A stretch of DNA of 64,000 nt from Christiangramia crocea (GTDB lineage: Bacteria > Bacteroidota > Bacteroidia > Flavobacteriales > Flavobacteriaceae), in assembly GCF_022410465.1 (NCBI RefSeq), contig NZ_JAJSON010000026.1:1-64000 (forward strand). The letters are read 5' to 3'. Of this stretch, positions 1 to 64,000 are shown piece after piece. The notes under the pieces were generated by a model that was not told the DNA's origin, ran no database searches, and worked only from the letters and a program-made list of their open reading frames with translations. Every line of letters starts with the position of its first letter. Within the stretch, counting starts at the first letter, position 1. Both the position numbers and the translations under genes were made by a program.

Positions 1-62
1 TCAGTTGGTAGAGCGTCAGCCTTCCAAGCTGAATGTCGCCGGTTCGAACCCGGTCTCCCGCT
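1..62 (+). tRNA. tRNA-Gly (anticodon TCC), 5' end cut by the window
   Basis: The anticodon arm reads TCAGC-CTTCCAA-GCTGA, giving anticodon TCC (glycine, GGA codons). A normal T arm (GGTTCGAACC) and the 3' half of the acceptor stem (CTCCCGC) follow, with discriminator T at 62. The 5' acceptor strand and part of the D arm lie outside the window. CCA is not encoded. Confidence 0.93.
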
Positions 63-64
63 CT

Positions 65-97
65 AAAGACTTCATTGTAAAATGAGGTCTTTTTTTA
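65..97 (+). terminator. Rho-independent terminator after tRNA-Gly
   Basis: An AAAGACTTCATT arm (65-76) pairs with its complement (81-92, one G-U pair) around a GTAA loop and runs into a T tract. It closes the tRNA transcript. Confidence 0.85.
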
Positions 98-101
98 TTT
101 A

Positions 102-120
102 TGAAACTTGTTTCAGTTTC
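102..120. repeat. short palindrome TGAAACTTGTTTCA, possible interspersed repeat
   Basis: TGAAAC-TT-GTTTCA is followed by GTTTC. The core resembles the first palindrome of the repeat element at 27949-28021 (TGAA..CTTGTTTCAG). It may be a partial copy of the same family. Only two copies are visible here, so this is tentative. Confidence 0.35.
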
Positions 121-180
121 TATAATCAGGGATTTGAAATTTTGTAATGAATTCAGGGTGACAGATTAAACTATGATAAA

Positions 181-210
181 ATAAAAAAGCCACGCTTTTT
201 GGGCGTGGCT
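181..210 (-). terminator. rho gene terminator
   Basis: An 8-bp stem (188-195 with 203-210) is followed, on the minus strand, by a T tract at 187-181. It sits 26 bp after the rho stop. Its hairpin is almost identical to that behind the GSIII gene at 53072. Confidence 0.85.
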
Positions 211-235
211 GTTAAAGTAGGGTTTAACAGTTTAT

Positions 236-1843
236 TTAACCGTTCATGGAGATTAGAAACTCTTCATTGTTTCGAGTGCTTTTTATCTTATCATTAATGA
301 ATTCCATGGCTTCCACAGGATTCATATCAGCAAGATACTTTCTAAGCACCCACATACGTTGAATCGTATTATCGTCTAAAAGAAGATCATCTCTACGTGT
401 GCTTGATGATACAAGATCAATTGCAGGGAAAATTCTTCTGTTGGAGATTCTTCTGTCTAACTGAAGTTCCATGTTACCGGTACCTTTAAATTCTTCAAAG
501 ATCACCTCGTCCATCTTGGAACCTGTTTCAGTAAGTGCTGTCGCTATAATTGATAACGAACCTCCGTTCTCAATATTACGTGCAGCACCAAAGAATCTTT
601 TCGGTTTATGTAAAGCATTTGCATCAACACCACCACTCAGTACCTTACCACTGGCAGGTTGAACTGTGTTATATGCTCTCGCAAGTCTGGTGATCGAGTC
701 AAGAAGTATAACTACATCGTGACCACATTCTACCAGCCTTTTTGCTTTTTCAAGTACAATATTTGCAACTCTTACATGCTCATGTGCTTCCTTATCAAAA
801 GTTGAAGCTACAACCTCACCTTTTACATTACGTTGCATATCGGTAACCTCTTCAGGTCGCTCATCAATAAGAAGAACAATCTGATATACTTCAGGATGGT
901 TCGCTGCAATCGCATTGGCAATATCCTTAAGCAACATGGTTTTACCGGTCTTAGGCTGTGATACGATCATTCCACGCTGACCTTTTCCGATAGGTGCAAA
1001 AAGATCCATTACCCTTGTGGAAATTGAGCTTTGCTTTTCAGCAATGTTGAATTTGTCTTTAGGGAAAAGTGGAGTGAGGTGTTCAAAAGAAACCCTGTCT
1101 CTTACCACCTGTGGATCCAGCCCATTGATCTTATTGATCTTGATAAGGGGGAAATATTTTTCTCCTTCTTTAGGAGGTCTTATTTGCCCCTGAACCGTGT
1201 CGCCGGTCTTAAGGCCGAAAAGTCTTATCTGTGACTGGGAAACATAAATGTCATCTGGAGAAGTAAGGTAGTTGTAATCTGAGCTTCTAAGGAAACCGTA
1301 GTTGTCCTGCATAATGTCCAGTACTCCCTCGCTTTCTATGATAGCATCGAACTCATAATCGGGTTCGCGATAACGGTTTCTGTTATCACGGTTCCCATTA
1401 TTCTTTTTATGGTCATTGCGGTTGTCGCTGCGGTTATCGTTGCGATTTTCATTTCTGTTATCGCTACGCCCGCGTGTATCTTTTTTGCCGGACTGACCTC
1501 TGTCACGTCCGCTTTTTCCTGAGCTCTGGCTGTCATCTTTTTTGGAAGGATGAGGGGTGTCTTTTCCTGACTTAGCTTGTGAGGGTTTAGAAGAGTCTGC
1601 CGATTTTGGTGGTCTTTTTTTGCTGCCAACTTTAGCAGGCCTTTTCGACTTCTCCTGAGTGGTTTCCTCATTTTCTTCGGTGAGTACTTCTTTCACTTTT
1701 TTTGGATTTGATGCCTGGTAATCCAGAATCTGATACACCAAATCTAATTTTTTTAAAGTCTTGTACTTAGGAACGTTAAGCGTTTCAGCAATTTCCTTAA
1801 GTTCAGGAAGCTTTTTAGCTTTTAATTCTGAAATTTCAAACAT
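236..1843 (-). CDS. rho: transcription termination factor Rho, with long disordered insert
   Basis: Hexameric RNA-dependent ATPase that ends transcription of untranslated RNA. The order of parts is an N-terminal Rho_N helical domain (residues about 6-45), a low-complexity stretch rich in K, R, S, N and D (about 50-165, with many N-R-N-D/E repeats), a cold-shock-like RNA-binding domain starting near [15 protein letters not shown], a Walker A loop (PKTGKTMLL, about 295), Walker B ([15 protein letters not shown]) and the C-terminal ring-contact region ending near residue 520. At 535 aa it is about 115 aa longer than the E. coli protein; the excess is the insert, which is typical of Bacteroidota Rho. 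It stands alone with its own terminator. Confidence 0.98.
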
Positions 1844-2012
1844 GAATGCGTTACAATAATTTTGTTGTTTGGGTTGATTTTAAAAAACTTCTCGAAGAAG
1901 AACAAAAAGTTTTGGAGACTTAAGTAACCAACATTGAATGGGTTACGAAATGTTCTTGCAATAATACAACTTTATTTTAAACTTTTACGCAGGAATTCTA
2001 AAAAGAATCTTT

Positions 2013-2020
2013 TATTTTTG
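2013..2020 (+). promoter_or_regulatory. -7 box (TATTTTTG) for the DUF4293 gene
   Basis: A perfect match to the Bacteroidota -7 consensus TAnnTTTG, about 20 bp before the start codon, predicting a very short leader. Confidence 0.6.
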
Positions 2021-2039
2021 TGCCGCAACAGAAAAAACT

Positions 2040-2450
2040 ATGCTTCAAAGAATACAAACGGTTTACTTGCTTTTAAGTATTATAACGAGTGCAGGACTAA
2101 TATTTGTATTTTCACTCTGGGAAAATTCGGCAGGAGAGCCGGTTTATGCTCAGGACCAGTTAATTGCATTTGGAATGTTTATAGCATCGGCGGCTATTTC
2201 TTTGGTGAGCATCTTTATGTTTAAGAATAGAAAACTCCAGTTTGTGCTGGGGCGTTTAAATATAATATTGAACCTTTTTTTACTAGGAGTGTTTGTTTAT
2301 TGGTCTCTAACTTTACCTGGAGAAATGGATATTTCAGAGAAGGGTATTGGGATGTTTCTTCCTATTGTTTCTATCGTTTTTCTTGTTCTGGCCAATAAGG
2401 CCATTAAAAAGGACGAAGATCTCGTAAAATCTGTAGATCGATTACGATAA
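2040..2450 (+). CDS. DUF4293 family membrane protein
   Basis: A 136-aa protein with four predicted membrane segments (residues about 5-25, 42-60, 68-88 and 102-120) and a charged C-terminal tail. The opening MLQRIQTVYLLL and the general pattern match DUF4293, a Bacteroidota-specific family commonly found beside rho. Function is unknown. It is divergent from rho, so the 196 bp between them hold both promoters. The family call rests on recall of the N-terminal signature, not on a search. Confidence 0.85.
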   Translation: MLQRIQTVYLLLSIITSAGLIFVFSLWENSAGEPVYAQDQLIAFGMFIASAAISLVSIFMFKNRKLQFVLGRLNIILNLFLLGVFVYWSLTLPGEMDISEKGIGMFLPIVSIVFLVLANKAIKKDEDLVKSVDRLR

Positions 2451-2480
2451 GCCTATCATCTTAGTAGTATTAGTGCGTGA

Positions 2481-2512
2481 AAAACCCGAAGTGAAAGCTT
2501 CGGGTTTTTTTA
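2481..2512. terminator. bidirectional terminator
   Basis: A perfect 11-bp stem (2481-2491 with 2498-2508) has a 6-base loop, A tract on one side and T tract on the other. It serves the convergent DUF4293 and phosphodiesterase genes. Confidence 0.9.
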
Positions 2513-2998
2513 TTCCAGTTCTATTACTTCAAGATCTTTTATGTCTTTACCGTCTATTTTGAATCTGAGCATGGTACGTTTCTTATGAAATCCCTGCTTT
2601 CCGGCTGCTCCCGGATTCATATGAAGAAGATTCAGATTTTTGTCGTTCATCACCTTTAAGATATGGGAATGCCCGGAAATAAAGATCTTCGGAGGGTGCT
2701 TTCTTATTTCATCTTTGATGGCTGGTGAATATCTTCCGGGATAACCGCCTATATGCGTGATCCAAACGTCTATTTCTTCACACACGAACCTGTTATTCAA
2801 AGGGAATTCTTTTCTGATTGTCGCATTATCAATATTCCCATAAACAGCTTTTACAGGCTTTAAAGCCTGTAGTTTATCAGTTACATCCAGATTTCCAATG
2901 TCTCCTGCATGCCACACTTCGTCAGCTTCACCGGCATAATGGAGTATTCTGTCATCTATATGTCCATGAGTATCACTTAGAAGGAGTATCTTTTTCAA
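2510..2998 (-). CDS. metallophosphoesterase, YfcE/MJ0936 type
   Basis: A 162-aa single-domain calcineurin-like phosphodiesterase. The metal-binding motifs are complete: DTHGH (residues 9-13), GDIGN (32-36), GNID (54-57) and GHSH (about 109-112). Members of this family hydrolyse phosphodiesters such as bis-pNPP in vitro; the natural substrate is usually unknown and cannot be read from this sequence. It is probably cytoplasmic (no signal peptide). Its start faces truA across a 109-bp divergent promoter region. Confidence 0.93.
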   Translation of the reverse strand: MKKILLLSDTHGHIDDRILHYAGEADEVWHAGDIGNLDVTDKLQALKPVKAVYGNIDNATIRKEFPLNNRFVCEEIDVWITHIGGYPGRYSPAIKDEIRKHPPKIFISGHSHILKVMNDKNLNLLHMNPGAAGKQGFHKKRTMLRFKIDGKDIKDLEVIELE

Positions 2999-3070
2999 AT
3001 TGTGGGTATTTTTAAAATTCGTTTAACAAAGGATGGCTTCAGAAAGACTTTTTCCTTGGTATAATTGCCT

Positions 3071-3078
3071 TATCTTTG
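3071..3078 (+). promoter_or_regulatory. -7 box (TATCTTTG) for truA and the ABC exporter
   Basis: A perfect TAnnTTTG match 30 bp before the truA start; the next gene begins directly after truA and should share this transcript. Confidence 0.65.
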
Positions 3079-3107
3079 CATTTCGCTAATATAAAAATAA
3101 AGCGGAA

Positions 3108-3854
3108 TTGAGGTATTTTGTAGAACTCTCATATTTTGGAAAGGCTTATCATGGATGGCAAAATCAACCGAATTCGATAAGTGTTCAGGAGGTTCTGGAA
3201 ACAAACCTAAGCAAGGTCTTACGTTCAGACGTGGAAATAGTAGGAGCGGGCAGAACTGATGCGGGAGTGCATGCCCGGCAAATGTATGCTCATTTTGACT
3301 ATAATAAGCCCTTGGATAAAGCTTTATTGAAGTATAAGTTGAATTCCATGCTTCCGAAAGATATTGGCATAGCTGGTATATTTGAGGTAAGAAATGATGC
3401 ACATGCCAGGTTCGATGCCATATCCCGAAGTTATGAATATCATGTTGTACAGGAGAAAGATGTTTTTAGTCAGGACCTGGTATGGCTGATGAGGCAGCAA
3501 GTCGATATCGAAAAAATGAATGAAGCAGCCGCAATTTTGAAAACCTATACCAGTTTTAAGTCTTTTTCAAGGAGTCGTACAGACGTAAAGACTTATAATT
3601 GCAGGATTGATCAGGCTGAATGGAAAAAGCAGGATAATAAGTTGGTTTTTCATATAACTGCCGACCGATTTCTAAGGAATATGGTAAGAGCCATTGTAGG
3701 TACCCTTATCGATATTGGTCAAAATAAATATCCTGTCTCACGAATGCACAAAATTATTGAAAGTGAAGACAGGGGAGAAGCAGGTGCTTCTGCGCCGGCT
3801 CACGGATTATATTTAACGAGGATTGTGTATCCTGAAAATATTAGATTAGAATAA
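3108..3854 (+). CDS. truA: tRNA pseudouridine(38-40) synthase
   Basis: Converts uridines 38-40 in the tRNA anticodon arm to pseudouridine. The catalytic motif GRTDAGVHA is present with the nucleophile Asp51, as are the N-terminal FGKAYHGWQ and the C-terminal HGLYLTRIVYP. At 248 aa it has normal family length. The TAA stop is directly followed by the ATG of the ABC exporter gene, so the two are almost certainly cotranscribed, although no functional link is known. Confidence 0.98.
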   Translation: MRYFVELSYFGKAYHGWQNQPNSISVQEVLETNLSKVLRSDVEIVGAGRTDAGVHARQMYAHFDYNKPLDKALLKYKLNSMLPKDIGIAGIFEVRNDAHARFDAISRSYEYHVVQEKDVFSQDLVWLMRQQVDIEKMNEAAAILKTYTSFKSFSRSRTDVKTYNCRIDQAEWKKQDNKLVFHITADRFLRNMVRAIVGTLIDIGQNKYPVSRMHKIIESEDRGEAGASAPAHGLYLTRIVYPENIRLE

Positions 3855-5621
3855 ATGGCTTCAAAAACCGGAAATGCATTCGATATGGATTTGTTTAAGC
3901 GTTTGCTTAAATACACCAATCCCTATAAGCGAATTTTCTATTTTGTTGCGGTCGCCGCAATTCTGGTTTCCCTATTTGCTGTTTTAAGACCAATCCTTCT
4001 TCAGGAGACCGTAGATGAAGCTTTGATCCCTGCCGATTTTGACAGCCTTATATATTATGTGAGCCTGATGCTGGGAGTACTTGTACTGGAAGTTTTATTT
4101 CAGTTTTGCTTTATCTATTATGCAAACTGGCTTGGGCAGGAAGTAGTACGCGATATACGCGTGAAGCTTTTTGAACATATGCTCGGCTTCAAAATGAAAT
4201 ACTATGACAAGTCTGCTGTGGGCCGACTTGTTACCCGTGCGGTGAGTGATATTGAAACTATTGCCAGTATCTTTAGCCAGGGACTTTTTATGATCATCAG
4301 CGATCTTCTTAAAATGCTGGTGGTGCTTGGGGTAATGTTCTATAAAAGCTGGGAATTGACCTTACTGGTGCTAATGGTTCTTCCTTTTATTCTTTATGCT
4401 ACCCGTGTCTTCCAGAAAAAAATGAAACTGGCCTTTGAGGAAGTCAGAACCCAGGTAGCCAATCTTAATACCTTCGTTCAGGAGCGAATTACCGGGATGA
4501 AGATCGTTCAGTTATTTACTAGGGAAAAGACCGAATATGCCAGTTTCCAGGAAATTAATGATAAGCACAGGAAAGCATGGGTGAAGACGGTTTGGTATAA
4601 CTCGATATTTTTCCCGATTGCAGAAATGTCAACTTCCATTACCATAGGTTTGATCGTATGGTTTGGTGGATTGAGAGTTGTGGCCGGAGATGAGATGTCG
4701 CTGGGTATCATAGTTGCCTTTATTGAGTTATCCCAGATGCTGTTCAGGCCTTTGAGACAGATCGCAGATAAATTCAACACCCTCCAAATGGGTATGGTGG
4801 CAGCGAACCGTGTATTTGGGATCCTTGATACCGAAGCGAGGATAGAAGATACCGGAACCACTCAGGTTGATAATCTTAAAGGCGAGATCGAATTCAGGAA
4901 TGTTCGTTTTAGCTATGTTGATGATGAGGAAGTGCTCAAGGGGATCTCATTTAAAGTACATCCCGGTGAAACAGTTGCTATAGTTGGAGCCACCGGAGCA
5001 GGTAAATCTACTATCATCAATCTGCTTAGTCGGTTTTATGAAATTAACAGCGGTTCCATTCTAATTGACGGAATTGATACTAAAGATATTCAGCTTAAAT
5101 CCTTACGTGCTCAGATAGCCGTGGTATTGCAGAATGTCTTCCTTTTTGCCGATACGATTCTGAATAATATCAATCTTGACAACCCCGATATTTCAGAAGA
5201 AGATGTTGTTACTGCCGCTAAACAGATAGGAATTCATGAGTTTATTAGCTCGCTCCCTAATGGATACCATTATAATGTTAAGGAAAGAGGGGCTATGCTT
5301 TCTTCAGGACAAAGACAATTGATATCATTCCTTAGGGCTTATGTTAGCAACCCCAGTATCCTGGTTCTGGATGAAGCAACTTCATCGGTGGATTCATACA
5401 GTGAACAGCTCATTCAGGAGGCGACAGATAAGATCACCGAAGGGCGAACTTCTATCGTGATCGCACACCGTCTGGCCACTATTAAAAAAGCCGATAAGAT
5501 TATCGTAATGGATCAGGGAGAGATCGTGGAAATTGGAAATCATCGTGAATTGCTTCAGAAAGCCGATGGTTATTATAAGAAATTGTATGAGGTGCAGTTT
5601 AAGGCAGAGGAGGCTATTTAG
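3855..5621 (+). CDS. ABC exporter, fused membrane and ATPase domains (MsbA-like)
   Basis: A 588-aa half-transporter acting as a dimer in the inner membrane. Six membrane segments fill residues about 30-330 and the ATPase domain about 340-580. The motifs are Walker A GATGAGKST (about 378-386), signature LSSGQRQLI (about 483), Walker B ILVLDEATSS and switch His in IAHRLAT. The signature is LSSGQ rather than LSGGQ, which is common in this group. Substrate is not readable; lipid or multidrug export is the family's usual role. Its stop lies 3 bp from the stop of the convergent cdaA, with no visible terminator between them. Confidence 0.93.
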   Translation: MASKTGNAFDMDLFKRLLKYTNPYKRIFYFVAVAAILVSLFAVLRPILLQETVDEALIPADFDSLIYYVSLMLGVLVLEVLFQFCFIYYANWLGQEVVRDIRVKLFEHMLGFKMKYYDKSAVGRLVTRAVSDIETIASIFSQGLFMIISDLLKMLVVLGVMFYKSWELTLLVLMVLPFILYATRVFQKKMKLAFEEVRTQVANLNTFVQERITGMKIVQLFTREKTEYASFQEINDKHRKAWVKTVWYNSIFFPIAEMSTSITIGLIVWFGGLRVVAGDEMSLGIIVAFIELSQMLFRPLRQIADKFNTLQMGMVAANRVFGILDTEARIEDTGTTQVDNLKGEIEFRNVRFSYVDDEEVLKGISFKVHPGETVAIVGATGAGKSTIINLLSRFYEINSGSILIDGIDTKDIQLKSLRAQIAVVLQNVFLFADTILNNINLDNPDISEEDVVTAAKQIGIHEFISSLPNGYHYNVKERGAMLSSGQRQLISFLRAYVSNPSILVLDEATSSVDSYSEQLIQEATDKITEGRTSIVIAHRLATIKKADKIIVMDQGEIVEIGNHRELLQKADGYYKKLYEVQFKAEEAI

Positions 5622-5624
5622 TTG

Positions 5625-6398
5625 TTAATTGACATCTTCCTTTAATTTATCTTTTAACTCTTCCATCGTTTCAAACATAATGAACTGCCCGTCCTTGATA
5701 TAGGAAGTTTGCCCGGTCTCTTCACTTACAACCAGTGCCAGGGCGTCTGTTTTTTCTGTTATACCTACCGCAGCTCTGTGTCTTAAACCAAATCTTAAGG
5801 GAATAGAACGATCATTGGAAACCGGTAATATAACCCGGGTCGCGGTGATCTTGTTCTCCTCAATAATCATAGCGCCATCGTGAAGCGGACTGTTTTTAAA
5901 AAATATAGATTCAATAATGGGTTGATTGAGCTCTATCCTCATTTTGTCGCCGGTGTTCTTCACAAAATCCAGCTTGCTGCTTTTCTGGATCACCATTAAT
6001 GCGCCGGTGTAGGTTTTCCCCATAGCCTCACAGGCATTTACTATGGCTTCCACATTTGTCTTTGAGTCGAAGTCATCGCGATTGAACTTGAAGCTTCTGA
6101 AAAACCTTCCTTTTTGCGTAAAGTTCGTAGAACCGATCATTAAAAGGAATTTCCTGATTTCCTGTTGGAAAACAACAATTAGTGCGAATACTCCAACCCC
6201 GATGAACTCACCAAGGACACTGCTTAGCAGTTCCATCTGAAGAAGCTGCGTAAGTAAAAAGGCCAGGTAAATAACCACAATACCTATAAAGATATTTACA
6301 GCTGCCGTACCACGCACCAGTTTATACACATAGTATAGAAGCAGGGCTACAAAAACAATGTCGAGGATATCGAGAATTCGAAGATCTAAGATGTCCAA
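5625..6398 (-). CDS. cdaA: diadenylate cyclase, CdaA type
   Basis: Makes the second messenger c-di-AMP from two ATP. Three N-terminal membrane segments (about residues 10-85) are followed by a DAC domain with the catalytic LHDGAMII (about 170) and RHRAAVG (about 207) motifs. The start is a TTG: an in-frame TAA lies just upstream, no ATG is available, and the resulting N-terminus MDILDLRILDILDIV fits the family's usual opening. It lies 37 bp behind folP on the same strand, a common pairing in Bacteroidota, so folP-cdaA is probably an operon. Confidence 0.95.
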   Translation of the reverse strand: MDILDLRILDILDIVFVALLLYYVYKLVRGTAAVNIFIGIVVIYLAFLLTQLLQMELLSSVLGEFIGVGVFALIVVFQQEIRKFLLMIGSTNFTQKGRFFRSFKFNRDDFDSKTNVEAIVNACEAMGKTYTGALMVIQKSSKLDFVKNTGDKMRIELNQPIIESIFFKNSPLHDGAMIIEENKITATRVILPVSNDRSIPLRFGLRHRAAVGITEKTDALALVVSEETGQTSYIKDGQFIMFETMEELKDKLKEDVN

Positions 6399-6435
6399 AT
6401 TGCTGGGGTTTTATGTAAAAATAGAAAATCTAAAA

Positions 6436-7260
6436 TTAGTTTATCAATTCACGGGTTAATTTGATGCATTCTACAGCCTCTTTTACATCGTGCACGCGTA
6501 AAATACTGGCTCCTTTCATAAGCGCGATGGAATTTAATGCAGTGGTTCCATTTAAAGCTTCATTTGCCGAAATACCAAGCTTTTTCCATATCATGCTTTT
6601 TCTTGAGATGCCTACTAATATAGGTAATTCAAGGTTCCTGAAAATTTCGAGTTTAGAAAAGAGTTCATAATTCTGCTCTATGTTCTTTGCAAATCCGAAT
6701 CCCGGATCGATGATAATATCATTAATTCCCAGGTCTCTCGCCGCCCTGGTCCTTTCAGAAAAATAAAAAAGAATATCTTTTACAAGGTCTTCATATTGAT
6801 TGAGGTCCTTCATATTTTGGGGTGTTCCTTTCATGTGCATCATAATGTAAGGAATCTGATATCTGGCAATTACCTGAAGCATTTGTTCATCCAGTTTTCC
6901 AGCTGAAATATCATTGATAATAGCAGCTCCGGCCTGAATGCTTTCGGCGGCAACTTCAGATCTGAAGGTGTCGATTGAAAGCAGGGCTCCTGGAAAATTT
7001 TTAAGGATGAGTTCAACGGAAGGGATCATTCGTTTCATTTCTTCTTCCACCGGGATATCATCGGCCCCGGGTCTGGAACTATAAGCACCAAGATCAATAA
7101 AATCTGCTCCTTCCTTTAGGATTCTTTCAGTATTCTCCAGAATTTCTTTTTCAGAGGTAGAACGGCTTCCGCTAAAAAAAGAATCGGGGGTAATATTGAT
7201 TATCCCCATGATCTTTGGTTGGGATAGATCGATTAAATTTCCTTTGCAATTGATGAACAT
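6436..7260 (-). CDS. folP: dihydropteroate synthase
   Basis: Condenses p-aminobenzoate with dihydropterin pyrophosphate in folate synthesis. The pterin-binding TIM barrel shows both signatures: IMGIINITPDSFF near the N-terminus and IIDPGFGFAKN in the middle, with a C-terminal RVHDVKE. At 274 aa it has standard length and is cytoplasmic. It is the first gene of a probable folP-cdaA pair and is divergent from the DUF1599 gene. Confidence 0.97.
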   Translation of the reverse strand: MFINCKGNLIDLSQPKIMGIINITPDSFFSGSRSTSEKEILENTERILKEGADFIDLGAYSSRPGADDIPVEEEMKRMIPSVELILKNFPGALLSIDTFRSEVAAESIQAGAAIINDISAGKLDEQMLQVIARYQIPYIMMHMKGTPQNMKDLNQYEDLVKDILFYFSERTRAARDLGINDIIIDPGFGFAKNIEQNYELFSKLEIFRNLELPILVGISRKSMIWKKLGISANEALNGTTALNSIALMKGASILRVHDVKEAVECIKLTRELIN

Positions 7261-7347
7261 ACTAATGGTCGGGTTTTAAACAGCCGGAGAAATAACTTTG
7301 ACTATCTGAAATATTTGCCCGAAATTTACGCAAATTAGAACTACTTC

Positions 7348-7908
7348 ATGCAGGATACCTCAAAACAATACGACTCGGTAATCGAAGTTTGCCGGAGTTT
7401 GTTTCTTAATAAAATGAAAGATTACGGCTGTGCCTGGAGAATTTTAAGGCTGCCTTCCCTTACCGATCAGATATTTATAAAAGCCCAGCGAATTCGTCAA
7501 CTGCAGGAAAGTGAGGTGCGTAAAATTGAGGAAGATGAAAAATCGGAATTTATAGGGATCATAAATTATTCGGTCATGGCCCTTATTCAGTTGAAAAAGG
7601 GAATTGCAGATCAGCCTGATCTTACAGTTGAGGAAGCAACTGCCCTGTATGATGAAAATATTTCTGAAACAAAGGAATTGATGATGGATAAAAATCATGA
7701 TTATGGTGAGGCCTGGCGTGATATGCGAATCAGTTCTTTGACAGATCTCATCATTCAAAAGTTATTAAGAGTCAAGCAGATTGAAGATAATAAGGGAAAG
7801 ACCCTTGTTAGTGAAGGTATAGATGCCAATTACCAGGATATGATAAATTATTCGGTTTTTGCTATGATACACTTTATGGAGGCCGACGAGAAACAACAAT
7901 CTAATTAA
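7348..7908 (+). CDS. DUF1599 protein with an internal duplication
   Basis: A 186-aa protein. Two copies of one module can be seen: NKMKDYGCAWRILRLPSLTD (residues about 18-37) and DKNHDYGEAWRDMRISSLTD (about 113-132), each followed by a charged helix with R-x-K/R-Q. The module matches DUF1599, a nucleotide-modification-associated family in Bacteroidota whose activity is not established. It precedes the DoxX-like gene by 13 bp, so the two probably share a transcript. The duplication suggests a pseudo-dimeric fold. Confidence 0.88.
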   Translation: MQDTSKQYDSVIEVCRSLFLNKMKDYGCAWRILRLPSLTDQIFIKAQRIRQLQESEVRKIEEDEKSEFIGIINYSVMALIQLKKGIADQPDLTVEEATALYDENISETKELMMDKNHDYGEAWRDMRISSLTDLIIQKLLRVKQIEDNKGKTLVSEGIDANYQDMINYSVFAMIHFMEADEKQQSN

Positions 7909-7921
7909 TTCAGAATAATCA

Positions 7922-9016
7922 ATGAAAGCAATTGTAAGTATAGCCAGGATTCTGGTAGGTGTTCTTTTTATTTTTTCAGGATTCATAAAGCTCAATGATC
8001 CGGTTGGGTTTTCTTATAAGCTTCAGGAGTATTTCAGCGAGCCTGTTCTGGATATCCCATTTTTAATTCCGTTTGCGTTAATCATTGCAATTGTTATAGT
8101 GATTTTCGAACTTGTTCTGGGGATTATGCTTTTGATAGGTTATGCAAGAAAGTTTACCAGTTGGAGTATGTTGGTGATGATCATTTTCTTCACTTTTCTA
8201 ACTTTCTATTCGGCATATTTTAACAAGGTGACAGATTGCGGCTGTTTTGGGGATGCCATCCCTTTAACTCCATGGGAATCCTTTTATAAGGATGTGATAT
8301 TATTTATCCTCATACTTATTATCTTCTTCAATCAGAAGTTTATAAACCCAATATTTTCTCCAAAATATCATAAATGGGTGATTTTTATATCATTCATTGC
8401 CAGTTTTGCATTTTGCTATCACGTATTAATGCATTTGCCGGTTTTCGATTTTCGTCCTTATAAAGTGGGGAATAATATTGCTGAAAAAATGAGTGTGCCC
8501 GAAGGGGCTGCCGAAGCTGTATTTGCATATGAATGGAAATTCAGTCAAAACGGGGAAGAAAAGATAATCAGGAATAATGGTGCATATCCACAGGTAGAAG
8601 GGGAGTTTATTGGTGTGGAGACCACTCAGGTGGAAGAAGGCTACGTGCCACCAATTCATGATTTTGTGATAGAAAGCGAGGAGGGAGATATTACCGGGGA
8701 TATACTTTCTGAGGATAAGGTACTGCTTATTATAGCCTATAATCTTAGGTCTACGGAAAGGGAAGGCTATAAAGCCGTGAAATCTCTTAGTGAAGAAGCG
8801 AATCAAAAAGGCTACAGGGTTATAGGACTCACGGCTTCAGGTGATCAGCTTCAAAATGCATTAAAAAAGAAGTATGATCTAAATTTCGATTTCTATCAAA
8901 CCGATGAGACTGCATTAAAGACGATCGTACGCTCCAACCCGGGGATACTCACTCTTGAAAAAGGCACGATCACCCAGAAAAAGCACTGGTTTGATGCTTC
9001 GGATATTGAATTATAA
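7922..9016 (+). CDS. DoxX/MauE-like membrane protein with C-terminal thioredoxin-like domain (BT_3928 family)
   Basis: A 364-aa protein. The N-terminal half (residues about 5-165) has four to five membrane helices of DoxX/MauE type, with a CGCFGDAIPLTPWESF motif in a loop near residue 103, as in MauE/VKOR-like redox proteins. The second half is a soluble region, probably periplasmic, with a thioredoxin-like pattern near its end (LLIIAYNLRSTEREG, then GYRVIGLTAS) but no CxxC there. This matches the Bacteroidota BT_3928 family. A role in thiol redox chemistry of the envelope is inference only. It follows the DUF1599 gene closely. Confidence 0.85.
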   Translation: MKAIVSIARILVGVLFIFSGFIKLNDPVGFSYKLQEYFSEPVLDIPFLIPFALIIAIVIVIFELVLGIMLLIGYARKFTSWSMLVMIIFFTFLTFYSAYFNKVTDCGCFGDAIPLTPWESFYKDVILFILILIIFFNQKFINPIFSPKYHKWVIFISFIASFAFCYHVLMHLPVFDFRPYKVGNNIAEKMSVPEGAAEAVFAYEWKFSQNGEEKIIRNNGAYPQVEGEFIGVETTQVEEGYVPPIHDFVIESEEGDITGDILSEDKVLLIIAYNLRSTEREGYKAVKSLSEEANQKGYRVIGLTASGDQLQNALKKKYDLNFDFYQTDETALKTIVRSNPGILTLEKGTITQKKHWFDASDIEL

Positions 9017-9097
9017 ATAATTTACACCAGTCTTTAAAAAATCCTTAAAATATAAAGGTTTGGCTCTGGATTAAGAGTCAGTCAATACTCCTTTACT

Positions 9098-9105
9098 TAT
9101 ATTTG
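9098..9105 (+). promoter_or_regulatory. -7 box (TATATTTG) for tpiA-prmA
   Basis: A perfect TAnnTTTG match 57 bp before the tpiA start codon. Confidence 0.65.
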
Positions 9106-9162
9106 TGATTAGAGCTGAAACCGAAATTTTCAGCTCGAAAAATTTCAACCAAAATTTATATC

Positions 9163-9915
9163 ATGAGAAATAATATCGTAGCCGGAAACTGGAAAATGAA
9201 TAACGATCTTGCTGAAACGGAAGAGCTTATTAGCCGTTTAAAAATTCAAATGGTAAAAGAGCCAGAGGCTACAGTTATGGTGGCACCGTCTTTTACTAAT
9301 CTTTACCCTACTTTTCAGGCTTTAAGGGATACTTCAATAATTGTTGCTGCTCAGAATATGCATGAAAGCGAAAAGGGAGCTTTTACCGGAGAGGTTTCAG
9401 CATCCATGCTTAAAAGTGTAGGTGTGGAAACGGTAATCCTGGGTCATAGTGAACGCCGGGCCTTTTTCAATGAAACAAACGAAATACTTGAGAAAAAAGT
9501 AAAGACAGCAATAGATAATGAAATGACCGTGATCTTTTGCTTTGGGGAAGAACTCGAAGACAGGAAGAGTGATAAGCATTTTGAGGTGGTTGAAACCCAA
9601 TTGAAGGAAAGTCTTTTTCAGCTTGATAAAAGTGCCTGGAGCAATATTATTCTGGCTTATGAACCGGTTTGGGCCATTGGTACCGGAGAAACAGCCAGCC
9701 CTGAACAGGCTCAGGAAATGCACAAACATATAAGGCAACTTTTGGAAAAGAATATAGGAGCTGAAACAGCAGAAAATACATCCATACTTTATGGGGGTAG
9801 TGTGAAGCCAGGTAACGCCAAAGAAATTTTCGCGAAAGAAGATGTGGATGGTGGCCTTATTGGTGGTGCCAGTCTAAATGCAATAGACTTTGTGGAGATT
9901 GTAAATTCATTCTAA
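9163..9915 (+). CDS. tpiA: triose-phosphate isomerase
   Basis: Interconverts dihydroxyacetone phosphate and glyceraldehyde 3-phosphate in glycolysis. All catalytic residues are visible: Lys11 in AGNWKMN, His95 in LGHSERR and Glu167 in AYEPVWAIGTG, with the phosphate-binding GGS and GG loops near the C-terminus. At 250 aa it has typical length. The prmA start follows the stop after a single base, so the two genes share a transcript. Confidence 0.98.
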   Translation: MRNNIVAGNWKMNNDLAETEELISRLKIQMVKEPEATVMVAPSFTNLYPTFQALRDTSIIVAAQNMHESEKGAFTGEVSASMLKSVGVETVILGHSERRAFFNETNEILEKKVKTAIDNEMTVIFCFGEELEDRKSDKHFEVVETQLKESLFQLDKSAWSNIILAYEPVWAIGTGETASPEQAQEMHKHIRQLLEKNIGAETAENTSILYGGSVKPGNAKEIFAKEDVDGGLIGGASLNAIDFVEIVNSF

Positions 9916-9916
9916 A

Positions 9917-10750
9917 ATGAGTGGGAATTACCTTGAATTTCAGTTCAAAACAGAACCGGTACAACCGGCTTCTGAAATCCTAATCGCTGAACTGGGATAT
10001 CTGGGATTTGAAAGCTTTGTAGAGAATAATGATGGAGTAACTGCTTATATTCCCGTGGAGGAATATGAAGACGATCTGCTCGCGGGTGTTCATATTTTGC
10101 AGTCTGAAGAATTCGAGATCAGTTATACCATGAGTGAGATCGAAAGATTCAACTGGAACGAAGAGTGGGAAAAGAATTTCACTCCTATCCTGGTTGATGA
10201 ACATTGCAGTGTAAGGGCACCCTTTCACCCCAAAACAGATGCTGAATTCGATATTGTGATCGAACCCAAGATGTCTTTTGGTACCGGTCATCATGCTACC
10301 ACCCATATGATGATCCAGCATATCCTTAAGAATGAATGGGAAGGTAAATCAGTTCTGGATATGGGATGTGGAACCGGGGTCCTGGCTATCCTTGCCGCAA
10401 TGAAAGGAGCCTCTAAAATTGATGCTATAGATATCGATAACTGGTGTTATCTTAATACTCTTGAGAATATTTCACGCAACGATTGTGAGCATGTAAATGT
10501 TGAAGAAGGTGGAGCAGAGTTGCTCGAAGGCCGGACCTATGATATGATCCTTGCCAATATTAACCGGAATATTCTTTTAAAGGACCTGCCTGTTTATGAA
10601 AAAAGCCTTAAACCAGAAGGGAATTTGTTTCTAAGTGGTTTCTATAGTGGAGATTTGCCCGTAATTGAAAAGGCTTGCAAAGAGCTTGGTTTGTACTTTG
10701 TAGAAAATTTTGAAAGGAACGACTGGGTAGCTGCAAAGTTTTCACGCTGA
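9917..10750 (+). CDS. prmA: ribosomal protein L11 methyltransferase
   Basis: Trimethylates ribosomal protein L11 using S-adenosylmethionine. The SAM-binding motif LDMGCGTGVLAI (about residues 145-156), the preceding FGTGHHATTHMM and the ANINRNILL motif (NxxxN) near residue 214 are all present. At 277 aa it is slightly shorter than the E. coli enzyme. It is read through from tpiA with a 1-bp gap. Confidence 0.96.
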   Translation: MSGNYLEFQFKTEPVQPASEILIAELGYLGFESFVENNDGVTAYIPVEEYEDDLLAGVHILQSEEFEISYTMSEIERFNWNEEWEKNFTPILVDEHCSVRAPFHPKTDAEFDIVIEPKMSFGTGHHATTHMMIQHILKNEWEGKSVLDMGCGTGVLAILAAMKGASKIDAIDIDNWCYLNTLENISRNDCEHVNVEEGGAELLEGRTYDMILANINRNILLKDLPVYEKSLKPEGNLFLSGFYSGDLPVIEKACKELGLYFVENFERNDWVAAKFSR

Positions 10751-10768
10751 GGTTTTTATCATAATTTG

Positions 10769-10776
10769 TATCTTTG
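10769..10776 (+). promoter_or_regulatory. -7 box (TATCTTTG) for clpS
   Basis: A perfect TAnnTTTG match. The predicted transcription start is near 10783, so the in-frame TTG at 10784 would be leaderless; this decides in favour of the ATG codons at 10802/10805. Confidence 0.65.
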
Positions 10777-10801
10777 AATTAAGTTGCATGAGAAAATTTT
10801 G

Positions 10802-11080
10802 ATGATGAGCACGAAAGAAGAATTATTAGAAAAGCTTGAAGTAAAGACCAAAAAGAAGAAGCAGAATGAGATCGTATTGTATAATGATGATTACAATACC
10901 TTTGATCATGTTATAGAAACCCTTATCTACACCTGTGACCATACTCCGGAACAGGCTGAACAATGTTCCATCCTTGTTCACTACAAAGGAAAATGCACCG
11001 TTAAAACGGGACCTTATGAGGAACTCAAACCTCGCTGTTCTAAAATGCTTGATGCCGGATTGAGTGCTGAGATCATTTAG
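10802..11080 (+). CDS. clpS: ATP-dependent Clp protease adaptor ClpS
   Basis: N-end-rule adaptor that delivers proteins with bulky N-terminal residues to ClpAP or its equivalent. The conserved core is clear: IVLYNDDYNTFDHVIETL, then CDHTPEQAEQC and VHYKGKCTVKTG. Tandem ATGs at 10802 and 10805 give MMSTKEELLEKL; family members usually open MSTKE, so either is plausible. About 92 aa, normal length. It has its own promoter and sits just before tRNA-Arg. Confidence 0.95.
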   Translation: MMSTKEELLEKLEVKTKKKKQNEIVLYNDDYNTFDHVIETLIYTCDHTPEQAEQCSILVHYKGKCTVKTGPYEELKPRCSKMLDAGLSAEII

Positions 11081-11125
11081 TCGAAAAAAATCTTTTTAAA
11101 CATTTTCAGTTTTTAAAATAAACGA

Positions 11126-11133
11126 TATATTTG
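11126..11133 (+). promoter_or_regulatory. -7 box (TATATTTG) for tRNA-Arg
   Basis: A perfect TAnnTTTG match 37 bp before the mature tRNA 5' end. Confidence 0.65.
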
Positions 11134-11169
11134 CACCCGCTTTGTGAGACACAAAGTGAATGATTATAA

Positions 11170-11243
11170 GGCCTCGTGGCGCAACTGAATAGCGCATCTG
11201 ATTACGGCTCAGAAGGTTGCAGGTTTGAATCCTGCCGAGGTCA
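11170..11243 (+). tRNA. tRNA-Arg (anticodon ACG)
   Basis: A complete 74-nt cloverleaf: acceptor GGCCTCG pairs with CGAGGTC (one G-U), the anticodon arm is TCTGA-TTACGGC-TCAGA giving anticodon ACG, and the T arm is GCAGG-TTTGAAT-CCTGC. Discriminator A at 11243. CCA is not encoded. A34 would be read as inosine, serving CGU/CGC/CGA. Confidence 0.95.
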
Positions 11244-11256
11244 CTTTAAAATTCAT

Positions 11257-11284
11257 AACCCCTTCAAATTGAAGGGGTTTTTTA
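11257..11284 (+). terminator. Rho-independent terminator after tRNA-Arg
   Basis: Stem AACCCCTTC (11257-11265) with GAAGGGGTT (11271-11279), loop AAATT, followed by a T tract. Confidence 0.9.
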
Positions 11285-11520
11285 TTTCTTCCATTCCTCC
11301 TCATACTTACAAAAGTTGATTCGGACATCTTCAGTAATCACCCATTTGTATTGAATCCTACTTCAGACAAACAATTATGATTCTTTCGGGCGGATTTGAT
11401 CAGCTGGTATAATTACAAATATGTAATGAATCGCTGTATTTTTTATAATACCTGAATTTCTCCAATACATTCATTACGAAATCAAAAAATATTTCCTTGT
11501 TAGAGTAATTTTTCTTTTAC
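11285..11520. other. non-coding gap before nirB; possible relic of a gene end
   Basis: No intact gene was found here. On the minus strand, a frame ending at the TAA at 11282-11284 reads QYKWVITEDVRINF followed by CKYEEEWKK, which looks protein-like but is closed upstream by a stop after about 25 codons. It may be the decayed end of a lost gene. The AT-rich right half leads into the nirB promoter. Confidence 0.3.
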
Positions 11521-11571
11521 TACGTATAATTAACTAAGTATTATTACATATATTTGTTTAGTAAATACGTA
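11521..11571 (+). promoter_or_regulatory. nirB operon promoter with GTA-N4-TAC type operator half-sites
   Basis: A perfect -7 box TATATTTG lies at 11549-11556. Immediately upstream and overlapping it by two bases is TAAGTA-TTAT-TACATA (11535-11550), a one-mismatch copy of the palindrome TAAGTA-N4-TACTTA found in front of other nitrate genes. Further half-sites are TACGTA at 11521-11526 and TACGTA at 11566-11571. The in-frame TTG at 11554 lies inside the -7 box, so the gene must start at the ATG at 11575. Confidence 0.65.
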
Positions 11572-11574
11572 GTT

Positions 11575-14085
11575 ATGGAAAAAATAATTGTAGTTGGTAA
11601 TGGAATGGTGGGATATAAATTCTGTGAGAAACTCATTGCCTCACCGCGAAGAAAGGACTTTGAACTCCTTGTATTTGGTGAGGAACCACGCTCGGCTTAT
11701 GATCGTGTTCATCTTAGTGAGTATTTTTCCAGGGAACAGCCAGATGAACTATTAATGGCTCCATTATCCTGGTATCACGAAAATGATATTGAATTACGTA
11801 CTTCAGAACTGATCAAAGAGATAAGGCCTGAACAAAAAGAGGTTATTACCTATAAGGATGAGGTATATAATTATGATCGGCTTGTATTAGCCACAGGTTC
11901 CTACCCTTTTGTACCGCCGATCAATGGAACAGATAAGCCCGGCGTCTTTGTTTATCGTACCATTGAAGATCTTGACGCGATGCGGCATTATGCTTCCAGG
12001 TTAAAAAAGGAAGGAAAGACCCGGGCGGCTGTTCTGGGTGGAGGGCTCCTTGGCCTGGAGGCGGCAAATGCCGCCAGGGAACTGGGAATGCAAACAGATG
12101 TGGTGGAATTTGCTCCTCGTTTAATGCCAAGACAATTGGACGAGTCTGCCAGTAAAATGCTGGAATCCAAGATCAAAAGTCTGGGAATCAATGTTCACCT
12201 TAATAAAGCCACTTCAGTAATTACAGGAGAGGAAGGCGTTGAAAGTCTGGAATTTTCTGACGGCACTTCACTTAAGACTGACATGCTAATTATTTCTGCC
12301 GGAATCAGACCCCGGGATGAGCTTGCGGTAAATGCTGGTTTGAAGACCGGTGAACGCGGAGGGGTGTGGGTCAATAATAAAATGCAGACTTCAAATAAAG
12401 ATATTTATGCCATAGGTGAAGTCGCCTTTTATAATGGAGGGCTATATGGCCTTGTTGCACCGGGTTATAATATGGCCGAAGTGGCCGTGGAGCAGATCAC
12501 CGGTGGCGATAAAATAATGATCGAGACCATCGATATGTCTACACAATTAAAACTGATCGGGACCGAGGTGGCCAGTTTTGGTGATCCATTTATCGATAAT
12601 GACGAGGTTGCCACCATCGTCTATGAAAATAAACGTTCGGGAATTTATAAGCGTATCAATGTTTCCAGGGAGGGAGAAAAACTTCTGGGAGGTATCCTTA
12701 TAGGTGACTCTTCAGATTATAATAATCTTTTTCAGCTCTACATCAATGCGATGAAATTGCCCGAAAATCCCGAAGACCTTATTATTCCCTCCAAAGACGG
12801 AAAAGAAAGTGCCATGGGAAGCGCCATGGATTATCCTGATACGGCGCAGATATGTTCCTGTGAAAGTGTTACTAAAGGAGCAATTTGTTGCTCTGTGGAG
12901 AGTGGAGACTGTGAAAGCCTGGGAGATGTTATAAAGACGACAAAAGCCGCAACGGGATGCGGTGGATGTAAACCCATGGTAGCCGACCTTGTAAAGGCTA
13001 CTCTGAAATCCATGGGCAAGGAAGTGAAAGAAACTATTTGTTCCCACTTTAAATTCAGCAGGCAGGAATTATACGATCTTATCAAGATTAATAAAATAAA
13101 GGATTATAACGAGGCCCTTGATCTTTTTGGACAGGGGAATGGTTGTGAAATTTGTAAACCGGCGCTGGCTTCCATCTTTTCCAGTATCTATATGGAAACG
13201 GCGAACAGGCAGGTCACCATTCAGGATTCTAATGACAGGTTTCTGGCGAATATTCAGAAGAATGGTAGTTATTCGGTTGTGCCACGCGTGCCGGGCGGAG
13301 AGATAACTCCGGAAAAACTGATGGTTCTGGGTAGGGTTGCACAGAAATATGACCTTTACTCAAAGATCACCGGAGGACAGCGAATCGATCTTTTTGGAGC
13401 TGAACTCCATCAACTGCCACATATTTGGCGGGAACTTATAGATGCCGGTTTTGAGAGCGGTCACGCCTACGGAAAATCCCTGAGAACGGTAAAAAGCTGT
13501 GTAGGTTCAAGCTGGTGCAGGTATGGTATGCATGAAAGCGTAAGCTTTGCCATACGTATTGAAGAAAGATATAAAGGTTTAAGATCACCGCATAAATTAA
13601 AAGGAGGCGTTTCAGGTTGTATAAGGGAGTGTGCTGAAGCACGTGGAAAGGATTTCGGGATTATAGCCGTAGAGAGCGGATGGAACCTGTATGTATGCGG
13701 GAATGGGGGAGCCACTCCAAAACATGCGATCCTGCTGGCTGAACAGCTGGATGATGAAACCTGTATCAAATATATAGACAGATTTTTGATGTATTACATA
13801 CGTACCGCTCCGCCACTCACACGTACTGCGCCATGGTTGGAAAAGCTTGAAGGAGGGATCGAATATCTTAAAGATGTGGTGGTGAATGATTCTCTTGGAA
13901 TAGCTGAAGAATTAGAGAAAGAAATGCAGGGACTCGTAGATAAATATGAATGCGAATGGAAGCAGGCGATTGAAGATCCGGAGATGATGAAACGTTTTAA
14001 ACATTTTGTGAACTCTGATGATACCGATGATAACCTGGAATTTGTTCCGATGAGAGATCAGAAGAAGACAAGAGTCTGGAAATAA
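11575..14085 (+). CDS. nirB: assimilatory nitrite reductase [NAD(P)H], large subunit
   Basis: Six-electron reduction of nitrite to ammonium in the cytoplasm. Domains in order are an FAD-binding fold opening VVGNGMVGYKFCE (residues 5-17), an NAD(P)-binding GGGLLGLE (about 155), a BFD-like [2Fe-2S] region starting ICSCESVTKGAI (about 426) with CGGC and a second Cys pair GCEIC (about 523), then the sirohaem domain with CVGSSWC (Cys-x5-Cys, about 642) and GCIRECAEARG (Cys-x3-Cys, about 681). At 836 aa it is close to the E. coli enzyme's length. It opens an operon with nirD, DUF4202 and a two-component pair. The start was set at ATG 11575 because an upstream TTG lies in the promoter. Confidence 0.97.
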   Translation: MEKIIVVGNGMVGYKFCEKLIASPRRKDFELLVFGEEPRSAYDRVHLSEYFSREQPDELLMAPLSWYHENDIELRTSELIKEIRPEQKEVITYKDEVYNYDRLVLATGSYPFVPPINGTDKPGVFVYRTIEDLDAMRHYASRLKKEGKTRAAVLGGGLLGLEAANAARELGMQTDVVEFAPRLMPRQLDESASKMLESKIKSLGINVHLNKATSVITGEEGVESLEFSDGTSLKTDMLIISAGIRPRDELAVNAGLKTGERGGVWVNNKMQTSNKDIYAIGEVAFYNGGLYGLVAPGYNMAEVAVEQITGGDKIMIETIDMSTQLKLIGTEVASFGDPFIDNDEVATIVYENKRSGIYKRINVSREGEKLLGGILIGDSSDYNNLFQLYINAMKLPENPEDLIIPSKDGKESAMGSAMDYPDTAQICSCESVTKGAICCSVESGDCESLGDVIKTTKAATGCGGCKPMVADLVKATLKSMGKEVKETICSHFKFSRQELYDLIKINKIKDYNEALDLFGQGNGCEICKPALASIFSSIYMETANRQVTIQDSNDRFLANIQKNGSYSVVPRVPGGEITPEKLMVLGRVAQKYDLYSKITGGQRIDLFGAELHQLPHIWRELIDAGFESGHAYGKSLRTVKSCVGSSWCRYGMHESVSFAIRIEERYKGLRSPHKLKGGVSGCIRECAEARGKDFGIIAVESGWNLYVCGNGGATPKHAILLAEQLDDETCIKYIDRFLMYYIRTAPPLTRTAPWLEKLEGGIEYLKDVVVNDSLGIAEELEKEMQGLVDKYECEWKQAIEDPEMMKRFKHFVNSDDTDDNLEFVPMRDQKKTRVWK

Positions 14086-14106
14086 CATTTTTAAAACTGA
14101 AAGATC

Positions 14107-14484
14107 ATGCAAAATATTATAGAACAATATAATTCGGTTACTGCCACAGATGTAAAGAAATGGTTCAAGGCTGGAAAAACCACCGACTTTCCGATGGACG
14201 GGGGTGCCTGCGTGAAATATGAAAACAAGCAAATTGCCGTGTTTCATTTTACGAGAATATCCAAATGGTATGCCTGTCAGAATCTTTGTCCGCATAAGCT
14301 TGAGATGGTGATCTCCCGTGGAATGATTGGTGAAGATGAGGGAATTCCGAAGGTAGCCTGCCCAATGCATAAAAAGACATTTTCCCTTGAAGACGGGAAT
14401 AATCTCAACGGTGATGATTATAATATCGCGGTTTATCCTGTAAAGATTGAGGATGAAAATGTGTATATTGGTTTTTCTGATTAA
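14107..14484 (+). CDS. nirD: nitrite reductase small subunit, Rieske type
   Basis: A 125-aa partner of NirB. It has a Rieske-like fold with Cys61-Pro-His63 and Cys85-Pro-Met-His88, that is, the full CxH...CxxH ligand set for a [2Fe-2S] cluster; the E. coli NirD fold lacks these, so this one probably binds a cluster. It starts 21 bp after the nirB stop and precedes DUF4202 by 15 bp. It is expected to act as an electron-transfer or structural subunit of the cytoplasmic nitrite reductase. Confidence 0.95.
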   Translation: MQNIIEQYNSVTATDVKKWFKAGKTTDFPMDGGACVKYENKQIAVFHFTRISKWYACQNLCPHKLEMVISRGMIGEDEGIPKVACPMHKKTFSLEDGNNLNGDDYNIAVYPVKIEDENVYIGFSD

Positions 14485-14499
14485 CACCAGCAAAATCTG

Positions 14500-15084
14500 A
14501 TGGATAAAAAATTTGAAGAAGCGATACGCCGTATAGATGCGAGGAATTCTGAAGATCCCAATAAGGAAGAGTTCAATAATGGGAAAATAGCCCCTAAGGA
14601 ACTTTTATATTCTCAAAGAATGACTCAGCATCTGGAAGATTTTGCTCCCGATGCGCCTGAAGAACTTAAGATTGCGGCCAGGGCACAGCATATCTGTCGT
14701 TGGAAAGTAGAGCGTAGTGAATATCCATCCACCCGCGTGGGCTATTTGAAATGGAGAAATGAGCTTAAGAAACTGCATGCTCAGATCACGGGAGAGATCC
14801 TCGAAGAGGTTGGTTATGATGAAGAGTTTATAGACCGGGTGAAATTCCTTATCCAGAAGAAAAAGATTAAAAAAGATGAGGATTCTCAAACACTTGAGGA
14901 CGTTATCTGCCTTGTGTTTCTGGAATATTATCTTAAGGATTTTGCTGCAAAGCATGAGGATGAGAAAGTGGTTGACATCATTAGGAAAACCTGGGCAAAA
15001 ATGTCGGAAAAAGGACATGAAGCTGCCCTTGAATTACCTCTTGATGACAGAAGTAAAACTCTTGTGAAACAGGCCCTGTCCTAA
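14500..15084 (+). CDS. DUF4202 family protein
   Basis: A 194-aa soluble protein with no signal peptide. Its conserved stretch AAQHICRWKVERSEYPSTR-like core reads ARAQHICRWKVERSEYPS at residues about 61-78, followed by GYLKWRNELKKLH, resembling an HD-type helical arrangement with His, Arg and Glu in helices. This matches DUF4202, a family that repeatedly lies beside nirBD; its role is not known. It lies between nirD (15 bp upstream) and the sensor kinase (13 bp downstream), so it belongs to the nitrite reductase operon. Confidence 0.88.
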   Translation: MDKKFEEAIRRIDARNSEDPNKEEFNNGKIAPKELLYSQRMTQHLEDFAPDAPEELKIAARAQHICRWKVERSEYPSTRVGYLKWRNELKKLHAQITGEILEEVGYDEEFIDRVKFLIQKKKIKKDEDSQTLEDVICLVFLEYYLKDFAAKHEDEKVVDIIRKTWAKMSEKGHEAALELPLDDRSKTLVKQALS

Positions 15085-15097
15085 AAATTTCAAGTGG

Positions 15098-16915
15098 ATG
15101 CCTAATACTCCCGGAAATTCGCTGGATCAACATACCTTCAAAAAGCTAAGCCGACTATATATTATAGCCCTTAGTGCTATAGCCGTTTCCGTAATTATCA
15201 GCCAGATTCTTATTCATCAGTTTCTTGAAGATCAGGAGAGTGATTCTACAGTGGTGAATATTGCGGGGCGCCAGAGGATGCTTAGCCAGAAACTTACCAA
15301 AGAAAGCCTTCAGCTTTTGATCGCAGAAGATACTTCTGAAATATCAGAACTTAAGGAGAATATTAACTCTACCCTTGAGAGATGGAAGTTCTCTCATTAT
15401 GCACTCATAGAAGGAAGCGATAGTCTGGGACTTCCCGGTAATAACAGTGAAAAGATCAGGGAAATGTTCGCGCAGATACAGCCCTATTTCCTGGAAATGG
15501 AAAATGCCAGCGAATCTATAATTCTTCAACTTGAGAATGAGCCTGAGGTGTCCGTTTCTGAACTTCGGGATGAGATTCTTACTGTAAAAAGTAATGAAGC
15601 GGCTTTTCTGGAAGGAATGGACAGGATCGTGAATCAATATGAATATGAGGCCAGTGAAAAGGTGGTGAGATTGGGCAACCTGGAACTTTTCATAATGGCC
15701 ATTACTCTTTTGATCCTGTTATGTGAATTCCTCTTTATCTTCTGGCCGGCAGCTAAAGCCGTTAGAAATACCATACATAAACTACTTATTGCTGAAGGAA
15801 ACGCCAGGAAAATGGCTCATGATGCCGATCTTTTAAGCCAGGCCAAGGAAAAATCGGTTAAAGAGTTAAGGGTGCTTAATCAGGCCATGAATCAAACACT
15901 TTTATTCGCCAGGATCACTCCGGAGGGAGATATTATCCAGTTGGGAGAGAAATTTTCCAGGCTATTCAAGATCAGAAAGTTTGGCGATTACAGCAAATTT
16001 CAGGCTTTACTTTCCGGAAATGAGGAGGAGAGAAAGAATATCGAGAGCTTACTTGAAGAAAATGCCAGGAAAAGCTGGCAGGGAGAAGTAAAAGCCACCA
16101 CTAGCGAAGGAGCCGATGTTTGGATGGAAATGTCTCTTATTCCTTTTAATCCCGCCCAGGATAAGTGGGAACTTCTCGTAATTGCAACAGATATTACCAG
16201 TAGAAAGGAGGCTCAGCTTGAAATAGAGCGGCTCACCCAGAAGAGCTTTGAGGAAAAGATGAATCAGCAAAAACTGATTTCAAGTAAGATCATTGAGAAC
16301 CAGGAGAACGAGCAGAATCGTATCGCTAAGGATATTCACGATGGAATTGGTCAAATGCTTACCGGCCTTAGTTTTAATCTGGAAAGTATAGATGTTAATA
16401 ATACTGAGAAGGCCGAGCAGAAGATTGAACACCTTAAAGAGCTCACAGCAAGCATTATCAAAGGAGTCAGGACGGCGACCTTCAATTTAATGCCTCCCGA
16501 ACTTAGTGACCATGGGATTATTCCGGCACTTACCAAACTTACCCGGGAGCTTGGTAAACTAACCGGAAAGAATATTCTATTATATGATAAGACGGGCTTT
16601 GCCCAACGCATGAACTCTTTAATTGAGATCAATATCTACAGGATCACCCAGGAAGCTATTAATAATGCCATTAAATATGCCGATTCTACTCATATTATAG
16701 TTACGGTTTCCCATAGCTCCAGCATACTTAGTATAACTATAGATGACAATGGAAAAGGTTTTGATATGAAAAACGTTAAGACCAGGAATGGTGACGGAGG
16801 TATGGGGATGACATTCATGAGAGAACGCATAAAATATATCAATGGCCGACTTTTTATAAATTCTGAACCCGGTAAAGGAACCAGGGTAACTCTTAACATC
16901 CCTTTGACAGAATAA
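15098..16915 (+). CDS. NarX/NarQ-like sensor histidine kinase
   Basis: A 605-aa inner-membrane kinase. Membrane segment 1 covers residues about 17-38 and segment 2 about 198-222. The extracytoplasmic part begins with VVNIAGRQRMLSQKLTKE (about 51-68), equivalent to the P-box by which NarX/NarQ bind nitrate, and matches the PilJ-like N-terminal domain. A linker and a PAS-like region (about 270-370) follow, then a HisKA_3 domain with RIAKDIHDGIGQM (His414) and an ATPase domain with NNAIKYA, DDNGKGFD and GGMGMTFMRERI. It is cotranscribed with nirBD and the response regulator. Nitrate or nitrite sensing is inferred from the P-box and the neighbours. Confidence 0.9.
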   Translation: MPNTPGNSLDQHTFKKLSRLYIIALSAIAVSVIISQILIHQFLEDQESDSTVVNIAGRQRMLSQKLTKESLQLLIAEDTSEISELKENINSTLERWKFSHYALIEGSDSLGLPGNNSEKIREMFAQIQPYFLEMENASESIILQLENEPEVSVSELRDEILTVKSNEAAFLEGMDRIVNQYEYEASEKVVRLGNLELFIMAITLLILLCEFLFIFWPAAKAVRNTIHKLLIAEGNARKMAHDADLLSQAKEKSVKELRVLNQAMNQTLLFARITPEGDIIQLGEKFSRLFKIRKFGDYSKFQALLSGNEEERKNIESLLEENARKSWQGEVKATTSEGADVWMEMSLIPFNPAQDKWELLVIATDITSRKEAQLEIERLTQKSFEEKMNQQKLISSKIIENQENEQNRIAKDIHDGIGQMLTGLSFNLESIDVNNTEKAEQKIEHLKELTASIIKGVRTATFNLMPPELSDHGIIPALTKLTRELGKLTGKNILLYDKTGFAQRMNSLIEINIYRITQEAINNAIKYADSTHIIVTVSHSSSILSITIDDNGKGFDMKNVKTRNGDGGMGMTFMRERIKYINGRLFINSEPGKGTRVTLNIPLTE

Positions 16916-16966
16916 AGAGAATACCTAAAAAATCACTAATTTTAGGGGCAGAATTTAAATTGAAAA

Positions 16967-17620
16967 ATGGATAATATACGTATAGTGCTGGCAGACGATC
17001 ACGTTCTGGTTCGAGATGGAATAAAGTCATTACTGGAAGAACAACCCGATATGGAGGTGGTTGCCGAAGCTTCAGATGGAAAGGAAGCCATCGGGATTCT
17101 TGAAAAGGATCTGCCTGATCTTCTTATCGTAGATATACGTATGCCTGAAATGAACGGGATCGAGGTCGTTAAAAAGATCCGTGATAATAAGTGGGATGTT
17201 AAGACTCTTGTTCTTTCCATGCATGATTCCGAAGAATACGTAGTGCAGTCTGTTCAGGCAGGAGCTGATGGCTACCTTTTAAAAGGATCCAGCAAAGATG
17301 AATTTCTTAAAGCCTTGCATAAAGTAGCAAGTGGAGGTAAATACTTTTCTGGTGATATTTCGGCCATTCTTATAAATAATTTCACAGATGGAAAGCCTGT
17401 TGAGAAGGAGAAGAAACAGGAGGATCCATTTAATCTTACCAAAAGAGAAAAGCAGATACTTAAACTGGTGCTACAAGGAAAAAGCAATAAGGAAATAGGG
17501 AATGAGCTGGAAATTAGTAAAAGGACAGCTGAGGTACACAGGTTCAACCTTATGAAGAAACTGGATGTTAAGAACCTTATAGAGCTTACCAATAAAGCAC
17601 GGGAGTATCAACTCGCCTGA
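16967..17620 (+). CDS. NarL/FixJ-family response regulator
   Basis: A 217-aa regulator with a receiver domain (acidic pocket DD at 10-11, phospho-acceptor Asp56 in LLIVDIRMPEMNG, Lys near residue 105) and a C-terminal LuxR-type HTH (LTKREKQILKLVLQGKSNKE then RTAEVHRFNLMKKL). It lies 51 bp behind the NarX-like kinase, its evident partner. NarL proteins bind heptamers related to TACYYMT; the half-site TACTTAA in the narK promoter differs from that at one position, so this protein is a second candidate reader of the island's palindromes, besides the FNR-like regulator. Confidence 0.92.
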   Translation: MDNIRIVLADDHVLVRDGIKSLLEEQPDMEVVAEASDGKEAIGILEKDLPDLLIVDIRMPEMNGIEVVKKIRDNKWDVKTLVLSMHDSEEYVVQSVQAGADGYLLKGSSKDEFLKALHKVASGGKYFSGDISAILINNFTDGKPVEKEKKQEDPFNLTKREKQILKLVLQGKSNKEIGNELEISKRTAEVHRFNLMKKLDVKNLIELTNKAREYQLA

Positions 17621-17707
17621 TAGCAACAAATCATTTCTTTAAAAAAAAATCACTCATTTGAGTTTATTATACAGATTCCTTAAAATCAAATAGGGCTTAT
17701 TTCGGAG

Positions 17708-17770
17708 TACGTAATTTTTCATAAATACGTATATTTTATAAGTACATATTAAGTAAAAATACTTAATTTG
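17708..17770 (+). promoter_or_regulatory. narK promoter/operator with a perfect 18-bp palindrome
   Basis: TTAAGTA-AAAA-TACTTAA is a perfect palindrome at 17749-17766. It overlaps a one-mismatch -7 box (TTAATTTG, 17763-17770). Further half-sites lie upstream: TACGTA (17708-17713 and 17726-17731) and AAGTA at 17740-17744. The density of GTA/TAC half-sites in 60 bp is far above the surrounding DNA. Confidence 0.65.
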
Positions 17771-17790
17771 GCGCTTTAAAATCATACGTG

Positions 17791-19209
17791 ATGAAAAATT
17801 CAATATCTAAAAAAGCAACCAAGTTAAATCTCAAAAACATCAAAAGTGTCCCAATTCGCACTTTCTGGATCACTTCATTCGCATTTTTCCTTTGTTTTTT
17901 CTCGTGGTTCGGAATTGTTCCTTTCATGCCAGATGTGGTTAGGGAGCTTGGATTAAGTCCGTCAGAAAAGTGGAGTGCCGTGGTGCTTGCAGTAACCGGG
18001 ACCGTCTTTGCCAGGCTTTTTATTGGAAAACTTTGTGATAAATATGGACCAAGGCTCTGCTATACCTGGTTACTTATATTTGGATCTATACCTGTGATTT
18101 TAACCGGTTTTGTACAAACGGCCGATCAGTTTCTCATTTGCAGATTGCTCACAGGTTTTATAGGGGCATCATTCGTTATAACCCAGGTTCATACCTCTTT
18201 AATGTTTTCCTCCAATGTAGTAGGTACAGCAAATGCTACTTCAGCAGGATGGGGAAATCTTGGAGGAGGAGCAAATCGCCTGGGAATGCCACTTATTGCC
18301 GCTCTCGTTATAGCTCTGGGCGTGGCAGAATCATCGGCCTGGAGATATTCGGTTATCATAGCCGGAATCCTGTGTTTTTCAATGGGAATTGTCTATTACT
18401 TTTTTACGCAGGACACCCCTGAAGGTAATTTCAGTGAATTATCAGAAAAAGAAGATGTTCCCGGAATCAAAAAGGATAAAGTGGGTTTTTTAAACGCATT
18501 AAAGGATTACAGGGTTTGGATTTTATTTATAGTATATGCCTGTAGTTTTGGAATAGAATTAACCGTTTATGGAACCATGGACGATTATCTTCAAAACACA
18601 TTTCAGCTGGAAAGGATCACGGCGGGAAATATGGTACTGTCCTTCGCTTTAATGAATATTTTTGCCCGTACCCTGGGAGGCGCTTTTGGCGATAGATTCG
18701 GGAAATTAAAGGGGTTACGGGGTAGAGTTTTATTTCTATCATTTATCCTGGTGGTGCAGGGGATTGTACTTTCTTCCTTCTCAGGGATTACCAATCTTTA
18801 CATAGCCATAGGCTTTTTAATACTCTTCAGTCTTTCAGTCCAAATGGCCGAAGGAGCAACCTTTTCAGTGGTACCGTTTATTAATAAAAAAGCGATCGGT
18901 TCTATTTCAGGGATCGTGGGAGCGGGAGGTAATGTTGGAGCTTTCCTGGCAGCCCTGCTTCTGAAATTTAAATCGGGCGCCGCTGAAAAGGTAGCGATAG
19001 CAGCCAACGAAGGTTTAAGCCAGGATGTAATACGCTCAGCGCAATCTGCAGCCTCTGCCCAGGCAGTTTCAGAAGGATATCTGTTTATTGGTCTTACCGT
19101 GATAGCATCCGGAATAGTTGCTTTGGGAATAAGATTCTCAGTAAAAGATGAGAAGCTGGCCAGGGAAGAACTTAACGCCTCCCTGGATGTTGTGCCTGCA
19201 AATGCTTAA
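17791..19209 (+). CDS. narK: NarK/NasA-type nitrate/nitrite transporter (MFS)
   Basis: Inner-membrane carrier of the nitrate-nitrite porter family, about 12 membrane helices in 472 aa. Both glycine-rich nitrate signatures are present: SAGWGNLGGGANRLG (about 150) and SGIVGAGGNVGAF (about 372). The start is taken at ATG 17791, since the in-frame GTG directly before it is less likely. It is a separate unit between the nirB operon and the nitrate reductase, with its own palindromic operator. Uptake of nitrate for assimilation is the likely role; nitrite export cannot be excluded. Confidence 0.95.
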   Translation: MKNSISKKATKLNLKNIKSVPIRTFWITSFAFFLCFFSWFGIVPFMPDVVRELGLSPSEKWSAVVLAVTGTVFARLFIGKLCDKYGPRLCYTWLLIFGSIPVILTGFVQTADQFLICRLLTGFIGASFVITQVHTSLMFSSNVVGTANATSAGWGNLGGGANRLGMPLIAALVIALGVAESSAWRYSVIIAGILCFSMGIVYYFFTQDTPEGNFSELSEKEDVPGIKKDKVGFLNALKDYRVWILFIVYACSFGIELTVYGTMDDYLQNTFQLERITAGNMVLSFALMNIFARTLGGAFGDRFGKLKGLRGRVLFLSFILVVQGIVLSSFSGITNLYIAIGFLILFSLSVQMAEGATFSVVPFINKKAIGSISGIVGAGGNVGAFLAALLLKFKSGAAEKVAIAANEGLSQDVIRSAQSAASAQAVSEGYLFIGLTVIASGIVALGIRFSVKDEKLAREELNASLDVVPANA

Positions 19210-19266
19210 TCTATTTAGTTAAAAATCAATAAACTATAAAAAAAGTAAAGGTTCTTTAGAGTATCC

Positions 19267-19276
19267 GTAAAAATAC
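19267..19276. promoter_or_regulatory. weak operator core GTA-AAAA-TAC before nitrate reductase
   Basis: Only the inner GTA-N4-TAC is kept; the flanking bases do not match the stronger copies. It lies 50 bp before the start codon. No good -7 box was found here, the nearest being CAAATTTG. The core alone is expected by chance many times in 64 kb. Confidence 0.3.
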
Positions 19277-19325
19277 AGTCAGGACTTTTATTGTATCATC
19301 AAAAAGACCAAATTTGTAAAGAAAC

Positions 19326-22300
19326 ATGGGGCATATGATCGGGAAAGAAGCGAAAAGTACATGTTCATACTGTGGAGTTGGATGCGGTGTTGTAATTAAA
19401 AAAAATGCCCGGAACCGTATTGAGGTGGAAGGAGATAAGGAGCATCCGGTTAATAAAGGGATGCTTTGTTCCAAGGGGATGAACCTCCATTATGTGGTGA
19501 ATGATACTTCAGACAGGATCCTTTATCCTGAAATGCGGTGGAGTCGTTCCCATCCCAGGGAACGAGTCTCATGGGACGATGCCATGAACAGGGCTGCCGG
19601 TGTTTTCAAATCAATAATAAAAAAACACGGCCCCGATAGTGTTGGTTTTTATGTTTCCGGCCAGTGCCTGACAGAAGAATATTATATAGCCAATAAACTT
19701 ACCAAAGGATTTTTAGGCACCAATAATATAGATACCAATTCCCGTCTCTGTATGAGCTCGGCAGTTGTTGGTTATAAGAAAACCTTTGGAGAAGATTCAG
19801 TACCCGGGAGCTATGACGACATAGAGCTGGCCGATTGTTTCCTGATAGCCGGGGCGAATCCTGCCTGGTGTCATCCAATACTTTTCAGAAGAATAGAAAA
19901 GCATAAGGAGGAAAATCCCAATGTAAAAATAATTGTTGCCGATCCCCGTAAAACCGATTCCGCTAATTTTGCCGATCTTCATCTTCAGCTACTACCGGGA
20001 ACCGATGTGATCCTTTATAATGCCATTGGCAGGCAGTTGCTGAAAAAGGGCTTTATAGATAAGAACTTTATAAGGAACCATACGGAAGGCTTTAAAGAAT
20101 TCAGGGAAAAAGTAATGGAATTATCCCTGAATCAGTCTTCAAAATTATGCGGGGTTCCCGCTGCAGAAATTAAAAAGGCTGCGACTCTTATTGGCCGTTC
20201 AAAAGGCTTTATAAGTATGTGGGCAATGGGGCTTAACCAAAGTGTGATTGGCTCTGACAAGAATTTTTCCTTGCTGAATCTTTCTCTTGTAACAGGTCAG
20301 GTCGGGAAACCGGGTTGCGGACCTTTTTCCCTTACCGGTCAGCCCAATGCAATGGGTGGTCGCGAGGTAGGAGGGATGGCCAATCTGCTGGCAGTTCATA
20401 AAGACCTGTTTAATGAAGAACATAGAAAAGAGGTTGCTCAATTCTGGGGTGTGAATGAGATTTCTCCAAAACCCGGTTATACGGCTACTGAAATGTTCGA
20501 TGCACTTGAAGAAGGTAAGCTGAAAGCAATCTGGATCATTTGCACCAATCCCATGGTGAGTTTGCCTAATGTTCGAAAAGCTGAAAAGGCTCTGAAAAAA
20601 GCCAAATTTGTTGTGGTTCAAGATATTTCACATAAATCGGATACTGTAGATTTTGCAGATTTGGTTTTGCCTGCAGCCGGCTGGCTTGAGAAAGATGGAA
20701 CCATGACCAATTCTGAAAGGCGCATTTCCTACCTGGAGAAACATATTCATCCGCCGGGAGAAGCCAGGGCCGATGTAGAGATTCTTTGTGATTTTGCCCA
20801 GAGAATGGGATTCAGGGGATTTAATTACAATAATACCGAAGAGATCTATCGTGAATATACCCAAATGACCAGGGGGACCAATATCGATATTTCTCATCTT
20901 AGCTATGACCGACTAAAGAATGAAGGTTCATTCCAATGGCCGGTACCCGAATATAGACATGCCGGGACTCCAAGACTTTTCCAGGACAGGAAATTCTATA
21001 CCCCATCAGAAAAAGCGATTTTCAATATTCCCGCCAGTACTATAAATACATCGGCCAAACCTGATTCTGAATATCCTCTTATACTTACTACAGGAAGGAT
21101 CAGGGATCAATGGCATACCATGACGCGAACAGGGAAAGTCGCGAGATTAAAAACGCATTATCCGGATCCAATCCTGGAGATCAATCTTGTGGATGCTTAT
21201 TTAAATAATATTAAAAACGGAGATGTCACTGAGGTGAAAAGTGCCAGCGGTACCGTAAGGTTAAGGGCGAAGGTAACTGAAAACGTTAGGGAAGGTGTGG
21301 TATTTATGCCAATGCACTGGGGTAAGCAGCTTCATAATGATCTTAACCGGGCAAATAATCTTACCAGTGACCTGGTAGATCCACTTTCAAAGGAGCCCGA
21401 TTTTAAATATACTACGGTCTCCGTTCAGAAATATAAAAAGAAGAAAGAAAAAATACTGATAGTAGGAGCGGGTGCGGCTGCTTTCCGGTTTATTCAGAAT
21501 TACCGCGAGCATAATACCAGCGATCAGTTGGATGTCTTCTCCAAGGAAGAGAATCCATTTTACAACCGCGTTCTGCTTCCGGAATATATCACCGAAGAGC
21601 TCACCTGGGAACAGCTTCAGAAGATAAAGGAAAGAGAACTTGAAAAACTGAAAATAAACCTTCATAAGGAAAGCTTTATTACTGCTATAGATACTGAAGA
21701 CAGGACAGTGACCGATAACAATGGAAAAACTCATTCTTTCGACAAGCTGATCCTTGCAACCGGTAGCCGGGCATTTGCCCCTAAGGATGCGCAACTTCAT
21801 TTGCCGGGCAGATTTACCATGAGAAGTAAAAAGGATGCCGATAGCTTTAAAGCCTATATGGATGCTACCGGACTGCCACCCGAACAGCAACACGTAGTGA
21901 TCGTTGGTGGCGGGCTTCTGGGACTTGAACTGGCTGCAGCCCTGAAACATAAGGATGTGAAAGTTACTATAGTCCAACGGTCTTCAAGACTTATGGAACG
22001 CCAGCTTGATATTACTTCGAGCAAATTACTTGCACAGGACGTACAGGAACGGGGAATTCAGATTTATTTCGATAATGAGGTGAGTACCGTTTTTGATGAT
22101 GAAGATTCCGGCAATCTGAATATTACCCTTAAAAGTGGTAAGAATATAAATGCGAATGCCATTGTATATGCTATTGGAACACTACCAAATATCAATATTG
22201 CCAGGAAAAGCGGACTGGTTTGCGGTCGTGGGGTTAAAGTGAACCAGCATTTGCAAACTTCAGATCCCGATATTTTCGCACTGGGCGAGATTGCCGAGTT

Positions 22301-22856
22301 CAGAAATAAATTGTTTGGAATCACTTCAGCGGCGGAAGAGCAGGCGACCATCCTTGCTAACTTTATGGCAGGAGACATAAGCAGCACTTATCACGGTTCG
22401 GTTTTGATGAATATTTTAAAATTCAACGATCTTGATGTTTGTAGCATTGGTGACATACATGTCCCCGGGAATGATGACAGCTATGAGGAGATAATCTTTA
22501 CCGATATCAAGAAAAGATATTATAAGAAATGCATCGTAAAAGATGATCTGTTGGTAGGTGCCGTTTTAATGGGAGATAAAAATGAATTCGCCGAATTCAA
22601 GAGCCTTATTGAAAGTAAGATCGAATTGTCAGACAGGAGAGACAGTCTGTTACGAGGTTCTGGAAATGATGAACCTGTGAAAGGAAAACTGGTGTGTTCC
22701 TGCAGTCAGGTAGGTGCCGGAAATCTTGGAGAAGCTATCTCTAATGGCTGTACCGATTTTACGGAATTGTGTAAGCAAACCGGGGCCGGACTTGGATGTG
22801 GTAGTTGTAAGACGGAGGTGAAGGAAATATTAAATTCATCAAAAGAACTGGTATGA
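19326..22856 (+). CDS. nasC: single-chain assimilatory nitrate reductase: Mo-bisMGD catalytic part fused to FAD reductase and [2Fe-2S] domain
   Basis: Reduces nitrate to nitrite. Residues 1-690 are a molybdopterin oxidoreductase: a [4Fe-4S] site Cys13-x2-Cys16-x3-Cys20-x27-Cys48, a probable Mo ligand Cys142 in NSRLCMSSAVVGY, and the C-terminal dinucleotide-binding domain. Residues about 707-1110 form a NirB-like FAD/NAD(P) reductase (ILIVGAGAAAFRF, then IVGGGLLGLELAAAL). Residues 1121-1170 are a BFD-like [2Fe-2S] module (CSCSQ and GCGSCK). At 1176 aa it joins in one chain what Klebsiella makes as separate NasA and NasC. Formate dehydrogenase relatives share the first part, but the nitrate context decides. 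Its stop overlaps the next ATG by 4 bp. Confidence 0.93.
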   Translation: MGHMIGKEAKSTCSYCGVGCGVVIKKNARNRIEVEGDKEHPVNKGMLCSKGMNLHYVVNDTSDRILYPEMRWSRSHPRERVSWDDAMNRAAGVFKSIIKKHGPDSVGFYVSGQCLTEEYYIANKLTKGFLGTNNIDTNSRLCMSSAVVGYKKTFGEDSVPGSYDDIELADCFLIAGANPAWCHPILFRRIEKHKEENPNVKIIVADPRKTDSANFADLHLQLLPGTDVILYNAIGRQLLKKGFIDKNFIRNHTEGFKEFREKVMELSLNQSSKLCGVPAAEIKKAATLIGRSKGFISMWAMGLNQSVIGSDKNFSLLNLSLVTGQVGKPGCGPFSLTGQPNAMGGREVGGMANLLAVHKDLFNEEHRKEVAQFWGVNEISPKPGYTATEMFDALEEGKLKAIWIICTNPMVSLPNVRKAEKALKKAKFVVVQDISHKSDTVDFADLVLPAAGWLEKDGTMTNSERRISYLEKHIHPPGEARADVEILCDFAQRMGFRGFNYNNTEEIYREYTQMTRGTNIDISHLSYDRLKNEGSFQWPVPEYRHAGTPRLFQDRKFYTPSEKAIFNIPASTINTSAKPDSEYPLILTTGRIRDQWHTMTRTGKVARLKTHYPDPILEINLVDAYLNNIKNGDVTEVKSASGTVRLRAKVTENVREGVVFMPMHWGKQLHNDLNRANNLTSDLVDPLSKEPDFKYTTVSVQKYKKKKEKILIVGAGAAAFRFIQNYREHNTSDQLDVFSKEENPFYNRVLLPEYITEELTWEQLQKIKERELEKLKINLHKESFITAIDTEDRTVTDNNGKTHSFDKLILATGSRAFAPKDAQLHLPGRFTMRSKKDADSFKAYMDATGLPPEQQHVVIVGGGLLGLELAAALKHKDVKVTIVQRSSRLMERQLDITSSKLLAQDVQERGIQIYFDNEVSTVFDDEDSGNLNITLKSGKNINANAIVYAIGTLPNINIARKSGLVCGRGVKVNQHLQTSDPDIFALGEIAEFRNKLFGITSAAEEQATILANFMAGDISSTYHGSVLMNILKFNDLDVCSIGDIHVPGNDDSYEEIIFTDIKKRYYKKCIVKDDLLVGAVLMGDKNEFAEFKSLIESKIELSDRRDSLLRGSGNDEPVKGKLVCSCSQVGAGNLGEAISNGCTDFTELCKQTGAGLGCGSCKTEVKEILNSSKELV

Positions 22857-24295
22857 AAAAGATGCTTCCAAGGTTAATAGTAAAGGGCGGTGTACTCTCA
22901 CCTGCAGAACTTAAATTTATAGCTGAAACTGCAGAAGATGCGGGCCTTAGCACGATCTCCTTTGGATCCAGACAGGATATTCTTTTTCCCGATGCTATCG
23001 AAAAGGATGCGATGGAAGGTCTTAAAAAGCTCAATATCATTGAGCCTGTATCAAAGCCCGTGGAAAATATAGTTTCTTCATATGTTACTACAGATATTTT
23101 TCCCACCACAGCCTGGTTAACAGGTGACAGGTATCTGTATATTCTGGAGCAGATACGTTATGAACCATCGCTTAAGATTAATATTACAGAACCCAGGCAA
23201 AGACTGGTTCCTCTTTTTACCGGTCATTTGAATTTCATTGCTTCTAAGCATGAAGATTACTGGTACCTCTATGTTCGTTTACCGGAATGGGAAAAGACTG
23301 AAATGTACCCGGCCCTGATTTACAGCTGGGATATAGCAAAAGTAGGCGAGGCGATTGAAAATATTCTACAGGAAGAACCCGGGGATATTGAGATGATCTT
23401 TGACCTTGTGAATGACGCTGTGGATACCGATAACCGTACGGTAGATAAACCACTTGAAGTACCATTCTATCCTTTTCCTTATTATGAAGGCATGAACCGA
23501 ACCGGGACAGGTGAATACTGGCTTGGGCTTTACTGGAGAAATAACAGGTATGATCTTGAATTTCTTAAAGCCATGTGTGATCTCTGTGCCGAACAGAAAA
23601 TTGGAAGAATATGCATTACTCCCTGGAAATCCTTTATCGTTAAGGGTATTCCACAGGAATCTAAACTTCAATGGGAAAAACTCCTGGGCAAATTCGGGAT
23701 AAATGTAAGGCATTCCATGCTTGAGCTTAACTGGCATTTACCTGTTGCCAATGATGAGCTTTTAAAACTTAAGAAATACCTGGTCGCAAATTTCGATCAG
23801 AATGATATCAGTACCTACGGACTCACCTTCAGCATCGCGAATTATACGCGAAGAGTATATTATTTTACTTCAATAGTCATTGAAAAGAATGCAATTCCTG
23901 AAGACCTTTCAGGATTTGAGATCAGGGACACTTTCAACTTGTTATATGCGAAGGATTTTGACCCCAATACAAGAAAGTATATTACTCATGTACAGGATGT
24001 GGATCAGGTGGAATTACCCGGACTTTTAATGGAATTGAGCCAGATGTATTTTGCGCAATTAGGTCAGAAGAAAGAGGAAGAAAAATCAACAAATTCCAAA
24101 AAGGAGGTCGTTCAAACCGAAGTATATCAGTGCGAGGAATGTTTCACTATTTATGATGAAGCCTATGGTGATGTCACCCAGGATATTCAACCTGAAACTT
24201 CATTTAAAGATCTGCCTGAAGATTATAGCTGTCCGGTTTGTGAGGCCCCTAAATCGAGTTTTAAAAAGAAGCTTTTTGCAAAAGTCGATAAATAG
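22853..24295 (+). CDS. sirohaem-reductase-like scaffold lacking metal ligands, fused to rubredoxin
   Basis: A 480-aa protein. Residues 5-60 look like the first ferredoxin-like half domain of nitrite/sulfite reductases (LIVKGGVLSPAELKFIAE, then FGSRQDI) and residues about 236-290 like the second (MCDLCAEQKIGRICITPWKS). Neither the Cys-x5-Cys nor the Cys-x3-Cys that hold sirohaem and [4Fe-4S] is present. Residues 424-472 are a complete rubredoxin: YQCEECFTIYDEAYGD with SCPVCEAPKSSF. The ATG overlaps the nitrate reductase stop (ATGA), so the two proteins are translationally coupled. It is probably an electron carrier or assembly partner for that enzyme. The product is often just called rubredoxin; function is inference. 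Confidence 0.8.
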   Translation: MKKMLPRLIVKGGVLSPAELKFIAETAEDAGLSTISFGSRQDILFPDAIEKDAMEGLKKLNIIEPVSKPVENIVSSYVTTDIFPTTAWLTGDRYLYILEQIRYEPSLKINITEPRQRLVPLFTGHLNFIASKHEDYWYLYVRLPEWEKTEMYPALIYSWDIAKVGEAIENILQEEPGDIEMIFDLVNDAVDTDNRTVDKPLEVPFYPFPYYEGMNRTGTGEYWLGLYWRNNRYDLEFLKAMCDLCAEQKIGRICITPWKSFIVKGIPQESKLQWEKLLGKFGINVRHSMLELNWHLPVANDELLKLKKYLVANFDQNDISTYGLTFSIANYTRRVYYFTSIVIEKNAIPEDLSGFEIRDTFNLLYAKDFDPNTRKYITHVQDVDQVELPGLLMELSQMYFAQLGQKKEEEKSTNSKKEVVQTEVYQCEECFTIYDEAYGDVTQDIQPETSFKDLPEDYSCPVCEAPKSSFKKKLFAKVDK

Positions 24296-24299
24296 TAAT

Positions 24300-25316
24300 C
24301 TATCCGCCGATTGTTATCATACTCCTGTTGTTAGTATGTCTTTCAGGGTCATTTAATTTCTCAAAACTATTCATCCCGGCACGTACCGCTTTCTTTTTAT
24401 TAAGAGAGTTTGCTATAAGTTCTTCTAAGTTCTCTCCTTCTCTCAAGGCAGATAGAAGATCGGTTTCATGATTGGAAAACAGGCAGTTCTTGATCTTGCC
24501 ATTTGCTGTAAGTCTTATCCGGTTACAGCCATCGCAAAAGGGATTGCTTACCGAACTAATAATACCAAACCGGCCCTCAAATCCTTTTATCCTGTAATTC
24601 CTGGAGGTGAAATTCTTTTCATCTACTAGTTTCTCTACGTGTTCATTTCCGAAGAATTCTTCGGCTTTTCCAAGTATTTCTTCTTCGGTCACCAGTTTAG
24701 AGCGGTTCCATCGATTGCCGTCAAAAGGCATAAATTCAATGAATCTTACCGTAACAGGTAGGTTTCTTGTGAAAAGTATAAAGTCGGTGATCTCATCCTC
24801 ATTGAAATCCTTCATCAATACCGCGTTTATTTTAACATTGAATCCTTCTCTGATGAGTAAATGAATATTTTTCCAGGCTTTTTTGAACTGATCCCTGCGG
24901 GTGATCATTTTGAACTTTTCAGGCAGTAAAGTATCCAGGCTTACATTGATGTCATTAAGCCCATACCTTCTGAAATCTTCGATATACCTGTCCGCAAGTA
25001 CAGCATTGGTAGTAACGGATAGTTTTACAGGCAGAGCTGAAAGTCTTTTAAGGATATCTGAAAAATCCTTTCTAACCAGTGGTTCACCTCCTGTAAGCCG
25101 GATCTTGTCCACGCCATTATTTACAAATACCTTTGCGATCTCAAGGAGCTCATCGGCCTGCATCAGCTGATTCTTTGGTGTGAGTGGGACGCCATCGGCT
25201 GGCATACAATAAGCACAGCGCAGGTTGCATTTTTCTATGAGCGAGATACGCAGGTAGTTATGCTGTCTTTTGAAATTATCGGTAAGTATTTTTGTCGTTT
25301 TAGTCATTGGAATCAT
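24300..25316 (-). CDS. moaA: GTP 3',8-cyclase (molybdenum cofactor step 1)
   Basis: Radical SAM enzyme starting molybdopterin synthesis from GTP. It shows CNLRCAYC (Cys-x3-Cys-x2-Cys), the LTGGEP motif, the C-terminal second cluster (CDGCNRIR plus a later Cys in IKNCLF) and the terminal Gly-Gly. At 338 aa it has normal length. The first ATG gives a 17-bp overlap with the moaCB stop; a second ATG nine bases later (25307) is equally good. Last gene of the nine-gene cofactor operon; its stop is 4 bp from that of the convergent rubredoxin-fusion gene. Confidence 0.97.
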   Translation of the reverse strand: MIPMTKTTKILTDNFKRQHNYLRISLIEKCNLRCAYCMPADGVPLTPKNQLMQADELLEIAKVFVNNGVDKIRLTGGEPLVRKDFSDILKRLSALPVKLSVTTNAVLADRYIEDFRRYGLNDINVSLDTLLPEKFKMITRRDQFKKAWKNIHLLIREGFNVKINAVLMKDFNEDEITDFILFTRNLPVTVRFIEFMPFDGNRWNRSKLVTEEEILGKAEEFFGNEHVEKLVDEKNFTSRNYRIKGFEGRFGIISSVSNPFCDGCNRIRLTANGKIKNCLFSNHETDLLSALREGENLEELIANSLNKKKAVRAGMNSFEKLNDPERHTNNRSMITIGG

Positions 25317-26214
25317 GTTTTGCCCCTCTTAAGATCTTGAATACATGCAGTAAATGGGGAAAAACTGCATCCATAGATTCACTGGCACCTTTTGTGGATC
25401 CTGGTAGTCCAAGGATCAGCGAGTTGCCAATCGTCCCGGCGATACTTCGGGAAAGCATGGCATAAGGCATACGTTCCTGCCCATAATTGCGTATCGCTTC
25501 TTCAATTCCCGGGATTCTTCGTTCCAGAATTGTTTCCAGGGCTTCCGGGGTAACGTCCCTGAATGAAAGTCCGGTTCCTCCTGTAAAGATCACCAGGTTA
25601 TCGGTTTCAGCATATTCCAGGGCCTTACTCCTGATGATCTCCAGTTCATCGGGGATTATTTCGTAAGCATTGATAGCCACTTTGCTTTCCTCAAGTTTTT
25701 TGATAATTGCCTTGCCGGCTCGATCCTCTTTTTTTCCTTCGGAAATGGAGTCTGAACAAACAATCACGCTGGCGCTGAGTCTTGAAGAATGTTTATTGAA
25801 ATCGCTCTTTCCGCCTTTCTTTTCAACCAGTCTGATTTTTTCTATTTCGATATTCTTATCGATCGGTTTTAGCATATCATACATGGTTAGAGCAACAACC
25901 GATGCCCCGTGCATGGCTTCCACTTCAACCCCGGTTTTATAAACGGTTTTCACTTTGAAGAGGATCCTTATTCCAGATTCATCAATTTCATAATTTACCG
26001 AAGCGAATTCTATCGGTAGCGGATGACAGTCAGGGATGGTTTGATGGGTATTCTTAACAGCTAAAAGTCCGGCTGTTTTTGCCATTTCCAGGACATTCCC
26101 TTTAGGTACTTCGTTATTATTGATCGCCCTGATGGTAGCGGGCTCACCAACCTTAACAAAGGCTTCAGCCACTGCCACTCGTAACGTTTTTATTTTGTGA
26201 GTGATATCAACCAT
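25300..26214 (-). CDS. moaCB: MoaC-MoaB fusion (cyclic pyranopterin monophosphate synthase / adenylyltransferase-like)
   Basis: A bifunctional Moco protein. Residues 1-150 are MoaC (MVDITHKIKTLRVAVAEA, then DCHPLP and VEVEAMHGASVVALTMYDM), forming cyclic pyranopterin monophosphate. Residues about 162-304 are MoaB/MogA-like (IFTGGTGLSFRDVTPEA, then LGLPGSTKGASES), which bind molybdopterin. The start was set at ATG 26214, one base after the moaE stop, because the longer frame only adds sequence overlapping moaE. Fusions of this kind are known in Flavobacteriia. Confidence 0.95.
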   Translation of the reverse strand: MVDITHKIKTLRVAVAEAFVKVGEPATIRAINNNEVPKGNVLEMAKTAGLLAVKNTHQTIPDCHPLPIEFASVNYEIDESGIRILFKVKTVYKTGVEVEAMHGASVVALTMYDMLKPIDKNIEIEKIRLVEKKGGKSDFNKHSSRLSASVIVCSDSISEGKKEDRAGKAIIKKLEESKVAINAYEIIPDELEIIRSKALEYAETDNLVIFTGGTGLSFRDVTPEALETILERRIPGIEEAIRNYGQERMPYAMLSRSIAGTIGNSLILGLPGSTKGASESMDAVFPHLLHVFKILRGAKHDSND

Positions 26215-26215
26215 C

Positions 26216-26659
26216 TTAAAATGTATTTTCTTTCCATTGATAATCCTGATCTTCAAAGATCTCCTTCCCAAAGATGGGGACGTCAGTTTTAACCATATTC
26301 ACTATATCCTCGGTTGCGACATATACCTGCTTTCTTCTTTTTGAAGAGACAAAGACAAAAAAGCAGATCTCCCCGGCCTTTATATTTCCAAGGCTATGAT
26401 AAATATGCATACAGGTTAGATCGTATTTTTCAAATGCTCTTTCTCTAATTTCGCTTAGTTTTTCCTCTGCCATGGCTTTATAGCAGGTATACTCTATGGC
26501 AGATACTTTTTTACCTTCAACTTCATCGGCACGAACCTGTCCCAGAAAGATATTATGAGCACCAATGTTCATCTTTGTTTGATGTTTAGCTATGGATTCC
26601 GCTATAAATTCCGGACTAATAGCCCCTTCAATGAATATATTCTTCTTCTTTTTCATCAT
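26216..26659 (-). CDS. moaE: molybdopterin synthase, large subunit
   Basis: Transfers sulfur from thiocarboxylated MoaD to the pterin. Conserved features: GAHNIFLGQVRADEVEGKKV-like opening reading NIFLGQVRADEVEGK, IYHSLGNIKAGE, and the active-site Lys region VYVATEDIVNMVKTDVPIFGKE. At 147 aa it has normal length. Its start lies inside the 3' end of moeB (32-bp overlap), and no later ATG is available. It is next to moaCB and in the same operon as moaD. Confidence 0.95.
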   Translation of the reverse strand: MMKKKKNIFIEGAISPEFIAESIAKHQTKMNIGAHNIFLGQVRADEVEGKKVSAIEYTCYKAMAEEKLSEIRERAFEKYDLTCMHIYHSLGNIKAGEICFFVFVSSKRRKQVYVATEDIVNMVKTDVPIFGKEIFEDQDYQWKENTF

Positions 26660-27689
26660 TCAGTATTTTTGAAATTTCTCTTGCACCTCCGCGGATGCTC
26701 TTCAGATTCTGGAATCCTTTATTTTTCAGTATTTTCAGGGCTTTCAAACTTCTTATTCCACTTTGGCAGAATAATCTGATTTCATCTTTTTTATTCAGCA
26801 GATGTATATTTTCCTCCAGTTCAGAAAGCGGTAGCCTGACCAGGTTATTTAATTCTATTTGTGGCATCTCATGAAGTTCTCTCACGTCCACCAAAATATG
26901 TTTAGATTTGAGTGCTTCAGCCGGAGTGATCTCCGGGAGATCCTCTTTTTGATAATGATCCCTGAAGAATTCTTCGTCAATTTTCAACTGCTTATTTTTT
27001 TTGAAGCTGAAAATATGCTGGTTGTTTTTGAGCGTATCGTAAACCAGCAGTTTCCCCGAAAGTGGTTCACCGGTCCCTGTTATTATTTTTATCACTTCAT
27101 TTGCCTGGAGCATTCCTATAAGCCCTACGGTGGTTCCCATAACACCAGCTTCCTCGCAATTTTGAACAGCCTGTCCCTTCCCTCCGAAAAGGCAACGATA
27201 GGTTGGGCCATTCCTATAATTAAAGACCGAGACCTGTCCTTCGAACTTGAAAACAGATGCATAGACGAAGGCCTTTCCGGCTATCACACAGGCATCATTG
27301 ATAAGGTATCGTATCGAGATAGAATCTGTGGCATCCACAACAAGATCATAAGCTGAAATAATTTCATAAGCATTCCGGTCATTGAGAAACTCCCTATATA
27401 TTTCTATTTCTACTGAACTATTCATTGCCTCTAGTCGATCTCTGGCTTCCTCTACTTTAAAAGCCTTAAGAGATCTTTCGGTATACAAAACCTGACGATG
27501 AAGATTTGTTTCCTCAACCTTGTCACCGTCAATAATGCCCAGAGTACCAATGCCAGCGGAAGCAAGGTAGGGCAGGACTGCACATCCCAGGCCGCCGGCT
27601 CCGATTACAAGAACCCGCGCATTCTTCAATTTTTCCTGTCCGGCATCACCAATCTGGTGAAGTTTCTTCTGTCTCGAGTACCTGTTCAT
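26628..27689 (-). CDS. moeB: MoeB/ThiF-type adenylyltransferase with rhodanese domain
   Basis: Adenylates the C-terminal Gly-Gly of MoaD so that it can be sulfurated. Residues 1-235 are a ThiF/E1-like domain with GAGGLGCAVLPYLA (nucleotide binding) and ETNLHRQVLY. Residues about 255-353 are a rhodanese with active-site loop CQSGIRS, able to supply the sulfur. Of the four structural zinc cysteines of E. coli MoeB only one remains (TYRCLF) and the second CxxC is missing, so zinc is probably not bound. A rare Shine-Dalgarno, AGGAGGA, precedes the start. Confidence 0.93.
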   Translation of the reverse strand: MNRYSRQKKLHQIGDAGQEKLKNARVLVIGAGGLGCAVLPYLASAGIGTLGIIDGDKVEETNLHRQVLYTERSLKAFKVEEARDRLEAMNSSVEIEIYREFLNDRNAYEIISAYDLVVDATDSISIRYLINDACVIAGKAFVYASVFKFEGQVSVFNYRNGPTYRCLFGGKGQAVQNCEEAGVMGTTVGLIGMLQANEVIKIITGTGEPLSGKLLVYDTLKNNQHIFSFKKNKQLKIDEEFFRDHYQKEDLPEITPAEALKSKHILVDVRELHEMPQIELNNLVRLPLSELEENIHLLNKKDEIRLFCQSGIRSLKALKILKNKGFQNLKSIRGGAREISKILNDEKEEEYIH

Positions 27690-27691
27690 AA

Positions 27692-27928
27692 TTATCCTCC
27701 TGCAAATGGCGGCAATACCGCGATCTCATCATTTATATTTACATCTATACCTTCTGTTGTCTCAATTATTTTCTGATTCAGGGCGAATTTCAGCGGAATA
27801 TGCTTCAGGTCATATTTTGAATATATCTCCTGAATAATATCGTTGAGGCTGGAACTACTCTTTTTAATATTTTCCGAACTGCAGTTCGTGACTTCCGCAA
27901 TCGCTCCAAAGTATTTTATATTGATCAT
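27692..27928 (-). CDS. moaD: molybdopterin synthase, sulfur carrier subunit
   Basis: A 78-aa ubiquitin-like protein ending in Gly-Gly (AVLPPFAGG), the site of adenylation and thiocarboxylation. The start was set at the ATG giving MINIKYFGAIAEV; the longer frame would add 17 residues coded by the repeat element just upstream. It precedes moeB by 2 bp, and the two terminal glycine codons form part of the Shine-Dalgarno of moeB. Confidence 0.93.
   Translation of the reverse strand: MINIKYFGAIAEVTNCSSENIKKSSSSLNDIIQEIYSKYDLKHIPLKFALNQKIIETTEGIDVNINDEIAVLPPFAGG
27695..27701 (-). promoter_or_regulatory. strong ribosome binding site AGGAGGA for moeB
   Basis: AGGAGGA ends five bases before the moeB ATG and overlaps the Gly-Gly-stop codons of moaD. 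Shine-Dalgarno sequences are rare in this window, so this may be a by-product of the GGA GGA codons, but its spacing is good. Confidence 0.5.
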
Positions 27929-27948
27929 ATTTTCTTTTTTTTGGTTAT

Positions 27949-28021
27949 CGTCAAGCTGAACTTGTTTCAGCTTCTTCATTATTAATTCTAACTTTCCGAT
28001 AGTTATCGGGACAGCTTGACG
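27949..28021. repeat. small palindromic repeat element with 10-bp perfect terminal inverted repeats
   Basis: The ends are CGTCAAGCTG (27949-27958) and CAGCTTGACG (28012-28021), exact reverse complements. Inside lie two further palindromes: AAGCTGAA-CTTGT-TTCAGCTT (27953-27973) and CCGATA-GT-TATCGG (27996-28009). It fills the gap between sumT and moaD and would fold in RNA. The design is that of a REP/MITE-like intergenic element; similar sequences are common in Flavobacteriaceae genomes from memory, unchecked. Confidence 0.65.
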
Positions 28022-28023
28022 CG

Positions 28024-28824
28024 TTAAGCGGGTATAGCTTCGATCCCCAGGTTCTGAAAGATGAATTCATCACTTAACAGGTCGTTCCTTCCATTTTTAG
28101 AGATTTCTACTACCTCTCCAACGATTATGATAGCCGGGGAACCCAGTTTTTGTTCTGTTACCAGTTCCTCAATATTTGAGATTTTCCCAATACAACTTTT
28201 CTGATCCTCTCTTGTTCCATTCTGAATTACGGAAACCGGTGTCTTGTCCTTGCCCTCTCTTTTAAATATTGAAACTATCTGGGGCAATTTGCTCATTCCC
28301 ATCAAAATCACCACGGTCGCACTTGATCTTGCCGCCAACCTGATGTCATCTGATAATTCCCTGGCTGAGGTTGTTCCGGTAATCACCCAGAAACTTTCTG
28401 CAACCTGGCGGTGAGTTACAGGGATTCCGTTGTAGGCAGGGACTGCTAAAGCTGAAGAAATACCGGGAACCACTTCAGTAGAAATCCCCCGGCGGGTCAA
28501 ATGTGCTATTTCTTCACTTCCTCTTCCAAAAACAAATGGATCGCCACCTTTAAGGCGAACCACATGACCATACCGCAGAGCATGTTCAACCAAAAGCTCA
28601 TTGATCTCTTCCTGAGTGTAGGATTGACAGCCTTTGCGTTTCCCCACAAAAAGCTTTACGGCATTGGGCGCGTGGTGGAGTATATCCTGATTTACGAGAG
28701 CATCGTAAAGAACGGCTCCCGCACTTTCAAGTGCTTTCAAAGCCTTTAGGGTAAGCAGCTCGGGATCACCAGGTCCTGCGCCTACAAGGCTCACTTTCGG
28801 TAATTTTCTTATTGAATTTTTCAT
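28024..28824 (-). CDS. sumT: uroporphyrinogen-III C-methyltransferase
   Basis: Methylates uroporphyrinogen III to precorrin-2, the first step to sirohaem, which NirB needs. The family motifs are VGAGPGDPELLTLKA at residues 12-26, VRLKGGDPFVFGRGSEE near 90, and GIPVTHR. At 266 aa it is the stand-alone methyltransferase (CobA/SumT) and lacks the CysG dehydrogenase/chelatase part, which is not in this window. Its place within a molybdenum cofactor operon ties both cofactors of nitrate assimilation to one promoter. Confidence 0.96.
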   Translation of the reverse strand: MKNSIRKLPKVSLVGAGPGDPELLTLKALKALESAGAVLYDALVNQDILHHAPNAVKLFVGKRKGCQSYTQEEINELLVEHALRYGHVVRLKGGDPFVFGRGSEEIAHLTRRGISTEVVPGISSALAVPAYNGIPVTHRQVAESFWVITGTTSARELSDDIRLAARSSATVVILMGMSKLPQIVSIFKREGKDKTPVSVIQNGTREDQKSCIGKISNIEELVTEQKLGSPAIIIVGEVVEISKNGRNDLLSDEFIFQNLGIEAIPA

Positions 28825-28863
28825 CTTGATTAATTTTTAAAGGCCGGATATGGCGTAATCATT

Positions 28864-29445
28864 TTATAATGTGCTGTTAATTAGATCCTGCAATTCTTCC
28901 TTAGTGTTTATGTTATTGAGGTTATGACTTTCAGATAGCGGAATTTCGGTTCGTTCATAATTCAATTTTTTGATAGTATTCATCAGTCGCAGATCATTTT
29001 GTTGAATAGCTTCGAAAAAATACTCCCTGCAATTTTTGTGATACATGGCGACAAGCGGATAGTCGTTCGAGTCACTGCTTAGAAATACTACAGAAGTTTC
29101 TTTAGGTGTTCGTTCAACAAGATAGGTTAGAAGTGTACCGGTAATCCCGGGTACGTCGCAGCTAAGAATTAAATTCCAGTCCGTAACCGAGTGTTCCAGG
29201 GCCGCATGTATGCCACCAACCGGCCCTTTATTTTTATGAATATCCTCCAGGAGTGGATAGCCGAATTGTGCATATTCCTTATTGGCAGTAACCAGATGAA
29301 TATCGTTGGTGATCTGCCTAGCAGCTTCAAGGCACCAGCCTATAAACGAGTGGTCCCTGAATTTAACGAAGCCTTTATCGGTGCCCATTCTGCTGCTTTT
29401 TCCGCCGCACAGTATATATGCACTTATCGATGTGTTAGTTTTCAT
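28864..29445 (-). CDS. mobA: molybdenum cofactor guanylyltransferase
   Basis: Adds GMP to molybdopterin to make the MGD form used by the nitrate reductase. It shows the nucleotidyltransferase signature YILCGGKSSRMGTDKGFVKF at residues 10-29 and the LSCDVPGITG metal-binding Asp near residue 98. At 193 aa it has the usual length. Its ATG overlaps the stop of the ModE-like gene by 4 bp. Confidence 0.93.
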   Translation of the reverse strand: MKTNTSISAYILCGGKSSRMGTDKGFVKFRDHSFIGWCLEAARQITNDIHLVTANKEYAQFGYPLLEDIHKNKGPVGGIHAALEHSVTDWNLILSCDVPGITGTLLTYLVERTPKETSVVFLSSDSNDYPLVAMYHKNCREYFFEAIQQNDLRLMNTIKKLNYERTEIPLSESHNLNNINTKEELQDLINSTL

Positions 29446-29780
29446 AGCTCGTACTTTTTTAATTGTTCTTCCAGGAAGAAAATGCAGTTATCATTGATTT
29501 CTTCGAACTGGCGGATAAGCTCTTTGCCATAACTGGTTACCACGGTTCCTCCGCCATTTCTTCCACCGGTTTTTTTAATTGTAGCCGGCTCCTTGCCAGA
29601 CTCATTAATACTGTTCATCATTTCCCATGCTTTTTTATAGGAAATCGAAAGCTCTTTCGCTGCGGCATTTATAGAACTTGTTTCTTCTATTTTTTTCAGA
29701 AGAAGGATCTTTCCGTAACCCAGAAATGGCTTACCATTCCTTTCTATCCATATCCTGCTTTTTATCTTTTTAATACCCAT
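29442..29780 (-). CDS. ModE-type winged-helix regulator without molybdate-binding domain
   Basis: A 112-aa protein matching only the N-terminal DNA-binding domain of ModE (LGYGKILLLKKIEETSSINA, then KAWEMMNSIN and GGRNGGGTVVTSYG). The C-terminal TOBE/molbindin domains that bind molybdate are absent, so either it does not sense molybdate itself or it uses another partner. It overlaps moeA by 11 bp upstream and mobA by 4 bp downstream, so it is translated within the cofactor operon it may control. Confidence 0.88.
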   Translation of the reverse strand: MGIKKIKSRIWIERNGKPFLGYGKILLLKKIEETSSINAAAKELSISYKKAWEMMNSINESGKEPATIKKTGGRNGGGTVVTSYGKELIRQFEEINDNCIFFLEEQLKKYEL

Positions 29781-30951
29781 ATCCCAGATCCAGGTATTCT
29801 ACCTTTTCGTTTTTACCGATTAATTCTTTTTCTCCGGGTATCATAACCAGGGCATTACTTTGTGTAAAACTGTGCATCATAGATGAGCTCTGTCCGTCAA
29901 GGATATCAATTCTCCCGTCCTGGACTTTTGCCTTTAGAAATAAGCTTTTCCCAGATTTATTTTCAGCGGGACGGGATAAAACTGCGCTGGCTTTTTTAAG
30001 ATCTACATTCTTAAAACCTTTCTGTCTTCTTAATGCCGGTAACACATATACATAAAAGCATACGAGGCTGGCTGCAGGATTGCCAGGCAGACCAAAAACC
30101 CTCTTATCTTCTTTTTTGCCGAACCACAGGGGTTTTCCAGGTTTCTGATTGACCTTATAAAAGATCTCCTCAACTCCATTAGCAAATAGTGCTTCTCTAA
30201 CAAAATCATATTCTCCCACTGAAATACCACCCGATAATAACAGTACATCATTTTCAGCCAGTGCGCTCCGTATAGTTTCTTTAGTTTCGAGAATATTATC
30301 TCTTACCTTATAATGATGTACCTCCCTGAATTTGTTGCGCTTTAGGGCGGCTTTAAGCATAAAGGAATTGCTTTCGAAGATTTTGCCGGGTTTTAAAACT
30401 GTTCCAGGTTTTTGAAGTTCATCTCCGGTGACAATGATTGCAATTTTAGGTGTATCAAAAACTTTCACCTTATTGATCCCAAGACCAGCCAGAAGCGCGA
30501 TCCCGCTTTCATTTAAAACGGTTCCTTTATTTAAGACCGGAGAACCTTTTTGAAATTGTTCTCCCTTTAATCTGATATTAGCTCCTGTTGAAGGAAATTT
30601 TATAATACTTAGTTTATTATATTTTACTTCTACGTGTTCCTGGATCACAACTGTATCGGCATTTTCAGGAACCATGGCTCCGGTAAAGATCCTTACGGCT
30701 TCTCCCTCATCCAGATGGAATTGTGGTGCGTCGCCCGCTTTGGATTCACCTATTATTCTGAATTCACCAGAGCTATTACCCCTTATTGCATAGCCATCCA
30801 TGGCCGATTGGGAGAATGGTGGCATGTCTATGGGTGATGAAATATTATCTGCCAGGACCTTTTCACTGGCTTCTTCAAGAGCTACTTCCACAGGTCTGGG
30901 AGCTACCGCCTCCAGCTGTATAAGAGATAATGCCTGGTTAACTGAGATCAT
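29770..30951 (-). CDS. moeA: molybdopterin molybdotransferase
   Basis: Inserts molybdate into adenylated molybdopterin. Motifs: MPPFSQSAMDGYAIR near the N-terminus, IFTGAMVPENADTVV, IVTGDEL, LLSGGISVGEYDFV and GLPGNPAAS. At 393 aa it has normal length. The start is placed at the ATG giving MISVNQALSLIQLEA, because the longer frame would begin upstream of a perfect -7 promoter box. First gene of the cofactor operon moeA-modE-mobA-sumT-moaD-moeB-moaE-moaCB-moaA. Confidence 0.96.
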   Translation of the reverse strand: MISVNQALSLIQLEAVAPRPVEVALEEASEKVLADNISSPIDMPPFSQSAMDGYAIRGNSSGEFRIIGESKAGDAPQFHLDEGEAVRIFTGAMVPENADTVVIQEHVEVKYNKLSIIKFPSTGANIRLKGEQFQKGSPVLNKGTVLNESGIALLAGLGINKVKVFDTPKIAIIVTGDELQKPGTVLKPGKIFESNSFMLKAALKRNKFREVHHYKVRDNILETKETIRSALAENDVLLLSGGISVGEYDFVREALFANGVEEIFYKVNQKPGKPLWFGKKEDKRVFGLPGNPAASLVCFYVYVLPALRRQKGFKNVDLKKASAVLSRPAENKSGKSLFLKAKVQDGRIDILDGQSSSMMHSFTQSNALVMIPGEKELIGKNEKVEYLDLGYGY

Positions 30952-30972
30952 TTTTCTAGCGTTATGTTTTTT

Positions 30973-31026
30973 CAAATATAACGTAGAAATACGTATAAAC
31001 AAATAAAAAGTAAGTAAAAATACTTA
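30973..31026 (-). promoter_or_regulatory. moeA operon promoter with two palindromic operators
   Basis: Minus-strand -7 box TATATTTG at 30980-30973. Directly upstream is AACGTA-GAAA-TACGTA (30980-30995), overlapping the box by one base. A second copy, a perfect TAAGTA-AAAA-TACTTA, lies at 31011-31026. The two centres are 31 bp apart, about three helical turns. Confidence 0.65.
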
Positions 31027-31156
31027 AAAATTAATTTACAGAGCCTAGATGAGGTCAAATAAAAGTATGGCGGCTATCTAAGTTTGCTTTGTAAAAGGGT
31101 AGAGGGAGCGAGATTATCTGAGGCTTATCTCGGTGAATATTAGTCCGGTTAAATTT

Positions 31157-31192
31157 TAAAGCCCTGTCAAATATTAATCTGACAGGGCTTTT
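31157..31192 (-). terminator. terminator of the nitrate uptake operon
   Basis: A 12-13-bp stem, AAAGCCCTGTCA (31158-31169) with its complement (31180-31191) around a 10-base loop, followed by T-rich sequence on the minus strand. It closes the nrtABCD-porin transcript. Confidence 0.75.
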
Positions 31193-31225
31193 AGCATAGG
31201 TGTTAAGTAATATGTAGAAAGATTA

Positions 31226-32494
31226 TTAAAGGAATTTTGGTTTAAGCACGAGCATTACCCAGGCCCAGTTTTGTGAGGAAGCAGCATCGGCTTCCGGAAC
31301 TCCCTTAAGTTCATACATCCCGTCACTGGCAAACATTTGGGAATAGCCAGCCTTTAATGCGTAGCCATTGAAATTTTTGGAATAAACAATGTCAACTTCG
31401 GTACCTAATGATCTCTCTCCACTTGGGAGTTCCTGTTCTCCGGAGAAGTTCAGAACCTTTATAAGAAGGCCGGAGTTATTCTTAAAGGCAAAGTTCGCAC
31501 TGACATGGACATCTACCAGTCCAATCGAGTTTGCGTGATTCCCCACATAGAAATAGTCCATGAATCCGTTGAATTTATGATTTGTTCCATAAAGTGGAAA
31601 GAAGGCTCCGGTATCACCGGTCTCTCCATCATTACCACTGATTATTTCTGCACCGATCCCAAAAGTTGTTTTTTCAGAAGCCTTAAGGTTAAGATCCAAG
31701 CTGGCTAAATAAGCCCCTTTTACATCGACCTCACCCTGTCTCTCTCCTGTTTGAAAAAACAGGTTAGCAGCTGCTGAAAACTTTCCTTTTCCATACTTCA
31801 GATGGGTTCCAAAGGTTTGCAAATTGCTCAGGCCATCCGGAGTTGTACCATCCTCCTCAAATTCCTGAAATCCATTGTTCAGTAATAACAGGCTTGCGGC
31901 AAATGCATCCCACTGCTTATTTAAATAGGCATATTGCATGGTTTTATAAGAAAAGAACCCGGTGGTATTGTAAGTATTTCCCTGTGAAATGAACCCGGAT
32001 GGATTACTGAAATCCTGATTATAGGCAAGACCAAGATCGAACATGAACTTTTCTTTTTTATAGCTCAATAAAATGGCGTCATGATTACGACCCTGTTGCG
32101 CCCAGTCCAGTCCACCAAAGATACGCTGGTCATCATATGAGATAACCTGCCTTCCTAATTTGGTGGATAGGCTGCTGCTTAATTTCAGTTTAGCCCAAGC
32201 CTGGAAAATAGCGAAGGAATTATTGAGATCAAAAGGTAATATTTGCCTGTTTTCCCCCCATACCAGTACGTCCTGAAGGCTTAAATAGAATTCGTATGAA
32301 TCAGTTTTATAGCTTGTATTCAGCCTTGCTCTCGTTGAAATGGCAAAGCCAGCTTCGGCAGCTTCCGGAAAAATGCTTCCAAACCCATGGCGGTATTCCG
32401 TTCGGGGCCTGAGCTCCCCATCCAGTGAGAATTGTGAAAAGGAGAATTGGGTTGCCAGGATGGCCGTGATTATTAGTAAATAATTCTTTTTCAT
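31226..32494 (-). CDS. outer-membrane beta-barrel, alginate-export family; likely nitrate porin
   Basis: A 422-aa exported protein: signal peptide MKKNYLLIITAILATQFSFS, then alternating amphipathic strands and the motif LGRQVISYDDQRIFGGLDWA at about residues 115-134, typical of the alginate_exp family. The C-terminus ends in aromatic-rich WAWVMLVLKPKFL, as in barrel proteins. It is the last gene of the nrtABCD-like operon (23 bp after the second ATPase gene), so it most likely lets nitrate or a related anion cross the outer membrane. Alginate transport would be the name-based but less likely role. Confidence 0.82.
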   Translation of the reverse strand: MKKNYLLIITAILATQFSFSQFSLDGELRPRTEYRHGFGSIFPEAAEAGFAISTRARLNTSYKTDSYEFYLSLQDVLVWGENRQILPFDLNNSFAIFQAWAKLKLSSSLSTKLGRQVISYDDQRIFGGLDWAQQGRNHDAILLSYKKEKFMFDLGLAYNQDFSNPSGFISQGNTYNTTGFFSYKTMQYAYLNKQWDAFAASLLLLNNGFQEFEEDGTTPDGLSNLQTFGTHLKYGKGKFSAAANLFFQTGERQGEVDVKGAYLASLDLNLKASEKTTFGIGAEIISGNDGETGDTGAFFPLYGTNHKFNGFMDYFYVGNHANSIGLVDVHVSANFAFKNNSGLLIKVLNFSGEQELPSGERSLGTEVDIVYSKNFNGYALKAGYSQMFASDGMYELKGVPEADAASSQNWAWVMLVLKPKFL

Positions 32495-32517
32495 TTTTTT
32501 TAGTTAAAGATTAATTA

Positions 32518-33354
32518 TTAGTGTTCGAGGAAATCGATAAGATGTTTTCTATAGTTGTAATAATCTTCATGTTCCAGCACCGATTTACGGGTACGTGGTC
32601 TTTGAAAATCAATATTGAGGATATCACCGATTTTGGCTCTCGGGCCGCTGGTCATCATAACCACCCGGTCTGCAAGAAAAATGGCTTCATCCACATCGTG
32701 GGTAACCATTACGGCGGTTATTTTTTCCTTATTCCAGATCTCTATAAGGATGTCCTGTAACTCTCCTCGTGTAAGGGAATCCAGCATTCCAAAAGGTTCA
32801 TCCAGCAGCAATACTTTAGGTTTAATGGCAAAGGCCCTTGCAATTCCAACCCGTTGTTGCATGCCCTGAGAAAGTTCAGAGGCTTTTTTGTCAAATGCCC
32901 CATCAAGACCTACTTTCTGCAAGTAATATTTGGCAATCTCGTGCCTTTCTTTTTTGGATGCATTCGGAAAAACCTGGTTAACACCCAGTAGTACGTTTTG
33001 CAGTGCTGTCATCCATGGCATAAGACTTGGCGACTGAAATATAACTCCGCGATCGGGTCCCGGCCCTTTTACAGGATTTCCCAGTACCGCGATTCTTCCA
33101 TCTGAAATTGGATTCAGGCCTGCAATCATAGAGAGCATGGTGGTCTTTCCGCAACCGGAATGTCCGATGATGGTCACAAATTCTTCCCTCATAATCTGGA
33201 GGTTCAGGTGTTCAAGTACTACATAATCCCCTTTTGGGGTGGGATAAACCTTTTTAAGGTCATGAAGGTCCAGCATGATCCTTGAAGACGGATATAGAAT
33301 ACCGTTCTCCGTGATTTCCGCCTTCTTTTTTTCTTGTATGGTTGCTGTGCTCAT
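32518..33354 (-). CDS. nrtD: nitrate-type ABC importer ATPase (NrtD-like)
   Basis: A 278-aa ATP-binding subunit. Walker [10 protein letters not shown], signature [14 protein letters not shown], Walker [14 protein letters not shown] and switch His in VTHDVDEA are all intact. A 25-residue N-terminal extension precedes the usual fold. It belongs to the nitrate/sulfonate/taurine subclass and is the second of two different ATPases, as in NrtC/NrtD of cyanobacteria, but without the fused substrate-binding domain of NrtC. Confidence 0.9.
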
Positions 33355-33372
33355 TTTTTTCAGTTTTAAAGT

Positions 33373-34212
33373 TTAGGCCACAAAGCTTTTCGGGCTTATA
33401 TCCGGAAGGCTATATTCCTTTTGAGACACCGACTTGCGCTGTTCCCCTATATCCATCAGATACTCGATAATAGCGTTCCTTGTTTTCTTGAAATTCGGAT
33501 TGTCATTCAAATCGGTCTTGTCCCTCGGCCGGGCTATATCGATCCTGAATTCAGGTCCCAGTGTGGCATTGGGTCCGGGTTTTAAGGGTATTATCCTATC
33601 GGCCATATAAATACCTTCATCCACATCATTAGTAATAAGAAGGGCCGTGCGTTTATGTTTGCTCCATATATTCAGGATCTCGTCCTGAAGGTTTCCGCGG
33701 GTAAGTGCATCAAGGGCGCCCAGGGGTTCGTCCATGATGATCATCTCGGGATTCATAGCCAGGGCTCTTGCCACCGCAACGCGCTGGCGCATTCCACCTG
33801 AGAGTTCTTTGGGACGTTTGTGATAAGCCGGAGTAAGTCCTACCATATCTACATATTCCTTTACTCTTTCATGAAGAACCTGTTTCTTTTCCTTTGGGAA
33901 AGCCTCCTTTACGGCCATGTATACATTCTGACCAACACTAAGCCATGGGAGTAGCGAATAATTTTGAAATATCACTCCGCGTTCATGACTTGTGCCGTTA
34001 ACCGGCTTTCCTTTGAAGAGTACCTCTCCACTGCTAGGTTCCAGCAATCCGTTGATGAGGTTTACCAAAGTGGTCTTTCCGCTTCCGGTAAATCCCACAA
34101 TCGCCACGAATTCTCCTTCCTCGATCTCAAGGTTGATATCAGAAAGCACCTGTGTACTTTCTTTACCCCGTCCATAAGTCTTATTTACATTCTTTAGTTC
34201 CAGATATGCCAT
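33373..34212 (-). CDS. nrtC: nitrate-type ABC importer ATPase (NrtC-like, single domain)
   Basis: A 279-aa ATPase with Walker [10 protein letters not shown], signature [14 protein letters not shown] and Walker [13 protein letters not shown]. The usual switch histidine is replaced: ITNDVDEG instead of VTHDVDEA, i.e. Asn at the His position, which suggests this site hydrolyses ATP poorly and the pair works asymmetrically. It lies 16 bp after the permease gene. No C-terminal regulatory domain. Confidence 0.9.
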
Positions 34213-34228
34213 TTTTTATTCTTTTAGA

Positions 34229-35335
34229 TTAAACTCCTTCATTCTTGTTGAATGACACCATGTTCTGTATGGTAAGCATGATTCTGTCCAGTAAGAAGCC
34301 TATGATTCCTATCACGAACATGGCGACGATGATCTTTGAATTAGAATCTATGGCACCGTTCTGGAATTCCTCCCATACGAAGGAGCCAAGACCCGGACTT
34401 TGAGCGAGTAACTCAATGGCGATAAGCACCATCCATGCTACTGAAAGGGTGATTCGCAATCCCGTGAAAATCAAAGGAAGGGACGATGGCAATATCACTT
34501 TGAATACCTTTTGAAGAGATCCAAGCTTCAGGACCCTGGCAACATTGATATAGTCTTTATCTACAGATGATACTCCCATAGCTGTATTCACCAGGGTGGC
34601 CCACATGGAACACAGCCCTACGCTAATAAAGGAGATGATAAAGGCGCTATCAGAATTCGAGTCTTTGGTCATCGTTTTTACGATCATAAAGACCAAAAGC
34701 AGCCATACTACCGGGGATACCGGTTTGAAGATCTGTATTAACCAGTTAAAGGAACTTCGCAAAGTAGGGCTAAGTCCTATTATCACCCCTATGGGGATTG
34801 CTATGAACAATGCCAGTAAGAATCCTGCAAATACCGTTTCTAAGCTGGTAAGGATCTGATCAACAAATGAAGGTCTTCCAGTATAGGTAATTGGTTCTTT
34901 TCCAGCAGCCAGGCGTTTCTCATTGAGAACCGCGGTTTTTTCCACAAAGGCCCGTTTGTCGGCCCTGATCGCTTTATGATCGGCAATAAGTGATTGAAAT
35001 GAATCCCATACCTGTACTGGGGAAGGCAGGGTATTAGGCTGGCAGGCAATGTTTCCCGATTTTATACAGCTTTCAATTTCGGCCGCAGCTTCGGTTCCCC
35101 GCTCATTCAGTGCCTTTTCGATCTTATAATCGGCTTCCATATTGAAGAGGGCTCTGGATCCCAGGTGCCATACTCCTATGAATACAATAATGGAAAATAA
35201 TGGGATCAGAATGTTCCTAAAGAACTTCTTCGAATTGAATTTAAGGGTCCTTTTACCCAAACTTTTAACGGATGATGTGAAAGCACCTGATTCTACATAT
35301 TCAGTTACTTTATCCAATGTGATGCTTTGTTTCAT
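34229..35335 (-). CDS. nrtB: nitrate-type ABC importer permease (NrtB-like) with enlarged periplasmic loop
   Basis: A 368-aa inner-membrane subunit. Membrane helix 1 lies at about residues 41-59. A long hydrophilic stretch to about residue 158 follows, holding Cys90 and Cys98, then five more helices with the EAA-type coupling loop (VARVLKLGSLQKVFKVILP). Typical NrtB proteins are about 270-300 aa, and the extra length is in that loop. It lies between the binding protein (10 bp upstream) and NrtC. Confidence 0.92.
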   Translation of the reverse strand: MKQSITLDKVTEYVESGAFTSSVKSLGKRTLKFNSKKFFRNILIPLFSIIVFIGVWHLGSRALFNMEADYKIEKALNERGTEAAAEIESCIKSGNIACQPNTLPSPVQVWDSFQSLIADHKAIRADKRAFVEKTAVLNEKRLAAGKEPITYTGRPSFVDQILTSLETVFAGFLLALFIAIPIGVIIGLSPTLRSSFNWLIQIFKPVSPVVWLLLVFMIVKTMTKDSNSDSAFIISFISVGLCSMWATLVNTAMGVSSVDKDYINVARVLKLGSLQKVFKVILPSSLPLIFTGLRITLSVAWMVLIAIELLAQSPGLGSFVWEEFQNGAIDSNSKIIVAMFVIGIIGFLLDRIMLTIQNMVSFNKNEGV

Positions 35336-35345
35336 GATGCGTTTT

Positions 35346-36743
35346 TTAAAGTGAGGAATCGTCTTTGTTACCTATTTTGAAGCTGTTGATATAACTAATA
35401 GGATCTTTGGCGTCATAGGTATTACCGTCTATGAAATCTGATGTCGCTGGTTTGTATCCATCCGTTTCAGGAATATCAGAAGCCGGGATGTGACCTTCAT
35501 CAGCCAGTAGTTTTGCCGCTTCTTTCCAGATATCAGGGCGGTAGATCTCTTTGATGGTTTCATCGTACCAGTCTGCCGGTTTTGTATCAGGGATCTGTCC
35601 CCATCTTCTCATTTGTGTTAAGAACCATATCCCGTCTGAATAGAATGGATAGGTGGCATTATATTTATAAAAGACATTGAAGTCTGGCATGGAACGTTTG
35701 TCACCTTTTTCAAATTCAAAGGTTCCTGTCATTGAATTAGCGAGTACCACTTCATCTGCGCCCACATATTGTGGCTTGGAAAGTATCTTTACCGCTTCGT
35801 CACGATTCCCCGGTTCATCCAGCCATTTCCCGGCACGTATAAGAGCTTTTGTCACCGCTATAGCTGTATTCGGGTTTTCTTCCACAAATTTTTTGGTCAT
35901 CACGAATACTTTCTCCGGGTTGTTCTTCCAAATTTCATAGTTGGTAACCACAGGTACACCAATTCCTTTAAAAACGGCCTGTTGGTTCCAGGGCTCTCCC
36001 ACACAGTAACCATGAATGGTGCCTGCTTCGAGAGTCGCGGGCATTTGAGGTGGAGGAGTTACCGAAAGAAGTACTTCGGCATCTATCTGCCCCTGGATAT
36101 TATCCCTTGTGTACATTCCCGGATTTATTCCGGCGGCGGCCAGCCAGTATCTTATTTCATAGTTATGAGTTGAAACCGGAAAGACCATACCCATTTTAAA
36201 AGCACGCCCTGTCTTCTTGTATTCATCTATTACCGGTTTTAATGCTTCGGCTGAAATTGGGTGGGCAGGTTTGCCTTCTTCATTCAGAGGGACGTTAGGT
36301 TTCATTTTTGACCAGACATCGTTGGAAACTGTAATTGCATTTCCGTTGAGGTCCATGGAAAAAGGAGTTACCAGTTTAGCCTGTCTCCCAAATCCCGCTC
36401 CGGCCGCGATAGGCTGACCTGCCAGCATGTGTGAGCCGTCCAGTTGGCCGTCAATTACACGATCCAGCACATTTTTCCAGTTAGACTGGGCCTCTACAGA
36501 AACAAAAAGACCTTCATCTTCAAAAAAGCCTTTCTCCTTCGCGATGGCCAGGGGAGCCATATCGGTTAATTTGATAAAGCCGAATGTTAGCTGTGGCTTT
36601 TCAATTTCAAGTTGAACCGTTTTACTGGTTGAAAGTGCCAGGTCATTGCTTTCTTCGCCGGATGATTTTTTCTTATTTTCTCCGCAGGAAGCGATCAGGA
36701 GGATTATCATCAATCCAAATGATCTAAATAATAATGATTTCAT
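35346..36743 (-). CDS. nrtA: CmpA/NrtA-family substrate-binding lipoprotein
   Basis: A 465-aa lipoprotein: signal peptide with lipobox LIASC and modified Cys at residue 20, then a linker and a periplasmic-binding fold opening [20 protein letters not shown], typical of NrtA/CmpA. Conserved stretches include [18 protein letters not shown] and [16 protein letters not shown]. Nitrate (or nitrite) is favoured over bicarbonate because every neighbour serves nitrate assimilation. First gene of the operon nrtA-nrtB-nrtC-nrtD-porin, with a TACGTA palindrome before it. Confidence 0.93.
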
Positions 36744-36765
36744 AATTTCTCTTTTAAATAGTTAA

Positions 36766-36802
36766 CCTAAATACGTAATGATACGTAGTTTTGACAAATG
36801 TA
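36766..36802 (-). promoter_or_regulatory. nrtA promoter region with palindrome TACGTA-N4-TACGTA
   Basis: A perfect palindrome TACGTA-ATGA-TACGTA lies at 36772-36787. A perfect minus-strand -7 box TACATTTG is at 36802-36795, which would put the palindrome at the transcription start. A weaker box (TATTTAGG, 36773-36766) sits on the other side in the same register seen in other promoters of the island. Confidence 0.6.
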
Positions 36803-36859
36803 TAAGTATTAAAAGATTTGAATTATGATAAAAACGATGTTTATCCAGTCTTTTTAGCA

Positions 36860-36888
36860 AAAAAAAACATGCGAAACAGCATGTTTTT
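36860..36888 (-). terminator. terminator of the FNR-like regulator gene
   Basis: Stem AAAAACATGC (36863-36872) with GCATGTTTTT (36879-36888), 6-base loop, with a T tract on the minus strand. Confidence 0.85.
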
Positions 36889-36949
36889 GTTATAAGTGAC
36901 TGATAATCAAAATTCAGGAATGGTTCGAAAAACTACTTAGCCCGGTTAT

Positions 36950-37666
36950 TCAGCTATCTATAAAGTAATTATGTTCGGAGATTTCCCGTTTTAATTTGTT
37001 CACATCTCCAATAGCAATTCTTTTACCGGAAGTATAGATCTGTTTCTCTTTTTTTAAAGCTGATAAGGTTCTGATTACCTGTTCATTGGTTGTTCCGGCA
37101 TAATCTGCAATTTCCTTTCGACTCAGTAACAAACTTAGGAATCCGTTCTTCTCACCGAATCTTCTATGAATGTAAAGCAGGGTGTCTATTACACGTTCTC
37201 TAACGGTCATTTGAGCGAATGCCTTTACCTTAGTTTCAGAACGGTCCAGCTCTTCCCCATAAAATAGCATAAGATCATAGGTGAGTGCAGGGATGCTTTG
37301 GAGCATCTCAAACAGGTTTTCATTACTAAAATGGCATAAGATGGAATCCTCCATTGCCAGGGCGCTAATGGCATATTTTTTACTCGTTCCATAACCCCGG
37401 TGCCCCATGATCTCACCTGGCTTTACAAAACGAAGTATCTGTTCTTTTCCATAAATACCGGTCTTTAGGACCTTTGCCTTTCCCTTATATAGAAAATACA
37501 ATCCATTCACCGGCGAACCTTCCATGATGAATTGCTGCCCTTTCTTGCAGACAATAGTAGAGCGCCCTTCAACTGACTTCTGCATCAAGCTGGTTGAAAG
37601 ATGTTTTTTTATCAGGCAGTTCTCATTCAAGCAAGTGTTACAATCTATTCTTTCCTGTGGCATCAT
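36950..37666 (-). CDS. FNR-type regulator with complete Fe-S cysteine set
   Basis: A 238-aa Crp/Fnr protein. Residues about 33-150 form the cyclic-nucleotide-type sensor barrel and dimer helix, and 170-225 the winged HTH. Cysteines 9, 12 and 17 (CNTCLNENC) plus Cys111 match FNR Cys20, 23, 29 and 122 in both pattern and spacing, so an oxygen- or NO-sensitive [4Fe-4S] cluster is likely. The recognition helix TTNEQVIRTL keeps the Glu195-x3-Arg199 pair that reads the central G-C base pair in CRP/FNR sites, but has Ile where FNR has Ser212, predicting a half-site other than TTGAT. It stands at the edge of the nitrate island, divergent from the NUDIX regulator. Confidence 0.92.
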   Translation of the reverse strand: MMPQERIDCNTCLNENCLIKKHLSTSLMQKSVEGRSTIVCKKGQQFIMEGSPVNGLYFLYKGKAKVLKTGIYGKEQILRFVKPGEIMGHRGYGTSKKYAISALAMEDSILCHFSNENLFEMLQSIPALTYDLMLFYGEELDRSETKVKAFAQMTVRERVIDTLLYIHRRFGEKNGFLSLLLSRKEIADYAGTTNEQVIRTLSALKKEKQIYTSGKRIAIGDVNKLKREISEHNYFIDS

Positions 37667-37711
37667 ATTTTTATTTTTCAGGAGATACTTTAATTATCAA
37701 CCTGTTATAGC

Positions 37712-37719
37712 CAAAAATA
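37712..37719 (-). promoter_or_regulatory. -7 box (TATTTTTG) for the FNR-like gene
   Basis: A perfect minus-strand TAnnTTTG match, predicting a start near 37705. The palindrome at 37761-37776 would then be centred near -63. A near copy of the palindrome TAACAGGTTA lies at the predicted start (37698-37707). Confidence 0.55.
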
Positions 37720-37760
37720 AAGAATAGCGTCTGGAAAAGGACATAAAATGCTCAAAAAAA

Positions 37761-37782
37761 TAAGTAAAAGTACTTAGTTTTG
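37761..37782 (+). promoter_or_regulatory. palindrome TAAGTA-AAAG-TACTTA overlapping a plus-strand -7 box
   Basis: The 16-bp palindrome (37761-37776) overlaps the perfect -7 box TAGTTTTG (37775-37782) by two bases, the same register as at nirB. A transcript from here would start near 37789 and run toward the NUDIX gene with a leader of about 260 nt. Confidence 0.6.
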
Positions 37783-38052
37783 CCAAATTAGCAGAAAAGA
37801 GTAAATGGGCTGCTATTGTGATAAAATTTTTCAGTGCTAATTGAAAATTTCTAATCTGAAATAAACTGGAGATCCTAAATGAAAGAAATAATATGTTACT
37901 GATAAATTTCTTATCTGAACATATTTATGATTGAGTCTGCAATAGAATAACTTCCAGTTTGAGAATACATATTAAATTGAAATGAGGAAAATGTCAAATT
38001 CTGTGAAAAATTATATCTTTATTTGCTAAAAAGTACCAATTCGAAGCCATTC
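37783..38052 (+). other. AT-rich gap before the NUDIX regulator
   Basis: Mostly non-coding. The first ATG after the predicted start (37805) opens an 11-codon frame, MGCYCDKIFQC, with three cysteines, ending at 37840; it may be chance or a leader peptide. Near 38011 TATCTTTA is a one-mismatch -7 box close to the NUDIX start. No tRNA, hairpin terminator or repeat was seen. Confidence 0.3.
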
Positions 38053-38757
38053 ATGGAGGAAACCGACAAAGACTCTTATATACAGGGAGATAGAATGTAT
38101 GTGGCCACTGATTGCGTGATTTTTGGTTTTGATGAAGGCAATTTAAAATTACTAATATTTAAAAGAAGGGTAGAACCCCTGAGAGGAGAATGGTCGCTGA
38201 TTGGGAGTGTTGTGCGTCTAGAGGAAGATGTTCAGGACGCTGCAAAAAGGGTTTTAAAAGAAATTACAGGTTTGGACGGTGTATTCATGGAAGAGTTAAA
38301 ATCTTATGGTAAAGCCGACCGTGACCCTGGGTACCGCTGTATTTCTATTGCCCATTATGCGCTTATACGAATAGGAGAGTATGATAAGGAGCTTGTTAAG
38401 AAACATGGGGCAGACTGGTACGACATCGATGAAGTGCCACAACTTGTCCTGGATCATAATCAGATGGTAAAAGATGCTCTTGAGAGAATTAAAAGAAAGG
38501 CCCGATATAAACCAATAGGTTTTGAACTCTTACCGGAAAAATTCAGCATTCCTCAGCTTCAAAGACTTTACGAGGCAGTCTATCGGGAGCAACTGGACGC
38601 AAGAAATTTCAGGAAAAAGGTTATATCTCTTAACGTACTTAATAAACTTGAGGAAAAGGATAAGTCCACTTCCAAAAGAGGAGCCTTTCTATATAAGTTT
38701 AATTATGTTAACTATCAGAAACTTCTAAGGCAAGGCTTTAATTTCGAAATTTCCTGA
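38053..38757 (+). CDS. NUDIX-domain/winged-helix transcriptional regulator (NrtR/AraR-like)
   Basis: A 234-aa protein. Residues about 10-140 are a NUDIX fold, and about 150-230 a winged helix (LPEKFSIPQLQRLYEAVY, then RNFRKKVISLN), as in NrtR and in the Bacteroidota sugar regulator AraR. The NUDIX box reads GSVVRLEEDVQDAAKRVLKE: the catalytic Glu positions of REUxEE are Arg and Lys, so hydrolysis is probably lost and the domain serves as a ligand sensor. The start is the ATG at 38053; the longer frame begins with TTG. Ligand unknown (nucleotide-sugar, ADP-ribose or sugar). Confidence 0.85.
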   Translation: MEETDKDSYIQGDRMYVATDCVIFGFDEGNLKLLIFKRRVEPLRGEWSLIGSVVRLEEDVQDAAKRVLKEITGLDGVFMEELKSYGKADRDPGYRCISIAHYALIRIGEYDKELVKKHGADWYDIDEVPQLVLDHNQMVKDALERIKRKARYKPIGFELLPEKFSIPQLQRLYEAVYREQLDARNFRKKVISLNVLNKLEEKDKSTSKRGAFLYKFNYVNYQKLLRQGFNFEIS

Positions 38758-38851
38758 TTTTTTAAGGTTTTATCTCAATATTTTTTAATGGTGTAAAATC
38801 ACCTCATGAATTAAGGAATGTTTTGGGAGAATCTCCTGTAAAAATGACTTT

Positions 38852-38886
38852 AAAAAAAACCGGGAATTATGTCCCGGTTTTTTTAT
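38852..38886. terminator. bidirectional terminator
   Basis: AACCGGGA and TCCCGGTT arms around ATTATG, flanked by A and T tracts. It serves the convergent NUDIX and FGE genes. Confidence 0.9.
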
Positions 38887-38888
38887 TT

Positions 38889-40031
38889 TTATTCTGTTTC
38901 CCTGGTTTTCAACATATCTACAGTTACCACTGTCCTGAAACCGAGATGTTCCTGTGATGAATCCAGTGCATTGGCCATTCGGGCGGAGGGCCTGTAACTC
39001 GCACAGTAAGATGCGGCGCACAGAAAGGAACCACCCTTAATTACCTTCTCCGAAATCTGAGGGTTATTCGGGTTATATGGTTTGTTGGGTCCCTGAGGAT
39101 TTACGGTAACCTCATTTGATTTTAGTTCGTTATAATAATTGGTATTGTACCAGTCCTGTGTATATTCCCATACATTTCCGGTGGTATCATACAGGCCGAA
39201 TTCATTAGGCGGATAAGATTTTACAGGAGCTTTATTTTCAAAACCATCGGCTTTGGTGTTGACTGTAGGGAATTCTCCTTCCCAGGTATTCGCACGTTCC
39301 GAAAGCTTGGAAATATCATTCCCCCAGGCAAATTTGGTATCTAAACCACCTCTTGCCGCATATTCCCATTCTGCTTCAGTGGGAAGTCTTCTTCCAGCCC
39401 ATTCGCAGTAAGCTTTCGCATCTTCATATGCAATATGTACTACAGGATAATCCTCTTTACCTTCAATACTGCTCTCAGGTCCCTGCGGGTGTTTCCAGTT
39501 GGCTCCTACCTTCCATTGCCACCATTGTGTATAATCATATAGGTTAGGTACACTTTTACTTGTCTTTCTGAAGATAAGTGAACCAGGTTGTAATACAGAA
39601 TCTGGGGGTTTAGGTGTACCCGGCGGGAGTTGTTTTTTAATCTCTTCCCAAACTATATCTCTTTCAGCCACGGTTTTGTATCCTGTAGCCTCTACAAATT
39701 CTTTAAACTCAGCATTTGTCACCTCGGTCTCATCCATAAAAAAGCCGTCAACAGCTACTTTATGGGCGGGTTTTTCATGATTTACGGCCATTTCATCACC
39801 TTCCACAGCTCCCTGTTTAAATTCACCTCCAGGAATCCAGACCATACCTTCAGGTACCTCAATATCGTCCGGGTAAGTTTTGACTAATTCGGGAAGCGTT
39901 TGTGTTACTTTTTCATTATCCCTGTTGTCGGCTTCCTTCTTCTGGTCTTTACACTGAATCAGGAAAAGGCTGCACACCACTGGGAGTATTATTAAAGTTT
40001 TTTTCAAACTTTTCTTTTTAACTAATTGCAT
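38889..40031 (-). CDS. formylglycine-generating enzyme, lipoprotein
   Basis: A 380-aa exported lipoprotein (Cys27 after a hydrophobic stretch, FLIQC). Its FGE-sulfatase domain spans residues about 58-372: MVWIPGGEFKQGA, then RRLPTEAEWEYAARGG and GNVWEYTQDW. Both catalytic, copper-binding cysteines of true FGE are kept in GGSFLCAASYCASYRPSARM, so it should convert a sulfatase Cys (or Ser) motif to formylglycine. No sulfatase lies in this window. A NirV-like role next to a copper nitrite reductase was considered, but no nirK is present. Confidence 0.9.
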   Translation of the reverse strand: MQLVKKKSLKKTLIILPVVCSLFLIQCKDQKKEADNRDNEKVTQTLPELVKTYPDDIEVPEGMVWIPGGEFKQGAVEGDEMAVNHEKPAHKVAVDGFFMDETEVTNAEFKEFVEATGYKTVAERDIVWEEIKKQLPPGTPKPPDSVLQPGSLIFRKTSKSVPNLYDYTQWWQWKVGANWKHPQGPESSIEGKEDYPVVHIAYEDAKAYCEWAGRRLPTEAEWEYAARGGLDTKFAWGNDISKLSERANTWEGEFPTVNTKADGFENKAPVKSYPPNEFGLYDTTGNVWEYTQDWYNTNYYNELKSNEVTVNPQGPNKPYNPNNPQISEKVIKGGSFLCAASYCASYRPSARMANALDSSQEHLGFRTVVTVDMLKTRETE

Positions 40032-40129
40032 TTTCTTCTTTTTAAACCTACTTGATTATTGTTGTTTAGTATTTTTTTTATTCATCACGTTCCTTAAAGC
40101 CTTCAATATTCTTATTCATTATTGGTATG

Positions 40130-40139
40130 TAACAGGTTA
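40130..40139. promoter_or_regulatory. palindrome TAACAGGTTA
   Basis: An exact 10-bp palindrome copy also found at 41102-41111 before the truncated haemoglobin gene and, with one change, at 37698-37707 before the FNR-like gene. Here it lies just after the ridA stop, so a regulatory role for this copy is doubtful. Confidence 0.3.
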
Positions 40140-40150
40140 TTAATTACTTT

Positions 40151-40657
40151 TTATTCCACCAGTTCCACCACTACTTCTATCTCAACGGCAATATTCGAAG
40201 GGAGACTACAATGCCCAAAAGCAGCCCTGGCATGTTTTCCTTTTTCGCCAAAAACCTCGACCATCAGATCTGAAAAACCATTTATGACCTTCGGCTGATC
40301 ATAGAAATCTGGTGTGGAATTCACCATTCCCCGGACTTTTACAAACTGCTTAATCTTGCTCAGGTCTCCACAGGCCGCTTTTAAGGTACCAAGAATATCA
40401 ATACCTGATTGCCGTGCTGCCTGATAACCTTCTTCTACAGTTAAATCTTTCCCAAGTTTGCCCTTCATTTCACTTCCATCTCCCGCAAGGAAAAGCAAAT
40501 TGCCAACTTTTCTCCATTTAACAAAATTGGCTGCAGGTTCAGTGATTTCCGGAAGATCTATATTCAGTTCCTGCAGCTTTTGTTCGGGTGTTTGTGCTGT
40601 AACCGATAATGAAAACAGAAGTAGGAGTGAACTAATAATTAAGTTTTTAATAATCAT
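40151..40657 (-). CDS. exported RidA/YjgF-family protein
   Basis: 168 aa from the chosen ATG. Residues 1-22 form a signal peptide ending SVTAQ, so unlike classical RidA it is exported. The RidA core shows the conserved Arg in HARAAFGHCSLP, the ligand of imine/enamine acids, and the terminal IEVVVELVE. The start gives a 4-bp gap to the haemoglobin gene; the longer frame would overlap it. RidA proteins deaminate reactive enamines; a periplasmic version must have another substrate. Confidence 0.9.
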   Translation of the reverse strand: MIIKNLIISSLLLLFSLSVTAQTPEQKLQELNIDLPEITEPAANFVKWRKVGNLLFLAGDGSEMKGKLGKDLTVEEGYQAARQSGIDILGTLKAACGDLSKIKQFVKVRGMVNSTPDFYDQPKVINGFSDLMVEVFGEKGKHARAAFGHCSLPSNIAVEIEVVVELVE

Positions 40658-40661
40658 ATCT

Positions 40662-41060
40662 TTAGGTATACTTTTCAATTTTAATTTTCATCAGTTCACC
40701 AATCTGCCGGCCTCTTTGAATGGCAGTTTCGGCTTTCTCACCTTCAAAGTTTCCTCTGATGCTTTGTTTCCAGAGGCTAAGCCATCTTTCATAATGTTCA
40801 GGCTTTAAAGTTTCTTTTTTGCTCAGCTCTATATGTTTGAGCATGGGGTTTCCCTTATATTTCATTTCTCCCAGCAGGCTCGTTTCCCAGAAATCATACA
40901 TCACAGGGATATGTCGGTCCCAGTCTAACTCTATCACCTTAGTAAAAAAATGCCCTATAAGATCATCTTTAATAACCATTTTATAGAATTCATCTACCAG
41001 TAATTCAATATCTTTTCTAGACTGTATGTCTTTTGAAATATTAGTGGTGTTTTTCGCCAT
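40662..41060 (-). CDS. group III truncated haemoglobin
   Basis: A 132-aa haem protein of the trHbP class. The helical core DEFYKMVIKDDLIGHFF, the VIELDWDRHIPVMYDFWE stretch with Trp and Phe, and the proximal His in NPMLKHIELSK fit group III (Campylobacter Ctb-like). Likely roles are NO or O2 handling in the cytoplasm. Next to a nitrate-to-ammonium system, NO detoxification is plausible but inferred. It overlaps no gene, and ridA follows 4 bp later. Confidence 0.92.
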   Translation of the reverse strand: MAKNTTNISKDIQSRKDIELLVDEFYKMVIKDDLIGHFFTKVIELDWDRHIPVMYDFWETSLLGEMKYKGNPMLKHIELSKKETLKPEHYERWLSLWKQSIRGNFEGEKAETAIQRGRQIGELMKIKIEKYT

Positions 41061-41089
41061 TAGGTTTTATTTACTTTTTTTGATGATTT

Positions 41090-41116
41090 CCTGATAACTT
41101 TTAACAGGTTATCAGG
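41090..41116 (-). promoter_or_regulatory. inverted repeat CCTGATAAC-N9-GTTATCAGG before the haemoglobin gene
   Basis: A perfect 9-bp inverted repeat, with an inner TAACAGGTTA palindrome at 41102-41111. A one-mismatch -7 box (TCACTTTG, minus strand, 41133-41126) lies just upstream, so the repeat begins at about +3, a position typical of repressor sites. It could also act as a weak RNA hairpin. Confidence 0.5.
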
Positions 41117-41157
41117 ATGATATTTTTCAAAGTGAATTTATGTAGAATTCTTACTTA

Positions 41158-41679
41158 CTAAAGTAACATTCTAAACCCGAATACCTGAAGCTTTTCCTGC
41201 ATGAAATCCAAATCCTTAGATCTTTTAAAACCTAGGCCTTCGTACATCTTCCAGGCGATATGCATAGAAATGGTAGTATGGATTATTACCTGTTGATGGC
41301 CTTTTTCTCTGGCTTTTTCGATACATTCTGTGGTCAGGAGTTTGCCAATTCCTATTCCGCGTAGTTGAGAATCTACAGCCAGTAACCTGAAGCCTGAGGC
41401 GTTTTGTTCCAGGGTTGCTGTTCCTCCGGAACCATAATATTGCATATCACTAAAATAAACTACTGCGCCACCAATCTTTCCTTCATCCGAGACCGCCACC
41501 AATAGTTCGGTTTCCGGTTTTTTTGTTAGCTCTCCAATGTTTGCAAGCATCTTATAATATTCGGGTTGTTCAGATTGCTTAGGAAATCCTTCTAACTGGG
41601 AGTAGGATTTTACCATCAATTTGCCGACTTTCCTAAAGTCTTTTTCGCTTGCATTTCTAATTTTAAAGGCTTTTTCCAT
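41158..41679 (-). CDS. GNAT-family N-acetyltransferase
   Basis: A 173-aa acetyl-CoA-dependent transferase. The acetyl-CoA-binding motif is RLLAVDSQLRGIGIGKLLTT (about residues 94-113), and a C-terminal WKMYEGLGFKRSKDLDFM follows. Substrate unknown. It lies 24 bp after the MFS gene, so the pair is probably cotranscribed; this raises the possibility of a resistance or detoxification unit, unproven. Confidence 0.9.
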   Translation of the reverse strand: MEKAFKIRNASEKDFRKVGKLMVKSYSQLEGFPKQSEQPEYYKMLANIGELTKKPETELLVAVSDEGKIGGAVVYFSDMQYYGSGGTATLEQNASGFRLLAVDSQLRGIGIGKLLTTECIEKAREKGHQQVIIHTTISMHIAWKMYEGLGFKRSKDLDFMQEKLQVFGFRMLL

Positions 41680-41703
41680 TTCTTATTTGATCTTAAACCT
41701 GAC

Positions 41704-42912
41704 TTAAATAGAAGGCATTCTCACTTTAATGATGACAGAGGAAATTATTGTAAGTATCCCTATGAGTAAGACAGCATAGGTTACCCCGAAAAGGTCGGCT
41801 GTAATTCCCGATATCACTGCGCCAATCGCATATCCCAGGTCTCTCCATAGACGGAAGGTGCCAATGCTTTCAGCCCTTTGACTGGGATTGGTCGCCTGGG
41901 CGATGGTTGAAAGGAAAGTAGGGTAGACCAGGGCTGTTCCAAGACCCAGAATTGCCGAAATGGAAGCCAGTAGAAAAAAACTGGAGGTATATGGAATTGA
42001 TAAAATAGCGATACCCTGCAATAGCATTCCCCAAAATAACATGGCTTTTTTGGAGTATACATCAGACATCTTCCCCGTGAATAATTGGCCGATTCCCCAA
42101 ACCGTGGGATAGATCGCAGCAATGATCCCAATATTGTCCGTACTGTAATTAAAGGACAGCAGTATTATTGGCAGTAATCCCCAGATCATTCCGTCATTCA
42201 GATTATTTACAAGACCTGCCTGGGTAACAGAACTTAAAGTCTTGTTGGTAAAGGTCGTTTCTTTAAAGATATTCTGAAGAGCTCCGGTAGTGCTGGTGGC
42301 ATGTTCTTTATGTACAAAGTGTTTGGTGTCTTTCACCCAGAAAAGGGTTATTATAAAGCCTAAAACTGAAATAATTATCCCTAAATAGAATGGGTAGGGA
42401 GTGATGCCATATCTGTCGGCAATATAACCGGAAAGGAAGGCTACGACACCCACAGCAAAATACCCTGAAAATTCATTGAGACCCATAGCAAGACCCCGAT
42501 TCTTTTCCCCTACAAGATCTATCTTCATTACTACCGTACTGCTCCATGTTAGCCCCTGATTAATTCCCAGTAGAATATTTGCAAATATGACCCAATTCCA
42601 GTGAGAGGCGTTAATAAGAATAAATGGCACTGGAATGGCTATTAACCAACCAACCAATAAAAGTGTTTTCCTACCCATCCGGTTTGCGAGCTTTCCGGCG
42701 AAGTAATTAGAAATGGCTTTGGTGATCCCAAAAGCCACGATGAAAGATAGAATAGCCGTTTTGGAGGCAACTCCAAATTCTGAGGAGGCAAACTCTGGAA
42801 ATATTGTCCTTTCCAGGCCTATCATACCACCAACAAAGGCGTTTATGATTACAAGTAAAACAAACTGGCGCCAGTTTTCCTTTAGACCTAGTTGTATGGA
42901 TTTTTGTGTCAT
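41704..42912 (-). CDS. MFS transporter
   Basis: A 402-aa carrier with 12 predicted helices. The loop 2-3 motif GKLANRMGRKTLLLVG and its counterpart in the second half, GKMSDVYSKKAM, are visible. Start at ATG 42912; the frame's first codon before it is a TTG. It groups with general drug/metabolite exporters; no substrate can be named. First gene of a pair with the GNAT enzyme. Confidence 0.9.
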   Translation of the reverse strand: MTQKSIQLGLKENWRQFVLLVIINAFVGGMIGLERTIFPEFASSEFGVASKTAILSFIVAFGITKAISNYFAGKLANRMGRKTLLLVGWLIAIPVPFILINASHWNWVIFANILLGINQGLTWSSTVVMKIDLVGEKNRGLAMGLNEFSGYFAVGVVAFLSGYIADRYGITPYPFYLGIIISVLGFIITLFWVKDTKHFVHKEHATSTTGALQNIFKETTFTNKTLSSVTQAGLVNNLNDGMIWGLLPIILLSFNYSTDNIGIIAAIYPTVWGIGQLFTGKMSDVYSKKAMLFWGMLLQGIAILSIPYTSSFFLLASISAILGLGTALVYPTFLSTIAQATNPSQRAESIGTFRLWRDLGYAIGAVISGITADLFGVTYAVLLIGILTIISSVIIKVRMPSI

Positions 42913-42993
42913 CAAATTGGATTAGGGAGGCAAATTTAAAGGAATCATTTTATTATTTAGTAAAAGGAGTTGCAATCCTGAAATAGATCCAAA

Positions 42994-43026
42994 TAAAAAA
43001 AGCAGCCCTTGCGGACTGCTTTTTTC
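42994..43026 (-). terminator. terminator of the Oar-like receptor gene
   Basis: Stem AGCAGCCC (43001-43008) with GGACTGCT (43013-43020, one G-T pair), flanked by A and T tracts. Confidence 0.85.
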
Positions 43027-43044
43027 TCAATTATGAGGTAAGTA

Positions 43045-46000
43045 TTAGAAAATATATCGTAATCCTACCTGGGCCTGCCATCTGGATTCCAGACTGAAAT
43101 CATAGGCAAAGGTCCTGGTTTGATCTGTTCCAAATGTATAGACAGGGGAATTGTTCTCATCCACTGTAACTCCAATTGGCTGATCGTTTACCGGAATTTC
43201 GATAACTCCCCAGTCAGAGTTCAGAAGATTTCCAAAGTTCAGGATATCCAGACTAAGCTGAATGGTGTTGGTTTTATCACCAACCTTGAAATTGTAATCC
43301 TGAAGGATCTTAATATCCCATCTGCCTCTCCACGGACTAAGGATACCATACTTTTCAGCATAGTTTCCACGATTTTCGCTCAGATAATCATCCTGCTGGA
43401 TGTAAGCTTCAAAGGCCTGTCTTTGTGCTTCCTGCTGCGCCGCATCTCCGCTGAATGTATATTGCTGCAATTCAGACTGGGTAGGGATATAGATTAGGTC
43501 ATTCAAACCAGAGCCGTCGTTATTGATATCTCCTGAATAGGTATAAGAAAATCTGGCTCCCTGAGCATACTCGTAGAATGCTCCGATAGAAGTACCCCAT
43601 CGATCATCCTTTCCGTAACTGAATTGTTTGTTCAGCTGGCCAACAATTCTGTGTTTGTCACCGTATCTTGAAGGTGTACTTACCGCTCTGTTTACATTTC
43701 CAAGAGCGGGATTACGATCGTATGCATCACCTGAAATTTCGGCTTCAATAGAACTGGCATCTTCAGCTTTTAAGTAGTTATAAGCAATGCTCGCATAAAA
43801 ATCATTTTCGAAATTCTTGGCAAGTTTCAAAGACCAGTTAAAAGAGTAACCAACATCAGTATTGGTAAATACATAGGCATTGGTAACGTCGCCAAATTCA
43901 CTAATCGTTCTGTCGCTATCCAGGTAAATTGGTCTGTTATCCACACCGTTCAGGTTTCCGCTTGGGGTAGAAAGACCATAATTTCTAACCATTTGAGCAT
44001 TGATGTCTTTGGTGTAGATAATATCGGTAGTGGCAACAATACCGTTTTCAAATCTGTAATCTGCACCTAAACTGTTTCTCCATACCTGAGGAAACTCAAA
44101 GTCAGGAGCCGTTGTTTGGTAATAGAAGATAGTAGTGTTGGCAACCTGGTTTCCAATCCATACAAATGGTAGTCTTCCGGTAAAAATTCCTGTTCCACCA
44201 CGAAGTTGTAAAGTGTTGTCTCCCTTTACATCCCAGTTGAAACCTAATCTTGGAGACCAGAGTATATCTTTGGAAGGCAAGTCTAAACTGTTAAGCTTGG
44301 TGGGCTCCCCATTCTCATCATAATAGGTCACGTCCGGTTGATATAGGCCGTCAGGGAAAGTTCCTCCGGATTGACGCTCAATATTCTCCCGAATTTTATC
44401 CTGGGTGTCGAAGTATAAAGGCTTATCTACTCTTAAGCCGTAGGTAAAGGTAAAATCGTCAGTCATCTTCCATCTGTCCTGAGCATAGAAAGCAAGCTGA
44501 CCCACATTGGTTTCAGCAAGAGCCCAGCTGTCATTTTGGTTATTGCTTTCAAATACGCTTTGCGCATTGGTAAGGGCCCCAGCTATAAGTCCGTTTTCGA
44601 TAGCTTCCTGAAAGCTTCTGCCCGGATTTGCAGGATTGGTTCTTACGCTGGTAAAATCGGGTGCAAAAGCTCCAACCCCTCCATTATCATTAAAATAAGT
44701 ATAAGCTCCAAGGTTAAAGGAGTTGTCAAATTCAAATTTTTCAAAGCTACCTCCAAAGGTGAAGGTGTGGTGTCCGGCTACCAGGTTAAGATTATTAGTG
44801 ATCTGGTAAACATGTTGTTCAAGCCTGTTGTTTATAGAGAATGGTTCATGACCAGCCACAATGTAACGAACCCCATCTTCCTGAATGCTGATTGCAGGAG
44901 CAGGAGCCGAGAAAGGATCACGGCTGTCATCAAAGAAAGTATATCCTGCCTGGAATTTATTGGAAATGTTGTTTCCAAAACTTGAGTTAAGCTCTACCAG
45001 CCATGAGTCTATCTTATTATTGATGGTATAACCTGAATTTCTGAACTGAAGGGTAGTAAGGTCTGGCCCTCGTCTTCCAAGTGCTTCCGGGTGTGCCGGA
45101 AGATCTCTGGAAGCATCCAGAAAGTTGTAGATGAAAGCAAGACGGTGATCCTGATTGATGTTCCAGTCCAGCTTTAGTATACCTTTTGTTGAAGCGGTCT
45201 CGTGTGTATAACCTTCATAAGGACCTGTTTCATATCCCAAAGAAGCCAGTGAACTTGAAACATACTCAAGATCTTCGGCAGATACTCTTGAAACATTTTC
45301 GCCGGTTAATCCAGGTCTGCTTGCTACGAAATTCGATCCAAGATCTTTCCTGTCATCTTTTTCAAAATTGGCAAAAACAAAAAGTTTGTCCTTAATAATT
45401 GGTGCACCAATGCTTACTCCATACTGAGCTTGCTTTAAGTCTGGGACAATTATATTATTTCCGGCAACTTTGTCTCCAGTCATATCTTCATTACGGTAAA
45501 ACCCATATACTGTACCTTCAATAGTATTACTACCACTTTTTGTTACAGCATTTACTGATGCTCCAGTAAATCCTGCCTGGGTAACATCATAAGGCGCAGT
45601 AGAAACCTGTATCTGGTCAATCGCATCCAGAGAGATAGGCTGGGCATTGGTTTGTCCTCCGGGAGTTGCTGCATCAAGGCCGAATGGATTATTGAAAATA
45701 GAACCGTCTAAACTAAAGTTATTGAACTGGTCGTTTCTTCCGCCAAAGGATCCGTTACTTGAAGCGGTAGGCTCAAGCCTGTAAAAATCTGAGGCCGATC
45801 TGGAAATGGTTGGCAGGGTCTTCAGTTCCTTTCTTCCGATGTTGGTCTCGGCTCCTGTACGATCACTGTTGATGATCTTGTTTTTTGATCCCGTGATGAC
45901 CACAGCGTCAAGTTGTGTTGCATCAGAGATCATTTCAATCTCAACATTGTAAGTCTGTCCAAGGTTTAGGTCAACACCTTCAAGAACTGAAGTTTTAAAT

Positions 46001-46251
46001 CCTACATAACTTACCGATATTTTGTAAGGTCCACCAACCCGAAGGTTCAAAAGGTTAAAACCGCCGTCAAAATTAGTGACGGCTCCATAGGTGGTTCCGG
46101 TTGGCGTGTGCACGGCTGTTACATTGGCACCAGGCAGAGGCGTTCCTTCTTCGTAAAATACCTCCCCGCTGATTTCTGCAGTTGTCACCTGTGCGTTTAC
46201 AGATGCAATGCTAACAAATGCTATTGTTAATAGCAGTAATAGTCGTTTCAT
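43045..46251 (-). CDS. TonB-dependent receptor, Oar-like
   Basis: A 1068-aa outer-membrane protein. Signal peptide MKRLLLLLTIAFVSIASVNA, a carboxypeptidase-like/CnaB domain (about residues 22-110: ISGEVFYEEGTPLPGANVTA), a plug domain (about 115-250) and a 22-strand barrel ending in VGLRYIF. The build matches Oar proteins, associated with adhesion, development or protein secretion rather than a known nutrient; no SusD partner is present. The start is placed at the ATG of the signal peptide; the longer frame adds a 15-residue polar extension covering the leader. Confidence 0.9.
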   Translation of the reverse strand: MKRLLLLLTIAFVSIASVNAQVTTAEISGEVFYEEGTPLPGANVTAVHTPTGTTYGAVTNFDGGFNLLNLRVGGPYKISVSYVGFKTSVLEGVDLNLGQTYNVEIEMISDATQLDAVVITGSKNKIINSDRTGAETNIGRKELKTLPTISRSASDFYRLEPTASSNGSFGGRNDQFNNFSLDGSIFNNPFGLDAATPGGQTNAQPISLDAIDQIQVSTAPYDVTQAGFTGASVNAVTKSGSNTIEGTVYGFYRNEDMTGDKVAGNNIIVPDLKQAQYGVSIGAPIIKDKLFVFANFEKDDRKDLGSNFVASRPGLTGENVSRVSAEDLEYVSSSLASLGYETGPYEGYTHETASTKGILKLDWNINQDHRLAFIYNFLDASRDLPAHPEALGRRGPDLTTLQFRNSGYTINNKIDSWLVELNSSFGNNISNKFQAGYTFFDDSRDPFSAPAPAISIQEDGVRYIVAGHEPFSINNRLEQHVYQITNNLNLVAGHHTFTFGGSFEKFEFDNSFNLGAYTYFNDNGGVGAFAPDFTSVRTNPANPGRSFQEAIENGLIAGALTNAQSVFESNNQNDSWALAETNVGQLAFYAQDRWKMTDDFTFTYGLRVDKPLYFDTQDKIRENIERQSGGTFPDGLYQPDVTYYDENGEPTKLNSLDLPSKDILWSPRLGFNWDVKGDNTLQLRGGTGIFTGRLPFVWIGNQVANTTIFYYQTTAPDFEFPQVWRNSLGADYRFENGIVATTDIIYTKDINAQMVRNYGLSTPSGNLNGVDNRPIYLDSDRTISEFGDVTNAYVFTNTDVGYSFNWSLKLAKNFENDFYASIAYNYLKAEDASSIEAEISGDAYDRNPALGNVNRAVSTPSRYGDKHRIVGQLNKQFSYGKDDRWGTSIGAFYEYAQGARFSYTYSGDINNDGSGLNDLIYIPTQSELQQYTFSGDAAQQEAQRQAFEAYIQQDDYLSENRGNYAEKYGILSPWRGRWDIKILQDYNFKVGDKTNTIQLSLDILNFGNLLNSDWGVIEIPVNDQPIGVTVDENNSPVYTFGTDQTRTFAYDFSLESRWQAQVGLRYIF

Positions 46252-46293
46252 GTTTAGTTGTTTGTGTTGTTTTAAGTGAATGTAAATTTTTTG

Positions 46294-46301
46294 CAAAAGT
46301 A
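46294..46301 (-). promoter_or_regulatory. promoter of the Oar-like receptor gene
   Basis: Minus-strand -7 box TACTTTTG, with a TTG exactly 19 bases upstream matching the Bacteroidota -33 element. This is the most complete promoter in the window. Confidence 0.75.
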
Positions 46302-46407
46302 GTCTTTCCTACAACTCTTACAATTTTTTTTAGACTACTATTTTTTCGAATAATTCATTTTGATAAAATTGACATTTAATACTATAAATTAAGAAAAGGC
46401 CCTAAAT

Positions 46408-46439
46408 AAAGAACCCCGTCCAACTGGACGGGGTTCTTT
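46408..46439 (-). terminator. terminator hairpin
   Basis: A 13-15-bp perfect stem (AAAGAACCCCGTCC with its complement) after the small hypothetical gene on the minus strand. T-run is short on both sides. Confidence 0.8.
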
Positions 46440-46456
46440 ACCGAAGGATGTTTAAG

Positions 46457-46804
46457 TTAATCACTGAAAGCATTTTGATTTGAGCTCCGTACTGCCCGGC
46501 TGCTAATGCCGAAAGCCATAAGGGACTCTGGAATGTTGCTTTCATCCATTCCCAGACTTTTCATGTGATCCAGAAGGTTTGCCTTCACACAATTTTCTAT
46601 CTCTCCAAGTTTTACCCTGTAACAGGCTTTGCGGATGAACATCTGATCTTCGTCAAAGAGCTTGGTAGTGATGTCCAGATCTATAAGCTTGCCATTCACC
46701 CTGCTGGAAAGATAATAATTGAATTTAATGTTCTTTTTTCCCTTAAGAGGGGTACCCGTGTGTTTGGGGATGTAGATAAAATCCCCCAGTTTCTCAAATT
46801 TCAT
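46457..46804 (-). CDS. hypothetical protein
   Basis: 115 aa from ATG 46804 (MKFEKLGDFIYIPKHTGTPL); the longer frame adds a hydrophobic, low-quality extension. Soluble, with a basic first half and two cysteines (ACYRVKLGEIENC), no signal peptide and no family recognised. A strong terminator follows, and the gene is divergent from the DUF2461 gene, which supports it being real. Confidence 0.7.
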   Translation of the reverse strand: MKFEKLGDFIYIPKHTGTPLKGKKNIKFNYYLSSRVNGKLIDLDITTKLFDEDQMFIRKACYRVKLGEIENCVKANLLDHMKSLGMDESNIPESLMAFGISSRAVRSSNQNAFSD

Positions 46805-46989
46805 TCTCGGCTGGGTTTTTATGATTAGGCAGTAATAAATATAATAAAAATCATTAGTCATTTTTGACTTTATCGAATTTTAATTGGATTCATTTGATTG
46901 TAAATCAGTGTTTTTTGGTTCTTAGTAAGGGAAAATAATCCCTGAGGGGTTTATGTTTTCATACTGTTTAATACCTTTAAAAATAAAAG

Positions 46990-47643
46990 ATGAGCTTCAG
47001 TAAATTATTTGAATTTCTTCGGGAACTTAACAGGAACAATAACAAGGAGTGGATGGATCAGCACAGGGATGAGTATCATGAGGTGCGTGACTTTTTCATA
47101 AACTGGCTCAATGAACTGGATATTAAACTTGGAAAAATAGATCCTGAATATACCCCCACGACCGGGAAACAGGCTATCAACAGGATAAATAATAATCTGA
47201 TGTTCCATCCTGATAAACCTGTCTATAAAGATCATTTTGGTGCCGGCCTGGACAAGCAAAAGGGAAAGGGTGATTTCTATATCCATATAGGCATCAATGA
47301 ATGCTTTATGGCTGGAGGATTTTACCGGCCTAAGAAAAAAACACTGGATAGCATTAGGGCTGCCATTGATTATAATGGGAATGAATTAAAAAATATTTTG
47401 AACAGGAAATCCTTTAAGGATATATTTGAAGATCTTCTGGAAGATGATAAACTGAAATCGTCACCAAAAGGATACCCTAAAGATCATAAACATATAGATC
47501 TTCTAAGGAATAAAAGCTTTGCGGTAATGCATCCTTTCAGTCAGAAAGAAATTCAGCAGGACGATTTTCAGCAGAAGGTAATAGATGTTTACAGGGAGAT
47601 GTTGCCCTTCAGAAGATATTTAAACAATGCAGTAACTGTATAA
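46990..47643 (+). CDS. DUF2461 family protein
   Basis: A 217-aa soluble protein matching DUF2461 (TIGR02453-like): FLRELNRNNNKEWMDQHR near the start, then INRINNNLMFHPDKPVYKDH and GDFYIHIG. Function unknown. It is followed by apt after 9 bp, so the two probably share a transcript, though no functional link is known. Confidence 0.9.
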   Translation: MSFSKLFEFLRELNRNNNKEWMDQHRDEYHEVRDFFINWLNELDIKLGKIDPEYTPTTGKQAINRINNNLMFHPDKPVYKDHFGAGLDKQKGKGDFYIHIGINECFMAGGFYRPKKKTLDSIRAAIDYNGNELKNILNRKSFKDIFEDLLEDDKLKSSPKGYPKDHKHIDLLRNKSFAVMHPFSQKEIQQDDFQQKVIDVYREMLPFRRYLNNAVTV

Positions 47644-47652
47644 TTATTATAA

Positions 47653-48168
47653 ATGGATTTAAAATCATACGTTCGGGATGTTGCCGATTTTCCCAAAAAA
47701 GGTGTCAGTTATAAAGATATTACTCCGCTTTTACTTGATCCCGAAGCAATGGAACTTGCAGTAAAACTTTTTATGCAGAATTTGCCTCATACCGATATTG
47801 ATAAGGTAGTTGGAATAGAATCCCGTGGATTTTTCTTTGCCACACTCCTTGCTGAAAAACTCAGGGCAGGATTCATTCCTGTTCGTAAACCGGGCAAACT
47901 CCCTCATCGTACTCATAGTGAGAATTATGAGCTGGAATATGGAACTGACACTTTGGAAATACATGAAGATGCTATTAAGCAAGGGGAGAAGGTTCTGTTG
48001 CATGACGATGTGCTTGCCACGGGAGGAACGGCCGCAGCAACCTGCAAGCTGATAGAAAAATGCGGAGGGGAGATCGTGCAATGTACTTTTCTGGTAGAAC
48101 TGGGTTTTCTTAAGGGTGCCGAAAAACTTAAAGGATATGAGGTGTCTTCTTTATTAAAATATACTTAG
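47653..48168 (+). CDS. apt: adenine phosphoribosyltransferase
   Basis: Salvages adenine to AMP with PRPP. Motifs: VGIESRGFFFATLLAEKL and the PRPP loop LLHDDVLATGGTAAA. At 171 aa it has normal length. Its stop overlaps the stop region of a small convergent gene by 4 bp. Confidence 0.97.
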   Translation: MDLKSYVRDVADFPKKGVSYKDITPLLLDPEAMELAVKLFMQNLPHTDIDKVVGIESRGFFFATLLAEKLRAGFIPVRKPGKLPHRTHSENYELEYGTDTLEIHEDAIKQGEKVLLHDDVLATGGTAAATCKLIEKCGGEIVQCTFLVELGFLKGAEKLKGYEVSSLLKYT

Positions 48169-48317
48169 TCCAGTGAATTCTTGGTTACCCATACTCTCCA
48201 GCCTATAATAGCCATTTGCAGTTTACTGGCTTTCCGAAGATCCAGTCGTTTTTTGGAATAACTGGGCAATACCTTCTTATTTAGTTGGGCGAGCATTTTA
48301 AAGAATTTCTTTTTCAT
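48165..48317 (-). CDS. small basic conserved protein, 50 aa
   Basis: The minus strand reads MKKKFFKMLAQLNKKVLPSY, then SKKRLDLRKASKLQMAIIGW and RVWVTKNSLD, stop. Very basic N-terminus and an amphipathic middle. Short proteins of this type, some automatically named SsrA-binding protein, occur widely in Flavobacteriaceae (from memory, unchecked). It overlaps the apt stop by 4 bp in the convergent direction. Function unknown. Confidence 0.7.
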   Translation of the reverse strand: MKKKFFKMLAQLNKKVLPSYSKKRLDLRKASKLQMAIIGWRVWVTKNSLD

Positions 48318-48520
48318 TGGTTGGAGGTGGTTTTCTCAAAGATAAAGATTTTATAAAACTAAAATATTTCACCAGAGGTTCCTTTATGTTTGCTGCTCCT
48401 ATCTGATCTGTTTATGAAGTTTTTCATTTGTCAAAGGCTATTCTGAAGTTTCTGGAAGTAGTTGAGTTTTTTATTCTGGGTAATATTTGAGGCAATTCCT
48501 ATCTTCGCCAAAAATTGTTT

Positions 48521-49465
48521 ATGAGCGTTGTATTTCTACTCATTGGGTTTGTTTTATTGGTTATAGGAGGGGAGTTTTTAGTGAGATCATCTGTGGCGCT
48601 TTCCCTGAAGCTTGATATTTCCCGGATGGTGATAGGGCTTACCGTGGTGTCTTTTGCTACATCGGCTCCTGAATTACTGGTGAGTCTGCAGGCGGCAATA
48701 GATGGCTTTTCAGATATTTCCCTGGGAAATGTGATAGGTTCCAATATTGCAAATATTGGCCTTGTGCTGGGGCTTACGGCCATGGTTTCTCCATTGATGG
48801 TAGACCGGGATTTCTTCCGCATCAACTGGCCTGTAATGATGGTCTTCTCTATAGTGCTTTATTTCTTTTTGTTAAGCAATAATCAATTATCCAGAATAGA
48901 AGGTCTTTTATTACTTGCGGGGCTGGTAATCTATCTGTTTGTATTAATAAGGCGTTCCAGAAAAAAAGATACCATAATTATAGAAGAAGTTGATGAATCA
49001 CTACGTGCTGTAAGCGGATTCAAAATGAGCATATGGCTGCTGATAGGTATTTTTGCACTTTGGGGTGGTTCTGAATTGCTGGTAAAAGGAGCGGTTCAAC
49101 TCGCTACCCAGTTGGGGATAAGTGAACGGGTGATATCAGTTACCGTCATCGCCGTAGGTACCAGTGTTCCTGAACTGGCAGCATCTTTAATCGCTGCTGT
49201 TAAGAAAGAAAAAGCCATATCATTAGGTAATCTAATCGGATCCAATATTTTTAACATATCCTCGGTTCTTGGAATAACTGCTATTATCACACCTATAAGC
49301 CTGCAGTCTCAAAAGATCCTTTCAAATGATATGTTCTGGATGCTAGGTATCGCTTTCATTATTTTGCCTTTACTCCTAATTCCTAAAATCTCAAGAATGG
49401 GACGTAAGGAGGGTTTTGTTTTGCTGATAGCTTATTCCGCATTTATTGTACTCACTCTGATATAA
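48521..49465 (+). CDS. calcium/sodium antiporter (CaCA family, YrbG-like)
   Basis: A 314-aa inner-membrane exchanger with about 10 helices. The two alpha repeats are clear: VVSFATSAPELLVSLQAA with GNVIGSNIANIGLVLG, and VIAVGTSVPELAASLIAA with GNLIGSNIFNISSVLG, carrying the ion-binding Glu residues. Start at ATG 48521; the TTG six bases earlier is unlikely. A one-mismatch -7 box TATCTTCG lies at 48500-48507. Confidence 0.94.
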   Translation: MSVVFLLIGFVLLVIGGEFLVRSSVALSLKLDISRMVIGLTVVSFATSAPELLVSLQAAIDGFSDISLGNVIGSNIANIGLVLGLTAMVSPLMVDRDFFRINWPVMMVFSIVLYFFLLSNNQLSRIEGLLLLAGLVIYLFVLIRRSRKKDTIIIEEVDESLRAVSGFKMSIWLLIGIFALWGGSELLVKGAVQLATQLGISERVISVTVIAVGTSVPELAASLIAAVKKEKAISLGNLIGSNIFNISSVLGITAIITPISLQSQKILSNDMFWMLGIAFIILPLLLIPKISRMGRKEGFVLLIAYSAFIVLTLI

Positions 49466-49493
49466 AAAAAACCACCCGAATGGGTGGCTTTTT
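49466..49493. terminator. bidirectional terminator
   Basis: CCACCC (49472-49477) with GGGTGG (49482-49487), loop GAAT, with A and T tracts. It serves the convergent antiporter and GSII genes. Confidence 0.85.
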
Positions 49494-49525
49494 CTTCCTT
49501 TTTCTTTTTCAATGAATGATTTTCC

Positions 49526-50554
49526 CTAAGCGGTAACCGGTTCCACTTTCACGCTTTCCACGGTTTCGATTATTCTGGCTGCTACCTTATATGGATCGGC
49601 ATTCGATGCCGGTCTGCGGTCTTCAAGCCATCCTTTATAACCTTTTTCCACGGTTATAATTGGAATACGTATGGAGGCTCCACGGTCAGAAACACCGTAA
49701 CTGAAATCGTTGATGGATGCGGTTTCATGTAGTCCGGTTAACCTTTGATCGTTGTATTCTCCATATACTTCTATGTGCTCTTTGGTAACAGGTCTGAATG
49801 CCTCACATACCTGGTCGTAAATCTCTTTAGAGCCAGCGGTACGTAAAAGAGTGTTAGAGAAGTTACAGTGCATACCAGAACCATTCCAGTCTCCTTTTAC
49901 TGGTTTTGGATGGTATTCAATGTAGTATCCGTATTTCTCGGTAAGTCGGTCTAGCAGATAACGTGCTACCCAAACTTCATCACCAGCTTTCTTGCCTCCT
50001 TTGGCAAAAACCTGGAATTCCCACTGTCCGCTTGCTACTTCCTGATTGATTCCTTCAAAATTTATTCCTGCTTCCAGGCAAAGGTCTGCATGTTCTTCAA
50101 CAAGATTTCTTCCGTGAGTGTTTAACCCACCAACGGAACAATAATACATTCCCTGAGGACCTGGATATCCGCCCATAGGAAAGCCTAAAGGCAGCTGTGT
50201 CTTAGTGTCCATTATAAAGTATTCCTGCTCGAATCCGAACCAGAAATCCTCATCTTCATCATTAATAGTTGCTCTTGAATTGGTTTCATGTGGAGTTCCG
50301 TCTGAGTTTAAAACCTCAGACATTACCAGATAACCATTCTTACGTGCCGGATCGGGATAGATCGCCACTGGTTTTAAAAGACAGTCTGAAGATCCCCCTT
50401 CGGCTTGCTTGGTTGAAGAACCATCGAAAGACCAGATTGGACAATCTTCCAGTTTGCCACTGAAGTTTTCTTCAACTTTGGTTTTGCTCCGCATGTTTTG
50501 GGTAGGATAATACCCATCTAACCAAATGTACTCAAGTTTTGCCTTGCTGCTCAT
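49526..50554 (-). CDS. glutamine synthetase type II
   Basis: ATP-dependent amidation of glutamate. A 342-aa eukaryote-type GSII: WLDGYYPTQNMRSKTKV, SFDGSSTKQAEGGSSDCLLK, then the catalytic FGFEQEYFI and NGSGMHCNFS and the C-terminal GASIRIP. Shorter than the GSI of enteric bacteria and lacking the adenylylation loop. It is divergent from the GSIII gene, so ammonium assimilation has two enzymes sharing one 306-bp regulatory region. Confidence 0.95.
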   Translation of the reverse strand: MSSKAKLEYIWLDGYYPTQNMRSKTKVEENFSGKLEDCPIWSFDGSSTKQAEGGSSDCLLKPVAIYPDPARKNGYLVMSEVLNSDGTPHETNSRATINDEDEDFWFGFEQEYFIMDTKTQLPLGFPMGGYPGPQGMYYCSVGGLNTHGRNLVEEHADLCLEAGINFEGINQEVASGQWEFQVFAKGGKKAGDEVWVARYLLDRLTEKYGYYIEYHPKPVKGDWNGSGMHCNFSNTLLRTAGSKEIYDQVCEAFRPVTKEHIEVYGEYNDQRLTGLHETASINDFSYGVSDRGASIRIPIITVEKGYKGWLEDRRPASNADPYKVAARIIETVESVKVEPVTA

Positions 50555-50860
50555 AATTCATTATTGTTTTAATTGAAAATCTTAAAGCACCAAAAATATT
50601 AATTATATCCTAAACCCCTTTAGTGGTGGGGTGTTAAAGTGCAAAATTGAGTTAATTTTTATGTATGCCCTAAAAATTAAGGGGGCAATATTTGAATTTA
50701 TCATTTTTTAAGGCCGTAATTTTTAATTTTTCAATACATAAATCATATATTCGCAACTTCAACCCGGGAATTTTTGTAAAAACCGGCTTTTTTAATAAGG
50801 ATTTGAGCATAAAAAGCTTAGTATATAGATTATCAACAACTTAAATTTTTAAAAATTAAT
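50555..50860. promoter_or_regulatory. divergent promoter region of the two glutamine synthetases
   Basis: A minus-strand -7 box TATTTTTG (50598-50591) serves GSII. A one-mismatch box TATATTCG (50746-50753) serves GSIII. Between them are imperfect inverted repeats, ACCCC-N9-GGGGT (near 50612-50632) and GCCCT..GGGGGC (near 50668-50687). In the GSIII leader, CCGG (50764-50767) and T5 pair with A5 and CCGG (50783-50786), followed by TTTTTT, a terminator-like hairpin at the 5' end of the RNA. No GTA-N4-TAC palindrome was found. Confidence 0.5.
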
Positions 50861-53047
50861 ATGTCAACTTTACGATTTCAAGCAATCAAAGAAACTTTGA
50901 ACCGGAAGGCCGTCAAAATAGATGAGCCAGGGAGAAGATCTGATATTTTCGGTAAAAACGTATTTAATGAGACTGTAATGAGACAGTTTCTAACTAAAGA
51001 AGCCTATAATAATGTGTTAGAGGCGATGCGTACGGGAAAGAAGATTGAGCGTTCTGTAGCCGATCATATTTCAACGGGGATGAAGGAATGGGCCATCTCT
51101 AAAGGAGTGACCCATTATACGCACTGGTTCCAGCCTCTTACGGGAGCCACTGCGGAAAAGCATGATTCATTTTTTGAACCCTTGGGAGAAGGTCTTGCTA
51201 TCGAAAAATTTGGTGGAGGTCAGCTTGTTCAGCAGGAACCGGATGCATCCAGTTTCCCTAGTGGAGGAATAAGAAATACTTTTGAAGCACGTGGTTACAC
51301 TGCATGGGATCCTACATCTCCGGCATTCATCTGGGGAACTACCCTTTGTATTCCTACAGTATTTGTTTCCTATACAGGAGAAGCGCTGGATAATAAGACT
51401 CCTTTATTAAGGGCATTACAGGCGGTAGATCATGCGGCCACCGATGTTGCAAAGTACTTTGATAAGAACGTAAAGAAAGTGAACGCCACTCTGGGATGGG
51501 AACAGGAATATTTCCTTATAGACTCTGCACTCGTGGCTTCAAGACCTGATATCACCCTTACCGGAAGAACCTTATTAGGACATTCACCTGCTAAAGGTCA
51601 GCAGCTGGATGATCACTATTTCGGATCTATTCCATCAAGAGCTATCTCTTTTATGATGGATCTGGAAATAGAATGTATGAGATTAGGTATCCCGGTTAAG
51701 ACTCGTCACAACGAAGTAGCTCCTAATCAGTTTGAGCTGGCTCCGATCTTTGAAGAGGCTAACCTTGCAGTAGATCACAATTCACTTATCATGGATGTGA
51801 TGAAAAAAGTTGGGGAAAGACATAATCTTAGTGTATTAATGCACGAGAAACCATTCGCTGGTATAAACGGTAGTGGAAAACATAATAACTGGTCCCTTGC
51901 AACTGATACGGGAGTCAACCTGCTTTCTCCTGGTTCTACACCAATGAAGAACCTGCAGTTCCTTACATTCTTTGTAAATACCATTAAGGCAGTTTATGAT
52001 CATGAAGAGCTGCTTAGAGCTGCTATCGCGAGTGCTTCCAACGACCACCGTTTAGGAGCAAATGAGGCGCCACCGGCAATTCTTTCAGTGTTTATTGGTA
52101 CACAGTTAACGAAAGTTCTTGATGAACTTGAAAAAGTAACCGATGGAAAACTTTCTCCTCAGGAAAAGACCGATCTTAAGTTGAACGTTGTAGGTAAGAT
52201 TCCGGAAATACTTCTGGATAATACCGATAGAAACCGTACCTCTCCATTCGCATTTACAGGAAACAAATGGGAATTCCGTGCAGTAGGGTCACTTGCGAAC
52301 TGTGCCGGAGCGATGACTGTTCTTAACAGTATTGTTGCCAAGCAGTTAAAACAGTTTAAAGCAGAAGTGGATAAGCTGATCAAGGATAAGAAGATGAAGA
52401 AAGATGATGCTATCTTCAACGTTCTTAGAGAGTATATTAAGAAATCAAAGAAAATCCGTTTTGAAGGTAATAACTATTCTGAAGAATGGGAAAAAGAAGC
52501 TAAGAAAAGAGGCCTGAGTAATAACCGTACCACGCCTAATGCACTTAAGGCTCAGGTAAGTAAATCTACTATCAAGCTTTACGAAGATCTTGAGGTGATG
52601 AACAAGACAGAAATAGAGGCACGTCACGAGATAGAGCTTGAAGAATACGCAATGAGGATACAGATTGAAGGACGTGTACTTGGAGATATCGCGCGCAATC
52701 ATATTATTCCTACAGCAATTAAATATCAGAATATCCTGATAAGAAATGTTCGCGGTCTAAAAGATATCTACGGTGAAGAATTCCCAAGATATGCCAAGGA
52801 GCAACTGGAGATAATTGAAAGTATTTCAGCTCATATTGCAACCATCAACTCCAAGGTAAATGCAATGATAGAAGCAAGAAAAGTTGCCAATAAGATTGAA
52901 GATGTTGAAGAAAAAGCATTTGCATATTGTGATGATGTGAAGCCATTCTTTGATGAGATCAGGTATCACTGTGATAAACTTGAATTACTGGTAGACGATG
53001 AGGTTTGGCCACTTACCAAATACCGAGAGCTATTGTTTACGAGATAA
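50861..53047 (+). CDS. glnN: glutamine synthetase type III
   Basis: A 728-aa GSIII, the large form common in Bacteroidota and cyanobacteria. Family landmarks: GVTHYTHWFQPLTGATAEKH, GWEQEYFLID, VKTRHNEVAPNQFELAPIFE, NGSGKHNNWS and RTSPFAFTGNKWEFRAVGS. C-terminal helical extension of about 200 residues. Makes glutamine from ammonium, the endpoint of the nitrate pathway encoded upstream in the window. Confidence 0.97.
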   Translation: MSTLRFQAIKETLNRKAVKIDEPGRRSDIFGKNVFNETVMRQFLTKEAYNNVLEAMRTGKKIERSVADHISTGMKEWAISKGVTHYTHWFQPLTGATAEKHDSFFEPLGEGLAIEKFGGGQLVQQEPDASSFPSGGIRNTFEARGYTAWDPTSPAFIWGTTLCIPTVFVSYTGEALDNKTPLLRALQAVDHAATDVAKYFDKNVKKVNATLGWEQEYFLIDSALVASRPDITLTGRTLLGHSPAKGQQLDDHYFGSIPSRAISFMMDLEIECMRLGIPVKTRHNEVAPNQFELAPIFEEANLAVDHNSLIMDVMKKVGERHNLSVLMHEKPFAGINGSGKHNNWSLATDTGVNLLSPGSTPMKNLQFLTFFVNTIKAVYDHEELLRAAIASASNDHRLGANEAPPAILSVFIGTQLTKVLDELEKVTDGKLSPQEKTDLKLNVVGKIPEILLDNTDRNRTSPFAFTGNKWEFRAVGSLANCAGAMTVLNSIVAKQLKQFKAEVDKLIKDKKMKKDDAIFNVLREYIKKSKKIRFEGNNYSEEWEKEAKKRGLSNNRTTPNALKAQVSKSTIKLYEDLEVMNKTEIEARHEIELEEYAMRIQIEGRVLGDIARNHIIPTAIKYQNILIRNVRGLKDIYGEEFPRYAKEQLEIIESISAHIATINSKVNAMIEARKVANKIEDVEEKAFAYCDDVKPFFDEIRYHCDKLELLVDDEVWPLTKYRELLFTR

Positions 53048-53071
53048 TTCACTATGAAAAAGATTTTTTCA

Positions 53072-53100
53072 GGCCACGCCCAAAAGCGTGGCTTTTTTTC
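53072..53100 (+). terminator. glnN terminator
   Basis: GCCACGC-CCAAAA-GCGTGGC stem-loop followed by T7. The hairpin differs from the rho terminator by one loop base and one stem base. Confidence 0.9.
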
Positions 53101-53170
53101 TTTAAAATCTTCTCATTATTTATCAGAACTGTTTAAACTAATTATCTTTGACAACTCTAAGAATTAGTTC

Positions 53171-54349
53171 ATGAGCAAGGAAGTAAGCAAAAGATATTCA
53201 GGCCGCGGCGTTTCTGCCGGAAAAGAAGATGTGCATAACGCGATAAAGAACGTAGATAAAGGGATTTTCCCTAAGGCGTTCTGCAAGATCGTCCCGGATC
53301 ATTTAACGGGAAGTGACGAACATTGTCTAATTATGCATGCTGATGGTGCCGGTACAAAGTCTTCCCTTGCTTATATGTACTGGAAGGAAACCGGAGATAT
53401 TTCGGTATGGAAAGGAATTGCTCAGGATGCTCTTATCATGAACATCGATGATCTTTTGTGTGTTGGAGCGACTGATAATATCCTTCTTTCATCAACTATT
53501 GGAAGAAATAAGAACCTGATTCCGGGAGAGGTTATATCAGCTATCATTAATGGGACTGAAGAACTTATCTCAGAATTGAAAGACTTTGGAGTAGAGATAC
53601 ATTCCACAGGCGGTGAAACTGCCGATGTGGGTGATCTTGTTAGAACGATTATCGTTGACTCCACGGTCACTGCCCGGATGAGAAGGGATAAGGTGATAGA
53701 TAATGCTAATATTAAACCGGGAAATGTTATTGTAGGACTTGCCTCATTCGGGCAGGCTAGTTATGAAAAGGAATATAACGGCGGAATGGGTAGCAACGGA
53801 CTTACTTCTGCACGTCATGATGTGTTCTCAAAACTTCTGGCCGAAAAATATCCTGAAAGTTTTGACAGCTCCATCCCTGAAGAACTGGTTTATTCAGGAG
53901 GCAAAAAACTTACAGATACCGTGGAAGATAGTCCGGTTGATGCCGGGAAACTTGTACTTTCTCCAACCAGGACCTATGCGCCTATTATTAAAAAGATACT
54001 TCAGCAAATTGGAAGTGATAAGATAGATGGGATGGTCCATTGTAGTGGAGGAGCCCAGACAAAGATCCTGCATTTTATTGATGCCCTTCATATTATAAAA
54101 GACAACTTATTCGATACCCCTCCACTTTTTAAGCTTATTCAGCAGGAAAGTAAAACCGACTGGAAAGAAATGTATCAGGTATTTAATATGGGCCACAGAA
54201 TGGAGCTTTATGTGAATGGAGATATCGCTTCTGAAATTATTGAGATTTCAAAATCCTTCGATGTAGATGCAAGGATCGTTGGTAGAGTGGAGGCGGCAGA
54301 TTCAAAAAGGCTTACTATTCAAAGTTCTCACGGCACTTTTGAATATTAA
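53171..54349 (+). CDS. purM: phosphoribosylformylglycinamidine cyclo-ligase (AIR synthetase)
   Basis: Fifth step of purine synthesis. A 392-aa protein of the longer Bacteroidota PurM type: YSGRGVSAGKEDVHNAI at the N-terminus, HADGAGTKSSLAYMYW, GGETADVGDLVRT and GLASFGQASYE. The C-terminal half has the ATP-grasp-like PurM fold with NMGHRMELYV. Its stop overlaps that of a convergent ABC gene by 4 bp with no terminator between. Confidence 0.93.
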   Translation: MSKEVSKRYSGRGVSAGKEDVHNAIKNVDKGIFPKAFCKIVPDHLTGSDEHCLIMHADGAGTKSSLAYMYWKETGDISVWKGIAQDALIMNIDDLLCVGATDNILLSSTIGRNKNLIPGEVISAIINGTEELISELKDFGVEIHSTGGETADVGDLVRTIIVDSTVTARMRRDKVIDNANIKPGNVIVGLASFGQASYEKEYNGGMGSNGLTSARHDVFSKLLAEKYPESFDSSIPEELVYSGGKKLTDTVEDSPVDAGKLVLSPTRTYAPIIKKILQQIGSDKIDGMVHCSGGAQTKILHFIDALHIIKDNLFDTPPLFKLIQQESKTDWKEMYQVFNMGHRMELYVNGDIASEIIEISKSFDVDARIVGRVEAADSKRLTIQSSHGTFEY

Positions 54350-54993
54350 GTAGAGATATATCCCAGTGTCTGTAGTTCGCCCGTAGTACTTACAGCTCTG
54401 GAACAACCGTCTTTGATAAAATATAGATCATCGGTTATTTCAAGAATATCCCTGTATAAATGATCGGTTAGGAGAATTGCCTTATTTTTCTTTTCAATGA
54501 TGAGTTCTTCCTTTATGATGCCTGTATAAACTGGGGTAAGGTGGGTAAAAGGTTCATCCAGCATAATGAGCTTTGCATCGCTTTTTATAGTAAGCCAGAT
54601 AGAGACCAGCCTTTTTTCTCCGCCAGAGAGTTGATTCAGTTTAAAATTTATGTGATCCCGGAAGGAGGGAAATTTTTCTGTAAATTCTTCCCATGAAATC
54701 CTGTAAATAGTAAAAAGCGTTTTCAGAGAAATATTTGGCAGAAAATCTGTCTGAGGTAAAAACCTCACATTTTCCTTAGTATATAGCTTCTTCAAAGTCC
54801 CTTTGTTGTTGATCCTTACCAGTTTGTTGTTGCAGGATAAGTTTCCGAAGAAAATTTTTAACAAGCTCGTTTTTCCGCTACCGTTAGATCCCAGTATGCC
54901 GGTGATCCTTTCGGTTTCAGCTTTTATGTACACACCATAGAGAATTTGTTTTCCATTAAAGCTCAGTTCAACGTTATCCAGTTCAAAGATCAT
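54346..54993 (-). CDS. ABC transporter ATPase of a two-gene mini-system
   Basis: A 215-aa ATPase with Walker A GSNGSGKTS, signature QLSGGEKRLVSIWL and Walker B LIMLDEPFTHL, then LTDHLYRD in the switch region. The catalytic Glu after Walker B is present (DEP). Its ATG overlaps the stop of a 101-aa membrane protein gene by 4 bp. It looks like an exporter-type or regulatory ATPase. Nothing else nearby offers a permease, so the small membrane protein is the likely partner. Confidence 0.88.
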   Translation of the reverse strand: MIFELDNVELSFNGKQILYGVYIKAETERITGILGSNGSGKTSLLKIFFGNLSCNNKLVRINNKGTLKKLYTKENVRFLPQTDFLPNISLKTLFTIYRISWEEFTEKFPSFRDHINFKLNQLSGGEKRLVSIWLTIKSDAKLIMLDEPFTHLTPVYTGIIKEELIIEKKNKAILLTDHLYRDILEITDDLYFIKDGCSRAVSTTGELQTLGYIST

Positions 54994-55295
54994 ATCAACA
55001 TACTGATTTTATAAATGGTCACACTTAGAAAAAAGTCGGTAAGGATACAGTATGTGAAAAGAAATAAAGGGCTGATGCCGAAATTCTTATAAAAAAGAAG
55101 GCTGTCTTTAGACTCAAAGAAATGTTTGTGTAGAAACAGTATTCCAATTAGGAAGATCTTAACCAGGAGTATAACTTCTATTATATTATCTAAAAAGATA
55201 AGAATTAAGCTAAGGCATGCCGAACTAATGATCAGTTTCCTGTAGAAATGAAAGGATAATTTTAGTCTGAAAAGAAAGTTGTGAATGAGATTCAT
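54990..55295 (-). CDS. small membrane protein, probable partner of the adjacent ABC ATPase
   Basis: 101 aa, very hydrophobic, with three to four predicted membrane segments (residues about 20-37, 38-53, 75-95) and a basic N-terminus. No family recognised. The 4-bp overlap with the ATPase gene argues for stoichiometric coexpression. At this length it would have to work as a multimer if it forms a permease. Confidence 0.72.
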   Translation of the reverse strand: MNLIHNFLFRLKLSFHFYRKLIISSACLSLILIFLDNIIEVILLVKIFLIGILFLHKHFFESKDSLLFYKNFGISPLFLFTYCILTDFFLSVTIYKISMLI

Positions 55296-55377
55296 TAGTC
55301 TTTCAATTTAAGGAAAATTAATATGGTTTTTATTTTTTCTGGATCAAACCATTGATTTTTTGCACTTTGATTTGCGG

Positions 55378-55385
55378 TATATTTG
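55378..55385 (+). promoter_or_regulatory. -7 box (TATATTTG)
   Basis: A perfect match. The TTG that opens the longest downstream frame is inside this box, so the gene must start later, at ATG 55461. Confidence 0.6.
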
Positions 55386-55460
55386 ATTGTGCTAATTCCT
55401 TTTTTAAAACCGCTTCCTGTTTTTTTACGTAAATCTCCTGCAACCAATCAAAAAAATATC

Positions 55461-56159
55461 ATGTTATCCAGTTCTTTATTATCGGTGGTCACACCGATGC
55501 TACTAGTCTTAAATTGTTATATAATATATGAGTATGATCAGGATATAAGTCGCTGGGCACGTGTGTTAAGTACGGCAGTATTCTTTCTCATTTTACTTTG
55601 GCAAAACTCCCGTAGCAAAAGATTTCTAAGCGCATTTGTGTTGCTGCTTATTTCTGATCTGCTCTTGTTTTACTACGAATTTGTCCTTGGAAATGCAGCT
55701 GCATTTATAGCAAGGATCTCTGCCTATGTGCTTCTGGTACTCATGATAAGCCCGGAGCTTAGACAACTTAGAACAAATCTTTTTCAGAAATTCATTTTCG
55801 TGGTGGTTTTGGGGCTAAACCTGGCAATGCTCATCATGTTGGTGGGGATGGTGCCTTTAAAGTTCAAATATCCATTTCTGGATATGCTGTTTTATGCTTA
55901 CGGAATGTCAATGATAAGTATGGTCATCGCAGCCATTTCGTATAGTAACCGCTATTCTAACAGGACTTCTTTTTTCTTTACGGCGGCAACGCTTTGCCTT
56001 GTGTTTTCAGATATTACCTCATTTATAGCCTATTATCTTGAATTTTCGGAGTTCTATTTCCCGGACCGTATCTTCTATATAATGGGCATTGCCGGTCTGG
56101 TGAAATTCTCTTCTTTTTCCCGAAGTCATAAGGCTGTGGCCGAATTGGGAAGCCTTTAA
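55461..56159 (+). CDS. multi-pass membrane protein, unknown (YhhN-like at best)
   Basis: 232 aa with seven to eight predicted helices covering most of the protein, short loops and a soluble basic tail SRSHKAVAELGSL. Conserved-looking acidic residues sit in helices (ISDLLLFYYEF, VFSDITSFIAYY), vaguely like YhhN/TMEM86 lysoplasmalogenases, but the similarity is too weak to name it. It has its own promoter and is followed by prfA after 62 bp. Confidence 0.75.
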   Translation: MLSSSLLSVVTPMLLVLNCYIIYEYDQDISRWARVLSTAVFFLILLWQNSRSKRFLSAFVLLLISDLLLFYYEFVLGNAAAFIARISAYVLLVLMISPELRQLRTNLFQKFIFVVVLGLNLAMLIMLVGMVPLKFKYPFLDMLFYAYGMSMISMVIAAISYSNRYSNRTSFFFTAATLCLVFSDITSFIAYYLEFSEFYFPDRIFYIMGIAGLVKFSSFSRSHKAVAELGSL

Positions 56160-56221
56160 AGCTTTCTCTTACAATTCACCCAAATTATCGTAAATTTGCT
56201 TCTTAAATTCAGGAAGACTAT

Positions 56222-57298
56222 ATGATTGAGAAGCTTAATATCGTAAAACAGAGGTTTGATGAGGTGAACGATTTGATAATCCAGCCGGATGTGATTTCAG
56301 ATCAGAAACGATATATTGAATTAAATAAAGAATACAAAGACCTTAAGGCTTTGATGGAAGAGCGTGAGAAGTATATGCGCCTTACCGAAAACATACAGGA
56401 AGCGGAAGAGATCATTTCAGACGGAAGTGATCCTGAAATGACCGAAATGGCCAAGCTGCAGCTTGATGAGGCTAAAGAACAGCTCCCCGAACTGGAGGAA
56501 AAGATCCGGATGATGCTTGTTCCTAAAGATCCTGAAGATTCTAAGAACGTGGTGATGGAGATTCGTGCCGGTACCGGTGGGGATGAGGCGAGTATTTTTG
56601 CGGGGGATCTTTACCGTATGTATACCAAGTATGTGGAAAGCAAAGGCTGGAAACATAATATTGTTGATTTTAGCGAAGGTACCAGTGGTGGTTTCAAAGA
56701 AATAATCTTCGAGGTGAGCGGGGAGGAAGTTTACGGTACCATGAAATTTGAAGCCGGGGTACATCGTGTACAGCGGGTGCCGCAAACCGAAACTCAGGGA
56801 CGTGTGCATACCTCTGCCGCTACCGTTATGGTCCTGCCTGAAGCCGAAGAGTTTGAGGTGGAGATAGACCCTAAAGACGTAAGGATCGATTATTTCTGTT
56901 CTTCAGGTCCTGGGGGACAGTCAGTGAACACAACTTATTCGGCAGTAAGACTTACTCACGAACCAACGGGATTGGTGGCGCAGTGTCAGGATCAGAAATC
57001 ACAGCATAAGAACAAGGAAAAAGCTTTCCGCGTACTTCGTTCCCGACTTTATGAAATGGAGCTTGCCAAGAAACAGGAGGCCGATTCAGCCAAGCGAAAT
57101 TCCATGGTTTCCAGTGGAGACCGTAGTGCGAAAATCAGGACCTATAATTATCCGCAGGGGCGGGTGACAGATCATCGTATCAACCTTACTTTATACGACC
57201 TTTCAAACATCGTGAACGGAGATATCCAGAAGATCATCGATGAATTAAGACTGGCAGAAAATACAGAAAAACTTAAGGAGAACTCAGATATTATTTAA
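56222..57298 (+). CDS. prfA: peptide chain release factor 1
   Basis: Recognises UAG and UAA stop codons. A 358-aa RF1: [42 protein letters not shown], and the catalytic GGQ in [17 protein letters not shown]. The tail ..ENSDII is normal. Stands alone. Confidence 0.97.
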
Positions 57299-57303
57299 TG
57301 AGG

Positions 57304-57402
57304 AAAGTTTAAAGCTTTAAGTTGAAAGTTGAATTTGAAAAAACTTTCTGATCTAAAATTTCGATTTTTCCTTTCTGAAAACTGAACACCGAACACTGAA
57401 TA
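57304..57402. repeat. two runs of 7-bp tandem repeats before pyrF
   Basis: The first run reads AAGTTTA AAGCTTT AAGTTGA AAGTTGA (from 57304), and the second CTGAAAA CTGAACA CCGAACA CTGAATA (57375-57402). Units are imperfect but keep the 7-bp phase. They fill most of the 111-bp prfA-pyrF gap. Confidence 0.6.
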
Positions 57403-57409
57403 CTAAAAA

Positions 57410-58228
57410 ATGACTTCACAGGAGCTGACGCAGCAAATTTTCAAGAAAAAATCTTTTTTATGTGTAGGTTTAGATACCGATCTTGACAGGATCCCTACCT
57501 ATTTACTTTCCGAAAAAGACCCCGTGTTCAGTTTTAATAAGGCAATTATTGATGCTACTCATAAATACTGTGTGGCCTATAAACCAAATATCGCTTTTTA
57601 CGAGGCTATAGGTGTTGATGGCTGGAAAGCTCTAAAAAAGACCATTGAGTATCTGCATTCTGAATACCCGGAAATTTATACTATAGCCGATGCAAAACGC
57701 GGGGATATTGGCAATACTTCCCGTATGTATGCAAAAGCTTTTTTTGATGATCTTGGATTTGATTCGGTAACCGTGGCTCCTTATATGGGTAAGGATTCTG
57801 TTGAACCCTTTCTGGAGTTTATTAATAAGCATACGATCCTTCTGGCGCTAACCTCAAATGAGGGTGCCTATGATTTCCAAACATTAAAGACGGGTGATGA
57901 AGAACTGTACAAAAAGGTGATCAGGACTTCTAAGAGCTGGAATAATTCTGAAAATCTTATGTATGTGGTTGGTGCAACAAAGGCTGAATATCTTGCTGAT
58001 ATCCGAAAGATAATTCCTGAGAACTTTTTACTGGTGCCTGGCGTGGGAGCCCAGGGAGGAAGCCTCGAGGAAGTCTGTAAGTACGGTATCACCAGAAATG
58101 TTGGTTTACTCGTTAATTCTTCCCGAAAGATAATCTACGCCTCAGATTCGTCCAATTTTGCAGAGATAGCTGGAGCCAAGGCTGAAGCACTTCAAATCCA
58201 GATGGCCGAGGAACTGGAAAAATTATAG
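57410..58228 (+). CDS. pyrF: orotidine 5'-phosphate decarboxylase
   Basis: Last step of UMP synthesis. A 272-aa type 2 Pyr[23 protein letters not shown], the catalytic [11 protein letters not shown] motif (Lys-rich active site, about residue 93) and [14 protein letters not shown]. Followed 4 bp later by the metal-receptor-like gene on the same strand. Confidence 0.96.
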
Positions 58229-58232
58229 CCTT

Positions 58233-59021
58233 ATGGAGGTTTGGGATCAGCTAGGACGTAATCTACAATTTAAAGAGACTCCTAAACGAATCGTTTCCCT
58301 TGTTCCCAGTCAAACGGAGCTCCTTGTGGATCTAGGTCTTGAAAAATATTTGATTGGAATCACTCATTTTTGTGTGCATCCTAGCTTTTTGAAACAAATC
58401 AAAACAAGAGTAGGGGGAACTAAAAAAGTGAACTTTAGGAAGATCAGGGAGCTGGAGCCCGATATCATACTATGTAATAAGGAAGAGAACACGAAAGAGA
58501 TGGTTAAAGAGCTGGAAAAAATAGCTCCTGTACATATCTCTGAAGTTTCAGATCTGCAGAGTTCCTGCGAGCTTATTATTCAGTATGGTAAAATATTTAA
58601 TTGTGAGCCCCTGGCTCTAACCCTTTCCGATTCTATCAGAAAAAAAGCGGAGGAGCTTGAACGGCTTGCTGCCGGCTCTCCAAAGCGAAGAGTTGCTTAT
58701 TTCATTTGGAATGAGCCTTTAATGGTGGCAGGGAAAGCCACGTTTATCAATTCTATGCTGGAACTTAATAATTTTGAGAATGTATTCAGCCAGGAAAGGT
58801 ATCCCGAAACCAGTTTTGAACAACTTAAGGACCTTGAAATAGATCTTTGTATGCTTTCTTCTGAACCTTTTCCTTTTAAAGAGGAGCATAAGCAGAAGTT
58901 TCTTCCTTATTCAAAAGAAGTTCAGATCGTGGATGGAGAATATTTCAGCTGGTATGGCAGCCGGTTACTTGAAGCTATGGACTATTTTAAAGAATTTCAC
59001 TTGGAGTCATCAACCAATTGA
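58233..59021 (+). CDS. BtuF-like helical-backbone metal receptor, without signal peptide
   Basis: A 262-aa protein of the ABC-type substrate-binding (BtuF/FhuD) fold: RIVSLVPSQTELLVDLG near the start, LEPDIILCNKEEN, then GSRLLEAMDYFKEF at the end. There is no signal peptide or lipobox: the N-terminus MEVWDQLGRNLQFKETPKR goes straight into the domain. It is therefore predicted cytoplasmic, and no ABC permease is near. It may be a cobalamin- or haem-related soluble binder; unclear. Its 3' end overlaps a convergent small gene by 25 bp. Confidence 0.82.
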   Translation: MEVWDQLGRNLQFKETPKRIVSLVPSQTELLVDLGLEKYLIGITHFCVHPSFLKQIKTRVGGTKKVNFRKIRELEPDIILCNKEENTKEMVKELEKIAPVHISEVSDLQSSCELIIQYGKIFNCEPLALTLSDSIRKKAEELERLAAGSPKRRVAYFIWNEPLMVAGKATFINSMLELNNFENVFSQERYPETSFEQLKDLEIDLCMLSSEPFPFKEEHKQKFLPYSKEVQIVDGEYFSWYGSRLLEAMDYFKEFHLESSTN

Positions 59022-59185
59022 CAGTCCATTCTGTGTAATTCAGCAAGAATCTTTTGTGCCCTCGAATTAAGCTGGTCGCTTTTCTCTTTATCGATCAAAG
59101 CCATTTTGTAGGCACGCTGCATTAACCGGGTGTATTTTTCACACAGGCGTTCTTCTCTGGTTTTATTTTCAAAAATTCTAAACAT
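58997..59185 (-). CDS. Lacal_2735 family small protein
   Basis: 62 aa: MFRIFENKTREERLCEKYTR, then LMQRAYKMALIDKEKSDQLN, SRAQKILAELHRM and a short tail. All-helical, highly charged, matching the flavobacterial Lacal_2735 family of about 60 aa. Function unknown. The start gives the family's MFxxF opening. The 3' end overlaps that of the receptor-like gene by 25 bp. Confidence 0.85.
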   Translation of the reverse strand: MFRIFENKTREERLCEKYTRLMQRAYKMALIDKEKSDQLNSRAQKILAELHRMDCQLVDDSK

Positions 59186-59340
59186 AAGTATGTAGGGTCT
59201 TTCTTCATTTATCATTCAACATTGCTACAAAGCTAAGCAGGTAGTAGCTTACATAATGATAATGCTCAGTTAAGCTTATTTTAAAATGATGGGATATAAA
59301 CCCTAAAAGTGTTAAAATATTAGAAAATGAGAGAAAAATC

Positions 59341-60039
59341 CTATCTATCCTGGACCGCAAAGACTCTTCGAAGAAGATCGGTAGTTCTTGCTGATATACT
59401 GCTTCTTATCTCTTTTTCTTCCTTTGCGATCATTAAAAATACACCGTCCAAAGCTTCGTTGGTTACATAATCTGGCAGGTCCGGATTAACATTTGAAGTA
59501 ACGGGTACCGCATTGTATTTTTCGATGATATTCTTCCAGACCTGCGTTGCACCCACCTTATCCAGTGAATTGCTAATTATAGGGTTAAACCGACTGTAAA
59601 GTTCCTGTTCAGTTCTGTTTGATAGATAAACCGTGGCGGCATCTTCTCCACCCATTAGGATATTCCTGGCATCGGCAAAAGTAATACCGGTCACTGCATC
59701 GGCAAATACAGGGATGGCTTCGCTCACCGCATCTTCCGCAGCTCTGTTAAGTACCCTTAGTCCTTCATCGGCCAGGGCATCAAGACCAATATCTCTCAGG
59801 GTCCTATCTACTTTCTGTAATTCGGGCGGGAGGCCGATTCTTACCAATTCATTGCTGAAAAAGCCATCTTCCTTAGCCAGACTGGTAACTTCTTTATCGA
59901 TACCAAATTGCAATGCTTGTTTAAGTCCGGAGCTTATCTCGGCATCGGTTACTCCCTGAGGGAATTGGGAGGCAATTGTTTGAAGCTCGGCACAGGAGGT
60001 AAGAAGGAATATTCCAAAAAGAGCAAAAATCTTTTTCAT
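59341..60039 (-). CDS. DUF4197 lipoprotein
   Basis: 232 aa from ATG 60039. Signal peptide with lipobox LLTSC at Cys16, then a helical DUF4197 domain (ISSGLKQALQFGIDKEVTSL, LPPELQKVDRTLRDIGLD, GITFADARNILMGGEDAAT). Located in the envelope; function unknown. Stands alone. Confidence 0.92.
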   Translation of the reverse strand: MKKIFALFGIFLLTSCAELQTIASQFPQGVTDAEISSGLKQALQFGIDKEVTSLAKEDGFFSNELVRIGLPPELQKVDRTLRDIGLDALADEGLRVLNRAAEDAVSEAIPVFADAVTGITFADARNILMGGEDAATVYLSNRTEQELYSRFNPIISNSLDKVGATQVWKNIIEKYNAVPVTSNVNPDLPDYVTNEALDGVFLMIAKEEKEIRSSISARTTDLLRRVFAVQDR

Positions 60040-60206
60040 GATATCTAATTTTTTCAAATATAGAGATAGGGATTCTAAAAATCGATTGTGAAATCCTATA
60101 ATAATATTAAAACAAAGGCTTTAGAATATCAGGTTTTGAGTGGTTTTACCAAAACGCAGGCTTCTTTAAACCAGAACGATTTTGTCCATTTTGGGTAAAA
60201 ATATCA

Positions 60207-61058
60207 TCAGGTAAAGACAATGGTTTTGTTATTATAAACCAGGGTTTTTCTATCAATATGAAGTTTGATTCCACGTGCCAGGACGATCTTTTCCAGGTCT
60301 CTGCCTTTAAGGATCAGGTCTTTTACGGAGTGACTGTGAGAAATTCTGGTAATATCCTGTTCTATTATGGGGCCGGCATCCAGTTCTTTCGTCACATAAT
60401 GGCAGGTCGCACCAATGATCTTCACACCCCTCTTATAGGCAAAGTGATAGGGTTTGGCTCCCGCGAAGGCAGGCAGGAAAGAGTGATGTATGTTGATAAT
60501 CCTATTGGGGTAGGCCTTGATCATTCGGGAAGAGATTATTTGCATGTACCTTGCCAGGACAATAAGGTCGATATTCTCTTTTTTCAGTAGTTCCAGCTGT
60601 CTTTTTTCAGCCTTATCCTTTTCTCCCTTTACTACCGGAATATGATAAAAAGGAATGTCAAAACTTTTAGCAATGTACTCCAGGTCATTATGGTTGCTAA
60701 TAATTATAGGGATGTTCACATCAAGTTCCCCGGATCTGTACCTTCCAAGAATATCATAAAGACAGTGGTCATACCTGGAAACAAATAGCGCCATATTTGG
60801 TTTCATGCCGGCTGTGTAGATGTGCCAGGACATTTCATAGGGCTTCCCTATAGCTTCTGCAAATTCATTTTTTAAGCTTTCAATTTTGATTAGATGAGCG
60901 AACTCACATTCCAGGCGCATAAAAAAGATCTTATTTTCCACATCAACATACTGATCGATATAGATTATATTACCTTTATGCTTATAAAAAAAGGAAGTGA
61001 CCGAGGCGATAATTCCGGAAGTATCCGGACAATGAATCAGCAAAGTGAATTTGGACAT
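60207..61058 (-). CDS. purU: formyltetrahydrofolate deformylase
   Basis: Hydrolyses 10-formyl-tetrahydrofolate to formate and tetrahydrofolate, balancing one-carbon pools. 283 aa from MSKFTLLIHCPDTSG: N-terminal ACT domain (1-75), then a formyltransferase domain with the catalytic Asn-His-Asp set in NIHHSFLPAFAGAKPYHFAY and LDAGPIIEQD. The start chosen omits an 11-residue polar extension. Confidence 0.95.
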   Translation of the reverse strand: MSKFTLLIHCPDTSGIIASVTSFFYKHKGNIIYIDQYVDVENKIFFMRLECEFAHLIKIESLKNEFAEAIGKPYEMSWHIYTAGMKPNMALFVSRYDHCLYDILGRYRSGELDVNIPIIISNHNDLEYIAKSFDIPFYHIPVVKGEKDKAEKRQLELLKKENIDLIVLARYMQIISSRMIKAYPNRIINIHHSFLPAFAGAKPYHFAYKRGVKIIGATCHYVTKELDAGPIIEQDITRISHSHSVKDLILKGRDLEKIVLARGIKLHIDRKTLVYNNKTIVFT

Positions 61059-61201
61059 GCAATGCTTGTTTTGCTGGTTAAAATTAAACATTTAAAGGCA
61101 TATTGATAGTACATGATTTATTATTGTACTATTGCTAAAGAAGGCCTCTAAAATTTACAATTTTCGTAAATTGCACATCCAAAAAACTCTTATTATTAGA
61201 A

Positions 61202-64000
61202 ATGGAACAACAAAATCCCTATAAACCCAAAAATAAAATAAGAATCGTTACTGCTGCCTCTCTCTTCGACGGGCATGATGCGGCCATTAATATTATGCGT
61301 CGCATCATTCAGGCTACCGGTGTTGAAGTAATACATTTAGGTCATGACCGTAGTGTGGAGGAAGTTGTGAATTGTGCGATTCAGGAAGATGCTCACGCCA
61401 TTGCCATGACTTCTTACCAGGGAGGGCATATAGAATATTTCAAATACATGTATGATCTCCTAAATGAAAAGGGGGCCGGCCATATTAAGATATTTGGAGG
61501 TGGAGGAGGAGTGATCCTTCCTGAAGAGATCAGTGAACTGATGGATTACGGGATAGACCGTATCTATTCACCCGATGATGGTCGGGAAATGGGACTTCAG
61601 GGAATGATCAATGATATGATTGAAAGAGTTGATAATGAAGTTCCATGTTTGAAAGAAGCTGAAAAAGTTCAGCAAAACCTGAAAAATAAGAACGTTAATA
61701 CTATTTCCCGACTTATATCACTGGCTGAGAACAGACCTAAAGAATTCAAAGAAGTTTTTCAGAAGGATAAGTTAGAAATTAATGAAGTACCCGTTCTGGG
61801 GATTACCGGAACCGGAGGCTCTGGTAAATCGAGTCTGGTAGATGAACTGGTGAGAAGATTCCTTATGGATTTCCCGGAAAAACATATTGGGATAATTTCG
61901 ATAGACCCCTCAAAGAAAAAGACCGGGGGAGCATTATTGGGTGACAGAATCAGAATGAATTCCATCAACCACCAGCGGGTGTATATGCGTTCCCTTGCCA
62001 CCAGACAGGCGAACCTTGCGCTTTCCAAATATGTGGCTGAAGCGGTTGAGGTGCTGAAAGCTTCCGGTTATGACCTCATTATTCTTGAGACTTCGGGAAT
62101 AGGCCAGAGTGATACCGAGATACTTGATCATTCCGATGTTTCGCTGTATGTCATGACGCCCGAATTTGGGGCGGCCACCCAGCTTGAAAAAATCGATATG
62201 CTTGATTTCGCCGATCTTGTGGCAATCAATAAATTTGATAAACGCGGGGCTCAGGATGCCTTACGAGATGTTAAGAAACAATATCAGCGTAATCATCAAC
62301 TATGGCATGAAAACTCAGAAAAACTTCCGGTTTTTGGAACCATCGCTTCTCAGTTCAACGATCCCGGAATGAATACGCTTTACAAGAGTATTATGGATAA
62401 GGTGGAAGAAAAGACTAATTCTGGTCTTTCTTCAACTTTTGAGATCTCCAGCGAAATGAGTGAAAAGATCTTTGTGATCCCGCCAAAACGTACCCGTTAT
62501 CTTTCTGAAATTGCTGAAAATAACAGGAGTTATGATGAAAAAGCTGAGTCACAGTCGGAGATTGCTCAAAAGCTCTACGGGATCTATAAGACTATACTTT
62601 CGGTTGCAAATGTCCCATCGGGAGGAGTAGAGACCTCTTATTTAGATAAAAATGGTATAGATCAGGATGAGATCTATGAATATGCTGAAAATTCCCAGGC
62701 AGAATTCTTAAAGCTTCTTTTTGCTGAATTCGATAAGATCAAAATGGACCTGGATCCTTATAACTGGGAGATTATTTTAGGCTGGAATGAAAAAGTCTCA
62801 AAATATACCGAGCCGGTTTACAGTTTCAAGGTTCGTGACAAGGAGATCAAAATAGAGACACATACGGAATCCCTTTCCCATACAAAAATTCCGAAGGTTG
62901 CATTGCCAAAATATAAGGCCTGGGGTGATATCCTGAGATGGTGTCTCCAGGAAAATGTTCCGGGCGAATTCCCATATACTGCCGGGTTATATCCATTTAA
63001 AAGAACCGGGGAAGATCCAACAAGGATGTTTGCCGGTGAAGGCGGTCCTGAAAGGACGAACCGTCGTTTTCACTATGTAAGTCAGGGACTGCCAGCTAAA
63101 CGCCTGTCTACGGCTTTTGATTCGGTAACACTTTATGGAAATGATCCGAATCATCGACCGGATATCTACGGTAAGGTAGGAAACTCCGGAGTTTCAATCT
63201 GTTGTCTTGATGATGCGAAGAAACTTTATTCAGGTTTTGATCTCGCCGATCCCATGACCTCGGTGAGTATGACCATCAATGGTCCTGCACCAATGTTGCT
63301 TGGATTCTTCATGAACGCAGCCATAGATCAGCAATGTGAAAAATACATCAAAGAGAATGGTCTCGAAGATAAGGTAGAAGCAAAATTACAGGAGCTCTAT
63401 GATGATAATGATATAGCCCGTCCTCATTACAGGGGAGAATTACCGGAAGGAAATAATGGTCTTGGGCTTATGCTTTTAGGACTTACAGGAGATCAGGTTC
63501 TGCCTAAGGATGTCTATGAAAAAATAAAAGCGGAAACCATAAGTGTAGTACGGGGTACCGTTCAGGCTGATATTCTTAAGGAAGATCAGGCACAGAATAC
63601 CTGTATCTTTTCTACAGAATTTGCACTGAGGCTGATGGGAGACGTTCAGGAATATTTTATTAAAGAGAAGGTTAGAAATTTCTATTCGGTTTCAATTTCC
63701 GGTTACCATATCGCTGAAGCCGGAGCGAATCCAATTACACAGCTCGCATTCACTCTTGCTAATGGTTTCACCTATGTGGAATACTATCTGAGCAGGGGAA
63801 TGGATATCAATAAATTTGGTCCAAACCTGTCGTTCTTCTTTTCAAATGGAGTAGATCCGGAATATGCGGTGATAGGCCGGGTAGCCAGAAAGATCTGGTC
63901 AAAGGCCCTGAAGCATAAATATGGAGCCAATGCGAGGGCGCAGATGCTGAAATATCATATTCAAACTTCAGGCCGTTCATTGCATGCGCAGGAGATCGAC
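61202..64000 (+). CDS. icmF: fused isobutyryl-CoA mutase, 3' end cut by the window
   Basis: 933 codons are visible with no stop. N-terminal cobalamin-binding domain ([11 protein letters not shown], lower-ligand His), then a MeaB-like GTPase chaperone with Walker [13 protein letters not shown] (about residues 199-210) and NKFD (about 342), then the mutase barrel. Substrate residues decide the name: Phe590 in GEFPYTAG and Gln798 in DQAQNTCIF, where methylmalonyl-CoA mutase has Tyr and Arg. It should interconvert isobutyryl-CoA and n-butyryl-CoA. The family is about 1090-1150 aa, so 150-220 residues are missing. Confidence 0.93.

Follow-up and report, generated by a model that had tools for sequence, protein, structure and literature searches.

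The nitrate island of Christiangramia crocea carries one short palindrome upstream of several of its genes, which raises the question of what binds this palindrome and what binding does to the promoters on which it lies. We analyzed a stretch of 64,000 nucleotides of this genome, referred to here as the window, for which the initial annotation had listed six palindromic sites. All six were found where they had been claimed: 17749-17766 is a perfect 18-bp palindrome, the sites at 31011, 36772, and 37761 are exact, and those at 30980 and 11535 carry one mismatch each. The predicted operators, with the half-sites and genes around them, are the following.

11521..11526, additional TACGTA half-site 5' of the nirB operator
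11535..11550, + strand, operator of the nirB operon, with one mismatch; it overlaps the -7 box TATATTTG (11549-11556)
11566..11571, extra half-site TACGTA, just 5' of the likely nirB ATG
11554..14085, + strand, nirB (TIGR02374 and PRK14989 above cut-offs)
15098..16915, + strand, sensor kinase with PilJ-type sensor domain, PAS, HisKA_3, and HATPase; P-box NIAGRQRMLSQKL
16967..17620, + strand, NarL-like LuxR/GerE response regulator, proposed palindrome binder (NarL 1a04, E 1.2e-40)
17708 and 17739, further half-sites upstream of narK
17726..17731, additional TACGTA half-site, 29 bp before the centre of the narK palindrome
17750..17765, + strand, narK operator, exact, within the 18-bp palindrome 17749-17766; -7-like box TTAATTTG at 17763-17770
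17788..19209, + strand, narK-like nitrate/nitrite transporter (TIGR00886, 298 bits, just under the cut-off of 312)
29770..31002, - strand, moeA
30980..30995, - strand, moeA-side proximal operator, one mismatch, in a 19-bp spacer
31011..31026, - strand, exact distal operator on the moeA side, placed 31 bp upstream of the proximal operator
35346..36743, - strand, nrtA, nitrate ABC transporter substrate-binding protein (SsuA_fam, below cut-off)
36772..36787, - strand, nrtA operator, exact; TTTG at 36795-36798 in -33-like position, weak -7 box TATTTAGG
36950..37666, - strand, FNR-like Crp-family regulator, candidate regulon member
37761..37776, - strand, operator of the FNR-like gene, exact; TTTG at 37784-37787 in -33-like position, not kept in sister species G015

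The nirB operon has the order nirB-nirD-DUF4202-HK-RR; its start at 11554 is that of the mechanically called open reading frame, and the likely ATG lies at 11576. Next to nrtA lies nrtB, with a match to TIGR01183 below the cut-off. The moeA proximal operator is placed between TTTG (31000-31003) and TATATTTG (30973-30980), an arrangement shared by G015 and by the related genome G004; for the latter, no moeA was found within the 52 kb examined. After moeA come a MobA-like gene, a SUMT-type TP_methylase gene, and, further on, a MoaA-like gene, and moeA and these cofactor genes probably form one operon.

The exact word, TAMGTA-N4-TACKTA, occurs four times in the 3,902,243-base genome, and all four copies lie inside about 20 kb of the nitrate island. 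In 40 second-order Markov simulations, 0.025 exact and 0.425 one-mismatch copies were expected in the window, compared to the 4 and 2 observed. Since a reversed control word likewise has 4 exact copies genome-wide, the signal resides in the clustering of the palindrome and not in its total. When one mismatch was tolerated, the palindrome was found at 32 places in the genome (6 in the island) and the reversed word at 84, so that one-mismatch matches outside the island look like background. A composite word made of palindrome and -7 box, allowing up to two mismatches, was found at 8 places in the genome; the island accounts for 6, including the three best. Rather than being scattered over the genome, the palindromes thus cluster at the island.

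The palindrome is also kept before the same genes in relatives. Eighty related loci, which were chosen by similarity to the response regulator and whose counts therefore bear on conservation and not on co-occurrence with the regulator, contained 237 exact palindromes and 0 reversed words, with 229 of the 237 falling outside open reading frames. Together with the window counts and the clustering in the genome, this rules out a chance origin, as the initial annotation had argued. Among loci with a nirB match of more than 800 bits, the exact word was upstream of nirB in 73 of 74, the sole exception, sister species L086, having one mismatch; in a sample of the order it preceded nirB in 29 of 30 NirB loci, the one-mismatch case being our own window. 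For narK, 45 related loci gave a + strand match above 300 bits, and 44 of them had the exact word upstream. Pattern-free EM motif finding on 94 nirB and narK upstream regions returned a single composite word, ATTAAGTAnnnnTACTTAnnTTTG, which consists of the operator and the -7 box with one TA common to both.

At phylum level, the exact motif was found in none of the 1.5-kb flanks of 12 loci with distant response regulators (L260-L271). Larger stretches were examined for six of these 12 genomes and for a class-level relative, G650, which has four exact palindromes. G635 was the only one of the six with nirB, nasC, and a P-box kinase together, and its stretch showed TACGTA clusters upstream of nirB and nasC and no exact palindrome. 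In the stretch from G646, nirB was present and neither P-box nor motif was found, while nirB was not seen in those of the remaining four.

We then considered which protein could read this word, a point on which the initial annotation named no regulator. The comparative evidence leads to the PilJ-type kinase and NarL-like regulator encoded at 15098-17620 rather than to the FNR-like or NUDIX proteins encoded nearby. The P-box NxAGxxRM was present in 75 of 76 related kinases. The response regulator combines a receiver (PF00072) with a GerE helix-turn-helix (PF00196) and scores 175 bits against the NarL equivalog profile, whose cut-off is 250, and is thus a relative of NarL and not NarL itself. 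In a sample of 395 genomes, all 36 NirB-positive genomes carried the regulator, and 36 of the 38 regulator-positive genomes had NirB. The composite word was found in 25 of 30 regulator-positive genomes versus 2 of 30 regulator-negative ones, and the reversed word gave 1 match in all 60. One genome, G032, has 5 exact palindromes despite lacking the regulator, which counts against the association. On the basis of these sequence comparisons, we predict, with a probability of roughly 0.8, that the palindrome is the operator of the system formed by the PilJ/P-box kinase (15098-16915) and the NarL-like regulator (16967-17620). The latter is most likely the protein that binds it, and nitrate would be the signal of the pair.

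In regulator-positive genomes, five composite matches lay outside the island. Four of them precede a LysR-type HTH gene (in two genomes), a SUMT-type methylase gene, and a porin gene; the LysR-type gene may be ModE-like, and the fifth match had no long open reading frame nearby.

Co-occurrence is also compatible with a binder whose gene is not linked to the island, but we consider such a regulator unlikely. Ten same-genus genomes without the response regulator contained 0 composite words. Four genomes of the genus in which the regulator has no close relative, one of them among those ten, contained 0 exact palindromes. In addition, 57 of the 237 exact copies lie at the response regulator's own promoter, which thus carries the palindrome in many loci. 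On the other side, 7 of 29 loci showed no exact palindrome in the 1.5 kb around the regulator gene.

The FNR-like protein (36950-37666) was given slightly less credit still as a general binder. It is encoded in the island, its own gene carries the palindrome, and orthologues are present in 63 of 79 regulator-positive genomes. Half-sites separated by N4 are usual in its family, HcpR2 for instance recognizing GTAAC-N4-GTTAC (PMC1274295), and the 5-N4-5 palindromes of HcpR2 and other Crp/Fnr proteins mean that the N4 spacing of the island word fits them too, which speaks against the NarL-like regulator. When the protein was compared with an approximate FNR query sequence for the four cysteines of the 4Fe-4S cluster, C9, C12, and C111 matched FNR cysteines and C17 was one residue off. 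However, an orthologue (E <= 1e-60) was absent from 16 of the 79 genomes, and 14 of these 16 keep the motif in the island; of the other two, G220 has no NirB at cut-off and was covered by its regulator flanks only, and in G072 nirB is cut by a contig end. In G004, which has kinase and regulator and no FNR-like orthologue, the motif is kept at nirB, narK, and the moeA-side region. The FNR-like orthologue is thus dispensable for the motif, a difference from the systems of HcpR2 and other Crp/Fnr regulators, and we rejected the FNR-like protein as the general binder.

The initial annotation had also tied the site at 37761 to the NUDIX side of the gap. The NrtR-like NUDIX protein (38023-38757) has a winged-helix NrtR_WHD domain and is encoded beside this site, yet its gene was not found in 54 kb around the conserved sites of G015, where the 37761 site is kept, and was present in only 2 of the 80 related loci (loci, not whole genomes). 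We therefore discarded this protein as the binder, for which its probability is very small, and attributed the site at 37761 to the FNR-like gene, which is read from the - strand.

Returning to the NarL-like regulator, the position of its predicted operator on the promoter is largely constant. The distances from palindrome centre to TAnnTTTG box given initially are correct (6.5 bp at nirB and 37761, 5.5 bp at narK, and 7.5 bp at moeA). Across species, TTTG was found at palindrome position 19 in 46 of 56 nirB, 31 of 40 narK, and 18 of 24 nasC promoters (the nirB and narK sets being nonredundant), with at most 0.5 expected, while its mirror image, CAAA, was found in 2 of 56, 0 of 40, and 0 of 24. 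These counts and the pattern-free composite support the view that the register is no accident and, with the 237 palindromes against 0 reversed words, that the island's promoters have a regulator site in common. At the response regulator promoter, the palindrome sits about 9 bp further upstream than in this register. TTTG at position 19 was seen in 0 of 10 nrtA promoters of other species, and at FNR promoters the palindrome TA was that of the -7 box in three of four copies from other species.

Of the promoters in the window, that of nirB alone shows the exact consensus register on the strand of its gene. At narK and moeA the register is shifted by one base, and the -7 boxes of nrtA and FNR are weak. 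The claim of nearly the same register at four promoters holds for the distances, but at 37761 the TAnnTTTG lies on the + strand. This box and a similar one at 36772 point away from FNR and nrtA. The + strand box at 36772 was absent from the initial list. Both are the reverse complement of TTTGNCAAAAC, which directly precedes the palindrome on the - strand of the nrtA and FNR promoters. In G015, the nrtA copy is identical to that of the window and the FNR copy reads TTTAATAAAAC, so that the 37761 + strand box is not kept there. For the window, a - strand TTTGNCAAAAC is a simpler reading than outward-facing + strand promoters.

As for a -33 element, TTG at a spacer of 18 to 21 was present in 4% of nirB, 0% of narK, and 12% of nasC promoters, a weak test since control boxes reached just 10%. 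In the window, TTTG lies at a spacer of 19 at moeA and of 21 at nrtA and FNR; across species, it occupied the exact -33-like place in 5 of 11 nrtA and 0 of 4 FNR copies. Additional half-sites were common: of 56 nonredundant nirB promoters, 43 have one 24 to 33 bp downstream of the palindrome centre, and of 40 nonredundant narK promoters, 35 have one 26 to 33 bp upstream of it.

These data suggest a mechanism in which the regulator would bind the palindrome as a dimer, one protomer per hexamer, and would also occupy single half-sites about 28 bp upstream or about 26 bp downstream. At nirB, narK, and nasC, the last TA of the palindrome and that of the -7 box TAnnTTTG are the same two bases. The dyad centre would then fall near -18.5, within the core promoter; at the regulator's own promoter it lies about 9 bp further upstream. 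Whether binding activates, in a spacer-binding, MerR-like geometry, or represses is close to balanced, and we lean slightly towards activation, which the one-base register modestly favors. More tentatively, and at somewhat less than even odds, a NarL-type regulator may turn on Bacteroidota sigma-A promoters from inside the core promoter, replacing the -33 contact, with operator and -7 box sharing two bases and forming one 24-bp element. If true, this would represent spacer-binding activation outside the MerR family; we found no precedent for activation from -18.5 among NarL-family regulators in the open-access PMC literature.

The same regulator on the same operator could instead repress over the -7 box, nitrate lifting repression, for example if the kinase acted as a phosphatase when nitrate bound. 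This sub-case of the main reading, whose odds overlap with it, is plausible, if a little less so than the 24-bp element. The site spans about -26 to -11 with half-sites near +8, for which blocked RNA polymerase is the simplest model, and autoregulated repressors are common. However, a one-base register at three different promoters in a single orientation is more than a repressor needs. Moreover, E. coli nitrate kinases are described as phosphorylating their regulators when nitrate is present (PMC8139620); with a repressor, this would shut off nitrate use.

The palindrome bound by the NarL-like regulator, as we propose, would define a precise nitrate-use operator, together with its regulon, for a large, ecologically important bacterial family, with cofactor genes (molybdenum and siroheme) and porins as predicted members. 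A location directly over the core promoter box, as seen here, is unusual, and the fixed overlap with the -7 box offers a direct route to how Bacteroidota promoters switch on. We found no description of the operator in the open-access PMC literature, a scope outside which subscription journals mostly fall; for nitrate use in this family, that literature had described the kinase only, from sequence.

That description concerns narHK/narRR of Bacteroidetes, whose kinases have a nitrate-binding G-x-x-R P-box and, in Flavobacteriales, a PAS domain (PMC8199190). The island resembles these systems in P-box kinase, PAS, and gene setting, and Figure 3 of that review uses JH651379, the record of our locus L106; the review centres on kinases, and its passages on them mention neither a DNA site nor a regulon or the geometry of a promoter (PMC8199190). 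The island also resembles NarX-NarL and NarQ-NarP of E. coli in having a P-box nitrate kinase and a response regulator of the same family. As in the island, NarL uses several half-sites beside the main palindrome. The NarL operator consists of TACYNMT heptamers arranged tail to tail as 7-2-7 with TAC at the outside, whereas in the conserved island word, TAMGTA-N4-TACKTA, TAC adjoins the N4 centre and points outward and the 7-2-7 arrangement is not found.

MerR-type spacer-binding activators place their palindrome in an over-long spacer between two promoter elements in fixed register. The island palindrome likewise lies on the core promoter in fixed register, with no MerR-family protein proposed, but its dyad centre would be a few base pairs nearer the start and no consistent -33 element emerged at nirB, narK, and nasC. 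The Bacillus subtilis NarL-family regulator ComA binds inverted hexamers separated by a 4-nt spacer, with extra half-sites; its hexamer is TTGCGG, and, where this is described, the repeat precedes the site occupied by RNA polymerase instead of lying on the -7 box (PMC4797271). The island palindrome shares with ComA the inverted hexamers, the 4-nt spacer, and the half-sites nearby.

The six palindromes that the initial annotation had placed before genes of the nitrate island (11535, nirB; 17749, narK; 30980 and 31011, moeA; 36772, nrtA; 37761, FNR-like/NUDIX gap) were all found at the positions given there. Four copies of the exact word, TAMGTANNNNTACKTA, lie in the window versus 0.025 expected by simulation, and a scan of the 3.9-Mb genome yielded no further copy, in line with the proposed association with nitrogen genes. 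Since the reversed word, used as a control pattern, also has four copies genome-wide, the total by itself is ordinary; what is out of the ordinary is the clustering of all four exact copies in about 20 kb of nitrate genes. Allowing one mismatch gave 32 places in the genome, 6 of them in the island (84 for the reversed word), while the composite word AWTAMGTANNNNTACKTANNTTTG, in which the palindrome shares a TA with the -7 box TAnnTTTG, gave 8 places with up to two mismatches, 6 of them in the island and the three best among those 6. The island genes were named by family models, several matches lying under the curated cut-offs:

nirB and nirD
14500-15084, plus strand: DUF4202 protein, encoded after nirD and before the kinase; shared by 74 of the 80 related loci among the matches listed
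15098-16915, plus strand: sensor kinase with PilJ-type sensor, PAS, HisKA_3 and HATPase domains
16967-17620, plus strand: LuxR/GerE response regulator
narK
19326-22856, plus strand: nasC fusion, a 1176-aa nitrate reductase with a fused NirB-like FAD/NADH (flavin) domain; 78 of the 80 related loci have it among the matches listed
Rubredoxin-containing protein and porin-like protein
Molybdenum-cofactor genes: MoaA-like, MobA-like and moeA
SUMT-type methylase (siroheme)
Nitrate ABC transporter: nrtA, nrtB and neighbours
36950-37666, minus strand: FNR-like Crp-family regulator, with C9, C12, C17 and C111 near the cluster pattern of FNR
38023-38757, plus strand: NrtR-like NUDIX regulator, adjoining the FNR-like gene

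We annotated four related islands using the proteins of the window. The conservation expected upstream of the same genes was borne out in the sister species (G015), which keeps each site before the same gene and with an equal mismatch count. In G004, of the same genus, no nrtA, nrtB, moeA, FNR-like or NUDIX gene was found in the 52 kb examined, and an FNR-like relative was absent from the whole genome at E 1e-20; despite this absence, the motif precedes nirB and narK. A motif pair, 32 bp apart, lies there in the gap that separates the SUMT-type methylase from the porin-like gene, in a sequence setting like that preceding moeA in the window. In two islands whose FNR-like proteins are 59% identical to that of the window, the motif was found at nirB, FNR and nasC; G049 also has it at moeA, and G025 in the stretch separating the regulator from a distant relative of narK.

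We then extended the comparison to 80 named loci, among the matches listed in a similarity search with the response regulator; as they were chosen via the regulator, they are evidence for conservation and register, not for co-occurrence. Among these matches, the exact word had 237 copies in 1,594,358 bases, with at least one in every locus, versus none for the reversed word, and 229 of the copies lay outside ORFs of at least 100 aa, which make up 85% of the bases. A downstream gene was assigned to 228 copies (nirB, 74; response regulator, 57; narK, 52; nasC fusion, 25; nrtA, 11; FNR, 4; porin-like, 3; moeA, 2), 2 being within genes and 7 unassigned. Still among the matches listed, the exact word stood upstream of 73 of 74 strong nirB matches and in 44 of 45 loci upstream of narK, and TAAGTA was by far the commonest perfect 6-N4-6 palindrome (125, versus 31 for the runner-up). 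An order-level sample of 395 genomes shares at least two genomes with the 80 loci; of its 36 NirB loci, 30 were examined and 29 carried the exact word, our own window having one mismatch. In 22 of 29 loci of this sample, the exact palindrome lay no more than 1.5 kb from the regulator gene.

Register was counted with the palindrome as positions 1-16, after removing sequences at least 80% alike over 110 bases. In these nonredundant promoters, TTTG started at position 19 in 46 of 56 nirB, 31 of 40 narK and 18 of 24 nasC sequences, with 0.2 to 0.5 expected per position. The mirror-image box on the opposite side was nearly absent (2, 0 and 0, respectively), showing that the composite element has direction. 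At the response regulator's own promoter, TTTG starts later, at positions 27-30 (49 times among 52 sequences), and none of 10 nrtA promoters had it at position 19. Promoters of related species not being independent, sequences at least 70% alike were removed before a pattern-free motif search, which returned ATTAAGTAtaaaTACTTAgtTTTG as the best 24-mer in 94 nirB and narK upstream regions. If the box position described for Flavobacterium psychrophilum in the available text of PMC9723704 (-12 to -5) is valid here, the dyad would be centred at -18.5, and at about -27.5 in the response-regulator promoter. Extra half-sites were much commoner than in shuffled flanks (1.82 versus 0.25 per sequence for nirB; 2.40 versus 0.26 for narK), favouring places about 28 bp upstream (narK, 35/40; nasC, 18/24) or 26 bp downstream (nirB, 43/56; response regulator, 25/52).

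Three candidate binders are encoded in the island: the response regulator, the FNR-like protein and the NUDIX protein. In the order sample, the response regulator was found in 38 genomes and NirB in 36, all within those 38. The exact composite word occurred in 25 of 30 regulator-positive versus 2 of 30 regulator-negative genomes, and the reversed word matched once in all 60. Negative status came, for 20 controls, from the order-sample search, which scored only the best candidates per genome, and for the other 10 from a separate search that also re-tested the 2 controls with a composite match. Of the five regulator-positive genomes lacking the exact composite, three (G024, G406 and G415) combine the nirB palindrome with ATATTG, a variant of the box, G049 has the palindrome without TTTG, and in G072 the locus is truncated where the contig ends.

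The FNR-like protein was rejected as a general binder: at E <= 1e-60, 63 of 79 regulator-positive genomes (77 distinct, part of those available) have its orthologue, and of the 16 that lack it 14 still carry the island motif, the exceptions being G072 and G220 (no NirB match at the cut-off, only regulator flanks examined). The NUDIX protein, not found in the 54 kb of the sister species examined and seen in 2 of the 80 loci among the matches listed, was rejected likewise. These absences, together with the co-occurrence of the regulator, leave the response regulator with its kinase as the one island candidate present wherever the motif marks nirB, as judged by gene content. The kinase P-box, NxAGxxRM (75 of 76 cases), matches the nitrate-binding motif of PMC8199190, whose available text labels such genes narHK and narRR and gives no DNA site; no published description of the palindromic operator was found in the open-access literature searched. 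Geometry does not identify the binder, because Crp/Fnr proteins also use N4 palindromes, e.g., HcpR2 in the available part of PMC1274295.

Away from the island, regulator-positive genomes had five exact composite matches. Four (L233, L238, L243 and L069) precede a LysR-type HTH gene (in two genomes), which we read as putatively ModE-like, a SUMT-type tetrapyrrole methylase and a BBP2 porin; the fifth had no long ORF within 400 bp. The two matches in regulator-negative genomes precede a small membrane protein and no ORF, respectively. Genome G032, without a response-regulator match at E 1e-30, has five exact palindromes that look unlike those of the island and probably belong to another system:

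Contig C10, 8484, 10555 and 105409; contig C22, 101559 and 101697: TACGTA/TAAGTA-N4-TACGTA, centres GAAC/GTTC/GATC

Among distant relatives, G650, related at class level, has four exact copies, and G635, whose first locus has 59% G+C, carries a full island including a P-box kinase, with TACGTA clusters at nirB and nasC, the exact palindrome being absent from the island stretches examined. In locus L272, from a relative of 59% G+C with TACGTA clusters upstream of nirB and nasC but no exact palindrome, TACGTATTTTTG retains the register.

A regulator dimer on this operator would cover about -26 to -11, inside the core promoter. In the simplest picture, it would block RNA polymerase there as a repressor does, and from the sequences repression has a little under an even chance. 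However, the one-base register and the direction are kept at several unrelated promoters, which repressor sites rarely do and activator sites do, and for a nitrate-activated kinase with nitrate-use targets activation is the simpler physiology. For these two reasons we favor activation from within the core promoter, with a probability of about 55%. A missing -33 element would be expected to support activation, but even among control boxes no more than 10% carry a suitably spaced TTG, too few for an absence to stand out. TTTG occupies a -33-like place with spacer 19 at moeA and, in the window, with spacer 21 at nrtA and FNR; in other species 5 of 11 nrtA and 0 of 4 FNR copies had it at precisely this position. 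Promoters of the regulon may differ among themselves. The unusual feature of the operator is its promoter location; its inverted hexamers, 4-base spacer and extra half-sites are likewise found for ComA, a NarL-family response regulator, as described in the available text of PMC4797271.
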